Shown here piece by piece: positions 1 to 64,000 of a stretch of DNA of 64,000 bases. Numbering within the stretch: the stretch's first letter is position 1; each line of letters begins with the position of its first letter. Both the position numbers and the translations under genes were made by a program. The notes under the pieces were generated by a model that saw only the letters and a list, made by a program, of their open reading frames with translations, was not told the DNA's origin and did no database searches. The DNA is taken from the NCBI GenBank assembly GCA_028554795.2, contig CM068830.1:50416355-50480354 (forward strand), given 5' to 3'. The DNA comes from Sinohyriopsis cumingii. Its lineage: Eukaryota; Mollusca; Bivalvia; Unionida; Unionidae.

Positions 1-73
1 GAAAGAGCTCCTACGGATTTACCCTCCAGCAGGTGCAAGTTTCCGAAAATGTCTGCAAACGTTTGAATTAGGG
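1..73 (+). CDS. CYP26: Cytochrome P450 (CYP26-like), penultimate exon, 5' part outside window
   Basis: Reading from base 2, the frame gives KELLRIYPPAGASFR, the P450 K-helix ExxR motif (E-L-L-R) followed by the PP segment, then KCLQTFELG. The exon ends GGG|GTGAGA, a good donor in phase 0. The next exon (888) starts in phase 0 with GYTIPAGW, so the joined text runs ...TFELG/GYTIPAGW..., as in CYP26 proteins. P450s are haem monooxygenases, usually anchored in the ER membrane. CYP26 members oxidise retinoic acid in vertebrates; the substrate here is not known. The N-terminal part of the gene lies left of the window. Confidence 0.8.
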
Positions 74-887
74 GTGAGATTTTTTAAGAACCCATTTAAC
101 AATGCGTATGATCTATTACGGGTCATTCTGATGCAACACGTCAACTTTGTATCAGCAGTTATTTGTATATTTTTACACATGATCATTTGCGTTTCTGGTG
201 ACAACAAAAAATACGTTACTGAAGTTGAATTCTAAATTAAAAACTAAAGTCGATGGTGAGAAATTTGCAATCATAATTATTTTTTTCTGTAATAGTACAT
301 AAACTTTCTTTCAAAAGAAGAGGACACTTTGCAGTAAACTTAAGAAAATTCTTGAAATAGTCATCAAAGTCAGATGGGGGATTTGAGTCTGCTCACACTG
401 CATGGACACGCCAGTTGACAAGAATGCTAGATTTTTAACATGACGGTGGCATTGAGCGTTTGATAATGTGTGTGAAATTATTAAATGTCGTATAAGGACT
501 GTTCGGCCTGGTGCCAGGATAATGTGACTGGATGGGACATGATGCTATATGTCTGCGGCATGATGCCCCAGTGTTAGACATCACTATAAACTGCAACGCC
601 GCAGACATCGTAGTGATATGACTGAATTATTTTTTTAAAAGCTACGTTAAAAATCCAAACACACACACACACACTTACGCAAAACAGTAAATGTATAAAA
701 GGAAATCGCTTTGTAATTTAGTGAATTAATTTGCTTACAACTTTGATAATTTGACGTTAAGTAAATTAAGTGCACATTTAAATAATTTATTGTAGACCTA
801 GTATCATTTAAATTGTTTACCGTTTATGCTTTCCAGTAAAGGAGCCTATTCAAGAGACGCATCAGTGGTTCTTGATTTCTATTTCAG
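74..887 (+). other. Intron of the CYP26-like gene
   Basis: GT donor at 74-75 and AG acceptor at 886-887 after a pyrimidine-rich stretch (TTTCTATTTCAG). The intron is AT-rich. It holds a 5'-truncated SINE-A copy at 490-676 and otherwise nothing I can assign. Confidence 0.7.
490..676 (+). repeat. SINE-A, 5'-truncated copy
   Basis: Matches the body and tail of the full SINE-A at 16630-16950: GGATAATGTGACTGGATGGG, the GTCTGCGGCATGATGCCCCA block, ACATCACTATAAACTG, AGCTACGTTAAAAATCCAAA and a (CA)n tail. The tRNA-like head is missing, as expected of incomplete reverse transcription. Confidence 0.75.
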
Positions 888-1259
888 GGATACACGATTC
901 CTGCCGGCTGGACGGTTATGTACAGTATACGGGAGACACAACATAACCCCCAGGTGTACGGGGACGCTGAGGAATTTCGACCAGATCGGTGGGACGACAG
1001 TTCTATTCATCCAGGAACCCTCTCATGCGAGTGTCCCATTGAGAAATTTAACTTCGTTCCTTTCGGAGGGGGTCATAGGTCATGTGTGGGGTCAGAGTTT
1101 GCGAAACTCGCGCTTCGTATATTTTTATTGGAATTGGCAAGAAACTGTGATTGGACACTACTTAACGAGGATGCTGAAGTGCGCTTCATTCCTGTGCCTC
1201 ACGCTGTCGACTTTCTTCCAGTGCAAATACGCAGACGGGATGATTCAGAATTATTTTGA
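888..1259 (+). CDS. CYP26: Cytochrome P450 (CYP26-like), terminal exon
   Basis: The exon opens after TTTCAG in phase 0 and ends at TGA (1257-1259), encoding 123 residues. It contains GYTIPAGWTVMYSIRETQ, the PERF-type EEFRPDRW, and the haem-binding loop FVPFGGGHRSCVG, whose cysteine is the axial haem ligand, followed by EFAKLALRIFLLELARNCDW. FGGGxRSCVGxEFAK plus LELARxCDWxLLN and a late (V/A)DxLP are typical of CYP26 and its relatives rather than CYP3 or CYP4, so I favour CYP26; the exact subfamily needs a tree. The C-terminus has the expected length. A 27-bp minisatellite and an AATAAA follow within 370 bp. Confidence 0.85.
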   Translation, partial: GYTIPAGWTVMYSIRETQHNPQVYGDAEEFRPDRWDDSSIHPGTLSCECPIEKFNFVPFGGGHRSCVGSEFAKLALRIFLLELARNCDWTLLNEDAEVRFIPVPHAVDFLPVQIRRRDDSELF

Positions 1260-1384
1260 AGGTTATCCATGTATGGTACTTCATCGACATTTCGTTAGAA
1301 TCTCCATTATTCATCCTGAGAGTTCCAAAATGTACCGAGACAGACGATAGGAGGGCTTACAGTTTGCTGATCCTCTATTGACTG

Positions 1385-1519
1385 TTATTATGCATATTGG
1401 GTTCCGGACTGTTATTATGCATGTTGGGTTCCGGACTGTTATTATGCATGTTGGGTTCCGGACTGTTATTGTGCATGTTGGGATCCAGACTGTTACTGTG
1501 CATGTTGGGTTCCAGACTG
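1385..1519 (+). repeat. 27-bp minisatellite, five units, in the P450 3' UTR
   Basis: Five adjacent copies of a 27-bp unit (core TGCATGTTGGGTTCCGGACTG) with one to a few differences each. The period divides by three, so an open frame of repeated GSGLLLCML appears, but it lies past the P450 stop and has no coding support. Confidence 0.9.
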
Positions 1520-1616
1520 GTGTTTAATATTAACATAGCTAAACTTTCAGTTCATATTCCATTAACTAGAAACTTGCATAATGTACAAAAGTACTGTAAA
1601 GATTGCATAATATAGA

Positions 1617-1622
1617 AATAAA
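1617..1622 (+). terminator. Candidate polyadenylation signal of the P450 gene
   Basis: AATAAA 358 bp after the stop codon, on the gene's strand. Position and hexamer fit; no transcript evidence is available here. Confidence 0.5.
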
Positions 1623-1631
1623 CATATCTTT

Positions 1632-1659
1632 AGAGAGAGAGAGAGAGAGAGAGAGAGAG
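1632..1659. repeat. (GA)n microsatellite
   Basis: Uninterrupted AG dinucleotides just past the P450 polyadenylation signal. Confidence 0.95.
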
Positions 1660-2764
1660 CCTGCTTGCCTTAGCCGATTACGTTACAAACTAATATAAGT
1701 TTTGCCTTTTCGATTCTTTAAGCTTTATACTTTCAACGAAAGTTTTAACTCGGGTAATACTACAATCGCTCTGATCTTCATATATTCAATTGTAAAATAC
1801 ACATTGTGGTTTTGAGGATTACGTCAGACCTTTGTTTCGGGTTTGCAAGAATTTCACATTAATTTCTTTTTGCATCAAATGTATCCCTTAATAAATATAA
1901 ATAATTGAGAGTCACACTTGTGAAAGATAGATAGATCTATGCAAAGTATCTTGCAGTGAGATTTGCTAATTTTTTAAAAATATTCTTTTTATGTTTTTGT
2001 TGTTATTTATAATTTACAAACGATATTATCTAATTTTTTAATTTACTCTGGATGATGCATTCGATTTGGATAAGGAGGCGCGGTCCAGCTTCAGCCTCGT
2101 TATATAAGTATTCCATAGCCACCAAGGCCAGCCATTGTGAATTGACTCAGTGTGTTCTTTTGATAGACTTACCTCCCTTTTCCTCAACATCATGAAGCCA
2201 ATAAAATGTTGAAAATACCGTTTAGAAAACACGACCCCCCCAAAAAAATACATCAATACCCTACCCTGAGAATACCATCTGATTACCATTTTTAGTTTTC
2301 TTTGTGCTTCAGATCGTCTGGTATCATCGATAAACCCCTGTTAAGCATGCTGTACTTCGTTGGATGGTTTTAATCTTTGGTATTGATACCTTTAAAAGTG
2401 GCGCCTCCATTGTGCATATGTTTCGACAAAAAGAGCCTCATGTAGATGCTTGAATTGAACTAGGATGAATATCGGAAGTTCTGCAGCAAAGCATATATTG
2501 TTTTTAAAAAATATCTCATTTAAAGAAAATAACAAAGTAAAAAAAGAAAATTAGCAGCGAAGGTCAAGCACAATATAACAACACTTCAAACCACGAGCAA
2601 ATCAAACCTTGTCACTGGCACAAACAGGCAAAGAGACATAGCCAACACTCGCTTCAAACGATCCAACGAAGACAAATGTGGAACCGTTTTGGAAATTATG
2701 CACAGACAAGGAGTGTTTGGTTGGTTGCTTGCTTTTTACTTTCAGGACTTTGGTTATGTTATAT
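1660..2764. other. Intergenic stretch, largely unassigned
   Basis: AT-rich. Only 2141-2176 is recognisable: a short + strand piece (CTCAGTGTGTTCTTTTGATAG) related to the SINE-C relic at 2765-2870. No gene seen. Confidence 0.5.
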
Positions 2765-2870
2765 CGAAGAAATGGGAGCTCTGTGCCTTTCCAAGGAACA
2801 CACTGAGGCAGCCAATCTTTGGATTACAAGTCTGACGCTCTACCACGGCTCACAGACTACCGATAGGTTT
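2765..2870 (-). repeat. SINE-C relic (tRNA-derived)
   Basis: On the minus strand GTGGTAGAGCGTCAGACTTG reads like the A-box half of a tRNA (Lys/Thr type). It is followed by TCAGTGTGTTCCTTGGAAAG, which resembles the body of molluscan tRNA SINEs. A related body fragment in the opposite direction lies at 2141-2176. Confidence 0.45.
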
Positions 2871-3215
2871 GAGTATGCACGTATTGTATTGTAGCGTTTA
2901 ACAGTACCTCAGAACAATACTAATAATGGGATGTGAGCTAAAAATAATTTTTTATAAAAAAAAGTAAAAATATAAAAATGCACACAACCCCTGGAAAGAT
3001 AAAACCTTCCAAATACTTGTAAATATAAAATGCAACAAAACAATATGCAGGATAAAGAGTAAAGATGATAAATGTTTGTAAAAGATACAAAATAAAAGAT
3101 AAAAGTAACGTGTACAATTTTGTACAAACCGCATTCTCTCAAAAGTTTTCAGGAGGAACATCATCATGCAATTCCGTCATCGAGATCACATCATAATATT
3201 AATTCTCACAGGGTT

Positions 3216-3430
3216 AAAGTCGAAAAGAATGTGTTGCACTGCTAGTGGACACCGGCATTGTGTGCACTTTGGTTGGGTCCACCCATCAGAAGGAAAGCAA
3301 TAATCGGATGTTAGTCCGATACGCAGCCAGCATAGTACCGCCTCCTCTATGTTATATGGTCAATACGAGAGATGCCACTCTTCAATATTGGGTTTGGTTT
3401 TTTGAAGTTGGTTCCACACACCTTTGACAA
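3216..3430 (+). pseudogene. Possible retroelement protease fragment
   Basis: The frame gives ECVALLVDTGIVCTLVGS. L-L-V-D-T-G resembles the active-site loop of retropepsin-type aspartyl proteases in LTR elements. No flap, RT, integrase or LTR is visible nearby, so this is weak and may be chance. Confidence 0.2.
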
Positions 3431-3746
3431 GTATCACTAACATGCTTATTTTAAAGTCAGTATATGGAATCTTCCATTCGAAAAGGGTGACTGCGGCGCA
3501 GTTCTAGCTCCTTTATCTGGAGTGGAGTTTGGTTTCTTGGAGTACACGGTTTGATATTTGGGCCTAAAGACTAAATACACTAGATTAGATGGATTAATAG
3601 ATAGTTTGGTAGTATTACTGTAGAGTCACTTTCGTTTTCTGAGATAAAGTTATGGTTCATTTGCCTTAAGATACGAAGGAAAAGTTCAAAATGCGCTCCG
3701 ATATAGCCCAAGCCCCTGATTGTGCATCGGATCATGTATATCAAGG

Positions 3747-3927
3747 CAGGGCCAATAAAGGGGGGGGGGGGGCAACCAGCGATATATTCCTGGGGTCCGG
3801 GTCCATAAGAGGGCGCGGGCCGAACAACACTTTCTAATTTTATAAAAGAAAAATTTGTTTGATCAAGAACTAGGAGATTCCCAGGTGTTTCTTACCCCAG
3901 GGCCCGTGATCGCTCTCAACGGCCCTG
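3747..3927. mobile_element. hAT-type MITE, 181 bp
   Basis: Starts CAGGGCC and ends GGCCCTG, a perfect 7-bp terminal inverted repeat of hAT style. It is flanked by TATCAAGG on the left and TATCCAGG on the right, an 8-bp target duplication with one mismatch. It carries no open frame and has a G-run inside. Confidence 0.7.
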
Positions 3928-4004
3928 TATCCAGGTATGATTTGCATGCCAATCCGTACACATTTGAGTCATAATCAAATTTAGATTTTACTAATGACCT
4001 TCCG

Positions 4005-4708
4005 ATCTAGTCCCCAATATGTGTTTACTACAACTCGTATTAGATACTGGGCTTTTTGAGATTTGTCCTTGATGTATCTTAATAGGCCAAATGAAAGCGA
4101 AAAAAGCCATGAAACATCCCCTCCTCCACAGCAGGAATAAAACAACCGTCAAGATAAAGCTTTGGGTTATCATTAGTTCGTCGTAATGGACAGAAGGGCA
4201 TATAAACAGTTTTAAATTTAAAATACTTTAACCTGTTTTCTTTTGACCATTTCTGAACTTTGTTTAAGCTCAACTGTAGTTTACATACAGTGTGCATAGT
4301 CTTTGATCTACAGCAGATCAAAAACTGCTCAACGTATAAAGAGCAGTCAATTCCTGAATAAAGGCATTTCACTATGCTGTTAATTTTCATTCTGAACAGG
4401 GCAACTGTCAAAATGCTGCCTTTGAGTACACCAGGCTCCTAAGGATATCATTTAGAAAGAGGGCTCTCTACCTTGACTCTGAAATTTCTGTTTTTAAAAA
4501 ATTTGGAGAAAAAGTTATTCCTAGGTTGAATCGGTCATTCACTATGCCGTACTTCAAACGTAGTGTCATGAGCTTTCTTCAAGTCGAGAACGACTGAGAC
4601 TATACAGTCTTTCTTTGTGAAAGCTTCTCTAATAAATGCTTTAAGTCTGGCAAGATGATGTATTTTGTTTCTCAGGCGTCGTCTGAAACCACATCGAATG
4701 CTCCAGGC
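4005..4708 (-). mobile_element. Jockey-like LINE reverse transcriptase fossil
   Basis: The minus-strand translation in shifting frames gives CGFRRRL...LKAFIREAFTKKD...VVLDLKKAHDT, then FRVKVESPLS and GVLKGSI..ALFRMKINSIVKCL, SLYVEQFLICCRSK, LSLNKVQKWSKENRLKY and KDKSQKAQYL. This is the RT palm order of jockey-type elements. The catalytic YxDD box is degraded (YVEQ), and several stops and frameshifts break it. It is truncated at both ends and abuts a SINE piece at 4709. Confidence 0.75.
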
Positions 4709-4780
4709 AGCTGTTAGTACCATTTTTATTAAGTCTTTGGTATGACTAGGCGGGGGTTCGAACCCGCGACCTTCCACTCT
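4709..4780 (-). repeat. SINE-A head fragment (inverted)
   Basis: CAGCTGTTAGTACCATTTTT, TCTTTGGTATGACTAGGCGG and GGTTCGAACCC are the reverse of the SINE-A head (B box at about 4754-4764). It meets a + strand SINE-A tail at 4797, so the two halves stand in inverted order. Confidence 0.65.
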
Positions 4781-4796
4781 TCCGAGAGTTTGTCAC

Positions 4797-4987
4797 TCAG
4801 CATAAAGAGGTTAGTATTAGGACTGGTTGGTTTGGTGTCAGGATAATGTGACTGGATGTGGCATGATATCCCAATGTCAAACATAACGATAAACTGCCAC
4901 ACTGCAAACTTGTTAAAGCTACGTTAAAAATCCAAATCACACACACACGTGCGCGCACATACATACACACACACACACACACACACC
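4797..4987 (+). repeat. SINE-A body/tail with CA tail
   Basis: AAGAGGTTAGTATTAGGACT, GTCAGGATAATGTGACTGG, ATAAACTGCCACACTGCA and AGCTACGTTAAAAATCCAAA match the full SINE-A, followed by a (CA)n run with CG interruptions. Confidence 0.75.
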
Positions 4988-5044
4988 ACAATGGTGAACT
5001 TTGAAAATTATGGAGACCTGTGAAACTTAATGTCTTTAACATAG

Positions 5045-5515
5045 ACCCTGAAGCTTGGTGGAACTAGCTGATTAATCATACCAGACCTTTCTAACCACCG
5101 GCCTCGGTGTAGCTGACACTGAATGAGTGTGTTGTATCAGAGTGGCAACTATTAGCTGCTCTTCTGCTCCACCTCCCAGGATTCTCTCCTCCAATGATAT
5201 GGGACTCAGTCCACGACTATCGGGTTGCCTCCACTCAGTCGCCTCTTACAACATGCAGCGAGGACGCACCTGAAATATGCTACCACCCTAGCTCGCCAGG
5301 GGTGGGGCTGGGCTGGGGAGGTGTGGGGCTAGGGTGCGGAGGGATGGGGAGGGGTGCACACTGTTTTCAGTAAAGTTAACAATTGGTTTTTATATTTGCT
5401 TGTTAAACATGCAAAGTGACAGGAATTTAGCTGCAATTTAGCTTCTAAGAAGGTGAAAATTATTCTCCATTCTGTCCGATCGTACTATAAAGATCGTGTT
5501 CACTTCACATTCAAC
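5045..5515. other. Intergenic, GC-richer repeat-like patch
   Basis: 5095-5300 has GTCGCCTCTTACAACATGCAG and GTGTAGCTGACACTGAATGA, text that resembles widely dispersed invertebrate repeats; 5300-5355 is G-rich (GGGGTGGGGCTGGG). No open coding frame. Confidence 0.3.
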
Positions 5516-5571
5516 AAATGGTGTCGGTAACCATTTTATCAATAAATGATGTCAGTAACCATTCTATCAAT
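5516..5571. repeat. 28-bp tandem duplication
   Basis: Two adjacent 28-bp units (AAATGRTGTCRGTAACCATT core) with three differences. Confidence 0.9.
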
Positions 5572-7307
5572 AATAAATTACTTGACTTAGGAACGTAGAA
5601 TGTAGTTATTTCCAATTTATCATGGGCTCTTAGGTTCTTGTAAAGAAACTAATGTAATCAAATGTTACAATGCGTGTATTCTTTACATTCAACATTAAAC
5701 ATGTACCAAAATGAGAAAATATATTTGGAAAATTATAATAAAAAATAACACCATAATACAGTTACAGATAATAAATCTTAAGAAGGGAATGAGCAATTCA
5801 GTTTGGAATATGTCGGCTTTTAAGTCTTTATGACCACGTGGCGTCATCTGAGATGACCTGTATAATGTGTAACATTTAATTTTAATAACCACCTTTATTT
5901 CAGGGAAAAGTTCAGCAATAATGATGCAGATGAATGGGATAACAATATATATGATATGCTGATATCAGCAGTTTATGTAGCTGGGTGAAAAAGAAATAAA
6001 TGGATGGCACTGTTAGTAATATATCAAAAGCATTTGCATTAGTTGATGCGATTGCAATAGAAAAACCAAGAATGCAACAACAAAATGGATAAAAGTTCAA
6101 ACGGAATTAGTCAATATCACAACTGAAAATGCACTTGGCACTGAATGCAACATGCTGAAGGTTTATACAATTGACCAAAATAACGTAACCATAACGGTAG
6201 TAAAAGAGGATAAAGACTATTGCTCTCAGTCATTGGAATATATTTGAACCTTAAAAACGCATAAAAGATGCGACCTCATTTTTCAAGCATAAACCAAGAT
6301 GGAAACAAAAACAAGAAGGAAAGATGATACGTAAGAAGAACAAAAAAGAGGAAACTCACTATGAGGATGTTTTTCAGTTGTGGGGAAAAAAAGAAGAAAA
6401 GAAAATAAATACTGGATCTCAAAAAACAATATTATAAATCATGGAAATGCCAAAAATAGACAGGACGTAAACCAGAAAGCAAAGGCAACAAAAACAACAA
6501 CATGGCAGCGAACATTGCCCGACAGCGGGATAAGAAGAAGAAGAAGAAAAAGAACTCTTGCAGGTGAGAGGATGAACTTAGTAGAAGAGGAAAGTTAAAG
6601 GAAATTGGAAATTATGACCTCCCATAAATATATCAGCATAAAATATGCATTATGATCAAAACGCAATGATAAACTATACAAAGTTAAGGAACGTACATTG
6701 ACCCAACCTGATGCTTCATCAAGAGGAAATGAAATTCATATCAGCTAAATTAGAAAAGCTGACAACAGAGTAAACACAAAATTATAAAGAAGAATTAGAA
6801 ATGATCAAGGAAGAAAGCATCTGAGAAGCATCTTGGCAGCAACAAATATGACCTTTTCATACAAAAGTCTTGAGCATATAGAAAACCTATTGCTCTCCAT
6901 GGCTACTATGTTTTCGAAGCATCCCAAATTTACTTAAAAATAGAAAATAGCAGGGAATTTAGGCTGTTTCTATGGAATAATCTTGAAAAAAACGTTGAAG
7001 AGCATTTCTACATAGAAGTTGAAAAGCGTAGATAAGACGTAAAATAGTCGAAGTCTGATACTCATCTGCTACCACTATCTCTTGCCATCTGGAATGGTAG
7101 AACTATACAAATGTTTAAGATGACACCGAAACCAATAATTGATGTCCTGCCAACTCTCACCACAATAACAGTTTTCTGGCCTACCTGACACCGCCTGGAT
7201 TGACTGACATTTCATTGCAGAATGAAAACCATCAACTAACAAAGATGCAAACTGAGAAAATGCAATTTAGTTAGATGTACAAATGGTAAACTGCTGCAGT
7301 GTTAAAT
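5572..7307. other. Intergenic, A-rich, no gene recognised
   Basis: Between about 6300 and 7130 the + strand is purine-rich with broken Lys/Glu-rich frames (for example KLEKLTTE, KEELEMIKEE). This could be a decayed LINE ORF1 coiled coil, but stops are frequent and I cannot support a call. Confidence 0.25.
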
Positions 7308-7401
7308 GGTATGTATGTATGGATGGATGGATGGATGGATGGATGGATGTATGTATGTATGTATGTATGTACGTACGTCTCTGTGTGTGTGTGTGTATGT
7401 A

Positions 7402-7448
<47 letters not shown>

Positions 7449-7460
7449 GTATGTATGTCT
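7308..7460. repeat. Compound microsatellite (GGAT)n(GTAT)n(GT)n
   Basis: Runs of GGAT, then GTAT, then GT with a short ACGTACGT interruption. Confidence 0.95.
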
Positions 7461-8035
7461 TAGTGTTTAATATATTTGGGGGTCTCGGTTAGTATGAAAG
7501 GCAAAAAGATGTTGTATGCTCAAGAATACATGAAAACAAACATCAAGGAACTATCTTGCTGATAAATGGGCCGTGAAAGAGATATAAAAAAACTTACTAT
7601 TCTTTACCTTTAGGCACAACCAAAACCTAACTTGTAGATGATAACCAGTCTCTGAAAGAGATATGAAATGTATACCATTCTTTATCTTTCGAAGTTGAAG
7701 AAGAAACAGTTCAATTATGAAATAATTTTTTTTATCGGCTCCTTTAATTAAAGAAGTAAAAGCGAATCATGCATTTCAAAATAGTCTGACGGTGTATTTG
7801 TCGGTGAAGAAAGGCATGTCAAACACAAATAATTGATGACGTTTGAGAACATACAGAATTTGTTACAAAGGTATAAAGGCAATTATACCTGAAGTGAACC
7901 TAATAAATAAAAACTTCGGTACAGAGTTTGACATTACTTATACGGACAACGTTCATGAACCTGCGCTCAAAGAAGATGATACAGAGTAGAGTAGTGTTTA
8001 ATGAAGAATAAAACTATTCGTGCTATAATCCAATA

Positions 8036-8040
<5 letters not shown>
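7461..8040. other. Intergenic, nothing recognised
   Basis: AT-rich sequence without a long frame or a repeat match elsewhere in the window. Confidence 0.4.

Positions 8041-8110
<70 letters not shown>
8041..8110. repeat. (TA)n microsatellite
   Basis: About 70 bp of alternating TA. Confidence 0.95.
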
Positions 8111-8113
<3 letters not shown>

Positions 8114-8450
8114 GTACGCTGCATCAATTATATACCACAAGATTTATACATTTTTCATTAAAGAAGACGAGGTTCGCCGAGTTTCCTTTTAATTAAAACT
8201 TTATACAACGTTTGGTGTACAAAAATACACACTTTTGCCTTTTGAACGGAATTAAGATTGACAGGGTGAATGAACTCCTCACTTCCCTTCCGAGTGTGTC
8301 CGCTACAAGATGTAGTTCTGTGGCTTTTGTGACTATTTACAATCACCTTTGCATATTGATAAGTTGATTGGTTTCTTTGTTTTTTAGTTTCTGTTTTTAT
8401 TCACATTGATTAAATCAATATAAGGCACATTTCTGATTTAAATACAAAAT

Positions 8451-11001
8451 GTGGTTTTAATGATTAAAGTAGAGCACTACAAACACATGGTTAGCTCAGC
8501 CATTCACATGAACGCTCAGCCAGTCACGTACCGGCGCATGGAAATTAGTGTGGAATATAAATTAAGTGAAAGGACGAACCACCAAGAGGTTATTAAAATA
8601 TTTCAATATATTTACAATTGGTCTAAGTCACGCATAGATGTGAGAAAAACGTCATATCCAGACAAGGCTGAGGAATTTACCTATGTTCTTTCCAAGACGT
8701 TTGATTCAGAACCTCCCAACGGCAGTGCCAAAGAAAGATGGGATCACATCAGAGAGACTGTGTACAGCACAGCCACATGGATCTTTGGTGAGAAGCAATC
8801 AAAGAAGAATTACTGATTTGAGGCTAACTCTGCCACACTCATGCCAGCCATAGAAGAGCGTCGCAGTGCTCACATGCAATACAAGCGATCCCCCTGCCAG
8901 AAGACTCTACATGCATACAGGTCTACCAGAAGCAAAGTGCAGAGATTAGCACGTTAGTGTGCCAGTCAATACTGGCTTCAGCTCTGTCAGAGCATCCAGT
9001 CAGCAGCAGATATCGGAAACATCAGATGCATGTACGATGACATAAAGAAAGCAATGGGTCCCACGAAGAATGTGACAGCACCGCTGAAGTCTGCCACAGG
9101 CGATCCCATCCACAATAAGGGCAAGCAGATGGAGCGTTGGGTAGAATACTACTCTGAACTCTACTCCAGAGAGAATCACGTGACCAATGATGCCCTCAAC
9201 GCCATTGAAAACCTCTCTCTCATGGCCGAACTAGACGAGAAACCTACTGTAGCCGAACTAAAGAAGGCCTTAGAGAAACTGTCCGTAGGTAAAGCCCCAG
9301 GGAAGGATGGCATCACAGCAGACGTCATAAAGTGCGGCTGTATCGTGCTGCTGACACACCTGCACGACCTCCTCTGCCAGTGCTGGGATGAAGGTGCAGT
9401 GCCTCGAGAGACATGAGAGACTCCAACATCGTAACCCTGTACAAGAACAAGGGCGACAGAAGCGACTGCAAGAACTACAGGGGCATATCCCTTCTCAGCA
9501 TCGTGGGTAAAGTTTTCGCACGCGTCATCCTGAACAGACTGCAGACGTTTGCTGACAGAGTGTATCCAGAGTCGCAGTGCGGTTCCGCGCAGAGAGGTCC
9601 ACAGTCGACATGATCTTCTCCGTCAGGCAGCTGAAGGAAAAATGCAGAGAACAGCACGGACCCTTCTTCCTGGCCTTTATAGACCTCACCAAGGCGTTCG
9701 ATCTGGTCAGCAGAGACGGACTCTTCACAATCCTGGTGAAAATAGGATGCCCTCCAAAGCTGCTCAGCATGACCCAGTCCTTCCACGATGACATGAAAGG
9801 CACAGTGCAGTACGATGGCTCAACATCCGACCCCTTTAACTTCCGCAGTGGAGTGAAACAGGACTGCGTCCTTGCCCCCACGCTCTTCGGCATCTTCTTA
9901 GCAGTCCTGCTAAAGCACGCCTTTGGGACGTCCAAAGAAGGGATCTACCTGCACCCGCGATCAGACGGCAGCCTGTTCAACCTGGTACGACTGAAGGCAA
10001 AGAGCAAAGTGCGTGAAGTCACCATCAGGGACATGCTCTTCGCAGACGATGCTGCTCTAGCCACCCACACAGAAGCTGAGCTACAACGCCTGATGAACCG
10101 CTTTGCTAAAGCATGCGATGAGTTTGGGTTGACCATAAGCCTAAATAAAACAAACGTGATGGCTCAGGACGCGGACACCCCAAGCATCATCATCAACAAC
10201 TACGAACTTGAGGTGGTCTTTCAGTTCACGTACCTCAGCTCTACCATCACCAACAAGATCTCGCTCAATGCTGAGCTCAACAAGCGGATCGGAAAGGCAT
10301 CAACTCTCTCCAGGTTGTCACAGAGAGTGTGGAACAACAGCATGCTGACCCTGAACACCAAGATCACAGTGTACCGTGCCTGCGTGCTAAGCACTCTCCT
10401 GTATGCCAGTGAAACCTGGACTCTATACGCGCCACAAGAGAAAAGACATAGCGCCTTTCACATGCGATGCCTCATACGCATACTCGGGATCACCTGGAGC
10501 GATCGCGTAACAAACAACGAGGTGCTTGAACGTGCCAAGACTCTCAGCATGGTAACACTGCTCCGCCAACGTCGCATCAGATGGTTGGGCCATGTACGTC
10601 GGATGGATGGGCGGATCCCCAAAGACATTCTTTATTCGAAACTCGCCTCTGGCAAAAGGCCGATTGGACGGCCACATCTCCACTTCAAGGATGTCTGCAA
10701 GCGCGACATGATAGCCCTTGACATCGATGTCAACACCTGGAAAGAGCTCGCTCTAGACAGATCAAGCTGGCGACATGCTCTGATCACTGGTTTGAAAGCC
10801 GGAGAGGACAAGCTACGCTTGCTAGCTGATGAAAAACGACCGCAGAGGAAGAAGAAGCAGCTCCAACCAACACCAGACGCAAAGTTTAAGTGCAGCAAGG
10901 ACTGCCACTCCCGTGTCGGACTACATATCCACAGCAGACGCTGCACAACCACCAACCAGGACATCTCTCATGGGCGCACTTCCATCGTCTCTCGAGACTA
11001 A
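8451..11001 (+). mobile_element. 5'-truncated, frame-broken LINE (non-LTR retrotransposon) pol
   Basis: Four overlapping + strand pieces (8451-8816, 9030-9416, 9413-9613, 9577-11001) form one LINE pol. Visible in order: a linker AEEFTYVLSKTFDSEP; SVGKAPGKDGITADVIK; KNYRGISLLSIVGKVFARVI; FLAFIDLTKAFDLVSRD; the RT palm box LFADDAALA (F-A-D-D at 10039-10050); and a C-terminal ETW...RRIRWLGHVRRMDG segment ending PIGRP. The 474-residue last piece is intact. Stops at 8814 and 8955 and frame shifts near 9412 and 9580 inactivate it. No endonuclease domain precedes it, so it is 5' truncated. The C-terminal segment resembles RTE/BovB-type LINEs, but I do not assign a clade. Confidence 0.9.
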
Positions 11002-11057
11002 AGGATGCCAACAACAAAGTCATTATTCTACTTTATTAATATTACAACCGACCATAC

Positions 11058-11060
<3 letters not shown>

Positions 11061-11118
<58 letters not shown>
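11061..11118. repeat. (TC)n microsatellite
   Basis: Uninterrupted TC dinucleotides directly after the LINE 3' region. Confidence 0.95.
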
Positions 11119-11121
<3 letters not shown>

Positions 11122-11242
11122 GGTAAAACTTAACTTTTATCAATATGCGTAGGTCCAGAGAGACACCGCGATACGACACAATCGAAAATCCTCTACGCTC
11201 GTATTTTCATAAATATTCTCCCGTATCTTGTTACGATGGTCC

Positions 11243-11244
<2 letters not shown>

Positions 11245-11277
<33 letters not shown>

Positions 11278-11297
11278 GAGAGACAGACAGAGAGAGG
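11245..11297. repeat. (AG)n/(ACAG)n microsatellite
   Basis: AG repeats grading into ACAG tetranucleotides. Another (AG)n run lies at 11920-11951. Confidence 0.9.
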
Positions 11298-11913
11298 AGC
11301 GGTGGCCATAGGATATTTTCATATTTAATTAATAGTAATCGATTTTTAGAACATTGTAATAGGTTTAGGAAAGAACAACAAAAAAAAACATTAAATGCAT
11401 CACATTATGTGCCGCGTAATAGATACATTTATCGTATAATGTCGACAGGAAATTGCAACTTTGCATCATTGATTAGGTCAACACTGTATATAAATCCCAA
11501 GGAAAGTGCACATATACCATTACGACGAACCATATTCTTGTAGGTTACTTGGTGTAAGTTCAGTTTCAATGTTTTCCAGCCCAAATTCTTTTTCTCTCTC
11601 ACTCCAGATTTCTGCGTATTTTGTCCCTTATGCATGAGAGAGGAGAGGGTAACGGAAAGTAGAATGGATTGAGATGAAATTATGTACCATATTAATTTCA
11701 TTTAGAAAACGAGGATTATTACTCATTTTTATCGTTATTTGTATACCTCACTAATGAGCAATGAGTGAAAATTCATAATCGAATATATAGGCCTAAATCG
11801 ACAGCACAGTTACAAGAATGTTTATATATGCATCTTATTGCGCAATGGGCGGATCCCAAATTGATATACAAATATTATTGGTATATCAACTTGCTTTACA
11901 CCAGCACTTTAAA

Positions 11914-11959
<46 letters not shown>

Positions 11960-12536
11960 CGATTTATCCAGAGCTGCGACGTGTTCTGGTAGGAAAGGGG
12001 CATGGAACATTCTAAGAAAGAAGAACATGAGTGATAATATTGTCCTGGTTCCACACAGTGCATATTTGGTCAGTTAAAAATCTAGCTTTGATATCTTATT
12101 TCCTTATTCTTATCGTACCTTATTCTTATCATACCAAAACAGTGATTTTACTTATATCCCGTTAAGCTCGTAAAACTTTTGAACTGTATATATAATTATT
12201 AGAATTATGTAATAAAGGTAAAATAGGAACATTAACAGTGAATATCATAAAATAAATGAATTTGTATTACAACTTTTACTTGCCCTGCTCACCACCAATG
12301 TAAACATAAGTGGTTTTGGCGTACATACAGGGGCGCCCGCGGAATTATGGTGGGGGGGTGGTGGGTGGCAAACATGTAGTGGTCAGCTTTGAAGTTTTAT
12401 GGATGTAGGCCAAAATATGTTTAGATGCGTCCATGCATCCACCCCTCGACTATACCCATTGATACAATGAGGCCATATGAAGTAGACTGTTCTTGTAGGT
12501 TTAACTCCTGTTTTCAGCACGTTAAAAGGTGATACT
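11298..12536. other. Intergenic, no gene recognised
   Basis: AT-rich. Contains the (AG)n run at 11920-11951 and, at 12329-12360, CAGGGGCGCCCGCGG followed by G-rich text. That could be one end of a decayed hAT-type element, but no partner end was found. Confidence 0.4.
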
Positions 12537-12660
12537 TGACGGCCAGTATAGTTGCTGGAGGATGAACCCGGGAATTCCCCGGTAAGAACCAACGATCTAC
12601 TAGCACGCTTTCTCACATACCCACATTGACTGAACGTGAGACCCGAACTCATGCGGAGAG
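12537..12660 (-). repeat. SINE-B fragment
   Basis: GGCCAGTATAGTTGCTGGAG, GAACCCGGGAATTCCCCGG, TTTCTCACATACCCACATTG and GAGACCCGAACTCATGC match the full SINE-B at 50460-50703. The tRNA head is lost at the junction with the inverted array that follows. Confidence 0.75.
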
Positions 12661-12667
12661 TAAGAAA

Positions 12668-13826
12668 TTATGAGGCGCCGTAGCGGACAAAAGCTGGTCC
12701 AATCAGAAGTTGCAGTTGAAATTTCGATGTCGTATGTCGAGAAATCCATTATCACGTGTTGGATCAAAATGCGTCCTTAAAGTTCCATTTTCTATATCGA
12801 GATTTTAGATGTTATATGTTGAATTATACAGTGGTGATTTAAAGTTATATTTCCTATGTCGACGTTTTACGGTATATATTTTGAATTACACAACGGTGGC
12901 TGAAATTTCAATATCATATGTCGAGAATCCCTAATTCACGCGTTGTACGCAACACTGTTTGTGATGAAAGTTCTATTTCATATGTTGAGTATTTAGATTT
13001 CACCTGTTGAATTTCACAACAAAGAGAAGCAGCCTCCTTGTTAAAAAATAACCCGGTCCGTTCACGTGAGCGACATCTAGCGAAGCAATTCATAGTAATT
13101 CTCGACCTGTGAATGCATGAAATGTAATAGTGCCTCATAATTGAATACGCGAATGATGTATCTTAATACTCGATAATATTTTGAATTGTTGAAGTGGACA
13201 TTGTGTAATGTTACTTTTAACACTAACGCATCATTTCGCCATAAAAAATAACAATTCTGACAAACACAATAAAATGCCAAATCACCGCTGGGTAATTCAA
13301 TAGATACAACCTAAAAACTCAACATACGAAATGTAACTTTCAGCACAATGAACGTGATTCAACATGCTAAATTGAAACTCTCGACATATGACATTAAAAT
13401 TTCATCAACCGCCGTGCAATTCAGAAGAAACAATCTAAAATTGGATATTAGGCATCGAGTTTTCAACCAGCGTTGTGTAATTCAAATGATAAAATCTAAA
13501 TACTCAACATATGAAATGGAACTTTCAATATAAACTCTTTGAACCAATACGTAAATTAGAAATTCTCGACGTATGGCATTGAAATTTCAACCACCGCCGT
13601 GTAATTCAAACTACACAATCTGAAACCTCAACATAGAAAATATAACTTTCAACCACCACTGTTTAATTCAACAGATACAATCTAAAATCTCGACCTAGAA
13701 ATTGGAACTTTAAAGACAAGCATTTTTTATACAACATGTGAAATTAAAATTCTGGACATATGACATTAAAATTTCAACTGCAACGTTCTACTTGGACCAG
13801 CTTTTGTCCGCTGCCACGCCTCATAA
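12668..13826. mobile_element. Foldback element built of inverted ~62-bp units
   Basis: The ends are inverted copies: TATGAGGCG.. GCGGACAAAAGCTGGTCC on the left and GGACCAGCTTTTGTCCGC..CGCCTCATA on the right. Inside, a unit with TATGTCGAGA and TTGAATTACAC recurs every ~60-65 bp (left arm near 12737, 12797, 12857, 12918, 12983; right arm, reversed, near 13380, 13444, 13500, 13566, 13628, 13690, 13753). A likely 8-bp target duplication is TAAGAAAT (12661) and TAAGAAGT (13824). No coding frame. Confidence 0.7.
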
Positions 13827-15044
13827 GAAGTCCTACTTCTTCTGAAGGATGTCATTTGTATCGCTCGAAGTAAATGCTATTATTATCTGATTACCACATT
13901 AACCTGGTGCTAGAAAAATATACTGTAGATGCAACAAAAGACCTTGTAGTTGTTGAGCGCATCTTTTACTGAGCTGGAAAATATAGATAAGTCAAAAGCT
14001 TTAACTGTATTGTGTGCACGTGTGGTTATACACATAGATACCAAAGTCATGAAATGATCTTCCACCAGGACGAGCTTTACAAAAATTTCATAAAATCACT
14101 GGAGCATTAATGGTAGGTAATGAACTAGTCATGAGTCTTATAACTTAACATAAAGGTACGAAATATATGACATCTACTTTTTTTGTTTCCATATCAAGAA
14201 ACATATTGTACGATTGACGTGATAACAATGTGAATGTAACGAGTGGAATATTTCTTCAATTCGACTCAGAATACAGATGTTCTTTTCATTATGTATTTTC
14301 GAAAGCAAAAACTGTCGACTTGTTTGAACTTTATTTTCTCATTTTGTGCCATTGGGACCAACGGCTGCATTAATAAATCGATTAAAAGATGTTTTCAAAT
14401 TAACTGTAATTTTAGGATAGAGACTGTTACAAATGTAGCATGGATAACCAATGCTTCAGATTGTGTATTTTCCCAAGTAAGTTACTGATTTCAAACTAAA
14501 ATGAAGATATTCCTTTACTTCCATTAACACATTTCTTGCGTGTATAGATTCAGTGAACCTTGTTGGGATGAAGATGTCTAGAAACATCACATAGCGGTCA
14601 CATCCGACAGATTTCATTGAGTAATATTTTTAGACAAAAGGTTTTAACGATTGTGAAATTACTTGGGTGGGTTTTGGTTCTTTTTTTTTTCTTAATTTCT
14701 TTTTTCATTGATTTTTTGTCTTTGTCATGCTTTACTCTACAATTCAGTTTGCAATCTACACTCGTTAATGGTCAATACAATTCAGTGTATAATGGTTTTT
14801 ATTTTCCATCTTTTAAAACAAATATTATATATATGCTGAGTTAGGATTGCTACTATGTATAATCAAGCTTTTTTCGTACAATGAGTCCGTATGACGTACA
14901 GTGTAAAAGGCATACGATACTCTATGACGTACAGTGTAAAAGGCATACGATACTCTATGGATGAAAGAATATCGAATAGCAACAGATCATGCTAGCTCAA
15001 TCACTAATAATTCGCAAGATTGATGTGGAAATCTAGTTTTATAA
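13827..15044. other. Intergenic, no gene recognised
   Basis: AT-rich; short open frames show no recognisable domain. A 33-bp perfect tandem duplication lies at 14891-14956. Confidence 0.4.
14891..14956. repeat. 33-bp perfect tandem duplication
   Basis: Two identical 33-bp units starting ATGACGTACAGTGTAAAAGG. Confidence 0.95.
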
Positions 15045-15124
15045 ATTATCTAAAGGGGGACACTCCCTCCTCGTCATACAAATAAGGGGGAGAGGTATAA
15101 AAAGAATAGCGGAAAGAATAAAGT
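15045..15124 (+). repeat. Dispersed repeat C, copy 1, left piece
   Basis: Carries ACAAATAAGGGGGAG, as do the copies near 20830 and 52990. It is split from its remainder (17878-18995) by the hAT-type element. Confidence 0.55.
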
Positions 15125-17869
15125 ATGGGTGAAACGATTCATCAGAATATCGATGAATCGATACTTTTGATGTAACGATACACATATCGATACAAGAGAC
15201 GGAGAATCGATACAAAGAAAATACTTAACGTATGCAAGTGATTTTGGTCTTCAGCAGTAATGAATAGTTATTAATAGTTTGCCTTGTTATTCTTTAAAAT
15301 TATAATTCATCTGAAACAGCATCTGCAGTCGCAGGCTCTCGATTTTATTTCTAAAAACGAAAAAGGCTGTTCAGAGTACTCGCTCACTGTCTATAAATTA
15401 ACACAAAGTGATATGGTTTATAATTTGCCCCCATCCTCCATGCTAATTATCTTAACTCAGCAGCTTGTTCAACATATACTATACCTTCCACATGTATTAT
15501 GGTGTACTTCACTCATCATTTAATAGCCATTTTTACATGGAATTTCTACATTGAATTGTATTGTCCACTTTGGTCAATTTGAAAGCTACACTACCGATGT
15601 GTCGCACTGTGAACTATGTTACAGTGAATTCTTATTGGTGTTTATTGCTTGTTCCGGCCGAGGTTAAGCAATAACCACCAATCAGAAGTTAATTATGGTG
15701 CCCAGGAATAGGCTTTATTATCACGTAGTTTGAACCTTCCATGGTGGCTGTTTTACAAATGCGTGTTTAAAATACGGGCTACCAAGAAAACCCAAAATGT
15801 CTTATTTCCGGCGTGGTTCATTATGATATCGTTCGGCAAATATTGGCTGATGGTAGTGATAATAACAATAAAATGTTTAAAGTTATGAAATATATTGGAT
15901 TATTGGAGTTGGGAAAGTGTTAATGGAGATACCAGTGAGTGATTTTTAGCTTGATAATGGTAAATACCAGTCAGATGTACATGTTGGACGGAGAAAAATA
16001 GACGGCATAACGATCGATTTCCCTTTCAGCGGTATTTCGAAATTAAACGTAGAGAGTGCAGAATACTGAGCCGAGTTGAAATAAAGACAATTTCAAAATA
16101 GAACGCAATTTTTATTTTGTTATCAATCAATTTAGCTCTATAGATCACATACTACAAAACGATATATCCATATCAGGGTTAAGATAAAATGAACAATTTA
16201 AGGTATAAACAAAATTAAGATGTAAATATATGTATTTGAATACCTCTGTCTGCACAAGCAGATTATGACATTGGTAAAATAAAAACTCTAATACAGAATT
16301 ATAGAACAGATAAGAAATCTTACACAGTAATAGTCATGAAAACCACTGATTCAACAAAGTTTATTTTAGTGAAAAATCTTATTTTAGAGCATATATATAT
16401 CCAAAAGATAATATATGTGAGCTCTGGAATTATGTACATAACAGTCATAAAGATCAGCTTCCCAACATATTCAGATTGACAAAGCTAGCTATGTATTTGT
16501 CCCTTCAGTAGGAAGCACAAAACAATATTCATACGCAGATAAGAAACAGAGTATGCTTAGAAACAATTAACAGACTAATGCTTATACCACTGGAGGTGGC
16601 ATCTTTAAAAGATGTTGATTTCAGTACAGACCGCTCCTGTTGCCTAGTGGTTAGAGGGTCCGCCTAGGAAGCGGATGGTCTTGGGTTCGAACCCCGGCCG
16701 GGTCATACCAAAGACTTACAAAAAATGGTACCTACAGCTGCCTCGCTAGGCCCTCAGCATTAACAGGTTAGTGTTAGGACTGGTCGGCCGGGTGTCAGGA
16801 TAAGGTGAATGGGTGGGACATCATGCTACATGTCTGCGGCGTGATGCCCCAGTGCTAGACATCACTATAAACTGACACTGCAGACATCGTAGCGATATGA
16901 CTGAAAAATTGTTAAATCTACGTTAAAAGTTCTAATAACATACACACACATTTTAGTACAGCTCTAACAAAGTGGAACCCGAAGAAAGAGACAGATATTG
17001 ATGTCAAGTTGAAAGTAAATACTGAACTATGGCCGTTTCTTCCTCTCCTTATTTCTTTGACAAAGGGACAGGTCTCCCTTAAGAAAAAAATCATGGAAGG
17101 ATCTCTCCTTAAATTTTACATGGGAAACAAATTTGAAAATTCTCTTTTTATGCACAGATATTTAACTAGTGAATGATGGTGCTGATAAAATAAATAAAAT
17201 TAGCACGGAATCAGCGATGGGGCAGATTTCAAACCGCTCAAGTTTATCACCTTGTATAAATTTGTAAAATTATATTATGGGACTGATTTTTTTCAGTAGC
17301 TATCATTCTTCACTAACAAATACAAGAACCTGTGGCTGCAGCAGTACAATGTTTTATATTTTGTTGGTATTCATCTTCATTCCCATGCCCGGATTTGTTT
17401 TAGATCAGATTTTCTTTGCACAAGGCAATTCATTATTTATTCTGTTTCGAAGATAACATCGTAATGTCTTCCAAGTTTAAGTGAGACATGAAATTGGAAA
17501 TAAAATGTTTTCAAAGCATTCATGATGTGCAAAACAAAGGGCCTAGTGGCTAAAGTGAGTTAAATGGAGCCATTATTAAATGGCCTAAAACGCTGAATAA
17601 AATTCACTAACAACCAACAGTGTTCTGCTTGAAAGTATTTTTGTTATCTGGTCATCAGTGAAAATAGCACATGCATATATGATAATTGTCTGTCTGTAAT
17701 CTGTATACTGGAAATAAACCAAGAAAGTCAACGTACATAAAAGGCACCACCTACCTTCCAAAGATGGAAAGACCATGAAGTTCAAACGTGTATCGATATG
17801 TATCGTATCGCAGACTGAGTATCGTGAATCGTATCGATACACGGCAGAGGTGTATCGTTTCACCCGTAT
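15125..17869. mobile_element. Non-autonomous hAT-type element, 2.7 kb
   Basis: The left end ATGGGTGAAACGAT and right end ATCGTTTCACCCGTAT are inverted copies (a 2-base difference near the tip), each followed inward by GAATCGATAC-like motifs. The flanks AATAAAGT (15117-15124) and AATAAAGT (17870-17877) are an exact 8-bp duplication, the length made by hAT transposases. No transposase frame is present. The left half (about 15280-16080) is related, in inverted orientation, to repeat C at 18415-18760. A full SINE-A sits at 16630-16950. Confidence 0.75.
16630..16950 (+). repeat. SINE-A, full length with target duplication
   Basis: The tRNA-like head has A box TGCCTAGTGGTTAGAGG and B box GGTTCGAACCC. 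It is followed by the family body (CTGCCTCGCTAGGCCCTCAG, GACTGGTCGGCCGGGTGTCA, ACATCACTATAAACTG) and an ACATACACACACA-type tail. TTTCAGTACAG (16619-16629) and TTTTAGTACAG (16951-16961) are an 11-bp target duplication with one difference. Pol III internal promoter inferred from the boxes. This is the best reference copy in the window. Confidence 0.9.
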
Positions 17870-17870
17870 A

Positions 17871-17906
17871 ATAAAGTCATAGTTCAGTATAAAGTCATAG
17901 TTCAGT
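17871..17906. repeat. 18-bp tandem duplication
   Basis: ATAAAGTCATAGTTCAGT twice in a row, overlapping the right target duplication of the hAT-type element. Confidence 0.9.
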
Positions 17907-18995
17907 ATTTACCTAACGCGTCAATATCTGTCTCTTTCTTCCTACTCCTTTGTTAAAATAAAAAGCATTGTTAATATCTGTTTCTGAGCTTAATATGTGC
18001 CTTCTCTGTATATGAATATTGCACTGTGCTGAGATTCCACACACCCAACCTTCAGTCTACACTCAGAGGTATACGAATAGCTAGTTTATCCAATCAGAAC
18101 AATGTAGATATTGTCTTTTGTATACTTTTAATCCCAAACAACACTACAGTAACACAAGTTCTGCCAAAGTATCACTTTCTTCGAACAATACTTTACTGAC
18201 TGTTATGACAGAAGTCAATCAATGCCATATTATCCTTTTTAAGTCATTTTTTTTTCCTTCAAGTAAATATCTTTCCTTTGTAATTTCGTTTTAAATCCTT
18301 GTGTATTCATTTTATCTTAAACCATATAGGCTAGATAATTTTGTAGTACAAGATCCCACCGGGCTAAATTATTTGAAATAAAATAGTGCCCTATACTTTT
18401 AAATTGCCTGTATTTTTAATTAGGCGTGGTATTTTGCCTTTTCTCCATTTAATCTCGAAATACCGCTGCAAATAAAGGTTCAAAATCATTCACTGGTATC
18501 TTCTTTAACACTTTCCCAGCTCCGATTATCTGATACAGTTAATGGTAAAATTCAATGACTTTCATCCGCCTTTATTTGCCGAATGAAATCGCCATCTGAA
18601 CACGAACCACGTCAGGAATCAGCCATTTTGGTTATAGGTGGCCCGTAATTTAAGCAAGCATTTATAAAACTTCCTTGATGGAAGGTTCAAACTACAACAT
18701 AAAACTTATTCCAGGACCCAATCTTCCAATTAAATTTATTTTAACAACTATTCACATCAAGCCGAATAACCCTGATGTGTAAACAGTTGTTTATCTGAAA
18801 AGAGACAGATGTCGCGACAATCTTTACGATACTGACAGCGTATCCTACGTCGCGAAAAGGACTTTAAGGGTTGACAATTAAATAAAAACTGAATAATGCG
18901 CAGAGTATGTTTTTACGTGCGCATATTTAAACTAATTTTCGGGAGTTTCCGCATATCACAGCTTTCCTCCGTGTGCACAAATACGTAAACATTGT
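17878..18995 (+). repeat. Dispersed repeat C, copy 1, right piece
   Basis: Shares many short blocks in the same order with 20770-21860: TTACTGACTG.TATG, GGGCTAAATT, AGCCATTTTGG..TAGGTGGCCCGTA, AAAACTTCCTTGATG, GGACCCAAT, TGCGCAGAGTA. It continues the sequence left of the hAT-type insertion. Confidence 0.6.
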
Positions 18996-19479
18996 GAACG
19001 ACCCCCCCCCCCCCCGCAGCATTTCTGCTACACATTTTAAGATCTGTTCATCCTAATGGTGTATGAGGGTTGAGAGGAGCAGAAGAAAACAGGGTCTTAT
19101 TATGGAAATATAGAATAGCATACACAAGGGCAGATATATTTCCTAAAGGGAAAATAAATGTATTCCAATCTGACATCTCCACTTTGGTATCGCATTCGTC
19201 GCGATATATTTCTCTCCCACCGATTTATTTTAAAACATCATTATGTATAATTAAGTTTCATGAATATACAGCCTCAGAGATGTTAAACGATTTCCTAGAT
19301 CTTAACAATAATGTCTGCACTAACCTAACTCCTTCAAAAGATCTGTTTACTGCCCAAAAATAATTTCCAGATAAAACCATTAATGCCTACACTAAACAGT
19401 TACTGAAAGGGTCTATGCTCTACTGGCCAAAAAAGAATTTCAAGACAAGACAAAATCTTCTTAGCTGTAGAATGTTGAA
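18996..19479. other. Intergenic, no gene recognised
   Basis: Starts after a C-run at about 19003-19015. A 97-residue open frame at 19070-19363 shows no recognisable domain. Confidence 0.35.
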
Positions 19480-20560
19480 ACCATCTAATATTTTGGCAAT
19501 AACAAAATTTTCAAATCAGCTGCTGTGGTAGAAATATTAGCTTTAACATTGCCACCATTTTCATTTATGACCAACAAGACATCTTGAAATGTCTTCTGGT
19601 TGAAACCCTGCTATGACTTTGTACTTTGCAAGAGTAACACTAACAACACGGCTGCCATGGTGACCATATTGTATATCAAATTAGTACTATTTCCATTTAA
19701 GACCAACTATACATCACAAAGTTCAATGAAAACCCCATGTTGATTTTACTATCCCAAGCAGGAACAGCGATAACGCAGTGGCAGCCATATTCGACATCAG
19801 ATCAAAACCATTCTTCAAGGACCAAAATAGACAACGTACAGTCTTGTGGTGAAAGCCAAAGGTCAATACTGGAAGTCAGATGGGCAACATTTTATGACAA
19901 CTAGATAATAATCCTGAAATCCACATGTTGATATGACCATCTGTTCAGGAGTAGTTGTAACATTTTCAAGATATCCAAGCTCCTCCATTTTCAACTGGGA
20001 CCAACCAGACTGGATGAACGAGTGTGTAGTTTCATAGCAACCTTCGAAGAAGCTTTGGAGGGGTAGCAAATAAGATCATATTGCAATAAACAGGAGAACT
20101 AAAGATAACAGACCACCCCAAAATCTCTTCTGGGCTACAAGTAAATCTAATAACTCTAACGATCAGATCCTCTATCTGACACGAATTTCCAGAATTCAAA
20201 CCATTTTTTAAATTATTTTTATCCGTTTCAATTTGAGACCCAAATCTAATATTCTTGTGCAACATTTTCAAATCAGCCATATTGGATACAAAATTTGCAC
20301 TATAATCATTTAAGACGAACTAGATGTCATTAAGACTTCATGAAAACTAGCAAGATTTCCCGTATGCATATTATAGCAGCCATATTCAATGTCTGTAGGA
20401 CACGATTTCAATTTTGGACCAACTAGATAAGAATTTTTCGGTGAAAACCCTATTGTGATTTATGGCTGTCACTTCCGAAGGAGTGAAACAAATTTAAAAC
20501 TGGCCATTATAGATGCAAGATTTGCAACATATTCATTCAGAACCAGCTAGAAGTCATAAC
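19480..20560. repeat. Degenerate satellite-like array
   Basis: A diverged unit recurs: GCAGCCATATT..., then ATTTAAGACCAACTAGACATCA, then GTGAAAACCCTATGTTGATTT. Its 'GACCAACTAG' block appears near 19570, 19698, 19818, 19993, 20313, 20418 and 20540, an irregular spacing of about 105-175 bp with one larger gap. Single related units lie at about 44100-44170 and 54820-55070. Confidence 0.6.
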
Positions 20561-20769
20561 CGAGATCACATCATCACCATTAGATGGATGAGTCAACCAT
20601 GCTTTGAGCATTTATAAACAACTTGACCTTGGAATGAATGTGTGTTAAGTGTCATGGCAAGTAGTTTAGGTGGGAGTAAAAAGAACAAACTTGTGCTAAC
20701 TTTCATATTGATGTATGTACAAATCATCCTATAGACTGTTCTTTTGGTCCCTGACCAGCACAGCTAAAA

Positions 20770-21860
20770 CAAAAATAGAGATTCTCCCAGGACTTCATCA
20801 TATGGAGGAATTTCCCCCATTTGTCACAAAAATAAGGGGGAGGAGAAAACAGCCATTATTATGCATCTCGCGTTCTTCCTGCTCAACCTTCTAAGACCCC
20901 TATTGAAATCAAAATATGTAAACGATGTTGCCTCTAGTTCTATAAGCGTTAACCTCTTGTTTCCGAGTGCAAACTGTTCCTTATCAGTGTATGAAAATTG
21001 TTCGTTACTGAAAACACCCTTTGAGTCTGCCATCTAAAGTGGCATAATCATAGCTAGCTGGAACAAAAAGTTTTAAAACTCACCTTTATGGTTCTTGGAT
21101 ACAATTTTTCACAGCTCACTGGTATAGTCTTTTTAAGACTTGTGCTCCAAAATAAGATTTTTCACTAGCATATGCTTTGCCAAACTTTTCCTGAATTAGC
21201 ACTCTACTGACTACTATGCCAGATTTAGTAAACGTTTCCACAAGGCTGTATTAGGATTTTAAATCATAATCCGATAGTATACTTTTTAGATAAAATACAT
21301 TTTCATCAAATAAATAGCTTTACTTCTTCATCTCATGTTAAGATTCTTTTTATTAATATTATCGTGACCTTTCTGCAAGCACCATGGTTCTGTAGCACAT
21401 GATCCTTCAGGGTTAAATTGTGACATGAAACGAAACATGCAATGTGCTTTAAAATTGTTTGTATTTAAATCTGCAGACAGCCTTTTCTGATACACTTCCT
21501 AACTTTAAAAATAAATTGTCTTTATCACTATGATCTGCCAGTATCTGCCAATAAATTCATCACCTAAAGATGCACAACACTGAGAATCTGCCATTATGGG
21601 TCTCTAGATAGCCCGTATCATAAACGCGCATTCGTAAAACTTCCTTTATGAGATTCAAACTATGACAGAATGCTTGTAATGAGGCCCAATGTGCCAAACA
21701 AATTTAGTTTAACAACCATTCATCTAAAGCCAAAGAAACCATATGTGTAATAGCTGTATAGTGCGCAGAGTACATTTTCATAGGCGCAACTGAAACTAGT
21801 ATGCCAGAGTTCTCGTACATCACTGCTCAAGTGTGCAAATTCATAAACAATACTATTAGA
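20770..21860 (+). repeat. Dispersed repeat C, copy 2
   Basis: Begins near CCCCCATTTGTCACAAAAAT AAGGGGGAG and ends with GTGCGCAGAGTACATTTTCA and AAGTGTGCAAATTCATAAAC. Same order of blocks as the split copy at 15045-18995. No coding frame of note. Confidence 0.6.
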
Positions 21861-24206
21861 AGTGATGACTCGAACTCATCTATGCCTACATGAGACAAGA
21901 TAGGGGAAAGAGACCGGACCAAAAGGTTGAGATATAGTCATCTGTGTGAAAAAATTTTAAGGAAAACAACCAGCATGAGATTACCACATTTTAATATACT
22001 AATATTACACCAAAACAGAAGGAAAAGAATTAAAGATGAGCTATAATTTCTACTAACACAATAAGAATTATGGAAGATTTGCTTCTCCCAACTTATTTTC
22101 TTAATTTTAAACAGAGACAGGTACTTAGCATAAAAATTAAGACTTCAAGTTATGTGTACATAACACTGCTTTGCCATTTCACATTCTTCTCTTAAGCAGA
22201 ATGAAAAACCTTTCCCAAACTGGTACAAACAATAATCAGCTATATTTTCTAACATTTTGATGAAAATATTAATATATGTTTTCAGATAAATATAATTTTT
22301 TCTTTTACTGCAATAATGGAATATAACCCGATAAAAGCTGTTCCAGTAATACATACATGAGAACATGGGAAGGCACTTGCAACATGGAGTAGTCATCTGC
22401 AGAAGCAATCTGGATTTCTACCAATTTCATACCAACTTGACGAATAATCCAAGTACCCTTGGATATATATTTTTTTTATTAAAATTTTCCCTGACTCTCA
22501 TCAACGTTTTAAACAGAACAGCCCTAATCATGTACACAATTCATTTTTTTTATACAAACAATAAATCATTAGCAAGGTAAGCAAATTAGATGTGCATTTG
22601 ATGACCTTTTGCAATTATGTGTTCCCAAAGGTCTATTTGAAATATATATTAACGATATAAATATTGTATTAAGTAACAGAAGATCTAAAAGTGCTCATGG
22701 CGAATAAAACTTAAAAAACTGCAATTATCTGAAGAAAAAAAATACACAAATTTCATTTGGAATGAGCACCTATGTAAGATTATAATAATCACATGACAAC
22801 AAATATCGATTTGATAAAAACAGCAAGTATTCAGGGATCTCCCCAACTTAGAAAACCAGTGGGTTAATGACCTACTTTGCTATATAAAGGACATCAAAAT
22901 TAAGAAACTATGGTAGATATCCAACATGTTTACACCATCATGAAAACAAAGGTATTGTATAAAATTTAATTTATCTACACTGAAAAGATCAGGAATGGGA
23001 CTAAATAAAGCATCAGGTCCTTGTATTAAAAAAAAAACCAAAAACGTTCACATAATAAAAATGCTGCGCATCTTTCGCAACAAAGAAATGTCCAAATTTA
23101 AAAAAAAAAAAAAAATGAAACTTTGAGTAACAAGCAGATGCACATATTGAGGTAAACAATATACCCCTTCCAGGTTCTGTGCAAGGCATTCATATCTGTG
23201 ATATTAAACACATTGATCATGTCAAATGCACCACTGCCAGTACAAGAATTCCAAACAGAATTTGTCTTGTCTTGTCATTAATGTACAAGTAATTGTTATC
23301 TGGATACTAAAATGAAAAAAATGGAACATGTATACATTTTAAAAATAAATAAAAGAAAGAATGACAGTTAAGAGTAGAGAACAAAGACAGTCAAAATCAT
23401 TCAGCATAAAATGATCTCAAAAGTAAAGTTTGTTAGGTGAAAAGGTTCCTTTTATAATGATGATCAAAATGTACTGAATACGGAAATGTTTATGGGAACA
23501 TAAAATTTAATTCAGTAGGTTTAAAAATGTAAGAAAAACATAAAATTAAAAGTTCCCAGTGCTGATAAGCAAAAGGATTTGGATTTGTGAAAAGGAGTTA
23601 AACATTCACAGATGCAATCATCTGCATATGCACTGTAACATCTGATAATATAACAGATGTGGTTTACAGAGTTAAAAATGCCCCAAAACTTTTGAAAATG
23701 GCTTACTGCATAATCTTGTGACATATCTTACAATGAAAGTATTATAATGATGATAATATGCATGAAGAAATTAATAAAATGAATGTAAACAAATCATAAG
23801 TCATTTACATGTAAAAGATGACAATTTGGCCCACATAAAAATGATCATAGAATGAACACTGACTACTTTCTTAAAACGTGCATTACTCACATGTCTTTTT
23901 AAAAAAAACTAAGACTTATATCAACAAAGATTGACTTATGAAAACAGTAATCCTTTATTAATAATGATACGCAGAACATATCTGCAATACTTGCAGAAGG
24001 AACCATGCACACTGTCAGTGAAATATTTTAAGTTTCTGTGGCACAAAGTTAAAATCTGAAATTTTATCAAACCAGAGAAAATTGAAAGTACTATCTTAAC
24101 AGAGCTCAAATTTATTTAAAATATTTTTGCCTTGTTGGTAAAGTACAGCCAAACCAAATGACTCATTTGGTATAAAATAATTTCACCCTAATCTGAAAAG
24201 TCTATT
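21861..24206. other. Intergenic, AT-rich, no gene recognised
   Basis: Poly-A runs at about 23027 and 23100. Short frames only, with no domain or repeat match I can support. Confidence 0.4.
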
Positions 24207-24415
24207 TTATTGTTTGACTAAAGTGCAAATTTGTGCTGGGTCCAGTCCTGGAGCATTTTGGTCCCAATATTTCACTTCAATCATAAAAAGCATGCAAAAG
24301 GTAGATCCTATAGAGATCATATTGTGCAGCACTTGGTTACAATGGTAAATAGATTTTCCTCTTAGATCCAACTTTTTCATTTCTGCTACATGTTCATCCA
24401 CATAGTTTAAAATAC
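24207..24415 (-). CDS. Orphan candidate terminal exon, function unknown
   Basis: On the minus strand, TTAAATTTCTTGCAG precedes an open phase-1 segment of 69 residues ending TAA (24207-24209). It begins ILNYVDEHVAEMKKLDLRGK and ends NAPGLDPAQICTLVKQ, with a hydrophobic stretch SIGSTFCMLFMIEV. The composition looks coding, unlike the repeat fields around it. AATAAA overlaps the stop region. I do not recognise the family and see no companion exons. It could be the last exon of another gene, an alternative Ki-67 exon, a pseudogene or chance. Confidence 0.35.
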
Positions 24416-25081
24416 CTGCAAGAAATTTAATTGTCAAATTCAACATGCTTGTACACTCTGCACCATGTTCAAAAGACCAAACTAAATAAACTACATCTAA
24501 TAATCATAAACAACATTTTCATGAACTTGTTCAGTTTTGACATGAAACAATTATCTATGTACCTTTAAGAAATATCCTTACTTTTCAGTTATATAATAAT
24601 ATTCACTTAATCATGCCATGGACATTTTAACACTATGCAAATACAGATATTACTTAAAACCTACAAAACTACCAATGCAACAGCACAAAATGAAATGTAC
24701 CAAAAGCAAAGCAAAATGAAACTCATTTAAGGGTTTCAAGACAAAACTGACTAAATGGTTCCATAGAACTCGGAGCCTTTCAACCACACAATTATGCATG
24801 GTATGACTTCTATTTCTTCATTTCTTCCCAGTAGAGTTAACCCAAGCTTTTCCATCCAAGGGCATTGTGAAGCAATTCAATTAGATCATTTATGTATTTG
24901 TACACAAAATGTACAGTGACTTTTCATATTTTGCAATGTTTCTAACCCAACCCACCCCTAGGAGACATTCTACCGCTAGAAAAAAAAATGTCTTTTCTAT
25001 GTATGAGTCTCAGATAGGAAATACTAAACATTGGGTATAAGATTTTTTAACAGAGTCTGCAAGTCTTGTCCCAACACAAAT

Positions 25082-25087
25082 TTTATT
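25082..25087 (-). terminator. MKI67: Candidate polyadenylation signal for Ki-67
   Basis: AATAAA on the minus strand, about 760 nt after the stop. Others occur further on (24206-24211, about 24113, 23954-23959), so the choice is a guess. Confidence 0.25.
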
Positions 25088-25712
25088 CACTTGGTTAGAT
25101 TTCTGTACCCAAAACACATACTTAGGGAAGATTATATTACTCTCACTTTCTGCTATTACATGCAACACAACACAGTAAGGTATGAGGTAATGAGGTATTT
25201 ACAATGATTATGTACATAAGAGCTAAAACTGTTTCCTGACATGTTCAGAATAAATATTATTCTTCCTTGTTATTTAACATGACCTCAAACTGTCTTTACA
25301 GACAAAATATTTTCAGAACTTTCCAAGCCATATGCTGTTGGTTTGTTAGCACATTTAATGAAAATATGAATCCAAAATTTCCCATTAAATTGGACCCCTT
25401 TATCAAAGGAAAAATGTTTAAAATGCAAAGCAATTGTTCACATTGCATCTAGTTTCACTAATCTAGGTTTTAAGAAATGACAACAAATACAGTAACAAAC
25501 ACTAAATTAAGCTTCAAAATGCCTTAGTGTGCACTTATTTTTTTTCTAAATGTTGACACATTAAACAATAATCCTCATTTTCACATGCATATAATAATAA
25601 TAATAATAATTGGTGAAAAGGTACGAACTGCAACATATAATGATCAAGATTAAATACGCACATACTCAATAAATGCATTATGTACCTTTGGTACACTGAC
25701 AAATTACTTGTC

Positions 25713-25768
25713 AAATGTCATTTAGTCCTCAACAATAATCAAATGTCACTTAGTCCTCAACAATAATC
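25713..25768. repeat. 28-bp tandem duplication
   Basis: AAATGTCAYTTAGTCCTCAA-type unit of 28 bp, twice, with one difference. It lies in the presumed Ki-67 3' UTR. Confidence 0.9.
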
Positions 25769-25846
25769 ATAAATCATCTAATTAAGACCATCAGAAAAAT
25801 AATTTCTCAACAGTATTGTCAACTGAGAAACAAATCCTGTGGCAGC

Positions 25847-27675
25847 TTACTTTCTAGCTCTAGTTACTCTTTTTGCAACTACTGGACTTTTGATCAACGT
25901 TTTGCCTTTTGCCAACTTTTTGGCAGGAGAAGCCCTCTTTACATTGGGTTTTGTTGTAGCCAGTACCTTTGCTGGAGATGCAGCTTTTGCTTTTCCTCTA
26001 GTTGTGCGTTTTACTGGGGAAGCTTTATGCAAAATTACAGCTAGCTGTGTTACAGCCTTTACATCTGTGGGTGAGTTTTCTTTAGGGCCTCCTTTCACAG
26101 GGCTTACTGTCTTCTTGCCTCTTGTCCGCTTGACAGGCGATGCTTTTTTGTGGGGAGAATCTGCTTTCTTTGAGTTTTGATTTTTCTGCTCTGGGCTTTG
26201 ACTTGCTCTAGTACCTAGTTTGCATTTCAAAGCTGTCCTTGCTGGGGAAGCTGCGTTTCCCCGAGAGGCTTTTCTTCCTTTTGCAGGAGATACTTGCACT
26301 TTTGGACTAGATATGGTTCTTTTCTCTGCCAGTGAAGACTTAGGGCTGACTGCAGGCTTTTTGGACCTTCTACTAGTTGACTGTTTAGCAGGTGAAGCCT
26401 TCTCCGGTGATTTGACTTTGGGTTTGCTTTCAATCTTTTGTATCTTATTTGGACTTGTAGTTTGAACAGGTTCTGCCTTTCTCTTTGAAGCAGATTTAAA
26501 TGGAGTAGCTGGCTTTTCTGATACTGGCTTTGCTCTAGTTCCTCTTCTGCCTTTCACTGGATTAGATATGGTTCCTTCCTCTGCCAGTGTAGATTTTGGG
26601 CTGACTGCAGGCTTTCTGGGGCTTCCACTAGTTAATTGTTTAGCAGGTGAAGCCTTCTTGGGTGATGTGGCTTTGGGTTTGCTTTCAATCTTTTGTATCT
26701 TATTTGGACTCATAGATTTAATAGGTTCTGCCTTTCTTTTTGAAGCACGTTGAGCTGGAGTAGCTGGCTTTTCTGATACTGGCTTTGCTCTAGTTCCTCT
26801 TCTGCCTTTCACTGGAGTTGGTTCAGCCTCAGATACATTCTGTGCTATCTTCTCTTTTGGAGAGGCTTTCTTTGCTGGAGTAATAGTTTTTCTTCCCCTC
26901 CCAAAACTTGCCTTAACAGGACTTGCTGGTTTTGTAGTTCCTTTCCCTGGTTTAGCCAAGTTTTCCAAATTTACAAGTGGGGAAACTGCTTTCACATCTA
27001 CAGGTGGTTCAGCCACTGGAGTAGCTGTTAATTCTTTTGCTTGCGTAGCAACTTTTCTTCCCTTTGTTGCTTTCTGCTTTGCTGGGGTTGGTTTATTTGC
27101 TGAACTTGTAATCTTTGCAGCAGCCTTTCCTCGTGTAACCTTCCTGATGGGTGTAGCTAGTTTAGGACTGATCTCTGGAGCAGGTGACTTGGTAACGAGT
27201 GACTGTTCTTTAACAGCTAATTTCTTCATAGAAACTGGTGTCTTATGTGCTGCCCTGGAACCCCTTGTGGCTCTACCCTTAGCAGGTGATGGAGTCTTGG
27301 CAACTGGTGTAGGGGTCAAAGCAGTCTTTGCACCACGCCTTGTAGTTTTGGCCTTTGCAGGTGTTGCAGGTTTTACTAAAGCTTTGGCTCTGTGACCTGC
27401 TTTTACTGTAACAGGTGAAGCTAGTTTAACAGGAACTTCAATTGCTGAAGATGCTGGTCTGCCAGGACTATCAACCTTGTCTGGAGATTTTGTGCTCTTT
27501 GCACCACGTCGACTTGATCTGGCTTTTACTGGAGAAGCTGGTTTCACTGGTGAAGCAGCAGCTTCTGCTCCACTACGAGTTGTCTTTCTGCCAGGCAGCT
27601 TTCCTGCCTTCTTGGGTGATCCTTCTTGTATATGAATAGCAGCTTTTACAGGTGATGCAGACTTTGCTGGAGAAG
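25847..27675 (-). CDS. MKI67: Ki-67 terminal exon: basic SPAK/SPVK repeat tail
   Basis: Acceptor TTTTCTTTCAG|CT in phase 1 completes GCT (Ala) with the G of the previous exon; the exon encodes 608 residues to TAA at 25847-25849. Almost wholly K, S, P, A, T and R, with dozens of SPAK, SPVK, TPAK and SPKK motifs and GRRGTRAK elements. An 85-residue block (VKGRRGTRAKPVSEKPATP ... IQKIESKP) occurs twice in tandem (offset 255 bp, at about 26310-26815). It ends VAKRVTRARK. Vertebrate Ki-67 also ends in a basic chromatin-binding region rich in Leu-Arg pairs. I see a basic tail here but no clear LR pairs, so equivalence is inference. Disordered and probably chromatin-bound. Confidence 0.85.
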
Positions 27676-30600
27676 CTGAAAGAAAATCCAAAAGTCTATT
27701 GGATGAAGGCAAAACAAACACTAGGTAACTATCTTTGCAAATATTTCATGTGAAATTTTATTCATAACTGAACACAGCAAAATAGAAAAAGGAAGAAATT
27801 GTTTTACAAAAGGATGCTACAGAATGTTATTTTACCAGGAGGGAATAGAAAGTCAGTCTCAAAGTTCAGCAAATGGGACACTACGCGATGTCTTGCTTTC
27901 AAAAGCATCAACAAATTTTAATCTATTGGAGGAGTATTTTGCATTTCTGAGGCCAATACTATACTTATCCAATATGTGACATATTTAGTACCACCAATGA
28001 CCTTATGAAAAAGAACAGCTATAATGACTGGGGCATCTGAATGTATTATAAAGATATTATCACCATGCTATTCCGTGATTTTGTCAAAGTCAGAACTTTT
28101 TTTGGGTCATATAACAAACAGAAACTTACATCTATGTGCAATAAAAATAGAATTTGTCAGACAGTTTCAATCTTTTGCCTGCCAAAATAAAATTATTTAA
28201 TGTGTAACATGAAAATTTAAAATCTGTCCAGATGTAAGGGTCATCATTAAAATAATCCTTATTCAAATCTAAGCAACCAAACAAATTTTCCTAGATTTTG
28301 CGAATCAGATTACTCATGAGAGGCCAAAATTTAATTACCAATGGACCATGCAATGCTATCCATGTTCTCTGAGACAAAATAAATTAAACCCCTTGTTCTT
28401 TCAATGACGCAACACATATCTCTAACAGGTGAAAATTAATGCAATGTTTGTTTCCATGCATGTCAAACAATTTTTTTTAAAGATTTGCTTCTGTATTTTG
28501 TTTTGACCTAATTGTTGTATTTATATATGTCTGATGGATATTGTTATAGGGTCTAACGCAATTTTTCAGCACAAGATAGGCTATACAATGCACATTTCTA
28601 AACTTGTAAAAATGATAAATCTGTTCATCTCATTTAATTTAGACAGCAGTGAAAAATCCATTTTCCCACAAATATTAGGGTCAAGATAATTGATATCAAG
28701 AATCAAATACCTTTATTTATTTACAAAATAACAAATAACAGATTAAATACTCTGACCATTTCATCACTATGGACCAGTTTTCCAGTCTAGGGGAAGTAAG
28801 TTTGTCAACCTTCTGGACCACTCTACCAGTCAAGGGCAGTGTTCTTCTTAAGTCATAGTACTCAACTACATGAACTTTTTTCTTGTAATATAGATATTCT
28901 GTTTGGATTATCTCACAAGTTAAGTTTACATACAACTAGATATCTCTAGCATAGAAGGCACCTTTTGAGCATGCTTTCCGACTGGTGAATTTCTTTCTAT
29001 TCAAAACGAGACTTTGAAGCAAGATGACAATGAAGTGTCAGATTATGGATTATAATAATATTTAGCACTTGTGACCTAATACAGCTGATTGAAAATTATG
29101 GAATGTGCTTGTGGGTGACAAAATTAAAAAATTATTCGACTAGTTGTTGTTGGTGTAGGGCTTAATGCCATTTTTCACCACACAATAGGCTATACATGGC
29201 AGCCAGTATTAATGGTGGAGGAAGAACCAGGAAATCCCCCCGGAAAGAACCACCGACCCACGAGACGCTACTGGCAAGCTTTCTCACATACCCACACTGG
29301 CTGAATCTGAGACTCAAACCCACGCAGAAAGAGGTGTATTTGACTAGTAACATGAAAATGACAATGAAGAGGACTTTGAAGGTTTTGAACCAGAGGAAGT
29401 GTGCACTCCACATGTTTTTGTTCTGGACGAAACTCTGAGATTCAAAGGGATATTTTTTCTCTCCAGTTTTCTGGGAGTGTTGGACCCATCAGTGTTGGAA
29501 AGCTCCAGAAAACTTTCAAATCTTTTATTTAGACAAAGTTTGTGAAAATATTATACATCTAATGAGGCAAATAAAAAATTGCCTGTGCATTTTACCTATT
29601 GTGTTGCCTGTTTGAAATTGTATTTTAAGTTATAAGAGATATGCAAATTTTAGTGAATTAGTCATGCAATTTGACTTTTATTCTTTATTTTGATACCTAA
29701 TCCAGCCAGATACCTTTACAATTTTTAAAGTTTTGTTATTTTGAAATCCACAAGTCATATTACTTTACAAGTCCAAAGTTACTTAGTGTTTAGGGCTCTA
29801 TGCCTGCAAAGTTACTTAGCAATCAAAGGGTTAAGTTTAAGCAGACTTTGTTTTACTATTTGCTGTGGGTTGACCTAGAATTTATGATGCTGAACACGCA
29901 TTTCTGAAACCAAATTTTTGCTTGGACATAATGCTATCTTCAGCTTCAGCAGAAGATAGGCTATACATGGTAGCCAGTATATCTTGCAGATGAAGAACAC
30001 AGGAAAAATGACTGAGCCATAGGAAGCTGAAGGCAAGCTTTTCCACAAATTAAAATTGGCAGAACCCAAGACTTGAACATTGACAGAGGCAAGACATCTG
30101 TGAGCATATTTGATCACTTGGCCGCATGATGATCAAACACCACTTAACATGGAACCTAACTTGTCTCATCATAGGTCTTTCCCAGACCAGGACATTACTT
30201 CTGAAAGATTGTAGGCATTATGATTTAGCTGAAAGAATGAAAGTTTCATGTTCTCTGAGCCATGTTTGTTATTACCCACCCACCATTCAATGTATGATTG
30301 CAAATGTAGCAAACTGATTTACTTGCACTTACAACACCACTAAGCTCTTTTCTTTCACTCTAGCTTACAAACATTGTTCCGACAGAGTTCCATACAAATG
30401 ATAGCAGTCATACAGCATTATCTGCTTATACAACACAAATGCAGCAACATGTACAAGAAAACGGAGAACCTACTACCTTCAAAACTAGTGGAACTGCTGT
30501 ACACTAATTTTCATTAATAAAATTCTAACTCAATCTGGATATCATGATTTTTAAATTAAACAATCTAATAATGTGTTATGTTCATGTTTTTTTTCTAAAG

Positions 30601-33600
30601 ATTAATTTCCAGGGTTTTTCCAGGATGAAATTACTTTTTTCAAGGTTCACATATGACCATTACTGAATGGAATTAAAGAACATTTTAAATTACAAAACAT
30701 GCATTTTCTAAATCTAAAGATGTTTCTCTTTCAAGGCTCTACAAAAACGTCAGTCAGAAAAGATGATCATGTACAAAACCACAAAATGTATCACACAAAA
30801 TCAGTTTGATTATATTCCGATAAATTGGCATGTAAAGTCATCTCAATGTACAGAATAAAAACTTATTTTGCTGCATTATGTTGCTAAGTGGGAACAACAT
30901 AGTGAACATAAATTATGTTTTGTTTCCTATCAAACCTTTAATTCTAAAGAATTCCATAGCAATATATATATATCTCATTTCCTATTACAGTATAAAATAA
31001 CAAATGCAAATTAGAATTTAGTCTTGTAACGAAAAGAGTTTAACTCTGAATTTATATCTGTGCCATAAAAATCCCAAACATGATTTTTCAAAACAACTTA
31101 ATTTCCTTAAGATGATCTTTTTAAAAATCCATCATTTATAAAACATTTTCAGAAGAGATGATTTAAATTTTGACAAAAGATCTTCAAAATTATATACTGT
31201 TGTATAAACGAGGGCTGAATTTTCTGTCCACTTTTCTTCTTCTAATTTGTTGAACCAGTCCCCAAACCTGTATTGATACAGGGGCTCACATCATTATTTA
31301 ATATATAATACAATGGATAACAATTTCTCATTTCAACTGAGATTCAACAATTTGGATTACAAATTTGGCTTAAAACGAATAGTAGTTCATTTTGTAATCC
31401 AAATTTCCTCAGAATATTCCCAGCACATTTTTCATATTTGGACATTTACGTTGGGGTGTGGGGTCATTGCAATTGCATATCGAAAATTTTGGAATTTTCC
31501 GCCACCGTGTGGGTAACAACATAGATAAGGTAGTCGCTGACCAACGGGCCTAAAAAATGTAAACTTATGTTATATCAACTCATACCTGAATGAAATTGCT
31601 AGGAAAATGATTTATTGTCTCAGAAATGGCAAATATTATAACTGTTATCTTGTTAATCTGCTAACAGTCAAGATGAAACTACGGCATAGATGAAACCTGA
31701 CCCAGTACTCACTATTTGCATTACTAGTCACATGACTTCACAAATCTCAATTGACATCTTAAGTCCAATACTCACGTGATATCAACAACAATCTCCTTTA
31801 TAATGTTGTACAGAAATTCAATTATATTAAATTACTTTTTGTAAATACCAGCAATCGGCCAGTCGGATTTATCAAGCAGAACACAAGTCGATGTGGTAGT
31901 CATGTGATATAACAAAACTACAAAAGTTTTTCTCGGAATATATATATAGAAAATTATGTTCTTTTGTTTTTTGTATTTTTATTACAACCTGTATAGGACT
32001 TTCATTTAATACTTTTTAAAAAACATTCTCTACAACAATTTTAAAATATAGGTTGGTAGATTTATGTACTCATGTGACTAGCAATGCAAATCACAAGTAG
32101 CGGGTCACATTTCATCGACGACGTAGTTTTATCTTGTCTTCCAGCAGATTAAAGATATAAAGATTTTAATTCTCACAAATTATTATGTTCTGAGAAAATA
32201 AGTAATTTTCTAATCAATTTCATGCAAGCATCGCTTGATCTAACATTTAAATTTCGCAGGGCCATCCAGTTAGCGGCTACACTTTGCCACCACCATGTAT
32301 GTTGGCCTTGTGTGATGCTAGACTGGTTTTCATATCTTCCATGTAAGGAAAGATATTGATATCGAGCTGACTTGAAAATAAAAGTCTACTAGATGAATCT
32401 AATCCACTGGGCGTTTGGATTGATTCAGCATATATGTTTATTGCAAGCAACCAAATGATTCATATTGCACCCTCTGAATATTCTGGTTTTAACTCGATAA
32501 ATTTAACTCAGGATCATTTTAGTTACTAATGAATTACATAATTATTTAGGGCATCAAGTGGTGGTGGTAAATTCCTAGATTTATCCTGACTATCATCAAT
32601 ATTTGCAAACTTCAAGGGCTTTTCAAGGTTGGGAAAAAAAAATCACCATTTCTCCCAACTTTTTCCCCGATAGCGTGAGAACGTAGTATGTTCTATGCCC
32701 CCTGCCTGACCATGTAGAAAAATACCAATATGGTTAAACACATACCTGTTTTCTTGGACTTCTTTAGGGTTTTCAGGGATTTCTTTGGAGAAGGAGCCTT
32801 TTTTCCTCTCCTTGTTAATCTGAAATAAAACCACACAAGACATGGTAATCAAAATATGTAAAGAAATGGAATGTTGGGAATAAAAATATTTCAATTTTTA
32901 TCAAAAGAAAACTTTTATGTTTGATTAAAACTGTTTGTTCCAAGCAACTTGTAGCTTGGATAGCGAAAGAAATTCTTTATCAGAAAAAAGAAGCAAAACA
33001 TCACAATTAATATAACCAGAAAACTGCCATTCAGTCAGAATGGCATGACAGCAAAACATGTCATTCATTGTAAAACCATTGTAGTGCACTTTACATCGTC
33101 TTGTTGTTTTAATGTTTTTTTGGTCAAAATGTAAAAATATCACTATGAATCTGATTAATCCAACTATGCCCATGAAATCCCTCTACAGTAAAAAATAAAG
33201 GAAGAAACAACATACACTCCTTACTTAGGATGGAAAATGGCCCATTTATCCTATACAGAATTTTCCAAAAATGCCAAACACTGGAGCACAAGTAAAATTT
33301 CATACCTTTGTTGCTTCAATTATCAACATAGAAACTATGAGCACTTAATTCTAGTATATATTAACTTTTATACTTCTCAAAAAACAGCCCCCCAAAGTGC
33401 CTCCTTTGCTTCGAAGTTTTGTAGCAGCAACATTTTGCAGTTTAAATTGTGCACAATGGAAACAAAACCCATTGTGTATCTTCTACAACAAGAACAAATT
33501 ATGTAATGATATGTATCGCTTTACTCCCATTGCCACTGGACAGAATATTCCAGTTTTCTCTAGCCCTGATAAATCTCTTGACCCAAGGAGCAAAATGCTT

Positions 33601-36600
33601 GTGAAAATAAAATGTCTGGCTGTTAAAATTTGAACCAGGAACTCAAAAAACCTCATCATTCACACAGATCTTATCCTCCAGGATTCTATTTCACCAGCTG
33701 CACACATATATCAATAAACTTATACAATCTTCAAAGAGCCAAGTGAACAAATAGTTGTGAAATATAATAATTAAAAACAAGTGTTAAGTACTTCTTCGCA
33801 GGAGGTGAGGACTTGACAGCAGGACTTTCCACTTCAACCTGTTTAGCTGGGCTTACTGGATTACTCTTTGACTTCTTGGACATAGGGATTGTGGCATCAG
33901 AGGCAGACTCAAGTGATGCTTTGCGTTTGGTTCCTTTTCTGAGAAAAAGAGCAAGAAAACTCTAAATCCAAGCAACAAACCACTGGTCAAGCTCTAGAGA
34001 AATGCTAACACATTATGGTATATAGCAAAGCTGCTGTCTTGTTTCACCCGCAATGAATATTGTAAATGGTAAGACAGTCGTTATAATATCTGCCCATCCA
34101 GCCATCAGTTGCAAACTTCTGCTTCATTTCTTTTATACATATATAAAGTTTATTTAATGGCAACAGATCACGAGACTGCTTACAAATACATTAACATCCC
34201 ATGAGATTTAATGCAAAGAAAGTCAATGATCAAGGTTTACATTTGAGGTATATGGATAAAGCAGCATTATTATTTTGTCCATTGATGAAATCAGCTATCA
34301 GCTGGGTGCTGCTTAATATACAATACAGTGAACCACTGCCAAACTGATCATCCATCTAGACCTCAATGATTAACTACTTCCATAGTTACAGGTAAAGATT
34401 GGTGGATGGTCAAGAGTAAATCCAATAAATTGTGACACTTAGACAAAAAAAATAATTAATACAATATGCACAATTTGAAATCACAAATCCTCAATAATTC
34501 TTTTAATCATTTTAAAAAATTCATATGGTAGCCATCTCATTCACCACGAGACAAATGATCAACACAATATGATCTTCAATGAATGTAACTGCTGCCATTA
34601 CAACTTTATATTCAGATAATGTTATTACTTTTTATACTTCTGAATTAATCACTTAAACATTTTAAGAGGCTGGTTCTCCATATTATTTTTTCCACTTAAT
34701 TTAAACTGTTGCTGTGTTGTAAAACCCTAAAGAAATAGACCTTCATAAATATAATGCAATTAAGCAACATGTTGCAATTGTACTGAAACCACACAAATTC
34801 AGTTTTAAACATTTTTTCCCTACTGTGCAGGAAAGATAAATGACAACATTTCATACCAAAAACATACATATATGCCAAACTTGCAAAGAGTGACATAGGT
34901 ACATATAAGCTGAATGAGAATGCTAACATGATCCACCCCTACCACTGCCATGGTGGGCCATAAAAACTGGTCTATTTTGATTGCTGTTGTTGTTATAGGG
35001 TTTAATGCCATTTTTCAGCACAAGATTGGCTATACATGGCAGCCAGTATAAATGGTGGAGAAAGAATCCGAAAAAACTCAGGAAAGAACCACCAACCCAC
35101 AACAATCCAACGGCAAGCTTTCTCACATATCCACATTGCCTGAGCCCGAGACTAGAACTGATGCAGACAGAAGTGAGATGGCAGTGATCTGTAACAGTGA
35201 GCGCTTTAGACCACTCAGATACTTGGGGCCCCCAAATTTGATTGCAATTCATCATCATTAGTGTTATGTATATTTAATTTAATTGTTTGTCTGTTAGTTT
35301 AAAAAATTTTAAAATTCTACTACGTTATTGTAATGTATGATTGTTTACTGGACTTGATTTTTTCCCTCAGAATTAAGTTCAAAATAAGTTCATTTGTGTT
35401 TGACCTGTTTTTGAAATATTCATTTCATTAATGTAAATGCCTAATGATAGAAACATTGTATCTAATTGATGACAAGAAAATCCATGACAGTTTTGGAGAA
35501 CAATTTTTTTTAAATTTTTATTTTATTCTTTCTCAGAGTAAGAATCATTTAGCTCAGTCCAGGTCATACCTAGACTATTTGACACAAGGCACATATTAAT
35601 TCATAAACAAACTTCCATTTTTTCCAGAAAGACAAACTCGACACCCATCCAGGTTCTGTTTTGCATTTTAGTTAGTGTTATAACTGATGTTATGATAAGA
35701 ATTTTATCAGTCGTGCCATAAAACTTAATAAGTCAAGTTGTTTTCATGTTTTGTCCAGTTTGGGACTGAAATTCCATTTTCTTCAAATTATTGAATTTCA
35801 ATTGATTCTTTTCCCTGTAAATATAAAGGTCCTTTAGTTTAATTCTTGGACAAAGATATTTACCCAAATTTATACAAATTAAAAAACAAACAAACTGGAA
35901 TAATATTTTCTATGATGCAACTGGAGACTTGACACATCAGTACAACGCTGAATACTGCATATGCCATTGCCTTCTATCTTGGATTTTCATCAGGATTTGA
36001 ACTGATTCACTTAGAATTTTTCATCCATAGGAATTGTTTTTTAATTCTTGGATTTCAATTTGGATTTAATTCACAATACCATTAAGTTCTTTTGTCTTAT
36101 TTTGTTCCTTTGTAGTCTAGGGAAATAAATTATTTCTTAAATTTTACAAAGCTTGTTGTCTTTACTCTTTTCTGTTACTTATTTTATTAGCACAGACACC
36201 AGTTTGAGAATACACCTTTGGAGATAACTAAGAAAATATATATCTATTCAAATATACAAATAAAACAAGGTGATGTAGAATATTAAACACAAAGATGGCA
36301 AATATTTCAAAACCGTCAACGGCAGCTAGATAAAAATAAAAAGGGATTGATATGGTGAACTCACCTTGGTTTAAGTGGAGATGGAGTTTTAGTAGGTACT
36401 GCTGCTCCTCTTACCCTCGTCTTTCCTGTAGCCTTGGCAGATGATCTTCCTTCAGACTCCTTATTCCCATCAGGAGATTCTGATACATTTTTTTGTGCAG
36501 ATTTAGCTGGACTTTTTTGTTTGGGAATCTGAAAATAAAACAACAAAACCCCCAAAACTATATAGAAACATGATCATACAGCGTGAAATCAAAATCATTC

Positions 36601-39600
36601 ACTGGTTTATCTGAAAAGTGATGGATGTAAGGCCAATGACAACACTATATGCATACATGCATAGCTGCCAACCCCCGAATAAAAAAATACTGACTTCTTG
36701 TGACAAAAATACTGATTTTCAGGAACAAATACTGATTTTTTAAATTTTAATGCATATGTGACTATTTACAACATATACAACCATCAGTAAAGTAGGACAG
36801 TGCTTTACATAATTATTTAATGTCAAATATGCATATGTTGTACCATATTCCATTCGGATGCCCATTCAGAAGGTGCAAGAGTACAACACACTCAGACACA
36901 GACTTTTTATAGTACCCTTTTCCACACCATATCTTTTTCCAATCATTATCAATTTGAATGTATCAACCTTCACTAATGATCTCAATTCTGTGTGATTTTC
37001 TTATTGAACTGTTTTCGTTCTAGCATAAGAGTAATCCTTTGTGATTTTGCTGTCTGGAAAACGTGTGAGAAATAAATCACCAGCAACACTAGTAACTGAA
37101 AGAGGAAGGTTAATTTCCAAAAGAAATTTAATAAACCGAATTTTGATCAAATTACATCAAGGTTCTCTCTGGTATTTATATACGTTGTAAGTTCAGGCTG
37201 AGTTGTGTATGACGAAGCAGCAAGCTGATGTTTATTAACTTTTTCATGCTCTTTATTTCATAGGCGCCCAATAGCGAAATCACGTTACACAACTTGCAAA
37301 ACGTAGTTTTTTTCCTTTACTAGATGGTTTCACAAATCTAAACAAGACGGCACAATTGTCCTTCTAGTTCTTTTTTTTTTTGGGGGTCTTTCCTGGAGAA
37401 AATTCTGAATATTCTGCTTTCCTATTCAACATGATTAGAAGTTGAATATTACGAAAATGAGATAGTGACAGCGGTAACTGCTTGAGAAATCAAATATGGC
37501 GGATAAAGACAGGCATTGTAGCCTCGATTTCGAATGAACCAATCATATTGTAAAACTGTATTCCTATATAATGCAATACATTTTTATCAGAATGGAACCA
37601 AGTGTCCGTTCCAAACTGAAAATTGCAGGGAATTTTTTAAATATTTTTTTAAAAACTGAAAACGTATTTTTTGCCAAAAAACATACACCCGTATTCAGGT
37701 CCAAAATATGGGACAAATACGGAAAAACGGGACACTTGGCAGCTATGTACATGCCAACCCCTGGCAAGGAAAAAAGTATTCCACTTATAAAATAATAAAA
37801 CTCAATGAGAATAGGTACAGAATGTTTATTTACCCCATCTGGTCTTTTGATATCAATTACTGCTGCAAATTTTCATATATTGCATTTTGAGCTTTAAAAA
37901 GCAAAGTCTCTGATACTGCATTTCAAAACACTGTACCTGATGAGATTATGAATATTTTGCACATCAGCAGAGAACCAATTTCTGGGTTATAAAGTCGGGA
38001 TCTGAATTCAGTTTTATATTTGTTAACAATACTGAACTACCTCTCTCATAGCCAGCATTAGAATATTCCTTTCATAACCTGACAAAGAAGAGTAAATGTA
38101 TATCTTCCAGTTAATAGATCTTTTAGATGGGAAATAAGGTGCTATTGCACATCAACTCTATCCATATGAAGTACACTGTCAGGTAGAATGCCAGCTTGGT
38201 ACTTCAGTGGTTCTCCTAATTTATTGGCAGCCTTTCCTGCAGCAAGGTGCATCATATGACGGACAACCTGATATGTACAATGATGGAGACATTTTTCAAA
38301 ATACAGAATGCATTCCCTTTATGAATTCCAATCATCACTGATGCATTATCATCTGAAAACCCCATAAAGTTCTGCCAACTTGTGTTTATTCAAACCATTA
38401 TTAAGCAAATAGAAAAATTTTTTCTCCAGTGGAATCAACTGTTAATTCTGGTAATGAAAGAAGAGCACTCTGACATTGCCCTTTTCATTGTCAAAGTCTC
38501 TTACACAGACTGTGTATAACTCTGTGTCATCATAGTCGCTGCTCCTGTCTATTGCAATACTCAACAGCCCAACTGCTATAAATAGAAACTGGAGGTCAAA
38601 AGTTTGAAAGTAGAAACCAGCATGTTTCTTAGAAATAGGGCAGTTGAAACCCACAAACCACCCACATCCATCCCCAAAATATTTTAATACCTAACTCAAC
38701 AAACCAGAATACCAGGCACTATTAAGGACTAATTTCCTTGTCCAATATTAATAATAATGATAATGTAAAAACATGAAACAAAATCAGAGAAACATGATGT
38801 GGTTCACTATATTGCAAAGCCTTAATGGTACATGTATTGTGAATGGAGTTTTGCATGCACAGAATTGTCCATTTAATGTGCCAAGTGCAGACAGTGTATT
38901 GGCAGTTAGCTGTCAGTGGTAAACTATGAACATTTAAGTAAAGAATTTCTGCCACATATTCTAAAACCATCAAATCTAATAAAGTTACCTGTTAATATTT
39001 GCATGAAATTAATAAAAACTTATTTTCACCATAATATGGTGCATTACAATGTTGTCTTTTGGCATTTAGACAAGACTGCTCTATATTATCAAAAGTTGAT
39101 AGAGTTGACAAGCACTATGTAAAGTCGCTATACAATCCTGAAAGGTGTTCTATATAACCTTTACTATTTATAAAAAGCATTTTAAGCCTTGAACTCTGAA
39201 AGTCTTTTGGATAAACACACGGAGTGTTACAATATCATTAATGCCACCAAAAAGCGTCCTTCCCTTTTAAAAAAAAAAGCTTCTCTTCCTGTGGCTTCCT
39301 AAACATATGAAAACATCTGGCAGTTGACCTATTTCAAAGTGAAATGAAATACGAAGTACTGTCATTGACAAATTGGAAACATGGCTTTGAAATTATTACA
39401 AGTGTGTTCTGATGCATCAAAATTTCAACAAATATTTTTGGTCAAGTACACTTAATGACCTCAATCTATTTCAGTGTTTTAAATTTGCTTTAATAAAATT
39501 TCTACAATCTCTGCAGTGTGGTAGCCATGTGGTATCATGTTCCAAATAGTCAGATAAATAAACCCCCAAAATCTGTATTGATACTGATGGACGATATGTG

Positions 39601-42600
39601 GGTCTGATGTGACCTGTCCATTCAAATGTGCAATTTTGCTGCATGCAAATCTTTCTAGAACAAACATACATACACTTTAGACACACACCGGCAATTGGTA
39701 ACAGCCATATCAAGCGCAAAATTCAAAATGACCACAGGACAGATAGCTGCACTATTCCAGGTGAATTTACAAGTCATCAAACATTTGATATGCTCCGGAA
39801 ATATAATGTACACGTCACCAAATGAACTCTAAATTTGGCAGTAACTGCACAGCCACAAGAAATACCGATAAGTGTATAAAATGTACATTGATGTGTGCAG
39901 ATAAATTTGGATGCAGATAATTGCAGCTTTTAATGAATAGGTGATATCAGCACCTCACCTGAAATAAAGCATCATCACGGGTGAAGGGCTGATTTATAGG
40001 CTTAATCCCACCCAGTCACATTATCCTGACACCAGGCTGATCAGTCCTAACATTAACCATTAACCTCTTAATGATGAGCACCTAGCGAGGCAGCTTTCAG
40101 TACCATTTATTTAAGTATTTAGCAAGACTTGTCTGGGGTTCAAACACATGACCTACCAAATCTGAAGCGGACACTAACCACTTAGGTCACCAGTGCGGTT
40201 CCAGTTATTTCAGAGACTGTAATTCCAATGACAATGGAGGTCAGCACCTTGTTAATCTCTCAATTGCATGAAATCCTTGATTTATTTTCATTCATGTGGT
40301 TTGACCTCTGCCATAAACAGTACACAAAATGATGCAACATGATGTCCAATAAATGTAATCTTTCTTGCCCCCCCCCCCCCCCCCCCCCCCCCGGGCATGA
40401 AAATCATGGGCATCTGCAACACCATGATTACCCAACCAACTCCAGACAACTATTCTGTAAATAGCCCTGCAGTAAAATTGCCAGGGTTGAGAAGTCTGAT
40501 TCCCCTCCCTCGAGTAAAAAAATTTCTCACTGGAACATTGTGTTGTAGTTATTTAGATGGAATCTTAAGTTTAAAACCCCAAGCAACCAGACAATCAAAG
40601 AAAAGACTGAGTGGCAACAAGTTCTGTGCAGCAACAGGTACAGCCCACATTGAAACATTTTCAAATACCTTTTGAGGTGAAGAAAACAAAAGAGCAAGTC
40701 CAGTTGGACTGATGGCAGCCTGATCCGCAGTTTTCTGCTGTTTTGGTGTGGTCATCAACCTCTTGATCCCTTCATATGTTGGTTCCGCTCCTTGCTTCTT
40801 TGCACCAAACAGTTCCTGCAACATACCGTCATTAATTTTAAATTAACTATTACTTACAGATAATCTGAAAAAATGATATTTGACAATTCAGTGTTTATTG
40901 ATGCTATGGCTATCAATCATCAACTGTATCCTACTGCTGTCAGAATCTTGTATGAGTGCCCAATTCACAGAAAATCGTTAGCAGTCACAAATTTTTTATT
41001 TTGCTAGCCATGCAATGCAAAAGAATTAAGTTATGTCATGTTTAAAAAATGTGCAATCTGATTTAACAAATGAAAATATTTAAAGAAATAAATATCAAAA
41101 AATAAAACTAAACCAAATTTGATTTGATTAAACTGCAGAATAGTCATATGAAATGATTTTGATGAAATAAATTCAGTGCCACTTTCATTTTGGGTTTGCT
41201 TTCTCTGATGACATTTGACATTATTACCATGTTACATGTTGCAATATGATTTAGTCATATTAAACCAAACAACACAGTAATCATGTCATTAAAATACTAA
41301 ACTTTGTTCTAACTTTTACACAACCCAAGTTTCATAATGCTCTTGGACATCACAGGACAAGTCCCTCACCCTCATGAATAAATGAAAATATGATTTGGAC
41401 ATCCCATTTATAAAACAATATAAACAGTATTGGGACTCTTCATGGAACTCTTCGCTAAAATCCTGAGAATAAGCTCAGATGCTTTTTCTTCTCATTTCTA
41501 CCCTAGCATCTTGTCAATGGAAGAGACACATGACATTTACCTTTACACCAAAAAGTAATACACTCTGCCGAGACTTTGAAGTAGTACTTGCTGACAGGGG
41601 AGATACAAACATCTCACCAGGGCCATCTGGAGTGTCAGGTATTTCAGAGTAAAGAGAGTGGGGTGTACTCAATGACGAACGTCGAGACTTGTTAGAACTA
41701 GGAGGAGTAGTAAACAGGTCTGCAACACCACTGTAACTTGTGTTGCCCATGGACTTCCTAGCCAACTGAAAAGACAGAAAATTTGTCAATTCAATGCCCC
41801 ACAATGTATATTTTTATGTTCTCGATTTGCTATGCTAGATAGGAAACCAAAGGACCCCCCCCCCCATTTATTAAATTGATCTGAACCCTTATCAGGCTAT
41901 GTAAAGCTATGCACAAGGTATTTTGAAGGATGTATTTTTAAAGAAAACTGCATGTTAACCGTTTTTAATTTATCCTTATTATTACATATTTATGTTTTTG
42001 TTTTCTTTTTCCATTCATAAACCATAAAATATATGCCAAAAGCTGAAATCACAATTTTCCAGACTTTAGGAATTTGCAAACATGTTAAAAATATAGACAC
42101 TTTTTAAAGTACACTAAATTAAATAAATCTGTGATACCTCTACATTTCTTCAAGTGAATTCAGAAGACAGATTAAACTTGTATGTTATTTCTATCAAAGA
42201 TAACTGGCGGTAAATCATCCCCGATTGTAAATTACAACTCATCTTGCATTGATTTACTCAGAAAAATTATAACCCATGTGAATCAAAGAATATAAATGCG
42301 TCCTACACTTCATTGTTTAAACTGAACTCGTTTCTTCTACCTGTAAACTGAGTAGTAAGTAAAATATCCAGGCAATACAATAAAACACTCCTCAAGAATA
42401 AGACGGAGTTAATCCGTGTTTGCAAGTCCAGAGATTTCTGCTAACAATCACCAAATGAATAGTCCAAAAGTTTACACCTCTTATGCTAGTGTTCAGACCT
42501 ATTAAAATCACATATCTAGCGTTTGAAAAGTTACAAATTTGTCATATGCTGTGCCAATTTTTGTCAGAAAATTGACTTATTTGCGAGCTTTCAAAATGGC

Positions 42601-45600
42601 ACTAGTTCTGGTTCTGATTACATGCGCTTCCCACTCAGTTCAAAACTGAATTTCAGTAAAGCTGTTTCAGCTAAAAATTCATTTTTAACACTTTTCTAGT
42701 GGCGAAAATTTGATGTAATTCATAGCTTTAACATAACTTGCCATCACTATCATCAGCCAGTAGGCCTATTTGCCAAACTGAATCATCTAATATGAACCAT
42801 GCTAGGATTTGGATTTCAGGATTGTCTAGGTAACCCGTATTTTAAATATGCATTTGTAAAACTTCCTCGATGCATGGCTTTACAACAGAATGTTTTGTTA
42901 AGGACCCAATGTGACAATTAAACTTGGTGAAGCAGACATGATTTTGGTCTTCCATTGCACATATTCTGACAGAGGGCTACAATTGTTCCAGATTCTTCCA
43001 ACCACGACTTCCGTAATTTATATCTTTATTGCAGAGGTCACAAAATGCCAGTCCTCGAGTGTTCAGTTTTCTTATAAACTGACCAACTAAATTTCCGTCG
43101 ACATTTCGCTCCAGCCATTCCCATAAATTTTTTAAACCTTTATCTAAACTTCTCATGTCATGGTCTCTCTCAACAACTTAGGACACCATTTTTTGTAAGT
43201 ACGCTTCTACTTTCCATTCCCATCAGTTTCATTTACATGAAGATTCATTGGATGAATTTAAACTTTTGACCAATCAAAATACTCTTCATGAGATTCGTGG
43301 GCTAACTAATATATGCAGCAAATACGGTACAAGGGTTGTTGCGAAATTGGACCTAACAGACCATTTAAAAAAAAACGGAACAAAACTGGATTGGACATAA
43401 TAATAAAAAAATAAAACAGGCTATATCAAGAAAAATCAGATTCAAGCCAGGAGAAAAATCAAGTCTGGTGAAAGTAAAGTGTGTGTGTGTGATTTTCAGT
43501 CACATCGCTATGATGTCTGAAGTGTGGCCAGTTTATACTGATGTCTAGCACTGGAACATCATGCTGCAGACATGTAGCATGATGTCCCATCCAGTCACAT
43601 TATCCTGACACCAGGCCAACCAGTCCTAACACTAATCTCTTAATGTGGAGCACCAAGCGAGGCAGCTGTTAGTACTATTTTTGTAAATCTTTGGTATGAC
43701 TCGGCCTGGGATTGAACCCACGACCTCCCGCATCCACTCTAACCACTAGGCAACCGGAGTGGTCAAGGGAAAAGAGTGTTAATGATATCATGTGAGCAGA
43801 AGCAACAAAAATTTCAGACTTTTCCCTGAATTCCAGACATATGCAGGAACCCTGGGTGTGCCAATTGTTATATCGATTTCCATTTCCTGTTTCCAGTGAG
43901 TTCTTCATTTATTGTTTGATAAAGAAATAGATCTTTTAGTAGCCATCACGATAAAGCTGATATTACCAATGAAAAAAATGTGAAAATTAAAAAGGACTTT
44001 TCAATGAATTTTCCATTTTTTAAGTACTTTTCTGACCTTACTATGTCTTAATAAAAAATTAAGGATATTTTCAATGTATAAGGACTGGTATGAACCATGG
44101 AAGATCACTACCTTGATGGCTATATTCAACATTCGAGTGGCACCATTTTAATTAACAATGAACTAAACATCTTAGGTCTTTCTGTACTTATGAATATTAT
44201 CAGAAAAATTAAAGTCTGACAATGCACTGTGACAGTAATCCAACATGCATGTCTTTGGTTCTTGTATCAGCTAACAATAGATATACATTTAAAAACTACA
44301 ACGTAAAGAGAAACTGCACATAACCAATATTATTGCTTGATTGGCACCCATTAACAATTTTATACAGTAAAACTGAAACTAAAATTTTGCTGTTATTTTG
44401 TATAATGGGGGTGGGGGTGGAATTGTCACAAAAAGCAATGGCATCTTTAACATTCTAAAAAACTAAACGAAATGAAGGGTGAAACTTTACTAACCTTCAG
44501 ACTTTTCCTGCCCTTCTTTGGCAAAGATTTTGGGGTTTTTACAACATGCTTCCTTTTGCCAATGACAATGGTTATTGGCGAGTCTGCATGGCCTGTAGTG
44601 GGAGCAAGAATTGCAGCTTTGCTTCTTGGTGTTTTTGGGGGAACCTATAAATTAATAGACATAATACTGAAATTGCCCATTAAATCTACATCATCATAAT
44701 TCTTTTTGTTAAAAAAATCGGTACATTTGAAATGAATATCTACTTGGTAATCATGACTAAAACTGCAAAATATAAAAATTTAACTACTCACAAATATTCA
44801 ATTATAAAATCTTGGAAATACATAATTAATTAGACTAATGACACAAAGAACATGAGAAGAAAAAAAAACAACAAAACAAACAAGTGTTCTTGCCAGACAT
44901 TTTTCTTTAACTGTGGAAGCATGTGCAAAGTTATATAACATTCAAATCTTGCTCACAAGCTGTTAACTTATCTGAAGTACAGTATGAAAATATTACGAAA
45001 CTGAAACATTCTACATAATGATAGGGACTCATGTTCTGCAAGAGGATGGGGACCACAATGACCTCAATAGGTTTCCTTTATTCCAAAAGCAATTCATTCA
45101 CAAAGTTCAGTAACAATACACCAGAGTCTGATAATCACAGAATCAAAGTTTTTTGTTTGGAAACAATTTTTCTTCAATCAGTGACCTTGACCTTTAACCA
45201 TAAAATATGATTCTTTCTCACATGCAATGCAAGCCATTCACAAAGTGGTGCATACTTTGAGTTGCAGAAAGTATTCCTTCAATCAGTGTCCATTACTATT
45301 TTACCACTGACAAACAATAGGGTTGACTGGCATCAACAATAGGGTTTTCCCTTACCAAAAATGCAAACATTTAATAAAGTTTGGCAACTGTAGGTGGTGG
45401 ATATTTTAAGTTACTGTGGGAAGCAAAATTAGTAAAAGCCATTTTCAGAGAAAATGTAAGTTATGTCTTATGTCAGGGTATTAAAATACATTAAGGCAAA
45501 ATATAAGAGTTCTTGTCAGTCTGTATTACTTCTTTTGAACTTTTTAAAAAATTCATCTAAATGACCTTTTTCTTGATAGATTATATAATGTAAATGTATT

Positions 45601-48600
45601 TCAAAAAAGGTTAAGTGATTGTCCTCCTCAATATGCAAATAAAAGCAATTTTACATTCTCTCTTTAAGATATATATGTAAGGTGAAGGTCACCAAATGGA
45701 GAGATTACATTATTTATATTTACTAACTTGGTTCTTTAGTGAATCAATGCATTTAAGCCAAATTGAAACAGAAGCATCTCAGTGTCTTAACAAAACCGGA
45801 AAATGCTATTTCACCTGCTGATCTGACATTTTATTCCAAAGTATACAACTACTTTCCTCTGCAGACATGTGGTACAATGCATATCAACTGTGATAAGTTC
45901 AGATCACAATCATCATACTGTGTACAAAGCACTATGTAAGCAATGGGGAATAAAAGAGTAATCTTGCTAATCAAGGAAAGCACTTGATAGCAAAAAAATT
46001 ATTCTGACAAGCTCTATCAGGGTACATTTATTAAGGTTTAGTGGGACAGATACAAATCACTGATATGGACAAAATAACGAGCACTCATTCATTTAAGCAC
46101 CTCAATAGACCTAGCATGTGATATTTGAGAATGTCTATTTTCAATTACAATTCTTGACACAAAGTATGACAGAAATTAACTAACCTGGCTGGCTGATGGC
46201 TGTTGACTAGGTTGTCTAACTACCTTGGTTGGTAGTGGTTTAGATCCCGATTGTCTTCTGGCAAGACCTTTCTGAGCCACACCACTTTTAACAATATCTG
46301 ACCAAGTCTTGGTTGGCAGCTTAGGGGTGGCATTTTTTCCATGAATAGCTCGAAGAACAACAGCTTTCTTGATATCGATGGGTGGGGTCAACATCTTTGG
46401 TGTTGGCTCACCTGGCCTTAGCTTCTTTGCACTTCTGGCTTCATTTGGTGTGGATACACGCCTTTTAACACCTTTTCTAGCAGATGAAGTTGTAGTTGTT
46501 TTCTTTGTGGAGGTAGGCTTTGGTGTCACTTTAGAAGTGACTTTAGGTGTGCTCTTCCTTGCACTAATAGCAGGACTTGCTGTCTTCTTTGGGGTAGGAG
46601 TTTTTAGCAATTCAGTAATTCCTGTGAGACTGGCATCTCCCACACCTTGTAGACTAGAATGTCCCCTGCCTGGTTTGACTGCAGACGGTGGTGTAGCCAG
46701 TAGTTCCGACAGGCCTGTGAAACTCAGATCAATTTGCTTCTTTCCTCTCTTGTTATTTTTTGGAGTTGAAACTTTTGAAGTTTCTTTGAGTCCAGTAAAA
46801 CTAATATCATGTGCACTGCCTGAAAATGAAGCATTTCCAATACCTGCACTTGACCGTCGAACAGCTTTCTTGGTACTTGATGTTTTGGACTTCTTTGTAG
46901 ATGATTTATGTGTCTTTCTTGGTGTTGCTGAAGTAGCCTTTTGTAAACTTTTGGGAGTTTTTGTTTTGTTGAGAGTGTTTCCATTAATTATAATTTCAAA
47001 TGAGTCATCTATTGCTTCCACCTTTGGAGTAGTACTTTCTCTTGCAGGGCTCTTAGAAACAGGCCTGGGTGTTGCTGCTTTTGGATGTGTGTGCCTAGAA
47101 GGACTCTTGGAAACTGCCCTGGGAGTAGCTGCTTTAGTATCTGCTCTACTAGGACTTTGATTTTTTGTGGCTGGACTTAAGGATACCATCTTTCTGGGTG
47201 TGGGTGCTCTGGAAGCATTTTCTTTGGGATTTACAGAAACTGACTTTTCAGGGCTATGTGCCTTAGGACTAGTGCTTTTTCTTCCAGGACTCTCAGAAGC
47301 AGCCCTAGGAGTAACTACTTTGGGAGTAGATGCCTTGGGACTTGTGCTGTTTTTTGCAGGGCTCATAGAAGCAGCCCTGGGAGTAAATGCTGTATGTGGA
47401 GATTCCTTGGGACTTGTGCTTCTTCTTGCAGGGCTCTTAGAAGCTGTCCTGGGAGTAACTACTTTAGGACTCACTGTCCCTGCAGGACTGTCAGAAGTAA
47501 CACTGGGTGTAGATGCCTTGGGACTTGTGCTTTTTCTTGCAGGGCTCTTAGAAGCAGTCCTGGGAGTAACTGCTTTAGGACTGACACTTCTTGCAGGACT
47601 CTTAGAAGCAGCTCTAGGAGTAGCTGTTTTAGGTGTAGATCCCTTAGGACTTGTGCTTTTTCTTGCAGGGCTCTTAGAAGCTGTCCTGGGAGTAACTACT
47701 TTAGGACTCACAGTCCCTGCAGGACTGTCAGAAGTAACACTGGGTGTAGATGCCTTGGGACTTGCGCTTTTTCTTGCAGGGCTCTTAGAAGCAGTCCTGG
47801 GAGTAACTGCTTTAGGACTGACACTTCTTGCAGGACTCTTAGAAGCAGCTCTAGGAGTAGCTGTTTTAGCTGTAGATGCCTTAGGACTTGTGCTTTTTCT
47901 TGCAGGGCTCTTAGAAGCTGTCCTGGGAGTAACTACTTTAGGACTCACAGTCCCTGCAGGACTGTCTGAAGTAACACTGGGTGTAGATGCCTTGGGACTT
48001 GCGCTTTTTCTTGCAGGGCTCTTAGAAGCAGTCCTGGGAGTAACTGCTTTAGGACTGACATTTCTTGCAGGACTCTTAGAAGCAGCTTTAGGAGTAGCTG
48101 TTTTAGGTGTAGATGCCTTAGGACTTGTGCTTTTTCTTGCAGGGCTCTTAGAAGCAGTCCTGGGAGTAACTGCAGTGTGTGGAGATTCCTTGGGACTTGT
48201 GCTTCTTCTTGCAGGGCTCTTGGAAGCTGTCCTGGGAGTAACTACTTTAGTCCCTGCAGGACTCTCAGAAGAAACAATGGGTGTAGATGCCTTTGGACTT
48301 GTGCTTTTCCTTGCAGGACTCTTAGAAGCAGCCCTGGGAGTAGCTGCTATATGTGTCAATTCCTTGGAACTTGCGCTTTTTCTTGCAGGACTCTCAGAAG
48401 CAGCCTTGTGAGTAGTTGCTTTGGGGCTGACACTTCTTGTAGGACTCTTAGCTACAACCTTAGGTGTTCCAACCTTGGGACTTGTACTTTGAGTGGCATA
48501 ATTTTCTGATAATGCCTTTGTAGGTGTGCCTGCCATTGGACGTGTGGCTTTAGGACTTGTACTTCTTACTGGACTCATAGAAGCAGACCTGGGAGTTGCT

Positions 48601-51600
48601 GTTTTCGGACTTGTGCTTCTTGCAGGACTCTTTGAAGTTGCCCTGGGAGTGGCAAAAAATGAGAACACTGCCTCTGAAGGGGTCTTTGCTTTAGGAGTAT
48701 TTGAAATAGCTGAGAAAACTATTGCAGGACCTGGAATAGCAATCTTATGGGTAGGTATAGCAACTTTGGGTGTTGCATTGTATGACTTATTAGCTTTTGG
48801 GGTACCCTTGGCAGATCTAGATGGAGAATTCTTCGACTTTCCAGGTGTCTTCTTTCCTGTTGATTTCCTTGGTGACTTCTTAGGAGACTTCTTTGGAGAC
48901 ATTTTATCAGATGACTTCTTTGCAGGAGACTTTTCAGTTGACTTTCTTCCAGGTGATTTTCGAGGGCTCTCCTCTTTGATTGGAGACTTCAGTGATGCAG
49001 CACCTGACCTTCTCTTCAGTAATGGTCTAGGCGAGTCTGAAGGCCCTTGCTCTGCCACTCGGATTGGCATTGCTCCTTTTTTTATAGGAGTTGATGGTGG
49101 CAATCTCTTATCAAAATGCTCAGGACTCAACTTTGGACCAAAAGACACTCGTTTCCTCTTTGCTGAAGGAGCAATCTGTTCAGTTGATTTTCTCTTCTTG
49201 CCAGAAGTTTGCTTTGGTGTCTTGGAGGTCTTCTCTGCAAAGAGAACAAAATTTAATGAAAAATATGCAAAGATTATTGTGAATGGCACACTATACATCC
49301 ACCAAGTCTTTTCACAAGACGCAATAGCAGGGCATAGCTGAGTCTGGATAATTTACTAACAGGTCTGACTGACCTGTATCTTTGTTCAATGTGTGCTGTC
49401 TAGAAATAAACAGAACAAGCATAAACCATTATTTTTTTCTTATTAGACTTACAGTGACCTCTAACCAAGACAAGTCAGTCTCAATAAGGCAGTTGATTTT
49501 TCCCGTAAGATCGACCAGTTTTCAGTCAGCTGTAAAAAATTATTAATAACTTATTGTAAAGCTGGAAAAAGTTATTAAAAGTCTGAGGCAGCGACGATAA
49601 ATAGTATGTTCAACTGAAAAATTTGTAAAGTATGTGTTGACTTTATTTACCACTAGTACAGTTGCACAAACTCTAGTTCCAAACCATATGCAGGTCAACG
49701 GCTTGTTGCTATCCCTCAACTTGACATAATTCTTTGAAATTCTTTTCCTGCCAAGTGACACTCAAATTGACACATGTCCAATAAATGTAATTGTGTCCTT
49801 TCCAGCTGTTATTCACAACAACCCGAATACTCCTTTTTATTCTTCTGTGTTGATTATTAATACTTTTCTAGAAGCTGATTTTCTTTTTTGTCTTAAACAT
49901 GCATCGCTTTCTGGACACCATTTAAATTTTTTTATATAATCAACAGTTTGATCATGCAGATGCTTCACATGAACAGATAGGTGCAGTTTAAAGCATCCGG
50001 AGTGCTGCTTTCAAGTTAGTCGGGTTCCTTGACTAATCTCACTAATTCTAAGATGGAACCTGGATCCAAATAAAACACGGCAGAACCAATTATCCGGATT
50101 TTTTGCAACAATCATTTTCCTGTAGTTTTAGCTACTATGCTGCAAGTCCGTATTTTAAGGGTAATTTTCATAAGACTTATGGCAAAATCATAAGAGTTGG
50201 CAGGTCTGCTAATCAGACCACACAGGAACTACAAGTTTCTTTTGCACTCCAGGTGCAAGCCATCCTCAAGCACAATTCCCTCTTTCTTCCAAGCCACTCA
50301 AAGGGCTCCATTTAAATCAAAATCATCATGAGATAAATGCCTCCCCACACTGTATCAACATTCTCAGGACTTTCAAGCTCCATCTGTGCCCCATCTATGT
50401 ATAAACTGTAGAGATGAAATTATTGACATATTGATAACTTGTCCATACTGACGCAAGTGTTGTTGTAGGGTTTAACGCCATTTTTCAGCACACAATGGGC
50501 CATATATGGCGGCCAGTATTAATGGTGGAGGAAGAACCCGGGAAGTCCCCGGAAAGAACCACCGACCCTCAAGAAGCTACTGGCAAGCTTTCTCACATAC
50601 CCACATTGGCTGAATCTGAGACTCGAACCCACGCAGACAGAGGTGAGATGGCAGTGATCCGTAACAGAGAGCGCTTTAGACCACACGGCCACTCGGGGCC
50701 CCCTACTGACGCAAGTGAAGAAACATTATAAAACAATACATACACTAAAGAAGTTACTAAGATCTTCAGCAGTCAATAATAATTATTGGTTATTTGCTTT
50801 ATTTTTCTTTAAACTGAGAATTCATCTGAGACAGCAGTAGCAGGCACAGGCACTAATTTCTCTCACTAAGAAAGAAAAACAGTTGACATGGACTAAATCG
50901 CATGGTACATGATGAGAAATCTGCCATCCATTCCCAATTCTATGCAGATTATTTTATCCAATCAGCATGCACAACTGTTTGATAACATAAATCCAAAGAC
51001 ATTCCAGATTTGGTCCACATGTACGATTTAAGTACTTGACTAATCATTTAATACATTATGCAAAGTTTCCTTTGTTTTCCAGGCTATACTTCTGGTGTCA
51101 CAGTGAAATGTTACATTCAGTTCTGAATAGTAATTTCTGTTAAAGTACAAAGTAAAACAACAACCATCAATCAGAAGAAAATATGTGTTTTGGTTTTTAA
51201 CATAGCTTTAAAAAAAATCCAGTCATACTGATATGATGTCTGCAGTGTGGCAGTTTACAGTCATGTCTAGAACTGGGGCATCATGCTGCAGAGAAATAGC
51301 TTGATATCCTATCCAGTCATGTTATCCAGACCTCAGGCCAACCAGTTGTAACACTATCATCTTAATGCTGAATGCCAAGTTAGGCAGCTTTTACTTGGAT
51401 TTTTAAAAGTCTTTGGTATACAAATGTAGCTTGTTCACTGTGAACCCGCTTATAATGACGAGTCAGGCATAGATCCCATTTTTAAAACCAGAAAATACCA
51501 ACAAATGTATCCAAAATAAATAAATGAAACTATGATATATTGCCTGCTTTATCTTCAAAAAATGGTAGAGGACCTTGAAATTTTAATCAACATTACGAAA

Positions 51601-54600
51601 TGTGCAACTTTTACTAAGATAATTTGATATTCTTCCAAATGACATTCTTAGGACTCTGTAATTAACAATATTCAAGGACATTTTGATCAATGATTAGTGA
51701 AACGTGTGATTTATTTATATCTTTTAGTTCCTTTTATCTGTAACCATTATAAATGCAATGTTTTCTCTTGTATTTAAACTTAAAATGTGTCAATCTACCG
51801 TAAAACACATGTCCATGAGTGTTTCTATGAGAACATAATAAAGTGCTCGACATGTTTTCATATCTGACTAGCCCAAGTATTGTACTGTTGCACCGAATTA
51901 AACGCTGGCATCCTTTGTATTTTCACATTAATTAAATGTGAATTAAATAAATGAGGTGGATAAAAGAAAAGTTAAAAGTCATACAAATCCTACATGTTTA
52001 AGATCTAGCAGCCCTGGTCATATGAACTTATTTCAGCTGATCACTGAAACACTTAGATAAATGTTATTGTATGAGTCAAATAATTAAATTACCCTATTTA
52101 CTCAGAACTGATCAAAGTTAGGAAGGCAACCAAGTGAAGTGAATACTTCATAAAATAATGAGCTTTGTTTCATCAGGGTCCATAGGTCAGTAGAGCTGAA
52201 ATACAACGACTTATCAATGACCAGTTTTCAGTTTTCAACGGCTACTCCAGACCTGCCAACCCTGATGAGTCTGTCTCAGTAAGACTGTTTATTTTTGTCC
52301 AGTAAGATTGACCAGTTTTCAGTAAGAGGTAAATAAATATCAGTAACTGCTATTGCAAAGCTGGAAAACATTATTAAATGTTTGATGCATCAACGATAAA
52401 CATTACATTCAATCAATAAACTTGTAAAGTACAGGTAGACTTTATTTACCACTAGTGCAGTTGCAGAAACTCTAGTTCCAAACCCTATGCAGCACAATGA
52501 CTTGTTGTTATCTCTCAACTTGACATAAGGCTGGTTCCCTGATTAATTTCACTAATTCCAAGATGAAACCTGATCCAAATAAAACACGACTGAACCAATT
52601 AGTCGGATTTTCCAGCAACAATAATTTTTTTTCTGTAGTTTTCACTAATATGCAGTAAGTCCATATTTTAAGGGTAAATTTTCTTAAGACTTACGGCAAA
52701 ATCTTAAGAGTTGGCAGGTCTGCTACTCACAGTATCAAGTCTTCTGCTTCAGTTACTAATTTAATACAAGAAACAAATACAAAAACAATGCAGAAATAAA
52801 TAAATGTAATATGACAAGGAAATTATATCTAAAAAGAAAGTAATTGTAACCCAGATGTTATCCATGGCCCCATTTAGCTTATATACTTTCTTCTCCAGCT
52901 GCAACTATAGTGCTTTCACTTGAGAAAGATTGCCAGGATTTTATATTTTATCTAATGTGTGTGTCTGCATCAGATTACCCACTTGTTACGAAAATAAAGG
53001 GGGAGTAGAATAAAGGAGGGGAAAATGGCTATAGTTTACTATATACATAAAACATCAATATCCATCCATCTTTCTTCCAGATACACCAGCTGGAACATGT
53101 TTGGAAACTGTTCCTCGTGTTAATTATGTACATTGTTTCACTGCTTAAGGGCAATGGCTTTTGGTTACTTTGGCTCCAAATAAGATTTTTGACTAACATA
53201 AGCTCTGCTGAAGTTTCACTTTCGTGAAATCAGTGCATTACTGACTACTGTGCCAGATTTGCTATCTGTTCAATGATAGACTGCTGGTTCAGACAGTGGT
53301 ATTTTGATCAAATAAATATTGAATTCCTAAAATGGCTGTTCCACTCATAAACCTTAATATATTACACCAAAAAATTATCACTGCATTGATTTACTTCGAA
53401 AATAAAATAAAATCTAGGTGAATCCAAGAATATAAATCTATGCTGCTATTCAGTTTCACTGCACTCTTTCTTGTACCTGTGAAATGAATAGTAAATAAAT
53501 TAAAACACAGTTTTAAAAAACTCTTCAAGAATAAGGAGTTAATCTGTCTCTTTATAAGTCCACAGATTGGTATTAACAATCGCCAATTAAATAGTCCACA
53601 AGTTTACACCTATTACACAAAAACCCTTTCATTTTTTATACACCTTGGGGGTCTCCTCTATAATGTAAATCTGAGGAAGAAATAAATAAATTTTGTTATG
53701 TGATGGTTTTTGAAACCAGTTCAAATAATTGTTAACCATCTTTCAGATGGACATTTTGAAATTCAATTTAAGTTACACCGAGTTACAAAACAAGTTTTGT
53801 CTACATGTAGCGAATTTTTTAAGAGGCTCATAGCTCATGCCTTTGCTTATAGAGCAGACTACGTTTTTGGACCCCAATGTGTGCAAGTTATTGAAGGAGA
53901 GGTGTATTGGCATTCAAAAAGATTCAAGGCAACAAAAGTAGATATTAAACAGGTAACAAGTATGTAATATCTCCTTTTATGCTGATATATGTACCCAGTG
54001 GCTTAATGTGACGATAGGATTAGTAGAAGAAAAAAAAGCACATATTCAGCAAGAGGGCAGATTCCAATGACAGTTATAGCTACCTTGTTACTTTGTAAAA
54101 GGGGTGTGGTCACTGTTTTGTGGACGATAGTAAAAGATACATTGGTTCAAGTTGCAAGAGAAAGTTCATCATCGAACAGGATAAAAACAAAGTCAAAAAT
54201 GAATACTACAAAAAGTTGACCAAGCATACTGGCATAAAGAGCTTTCAAGTCGTACAAATGTGTCCAAGAGTATGGCATCAATAGATGTACAGACCTGGAG
54301 ATGAAGCTGGTATTTCCTTCAATTCTGGCACTGGTTGTGATCTTCTGCGCATTTCTGCTAGATTTGATTTTAGCTTGCTTGAAGATGCTGGGTAAGGGCT
54401 TCCTGCAGGCATCGACTGAAAGGAAAGAGAAGAACATTGTCAAGTTCAAAATGACCCATAATGACAGTCTGAAATCAGACAGTAAAATGATAATAACTCA
54501 GCATCATTTCTTACAAAGACTTTTAACAATCAGACCTACTGAGTCTCAGTACAATTCTTACTCGAAACTGAAGCCTCAACCAAAACTTTGGATGTAACTT

Positions 54601-57600
54601 TTTTTTTTTTAAAGATTCAAAGTCTGACATCAGTCTCTTTCATTCCCGGTTTCTTCCTCCACCATTAATACTAGCCGCCATGTATAGCCTATCGTGTGCT
54701 GAAATATGGTATTAAACCCCACAACAATCAAGCAACAGTGTCATTTGTGGAATATTTAAGTACTTTTATGATAAGACTTTGCCTAGTTCTTTTTTTAAAA
54801 TGTTTTTTCATGTTATGTTGTAAGACTGGCACCATTTTGATTTAAGAATAATAAGTTGTCACAAGCCTTTTATTGAAAACCCCTTGTTAATATGACCATC
54901 CATGTTAGAATATGATGTCTGTGCAGCACTATTTTCATTTAAGACCAACTACAGCATGGGATGAGTTCATGTGTAAAGTTTCAAGGCAATAATCCAGGTT
55001 GTTTAGAAGATGTTATAGCAAACAAACATACTAATGAACACAGATGTGATGGACTACAGACCATCACATAAGCTCTTTTGGTCCATTCATACATAACAAA
55101 AATCCAGCAGAGCAATTCTTTTAAAGTTAACCAAACATTCAAACATGGAATTGTTTTATGGAATTCCCGAGTACCTAATATAAAGTTTATTAAAAGAAAG
55201 TAAATGTCCCAGGAAAGGTTGACAGTGCAGGTGGCAAAAGCTGTTCAAGCAATCAAGATTATGCCATGGATCATTTTATCACTATTAATACCCGCAGTAT
55301 CATCTAGTATTTGTCTGTCCCCTGCACTTTGGATCCTATACAAAAAATTGCTGTCAGATTCTGCTCAGTGGCTTTTAGAGGTTTTAAAATGTTCTTATGT
55401 AAAGTAATGGTCACCATATATAATGATGGACTGGTATCAACCAGTTGTTGTTGTTGAGTTTAATTATAGTGGCGTGCGCACAACTGTGCATGTGCCACTT
55501 TTTTCTGACTGCACCGCAGCCTGCTAGTTGTTCCTGGGGAAGGGAATGGTGCCACCTCCCCCAGGCTTTTGAGTTCAAGGAACCCTGATAGTTTGGCCTC
55601 AATCTGTGGGTCAATAAAGGTCCCTTACAGTTGAATGGTTAGCTGTCATTAGTGGGAAGGAGAGCTCAGGAACGGTCCTGCTTGCTTTACATCGCTGGTT
55701 TCTTGTTGCATTTGCCTGGTGTTTCTTGCGATTTTTTCTTCTTCAAAATGTTCTATAAAAAAAAAAAAAAAGGGGGGGGGGGGGAGGGAATGTTCTATGC
55801 TGTTTATAGAGGTTCTTAGTAGAAATCATGTATGAAGAGAGATTTTCAAGGTTATTATGGTATTACTAGTCGAGGTGTTTAGGGTGTGCTTCCTACGTTA
55901 TGTCATTTAGAAGTTTTTAGATATTGCCTCTTTAAGTTATTTATTTATTAATGTTTTTAGAGACTGAATGTTATTTAAACTTTATTTAGCAAGAGACCGG
56001 AGTCCTAGCCGATTACACGGTTCGTTAAGGACATCTAGGACCGGAGTCCTAGCTGATTACTCGGTTCGTTAAGGACAAGCGATTTTGCAGTTTCCTTAGT
56101 TTTTTTTATAGGTGCTTCATAAGTGAATTATTTATTAATACTTTTATAAAACTGAATGATATGTTATGGGTTTTTATGTGGTGGCTTCTAAATTCAACCA
56201 GAAAAATAGACATACACATCAGTTCATATGTGCCAAATGTCCTGTCACTTAAAAAACTGAGTGGTGAACTACAAGGTCAACGGAATATGTCCATCAGATC
56301 CCAAATGCTGTCAAGTGGTTTTGAGAAGATGCTGAAGGTTTTTCCCTTTTACAGTGACAATATTAATTGACAGGTTACTGTAACCTGAACAAATTCAAAA
56401 GGCTTTATAGCCAAAATACTCCCTGTAATACTGCATCAAAAATAGTCACAACTTTTCTTAGCGACTGTACAATGCATGGCAGATCATGCCATAATACAAG
56501 AAAAGAATAAACAAAGTGGACCCCCCCCCCATTTTATAATATTTGAACTCGTGTTCATTTCTATCTTTCAATGAAGTTGTAATGACTTGTGATGAAAATG
56601 CTAATTTGTTTCAAATTTACCTTCCTTTTGCCATCTTGTATTTTCACACGTGGAGTCTGGGCCTCCACTGATTTGGGACTGGCAGACTTCCTGGCTGCTG
56701 TTTTTGTGGTAGGGGTTTGGTGTGTGACTGCATTTGGTGAAGGAGATCTAGATACTGGTGAGACTGACTGTTTCTTGGGAGAAGACTTTCTTTTTGGAGA
56801 AGTAGATTTAGGTGTTCTGGCATTAAGTTTTTCTGCTCTTGGTGTTGATGGTCCTGGGACAGACACTTGAGGTGATGCACCTCTAGGTGTTTCTGATGCA
56901 TCGGATTTTGCAGAAGATAACCTAGGAGACACTTTTCTTGATTTAGGGGATTCTGGTGTGATTGATCTTGGTAGCATTGGTGTCTTTTCCTTCGGAGAAG
57001 ATGCTCTTGGTGTTTGTGTCTTGGGAGTAGATGCTCTTGGAGTCTGAGTTTTGGGTGTTGGTGCTCTTGGACTCCTTGACTTGGGTGATGCAGAGGGCCT
57101 TTTTGATTTTGGAGTTTGAGACCTTGGTGTGTGACCAGATTTTGGACTCCTGGCTGGGGAGGGAGAATTCACTCGTTTCTTGGCAGATTTTGCAGGTGAA
57201 ACCGACTTTCTGGCTGGTGGTGAAGACTTTGACTTTGGGGTGGCAGAGTTATTACTGTTACTGTCATCCTGTGACAAGGGAGTGATGGCCAACTTTGCTG
57301 GTGAGGATGAAGGAACCAAATCTGTATCAGATTTACCTGCTGTAGTCATTTTAGAACTACTCACTGGTATCATTTTATGACTACTAACTGGTGTCTTCTT
57401 TGGACTCTGGGAAGCAAACAAATCTAGTCCTGATTTCACATTTGCAAACTGGGAACTTGGAGTCAATGGCTTAAGAGGTGTTCCTTTAGGTTTTGGTAAT
57501 GGCGAGGACTGAGGAGGTTTCAACTGAAAGAAACAACAATACAGTGCAAGAAAAAGAATACTGATAACAAGTTTATGTGTAACATTTTCTACCATTTCTA

Positions 57601-60600
57601 TAGTCAGCTTCTAGTCAAGTAGGTATACATTTCCAGGCTCTGAAAACAAATTTAGCAAAGGAAAGATAACTACAAACCCTGACAACACGAGTAGTTAGAA
57701 TATGTAAATTCCTGTAATTTTTTTTTCTGCATACCTTGTGGGTAAAAACGGTACCATGTTATTTTGTGGCAAATTTTAACTTAATACTTGTTATACCACA
57801 ATACCTTTTAAATGGTAGGGGAGTTTCAGCTGCTTTGACCATATTATGCAAATCATACTTTTAAGATGGATATAATGCATCTACATGCCCCAAAACAAAC
57901 TTATTCTGTCATGGTTTGCATAGTTCTTGTTTTAAATGGATGATCGAGAAAACATACCTATTAAACCATATAGAACGTAAAGTTCTGAATAATGTAACAA
58001 TACAAGATATTGCATGTATAAAGGTACAAACCCTAGCCATTGTAATATTACTCAGAAACTTTGGTATTGGCAGTCACATCTGATGTCTCAGTGGCATATT
58101 TGCTTCATTAATGCTGTCTGTATGATTGGATCAAATTTTTTTCCTCAGCTTTTGATTTCTGTTTTTGGAAAAAGGTTTTTCTCTATTCAGCTATATTTAA
58201 TAACAGATTATAACAGCAGTATAAAATAAGTATCACTGGCCGCCCGTATGCCTTCTGCTAAGAATTTAAAAATAGTCTATATGCGGTTTCAGAACAACAT
58301 ACATAAATCTTACTATACTTAAAGAAACGGCAAACTTTCCAGTACCATAGTCCAGCTAGTCAGTTACATCAGTACTAATAACCTGATGCAATACATAACG
58401 GACTAATAAAGAGTGCATTATAAAATTTTGTCAATTGATCCAAGCCATATAATGGAATGTCAAAACTGAGTGATGGCAACTACATTTGAAAGCTCTTAGA
58501 TTGGCAGCAAATATGAAAGTTCTTTATGCAAGGAGCACAGTTTGGTCAAATACTGGTTCTTTTTTCATCATTTTTTTTAATAAAAAAAATTTTTTTTTAA
58601 GCAATGATAGCCACATTTGAAGGCAAATCAGCATATTTGTACAAATGAAAGTTGCTTTGACCTATTGTGATAAAGAATGTCTTTATGGAGATGGGAATAA
58701 AAGTATGGGTAAACTAATAATGGCAAAATTTCTTTCAAAATGAAGATATTATATTTGATTGGTAACCATTTGGCTTTTTCAAAAAGGAGCGAAAGACCCA
58801 ATCCTAAATAAGTGTATAGTATGTCAACAACAACAAAATCCACTCCTCCAATTATATTTACATGGCGTGAATGAGGAACAATGCAACATTTCATTATACT
58901 CTGAGGAATGATGAAACGTTTTAATGATTCTCATTCAACTTAACAAGCACCAGTTTATATAGGTTCAGGATAATGTGTTGGAAGAGTCAAATTGATGTAA
59001 TGATTCATACATATATTTCAGTAGAATTTTTGTTTGTGTTTTGGATTGTTAATATAGCTTAAACAATGTTTGAGTCATATCGCTATGATGTCTGCAGTGT
59101 GACAGTACAGTGCTGTCATGAGGCATCATGCCAAAGACATATACAATCATGTCCAACCCAGTCCTAATACTAATATCTTAATGCTGAGCACCTAGCGAGG
59201 CAGTTGTGAGTACCATTTTATAAGACTTGGTATGACATAGCCAGGGTTTGAACCTGAAACCTCCCACATCCAAGGTAGACCCTTTAACCACTTGAGCAGT
59301 CTATTCCTGTAGAACATCCAAGCACTTTTCAAACTCAAAAAGGGAAATTTTCAATAACAAAAATTAACCAAGGAAGAATGTTAAGTATGGTATGCAGCAT
59401 AATTTTTTTTTATAAGTATTTAATTCTCTACCAAGAACTATAAAAATACATGAAATTAAATTATGCCTTGATTAAGACACTGCAGTCGTAAGGGCTTTTG
59501 GTGTACACTGAGGTTCAGTCATCTTATTTACATCAGTCTGGTAGTTAGCCAGGTTTGAACTTTTAAGAAACAAATTTATAAAAAAATCTGAATTTCTTGT
59601 GATTGCAATTTTATTCTTTATCGCTCTTGCCATGAGACTTCAAATTACTTTCGCTGATTGATCAAACTGACCCTATCTGAACTATTTGGCTAAGGTCAAA
59701 TGCATGGAAATAGAAAATTGTTGCCATTATTCTGACAATTTTATACTTGGTGCTACTTTTATTGCTCTTCAAAAAAAAAAAAAATCAAAAGAAATAAAAA
59801 TTTAAAGTTAGAAAAGGCCAACTGATCCAGAAGCATACCATTTTGATACGTATTTTTTTTATGAAAGCAATTTGCATATGGCTCGGACTTGCTCATTAAT
59901 ACACTTGTATCTAGTCTGAAGAAATGATTCTCACGAAACAGTGCTTGACATAGGATCTTAATTTTTAACCACCATTAGCATCCAGTCAACACATCATTCA
60001 TCCTGTTACATTAAGAAACGGTTAAGTCCCAAACAAGATGGAGTACTAATAAGCACTTAAGCAACATAACATGGAATTGAAACTGCTAGGATGAGTGCAT
60101 TACTGACTTTTCAATCGCTACTGCACATGTAACCAACAGAAAATCTATCAAGTTCCATAGTGTATAGCAAGATGAGAACCTAGGTCAAGTTCATCAAAAT
60201 ATGTTTGGATTAAAATGTGATGGCCTAGGTCACTTTTTCATTATCCCTCATTCTAAAATCAGATCTCCAGGCATACATAAAGATCTGACATACCAATTCA
60301 AGTTCATGTTAGGCGACCTTTCAAATTCCCAGTCCACTTATTTTTAGTAGTCAATAAGAAAAAATCATTACAAATTTATGTTTGTGAGATTTATCATTAG
60401 TAATGCTATTTTCCAAATGATGTGTCACATTCAAAATTCTTGAGTGGAGAACTACAAGGACAACAGAACATGTCCATCAGATCTCAAACTGGGTGTGACC
60501 TTCTCCTTGATGCCAAAACTCCATACACAAGACACTTGATTAATTAAAGGTATTTTTGTTGGTTCAAATGATCTATTCTGAAAAATGGCTACAAGTCAGA

Positions 60601-62493
60601 GAAAAAAACGTTCCCTTACCATGGCCATGAGGGGGACATGGCAATGGAATGTAAGAAACCATCTTATCATGATATACACTTGGGAAAATTTATTGTTAAA
60701 ATATTTTCGAGGTTCAAAAGCTGAACCACGTTCAGGAAATTAATATAACTGAAAATACCAAGAAATATGTGGAAATAATAATATTAATATATTAAAAGGA
60801 AATGCTCTTAAATTGAATAATTTTTAAATAGTTGAACTTGACCCACTTTTTAGTCTGTCACTCCTTGTGTAATTAAACAAGTTTGCTGTGACCATAAAAC
60901 TAAGCAAATTTGACTTGTTGACAACAATACATTATCATAAAACCAATATGGCAAGAAAATAAAAAGGCCAATTTTATGAAAATATTTATACCAGTAAAAT
61001 TAAAGAGATAGTAAAGAACACTCAGGATACACATAACAGTATAATACATATATTAGAATCAATCCTGTATTCATCGATCTCATTTAATGACACTGCTTCA
61101 AAATGTTTTGTAATATAAGACAATATGTTTTTTTTATTGAATATAACAATGAATTAGAACTAAATGCCAAAAGGCCTGCAGAAAATACTGCCATGGAGGA
61201 AACATAACAACAATAACTAAACAGGACAAATCTAATCGTTCCTAAAGAGTTTATTCATATCAGGCAACCGTTAAAATCTTTAATGCCATTTAATATCACA
61301 AGCAAGCACTTCATTTAGTAGATGATTTGCATGTGCAAGTTTATCTCATTCTTTCATTGCCAAAGTGGTTGTGCCAACCAGAGCTCTGTACATCATACAA
61401 CAAATATAGTGATACATTTGGTCGCAGTACCAAATTTTTTATATATAGTACCTATACAATTAAAATGCTGCCTTTTGCACTGAAGGCATTGGTCATGATA
61501 AAGAGAACTAAACATGAAAACTGAGTTAAAAATGCAATACTACTGTGAATGGTACATTGTGTTCCTGCACTGAGTTAACTGCTTTTCTGCATAAAAAAAC
61601 TTAAAGTTCTGCAGAGAAACCAGGTTTTTTTCCTTCAGTTCAGGATGCCATTCCATTGACCTCTGGGTCCAAAATCAACATGTTTCTTGAACCCAAGTAT
61701 AAGCTATCAATACAGGTTTGTTGATGTACATCACGTGGAACAATTGTATTGCAATGAAAACCACTTTTTAAACAATTCATTCATTCAAAGTTGATTTATG
61801 AAAAATGCAGAATCATTTTTCTTCTTTCAAATTGATCCCAACTTACTAAGTAAAAATTTACTGGTTTTTTTCTTACCCAAGTGGAAGCAATCCAAAAAGT
61901 CTGGCAACTGTATTTGGTGAAGAACTATAATTGTTGTGCAGAGATTTTTTCTCAGACCTTTTGACATACTCATCAACAGAGTTCATCCTTACTCTATGCA
62001 ATGTCTGAACTCAAATTATTGTGCAGAAATAGCCTTCATGCTTTCAGTCATAGTGACCTTAACCTTTCAATCCCAAATACAAGCCATCAAATTTTTTTGG
62101 CAATTGTTGATGGTGGGCAACTCAAGTTATTGTACAGGAACCAAACTGGGAACTGACAGATGGACAAGATCATAGCACAATACTCTGCACATTATCAGTG
62201 GAACTATAAAAAATTTTGATTTTCCAAAACTGCACAATTGACAATATAAAGCATCTTTCCTTCAAATCCTACGAGTGAAAATATTTCACCTTTGGGGACA
62301 AAATTTTGCCACTATCTTTTTTTGGTGATGGACTTCTTCCTATGGGAGATTTTGGAGAATCTTCAGGGAACTCCAGCCGGAAAGATCGATCAACAATAGT
62401 AAATATATTGCTGTGCTTCAGTTGGGCTGTAGAATGCAGTGGTTTGTTATTCAAGAGCACTGGATTGACCTCGCTCAAATTAGTCAGAAAGAC
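25847..62493 (-). CDS. MKI67: Ki-67 (MKI67) orthologue, eleven exons, 5' end outside window (gene overview)
   Basis: Exons in transcript order: 62493-62290, 57523-56621, 54415-54295, 49234-46185, 44644-44495, 41765-41541, 40815-40669, 36528-36365, 33938-33792, 32819-32746, 27675-25847. All junctions are AG/GT and all phases agree, giving 7,014 nt with one frame to TAA (2,337 residues). Domain order: FHA C-half (1-40), PP1 dock RVSF (about 438), S/T-P-K-R repeats, (S/T)GhxxLhxTP motifs, WSDIVKSG (about 1387), GHADSPITIVIGK (about 1444-1456), basic SPAK/SPVK tail. Vertebrate Ki-67 is a nuclear protein that coats mitotic chromosomes, recruits PP1 and organises the perichromosomal layer. Repo-Man (CDCA2) shares the PP1 and central motifs but lacks FHA, so FHA decides for Ki-67. 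The function here is inferred. Dense S/T-P-x-K/R sites suggest CDK phosphorylation. Confidence 0.85.
28540..28600 (-). repeat. SINE-B tail fragment
   Basis: TTATAGGGTCTAACGCAATT and TTTCAGCACAAGATAGGCTA match the tail side of the full copies at 34985 and 50460. Confidence 0.7.
29145..29340 (-). repeat. SINE-B, head-truncated copy
   Basis: GTTGTTGTTGGTGTAGGGCT, CAGCCAGTATTAATGGTGGA, TTCTCACATACCCACACTGG and GACTCAAACCCACGC match the family; the tRNA A-box end is missing. Confidence 0.8.
29930..30127 (-). repeat. SINE-B, strongly diverged copy
   Basis: AGATAGGCTATACATGGTAG, CAAGCTTTTCCACA and GACTTGAACATTGACAGAGG follow the family order with many changes, ending near the head (CACTTGGCCGC). 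Confidence 0.55.
31530..32280. mobile_element. Foldback MITE-like element in the Ki-67 intron
   Basis: The left arm (31530-31790: GTAGTCGCTGACCAACGGGC ... CAGATGAAAC-type text ... AGTCACATGACTTC) is repeated in reverse in the right arm (32040-32280: ATGTGACTAGCAATGCAAAT ... TTCATCG ... AGTTAGCGGCTAC). The arms are diverged. No target duplication found and no coding frame. Confidence 0.6.
32746..32819 (-). CDS. MKI67: Ki-67 exon: short basic exon
   Basis: 74 nt, phase 2 in and phase 1 out; acceptor TTTTATTTCAG|A, donor ACAG|GTATGT. The first A completes AAA (Lys) with AA from the exon at 33792. It encodes LTRRGKKAPSPKKSLKTLKK SKKT. One SPKK site. Too short for an ORF search but required for the frame: the upstream and downstream exons join only through it. 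Confidence 0.75.
32820..33791 (-). other. MKI67: Ki-67 intron
   Basis: Donor AA|GTACTT and acceptor TTTCAG. No repeat or other feature recognised inside. Confidence 0.6.
33792..33938 (-). CDS. MKI67: Ki-67 exon: K/S/P-rich
   Basis: 147 nt, phase 2 in and out; acceptor TCTTTTTCTCAG|A. The first A completes AGA (Arg) with the AG that ends the 36365 exon. It encodes KGTKRKASLESASDATIPMS and then KKSKSNPVSPAKQVEVESPAVK-type sequence ending PPAK. The donor AA|GTACTT is weaker than the others in this gene, but phase and composition fit. SPAK sites as in the terminal exon. Confidence 0.75.
33939..36364 (-). other. MKI67: Ki-67 intron
   Basis: Contains one full SINE-B (34985-35236). The remainder is AT-rich with no feature recognised. 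Confidence 0.6.
34985..35236 (-). repeat. SINE-B, full copy with target duplication
   Basis: Tail side TGTTGTTGTTATAGGGTTTA, body CAGCCAGTATAAATGGTGGA, head GCGCTTTAGACCACTCAGAT and TTGGGGCCCCC. TTTGATTGC flanks both ends (34976-34984 and 35237-35245). Confidence 0.85.
36365..36528 (-). CDS. MKI67: Ki-67 exon: S/K-rich
   Basis: 164 nt, phase 0 in, phase 2 out; acceptor TTTTATTTTCAG|ATT, donor CCAAG|GTGAG. It encodes IPKQKSPAKSAQKNVSESPD ... TRVRGAAVPTKTPSPLKP. SPAK and TPSPLK are CDK-type sites. No globular domain; probably disordered. Confidence 0.8.
36661..37746. mobile_element. Non-autonomous hAT-type element, 1.1 kb
   Basis: Starts ATAGCTGCCAACC and ends TTGGCAGCTAT, inverted copies of ATAGCTGCCAA. 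The flanks ATACATGC (36653-36660) and GTACATGC (37747-37754) form an 8-bp duplication with one mismatch. Inner text near both ends repeats AAATACTGATTTT / AAATACGGAAAAACGGG motifs. No transposase frame. Confidence 0.65.
38160..38640 (-). pseudogene. hAT-like transposase fossil
   Basis: Minus-strand frames read SIAIDRSSDYDDTELYTVCV with VRDFDNEKGNVRVL, then WQNFMGFSDDNASVMIGIHK, then (frame shifted) VVRHMMHLAAGKAANKLGEP. This is the order ATDGSSD..., GF.SDNASVM.G, CH..HLAA.KAA of hAT-family proteins with ZBED/DUF4371-like cores. Frameshifts and stops break it, and the catalytic Asp position reads AIDRSSD. Confidence 0.6.
40006..40202 (-). repeat. SINE-A, tail-truncated copy
   Basis: CCCACCCAGTCACATTATCC, GCACCTAGCGAGGCAGC, GGTTCAAACACATGACCT and CTAACCACTTAGGTCACCAG match the reverse of the family, including the tRNA-like head. 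Confidence 0.8.
40368..40392. repeat. Poly-C run
   Basis: 25 consecutive C on the + strand. Confidence 0.95.
40669..40815 (-). CDS. MKI67: Ki-67 exon with two (T)GhxxLhxxP motifs
   Basis: 147 nt, phase 0 in and out; acceptor ATGTTGCAG|GAA, donor CAAAAG|GTATTT. 49 residues: ELFGAKKQ..., then TYEGIKRLMTTPKQQ and SPTGLALLFSSPQK. Both echo the core of vertebrate Ki-67 repeats (LxGFxELFQTP) and the SYSGVADLFTTP of the previous exon. Confidence 0.8.
40816..41540 (-). other. MKI67: Ki-67 intron
   Basis: AT-rich; no feature recognised. Confidence 0.6.
41541..41765 (-). CDS. MKI67: Ki-67 exon with SYSGVADLFTTP motif
   Basis: 225 nt, phase 0 in and out; acceptor GTCTTTTCAG|TTG, donor GTAAAG|GTAAAT. 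75 residues with GNTSYSGVADLFTTPPSS, then SEIPDTPDGPGEMFVSPLSA and SVLLFGVK. In vertebrate Ki-67 the segment just after the GHANSP..IIIGK motif reads LSGIAEMFKTP, so position and sequence agree. Confidence 0.85.
42220..42910 (+). repeat. Dispersed repeat C/D, copy
   Basis: 42229-42480 aligns by eye with 53381-53620 (GCATTGATTTACT, GAATATAAAT, CTCAAGAATAAG..GGAGTTAAT, AATAGTCCAMAAGTTTACAC). 42820-42910 carries TAGGTAACCCGTATTTTAAA and AAAACTTCCTCGATG, as in copies near 18640 and 21605. Confidence 0.6.
43481..43764 (-). repeat. SINE-A, near full length
   Basis: (TG)n, then ATGATGTCTGAAGTGTGG, CATGCTGCAGACATGTAGCA, CCAGTCACATTATCCTGACA, GATTGAACCCACGACC (B box region) and CTAACCACTAGGCAACCGGA (A box region): the reverse of the copy at 16630. 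Confidence 0.85.
44495..44644 (-). CDS. MKI67: Ki-67 exon with TGHADSPITIVIGK motif
   Basis: 150 nt, phase 0 in and out; acceptor TAATTTATAG|GTT, donor CTGAAG|GTTAGT. 50 residues: VPPKTPRSKAAILAPTTGHA, DSPITIVIGKRKHVVKTP, KSLPKKGRKSLK. Vertebrate Ki-67 has GHANSPCTIIIGK at the equivalent place (after the WADVVK motif), and Repo-Man has a related SPCTIVIGK. One of the strongest family signatures in the gene. Confidence 0.9.
44645..46184 (-). other. MKI67: Ki-67 intron
   Basis: 45040-45440 is a copy of dispersed repeat E; nothing else recognised. Confidence 0.6.
45040..45440. repeat. Dispersed repeat E ('TGACCTTGACCTTTAACC' family)
   Basis: CAGTGACCTTGACCTTTAAC, ATGCAATGCAAGCCATTCAC and AAGTTTGGCAACTGTAGGTG resemble 61620-62165. 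Similar text is common in mollusc genomes; assignment from memory, not searched. Confidence 0.4.
46185..49234 (-). CDS. MKI67: Ki-67 giant exon: PP1 dock, S/T-P-K-R repeats, WSDIVKSG
   Basis: 3,050 nt, phase 1 in, phase 0 out; acceptor TTCTCTTTGCAG|AG, donor AGCCAG|GTTAGT. It starts KTSKTPKQTSGKKRKS. KRKRVSFGPKLSPEHFDKRL then PPSTP (49157-49086) is the Ki-67/Repo-Man PP1-docking segment (RVxF plus the following KiR-type stretch). A basic SPKKSPKK block follows, then about 15 KSPAR motifs within TPRxASKSPARKSTSPKAS units. Three 237-bp higher-order copies start at 47476, 47713 and 47950 (minus-strand unit ends). Then FSGSAHDISFTGL, LSFTGLSELLATP and ASLTGITELLKTP, a basic stretch, and TKTWSDIVKSG (W codon 46302-46304), matching vertebrate SWADVVKLG. 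About 1,017 residues, mostly disordered. Confidence 0.9.
47440..48260 (-). repeat. MKI67: 237-bp in-frame higher-order repeat within the Ki-67 exon
   Basis: GTCCCTGCAGGACTGTC recurs at 47476, 47713 and 47950, exactly 237 bp apart (79 codons), with few differences between copies. A related GTCCCTGCAGG occurs at 48250, 300 bp on (237+63, still in frame). Each unit has two or three shorter SPAR/SPKAS sub-units. Confidence 0.9.
49455..50207. mobile_element. MITE F, longer diverged copy
   Basis: Shares GACTTTATTTACCACTAGT, CAGTTG..ACTCTAGTTCCAAACC, CTCAACTTGACATAA, AATAAAACACG..GAACCAATTA and the right end GAGTTGGCAGGTCT with 52249-52721. About 250-290 bp extra lies at 49735-50020. The left end is eroded. 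Confidence 0.7.
50460..50703 (-). repeat. SINE-B, full length with target duplication (reference copy)
   Basis: On the minus strand it begins GGGGCCCCGAGTGGCCGTGT GGTCTAAAGCG (tRNA A box) with B box GGTTCGAGTCTCAG. The body is CCACATTGGCTGAATCTGAG-type text and it ends ...CCCTACAACAA. TACTGACGCAAGTG flanks both ends (50446-50459, 50704-50717), a perfect 14-bp target duplication, so insertion is recent. Confidence 0.9.
50780..51180 (+). repeat. Dispersed repeat C-related copy
   Basis: TTCTTTAAACTGAGAATTCA, CATCTGAGACAGCAGTAGCA, ATCATTTAATA and CAACCATCAATCAGAAG match 15285-15700 inside the hAT-type element. Confidence 0.55.
51185..51420 (-). repeat. SINE-A, head-truncated copy
   Basis: TTTTTAACATAGCTTTAAAA, ATGATGTCTGCAGTGTGGCA, CATCATGCTGCAGAGA, GGCCAACCAGTTGTAACACT and AGTCTTTGGTAT follow the family in reverse; the tRNA head is not present. 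Confidence 0.75.
52249..52721. mobile_element. MITE F, intact ends, 473 bp
   Basis: Begins AGACCTGCCAACCC and ends GAGTTGGCAGGTCT, a 12-bp inverted repeat. The flanks GCTACTCC (52241-52248) and GCTACTCA (52722-52729) form an 8-bp duplication with one mismatch, hAT style. No coding capacity. Related copy at 49455-50207. Confidence 0.8.
52960..53620 (+). repeat. Dispersed repeat C/D, copy
   Basis: ACGAAAATAAAGGGGGAG, TTTGGCTCCAAATAAGATTT and TTACTGACTACTGTGCCAGATTT match 20830-21230; 53381-53620 matches 42229-42480. Confidence 0.6.
53747..53952 (+). CDS. Unexplained open segment with splice-like ends inside the Ki-67 intron
   Basis: Bounded by AACCATCTTTCAG on the left and ATTAAACAG|GTAACA on the right; 206 nt, open throughout in one frame: DGHFEIQFKLHRVTKQVLST ... 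then RADYVFGPQCVQVIEGEVYW and KRFKATKVDIKQ. Mixed, globular-looking composition unlike the disordered host gene, and on the opposite strand. Not recognised. It may be a transposon or retropseudogene remnant, or chance. Confidence 0.25.
54295..54415 (-). CDS. MKI67: Ki-67 exon: 121-nt linker exon
   Basis: Phase 0 in, phase 1 out; acceptor CTTTCCTTTTCAG|TCG, donor TCTCCAG|GTCTGT. In phase 0 it encodes SMPAGSPYPASSSKLKSNLA EMRRRSQPVPELKEIPASSP. Its final G plus AG from the next exon makes GAG (Glu). A different frame is also open, but only phase 0 joins both neighbours. Confidence 0.75.
54635..54735 (+). repeat. SINE-B tail fragment
   Basis: TTCTTCCTCCACCATTAATA, CTAGCCGCCATGTATAGCCT and GTGCTGAAATATGGTATTAA match the family on the + strand. 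Confidence 0.8.
55995..56078. repeat. 44-bp tandem duplication
   Basis: GACCGGAGTCCTAGCYGATT start, twice with 44-bp offset and few changes. Confidence 0.9.
56621..57523 (-). CDS. MKI67: Ki-67 exon: S/P-rich linker after FHA
   Basis: 903 nt, phase 0 in and out; acceptor TTGTTTCTTTCAG|TTG, donor AGGAAG|GTAAAT. 301 residues starting LKPPQSSPLPKPKGTPLKPL, with SGLDLFASQSPKKTP and many TPKTQTPRAS and SPKSRSP units, ending VKIQDGKRK. CDK-type S/T-P-x-K sites are frequent. Disordered, corresponding to the long linker between FHA and the PP1 site in vertebrate Ki-67, without residue-level similarity that I can see. Confidence 0.8.
59034..59311 (-). repeat. SINE-A, diverged near-full copy
   Basis: CATATCGCTATGATGTCTGC, GCATCATGCCAAAGACATAT, CTTAATGCTGAGCACCTAGC, GGGTTTGAACCTGAAACCTC and TTTAACCACTTGAGCAGT follow the family in reverse with an internal deletion. 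Confidence 0.8.
61620..62165. repeat. Dispersed repeat E, copy
   Basis: ATAGTGACCTTAACCTTTCA, ATACAAGCCATCAAATTTTT and TGGCAACTGTATTTGGTGAA resemble 45040-45440. Confidence 0.4.
62290..62493 (-). CDS. MKI67: Ki-67 exon: C-terminal half of the FHA domain
   Basis: 204 nt, phase 0 in and out; acceptor CTTCTTTTCCAG|GTC, donor CCAAAG|GTGAAA. 68 residues: VFLTNLSEVNPVLLNNKPLH, then AQLKHSNIFTIVDRSFRLEF, then SPIGRSPSPKKDSG. In vertebrate Ki-67 the FHA domain has LHNFSSTNPTQVNG and RLKHGDVITIIDRSFRYE here, so N-P-x-x-(V/L)-N, LKH and the DRSFR ending all match. FHA domains bind phosphothreonine peptides; vertebrate Ki-67 FHA binds NIFK and KIF15. The phosphate-binding residues of the N-terminal half lie upstream, outside the window. 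Confidence 0.88.
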
Positions 62494-63254
62494 CTGGAAA
62501 AGAAGAACTGTTTGTTTATATATATCCATTTTTATGGAAATCTTGGCCTGTCATTTAAAAGTGTGTGAATGTGAGGATGATAGCCCAAGTCATAGGCTAA
62601 TAGCATTACAACAGGCTTACTTGACCTTGATAGTATCTTGTCAACAGAGGACACTGATATAAAAAATGAGGTAGTTGTTCAAAAGCGAGAGTCTTGCAAA
62701 TGGTTAATGCTGATTACCAATATATGAATGGGGTAGGGCTGAAAATGAATATGCTGAATGTGTAATTTGTTTGTGATTCATAATCAGTGAGAAAGTATGA
62801 AATGCCAGCATTGTTGTTAATTGTGACACAATCCTTCCATTATACCTACAGGTCCATTTAACGATTGTACAGCTATTTAGCAAACTAGTGACATGTGGTT
62901 TCAGTAGTGGAGTTGGGAAAAATAAATTTAATTTAATACCAGTCTAAACGTTAAGATTTTTATTTCATTAATGAAATCTTAACGTTCCTAACATTTATTA
63001 ATATACTGAAATAAAAACATATTTTTTTAATTGCATTTCAACATAAAAGTAGAGTCCACTGCAGTGGATCATAAACATGCTGAAGGATTTTGTGTCAGTT
63101 ATTATACCTGTCACATGCATAGAGATTTTTGTGTTTGTCTGATTTATTTTTGCTAGCAATAGTAGCTGCATATAGATATGTTTACATAAAAAAGATGTTA
63201 GCAGTTTGACTTCACCTTCGCTGCCAACCCTCCAGGCTCATAATTAGTGAAAAT

Positions 63255-63575
63255 AGGGATAAAATTGGTTAATTTTGACATGAACTCGCAAAGCCATCTT
63301 CGAGTCTGGGAATATTTGTTCCAACAAATATTTAGCATGGTCTTCAGCTGATAAAGGTAGATTGTGACCAACAAGAAAACTCACAAACAATATGTCAGTG
63401 TTGGTAGCTTGCAGGTCTTCCATCAAAGAGAGCTGAAATCTGCATTGAGTTCTTAACTGTCTCAACCTCTAAGTGTTCTTTGCTACCAATGTGCATCCTC
63501 ACATTGTCGCTGCCACCATGCCCAATGCTAAAATGTGTGGTACACTGTGTGCAAAAAGCACGATGTATATCGGTG
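63255..63575 (-). pseudogene. hAT-like transposase N-terminal fossil (BED-like finger)
   Basis: Minus-strand frame reads HRAFCTQCTTHFSIGHGGSD then NVRMHIGSKEHLE, a C-x2-C...H...H finger as in ZBED/hAT proteins. After a frame break comes FVSFLVGHNLPLSAEDHAKY then LLEQIFPDSKMA, the usual next segment (HNLPF..ADH...L...FPDS). Decayed; intron-borne, not host coding. Confidence 0.65.
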
Positions 63576-63854
63576 GTTGATGGCTGACTGCACAGCCAAT
63601 TTTTGGTATATTCTGTTCCAAAGCTTGCCTATCGGGTTTTCTATTCTCCTATTTTCTCAAATGTATAGAACATTATTTTATGTTGCTACACTGGAATTAT
63701 TGTTACAAATAAGACTTGGGCATAGTGATTCAGACAAGCATCGAGTTCAGGTGTAATATCATGATGTTTGGGAACAAAGGAGATGTAGAAAGGGAGTAGG
63801 AAGTTCTACACAAATGATCAATTTATAGTCTGCCTAATATCAAATTAAATTGCA

Positions 63855-64000
63855 TGTGTGTGACCTTAATTTTTAACATAACTTTTAAAAAAATTCAGTC
63901 ATATAGCTATGATGTTTGCAACCAGTCACATTATCTTAACACCAGTCTAACCAGTCCTAGCACTAACCTCTTAATGCAGAGAACCCAGCAATTCATCTGT
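63855..64000 (-). repeat. SINE-A, cut by the window edge
   Basis: TTTTTAACATAACTTTTAAA, CATATAGCTATGATGTTTGC, CCAGTCACATTATCTTAACA and CCTAGCACTAACCTCTTAAT match the family in reverse, with an internal deletion. Confidence 0.8.

Follow-up and report, generated by a model that had tools for sequence, protein, structure and literature searches.

The 64,000-base stretch analysed here (the window, C7:50416355-50480354) carries on its minus strand nearly all of a long gene in which four modules can be read: an FHA domain at the N-terminus, a segment for PP1 docking, an extended disordered middle rich in S/T-P, and a basic C-terminal exon. From 62493 down to 25847, eleven exons with GT/AG ends join into 7,014 bases, that is 2,337 codons with one terminal stop; these numbers exactly reproduce those given for the exons in the first-pass annotation of this DNA. 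With two further FHA exons upstream of the window, the ATG-to-stop model has 13 coding exons and 2,394 residues. Splice-site choice was guided by phase, and because the phases served to pick the sites, their agreement along the model is not independent support for it.

Exon A (62290..62493; acceptor score 11.8, donor 6.8) encodes the end of the FHA domain (its last third, VNPVLLNNKPLHSTAQLKHSNIFTIVDRSFRLEF) together with the first linker. The linker continues as 301 disordered, S/T-P-rich codons in the open frame of exon B (56621..57523; acceptor 8.7, donor 7.9) and in the short exon C (54295..54415; acceptor 11.4, donor 6.7). The large exon D (46185..49234; acceptor 11.1, donor 8.6) holds the PP1-docking segment (RVSFGPKLSPEHFDKRLPPSTPIKKG) and an S/T-P tandem array, along with GLSELLATP and GITELLKTP units and TWSDIVKSG. 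Exon E (44495..44644; acceptor 5.8, donor 7.6) carries the TGHADSPITIVIGK segment. Exons F (41541..41765; acceptor 10.1, donor 7.9) and G (40669..40815; acceptor 5.3, donor 4.9), both backed by motif counts, contain respectively an SGVADLFTTP unit and the units GIKRLMTTP and GLALLFSSP. Next come a linker in exon H (36365..36528; acceptor 8.1, donor 12.0), a basic linker in exon I (33792..33938; acceptor 10.9, weak donor 1.3) and the small basic exon J (32746..32819; LTRRGKKAPSPKKSLKTLKKSKK), the top of 8 candidates in a phase-constrained scan with a score of 16.8. Exon K (25847..27675; open frame, acceptor 8.0), with a net charge of +121, is a basic, S/T-P-containing C-terminal exon that ends in the stop codon, and is a candidate chromatin-binding tail.

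Some details of the 3' part have alternatives. An earlier ten-exon version, with exon I joined to 27695 (2,319 codons), was replaced when inclusion of exon J gave 2,337 codons. The exon J splice sites are open in a second frame too, the exon K acceptor may be either 27675 or 27666, and a donor-like site (score 7.2) lies immediately ahead of the stop codon. A scan of ORFs and acceptors downstream of 25847 for a further C-terminal coding exon gave none that was convincing. The intron between exons C and D contains paired copies of a dispersed repeat (49497-49729 and 52294-52528) that are 82-83% alike. Minus-strand open-frame pieces at 63200-63650, in the intron between FHA exons, are reminiscent of a hAT-type transposon.

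With E allowed to reach 10, a phmmer search of exon A alone among 177,635 PDB sequences retrieved only the two Ki-67 FHA entries, and exon A was also the best match (1.3e-8) of the human FHA query, whose sequence agreed with PDB 2aff, in the whole window. The first half of the domain was looked for in 62494-64000, inside the window, and was not found there. The first-pass annotation had named the lack of an N-terminal FHA half upstream as an outcome that would count against the gene; both missing exons are present past 64000. The human query, run against 30 kb upstream, matched them in order (E 1.3e-9 and 2.2e-8), at 65809-65710 and 64987-64906 in window numbering, which is 0.9-1.8 kb beyond the window. 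The start ATG lies at 65798 in the first of these exons and is preceded by an in-frame stop. In Pfam the complete domain scores 53.5 bits against a cut-off of 20.7, under which exon A by itself falls (13.1 bits). The joined domain matches the Ki-67 FHA (2aff) at 7.7e-30 with 106.5 bits, the best non-Ki-67 FHA reaching 26.4 bits, and 49 of the 97 aligned residues are identical to human Ki-67. By these comparisons the model protein begins with an FHA domain of the Ki-67 type, the first hallmark of the family.

The second hallmark, a PP1-binding segment made up of an RVxF motif and a KiR region, is likewise present here. The exon D ORF matches the Pfam family PP1_bind (PF15276) at 7.2e-14, the match covering RVSFGPKLSPEHFDKRLPPSTPIKKG. 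Across the whole genome (2,904,868,851 bases in 1,138 contigs; 3 candidates scored) PP1_bind has a single match, at this locus, with 58.5 bits against a cut-off of 27. RVSF stands at residue 495 of the 2,394-residue model, near residues 505-508 of human Ki-67 (PMC5005033), and its serine is preceded by basic residues, like the Aurora B site described for the human protein in the same paper. The published KiR-SLiM pattern, FDxxLP(P/A)N(T/S)PL(R/K)(R/K)Gx(T/S)P (PMC5005033), is not matched strictly: on comparison by eye, three of its defined positions differ in FDKRLPPSTPIKKGAMP, which has S in place of N, I in place of L, and M in place of T or S. Against PDB the segment gave 3 matches, among them Repo-Man (5inb, 3.5e-8) and Ki-67 (5j28, 1.7e-7). 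The PP1 segment alone does not separate Ki-67 from Repo-Man; the FHA domain does.

The PP1 genes offer a view from the partner's side. Arg20 is the PP1 gamma residue that permits binding of the KiR segment (PMC5005033). A genome search for PP1 gave 32 matches from 49 scored candidates, and residue 20 was read in three copies. Two of them, on C19 and C2, have intact-looking N-terminal exons with Arg at the KiR-selecting position, and a Gln20-type PP1 is absent at these two genes. The third copy (C9:25265700-25266800) is an intronless, stop-bearing retrocopy with His at the residue-20 position.

The motifs named in the first-pass annotation occur in the order that it gave, with RVSF at residue 495 followed by TWSDIVKSG at 1443, TGHADSPITIVIGK at 1500 and SGVADLFTTP at 1545 of the 2,394-residue model. 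TWSDIVKSG and TGHADSPITIVIGK are candidates for the conserved central domain of Ki-67 with its 22-residue motif (PMC4841783), and the TGHADSPITIVIGK segment may resemble the human TGHANSP segment. A further element sought here was the vertebrate repeat. At E values up to 10, K167R (PF08065) drew nothing from exons F and G, from the end of exon D or from the whole exon D ORF. The genome-wide search likewise had no match at the locus; its 13 weak matches lie elsewhere and all stay under the cut-off (best 0.079). Of the three Pfam profiles that had been suggested as a check, FHA and PP1 are borne out above their cut-offs, and K167R is not found at the locus.

The gene lies in a single CpG-poor tract that spans the locus and exceeds its coding part on both sides, upstream to about 85 kb. 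With the ten-exon model, the observed/expected CpG ratio came to 0.16 for the exons of the gene and 0.31 for its introns, compared with 0.64-0.65 for two intergenic stretches. A change point falls near 19-20.5 kb, with 0.77 on one side and 0.27 on the other; its log-ratio is 126, while 300 permutations reached no more than 21. Such mosaic CpG depletion, read here within this one genome, is a usual feature of invertebrates whose gene bodies are methylated. The CpG-poor part at 20000-25846, several kb past the stop, could belong to an extended 3' UTR or to another transcribed region, and a CpG-rich block at 67501-70000 (o/e 0.96), within the poor tract and upstream of the first coding exon, is a candidate unmethylated promoter.

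These results bear on a first objection, that the host is a vertebrate with a diverged Ki-67, which would make the finding ordinary. We consider this very unlikely. A 2.9-Gb genome is usual in vertebrates as well, but the CpG mosaic (ratios of about 0.65-0.9 beyond the gene and of 0.16-0.31 within it) is an invertebrate pattern, vertebrates carry two PP1_bind genes where one match exists here, and neither of the two PP1 genes examined is of the Gln20 type. K167R has no match over its cut-off, whereas a review gives vertebrate homologues a version of the motif region (PMC8354752). The invertebrate origin that the first-pass annotation had put forward is supported on each of these four points.

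A second objection is that two adjacent genes, one with the FHA exons and one running from the PP1 segment to the C-terminus, were made into one by phase-guided joining. The exons were indeed joined from sequence alone, with phases used in choosing the sites, and the 4.8-kb intron between A and B yielded no other exon candidate in the scan. Against this, the order of FHA domain, linker and RVSF is that of Ki-67, with RVSF at 495 here and 505 in human (PMC5005033); the CpG-poor tract shows no weighty internal boundary between 22 and 64 kb; and joining the FHA exons to the PP1 exons required no intervening stop or polyadenylated end. We hold such a pair of genes to be very improbable. That the gene is instead an orthologue of Repo-Man (CDCA2), to which the PP1 segment is marginally nearer in PDB, is extremely unlikely, given a complete Ki-67-type FHA domain in a gene model where Repo-Man would have the PP1-docking segment without one, the likeness of human Repo-Man to Ki-67 over only about 40 residues (PMC5005033), and the single PP1_bind match in the genome.

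We conclude that the locus is very probably the Ki-67 gene of a non-vertebrate animal, the single co-orthologue there of vertebrate Ki-67 and Repo-Man, encoding a CDK-regulated, PP1-docking chromosome coat. Orthology to Ki-67, as first proposed, agrees with a Ki-67-type FHA domain and PP1_bind in one gene model and with an RVSF near its human position; that no second, Repo-Man-like gene is seen has the lone genome-wide PP1_bind match as its sole basis. CDK1 would act in mitosis on many of the 219 S/T-P sites in the middle, which in its phosphorylated form would coat the chromosome while the basic tail anchors the protein to chromatin. The FHA domain may bring in a partner that carries a phospho-threonine, NIFK for example. 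Until anaphase, Aurora B would bar PP1 by phosphorylating the serine of RVSF; thereafter PP1 could dock and undo the mitotic phosphorylation, and the S/T-P repeat expansion in the PP1 exon would do the job of the mammalian K167R repeats. A NIFK-like gene lies on C9. Its five pieces share a strand and follow one another in order; the best exon reaches 6.4e-13, and two pieces match weakly (0.004 and 0.19). The phospho-threonine block of human NIFK is not recognisable in it, and Pfam hNIFK_binding gave nothing over its cut-off.

The repeat region of this gene is unusual. Exon D contains a 237-bp tandem repeat at 47354-48171, with 96% matches over its 3.5 copies; a direct duplication of 255 bp lies at 26303-26816 in exon K. 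Searches of exons F and G against PDB at E up to 1, and of the PP1 exon against NCBIfam, gave no match. Five units resembling the Ki-67 motif (GLSELLATP, GITELLKTP, GVADLFTTP, GIKRLMTTP and GLALLFSSP) are spread over exons D, F and G; shuffled sequences gave a mean of 0.0055 units against these five for a pattern of the GxxxLLxTP type, which was devised after the units had been seen. When the human motif (TPKEKAQALEDLAGFKELFQTP, PMC8354752) was slid over the 2,319-residue model, the five units were among the nine best places; the best score was equalled in 296 of 2000 shuffles and the fifth-best in 9 of 2000. The comparison is suggestive of kinship between these units and the Ki-67 motif.

It is possible, though somewhat doubtful, that the long phospho-repeat region of Ki-67 was invented more than once, the array here arising by tandem duplication within the PP1 exon and the dispersed GxxELLxTP units over three exons representing the state that preceded vertebrate K167R. 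If so, selection would keep a long, S/T-P-dense disordered chain between the FHA/PP1 part and the basic tail, not the sequence of the repeat. We found no paper on a Ki-67 without K167R and with an array of its own in the PP1 exon, in a search outside of which lay subscription journals and preprints.

The 219 S/T-P sites, 80 of which have the form S/TPx[KR], sit in a 2,394-residue chain that is 25.7% serine plus threonine. If all of them were phosphorylated, the computed charge of residues 1-1784 would go from +271 to -73, and that of the C-terminal exon from +121 to +27. With only the S/TPx[KR] sites counted, none of the 100-residue bins becomes negative (2,319-residue model), so charge reversal would need near-complete S/T-P phosphorylation. 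Published studies disagree on what phosphorylation does to Ki-67 repeats: one study ties it to charge blocks and finds that it enhances condensation (PMC9106583), and another finds that complete phosphorylation of the repeats abolishes droplets (PMC10562473). The last exon is basic and not Leu/Arg-rich (L 3.9%, R 6.8%, K 17.4%); a review calls the Leu/Arg-rich DNA-binding region at the Ki-67 C-terminus weakly conserved (PMC4841783).

Compared with human and other vertebrate Ki-67, the protein has an N-terminal FHA domain of the same type, an RVSF-KiR segment in almost the same position, disorder rich in S/T-P, a basic C-terminus and repeats within one exon. It differs in that K167R is not detected, in a large array that lies in the PP1 exon before the TWSDIVKSG and TGHADSP segments, in five motif-like units distributed over three exons, and in having no clear Leu/Arg-rich tail. 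The Ki-67 of the annelid Platynereis, published in December 2025 (PMC12669781), is likewise from an invertebrate; set side by side with ours by its description, it has an FHA and a PP1-binding domain and a high S/T content (20% there, 25.7% here). Its authors state that they knew no other phylogenetically validated invertebrate orthologue of Ki-67. Earlier, an alignment by Booth et al. (2014, PMC4032110) had brought together Ki-67 homologues from Ciona, Saccoglossus, Hydra and Trichoplax, and these authors regarded Ki-67 as ancestral to Repo-Man. The PP1-binding segment on which that placement rests is shared with our gene; their alignment is of the PP1 region, unlike our model, and the passages concerned do not state whether those homologues have an FHA domain. 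Repo-Man shares the PP1-docking segment as well, but it is a vertebrate paralogue without FHA, and the present genome has no second PP1_bind match. Elsewhere among invertebrates, Ki-67 has served as a sea-cucumber marker (PMC11925454) and Hydra has been stained with a commercial anti-Ki67 antibody (PMC8526868).

The first-pass annotation had argued that a gene of this kind would date the architecture before the split of Ki-67 and Repo-Man. The direction of that argument holds, with FHA and PP1 segment in one gene, and the single PP1_bind gene here fits the placing of Ki-67 as the ancestor of Repo-Man by Booth et al. (PMC4032110); the exact vertebrate K167R repeat is absent, and the novelty does not stand, the evolutionary claim having already been published (PMC4032110, PMC12669781). 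What the locus adds is a further invertebrate Ki-67, with an unusual repeat region, and it strengthens the 2014 case for one Ki-67-like gene before Ki-67 and Repo-Man. As a marker of dividing cells, Ki-67 is employed all over the world and is one of those on which pathology relies most, and the variability of its repeats was an open question in a 2021 review (PMC8354752). A complete invertebrate gene with FHA and PP1 modules and without K167R offers a natural way to test which parts chromosome coating requires.

The plus strand of the window carries other features. At 8442-11001 there are pieces of a non-LTR retrotransposon, with a reverse transcriptase domain at 9556-11001 (RVT_1, 3.1e-19). 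The only Rfam match is a tRNA-Pro (AGG) at 16633-16705, barely over threshold (31 bits against 29). Elsewhere in the genome, a simple tandem repeat on C19 near 21015000, which reads RYFDIQG with many stops, mimics reflectin in protein searches, and the reflectin match there carries no information on lineage. Molluscan haemocyanin (PF14830) had no match here and none in any control, which is equally uninformative. Positions 876-1259 of the window hold the final exon of a gene for a cytochrome P450 (8.4e-24 to Pfam p450; best solved relative CYP120, 1.1e-19), which may be CYP26-like.
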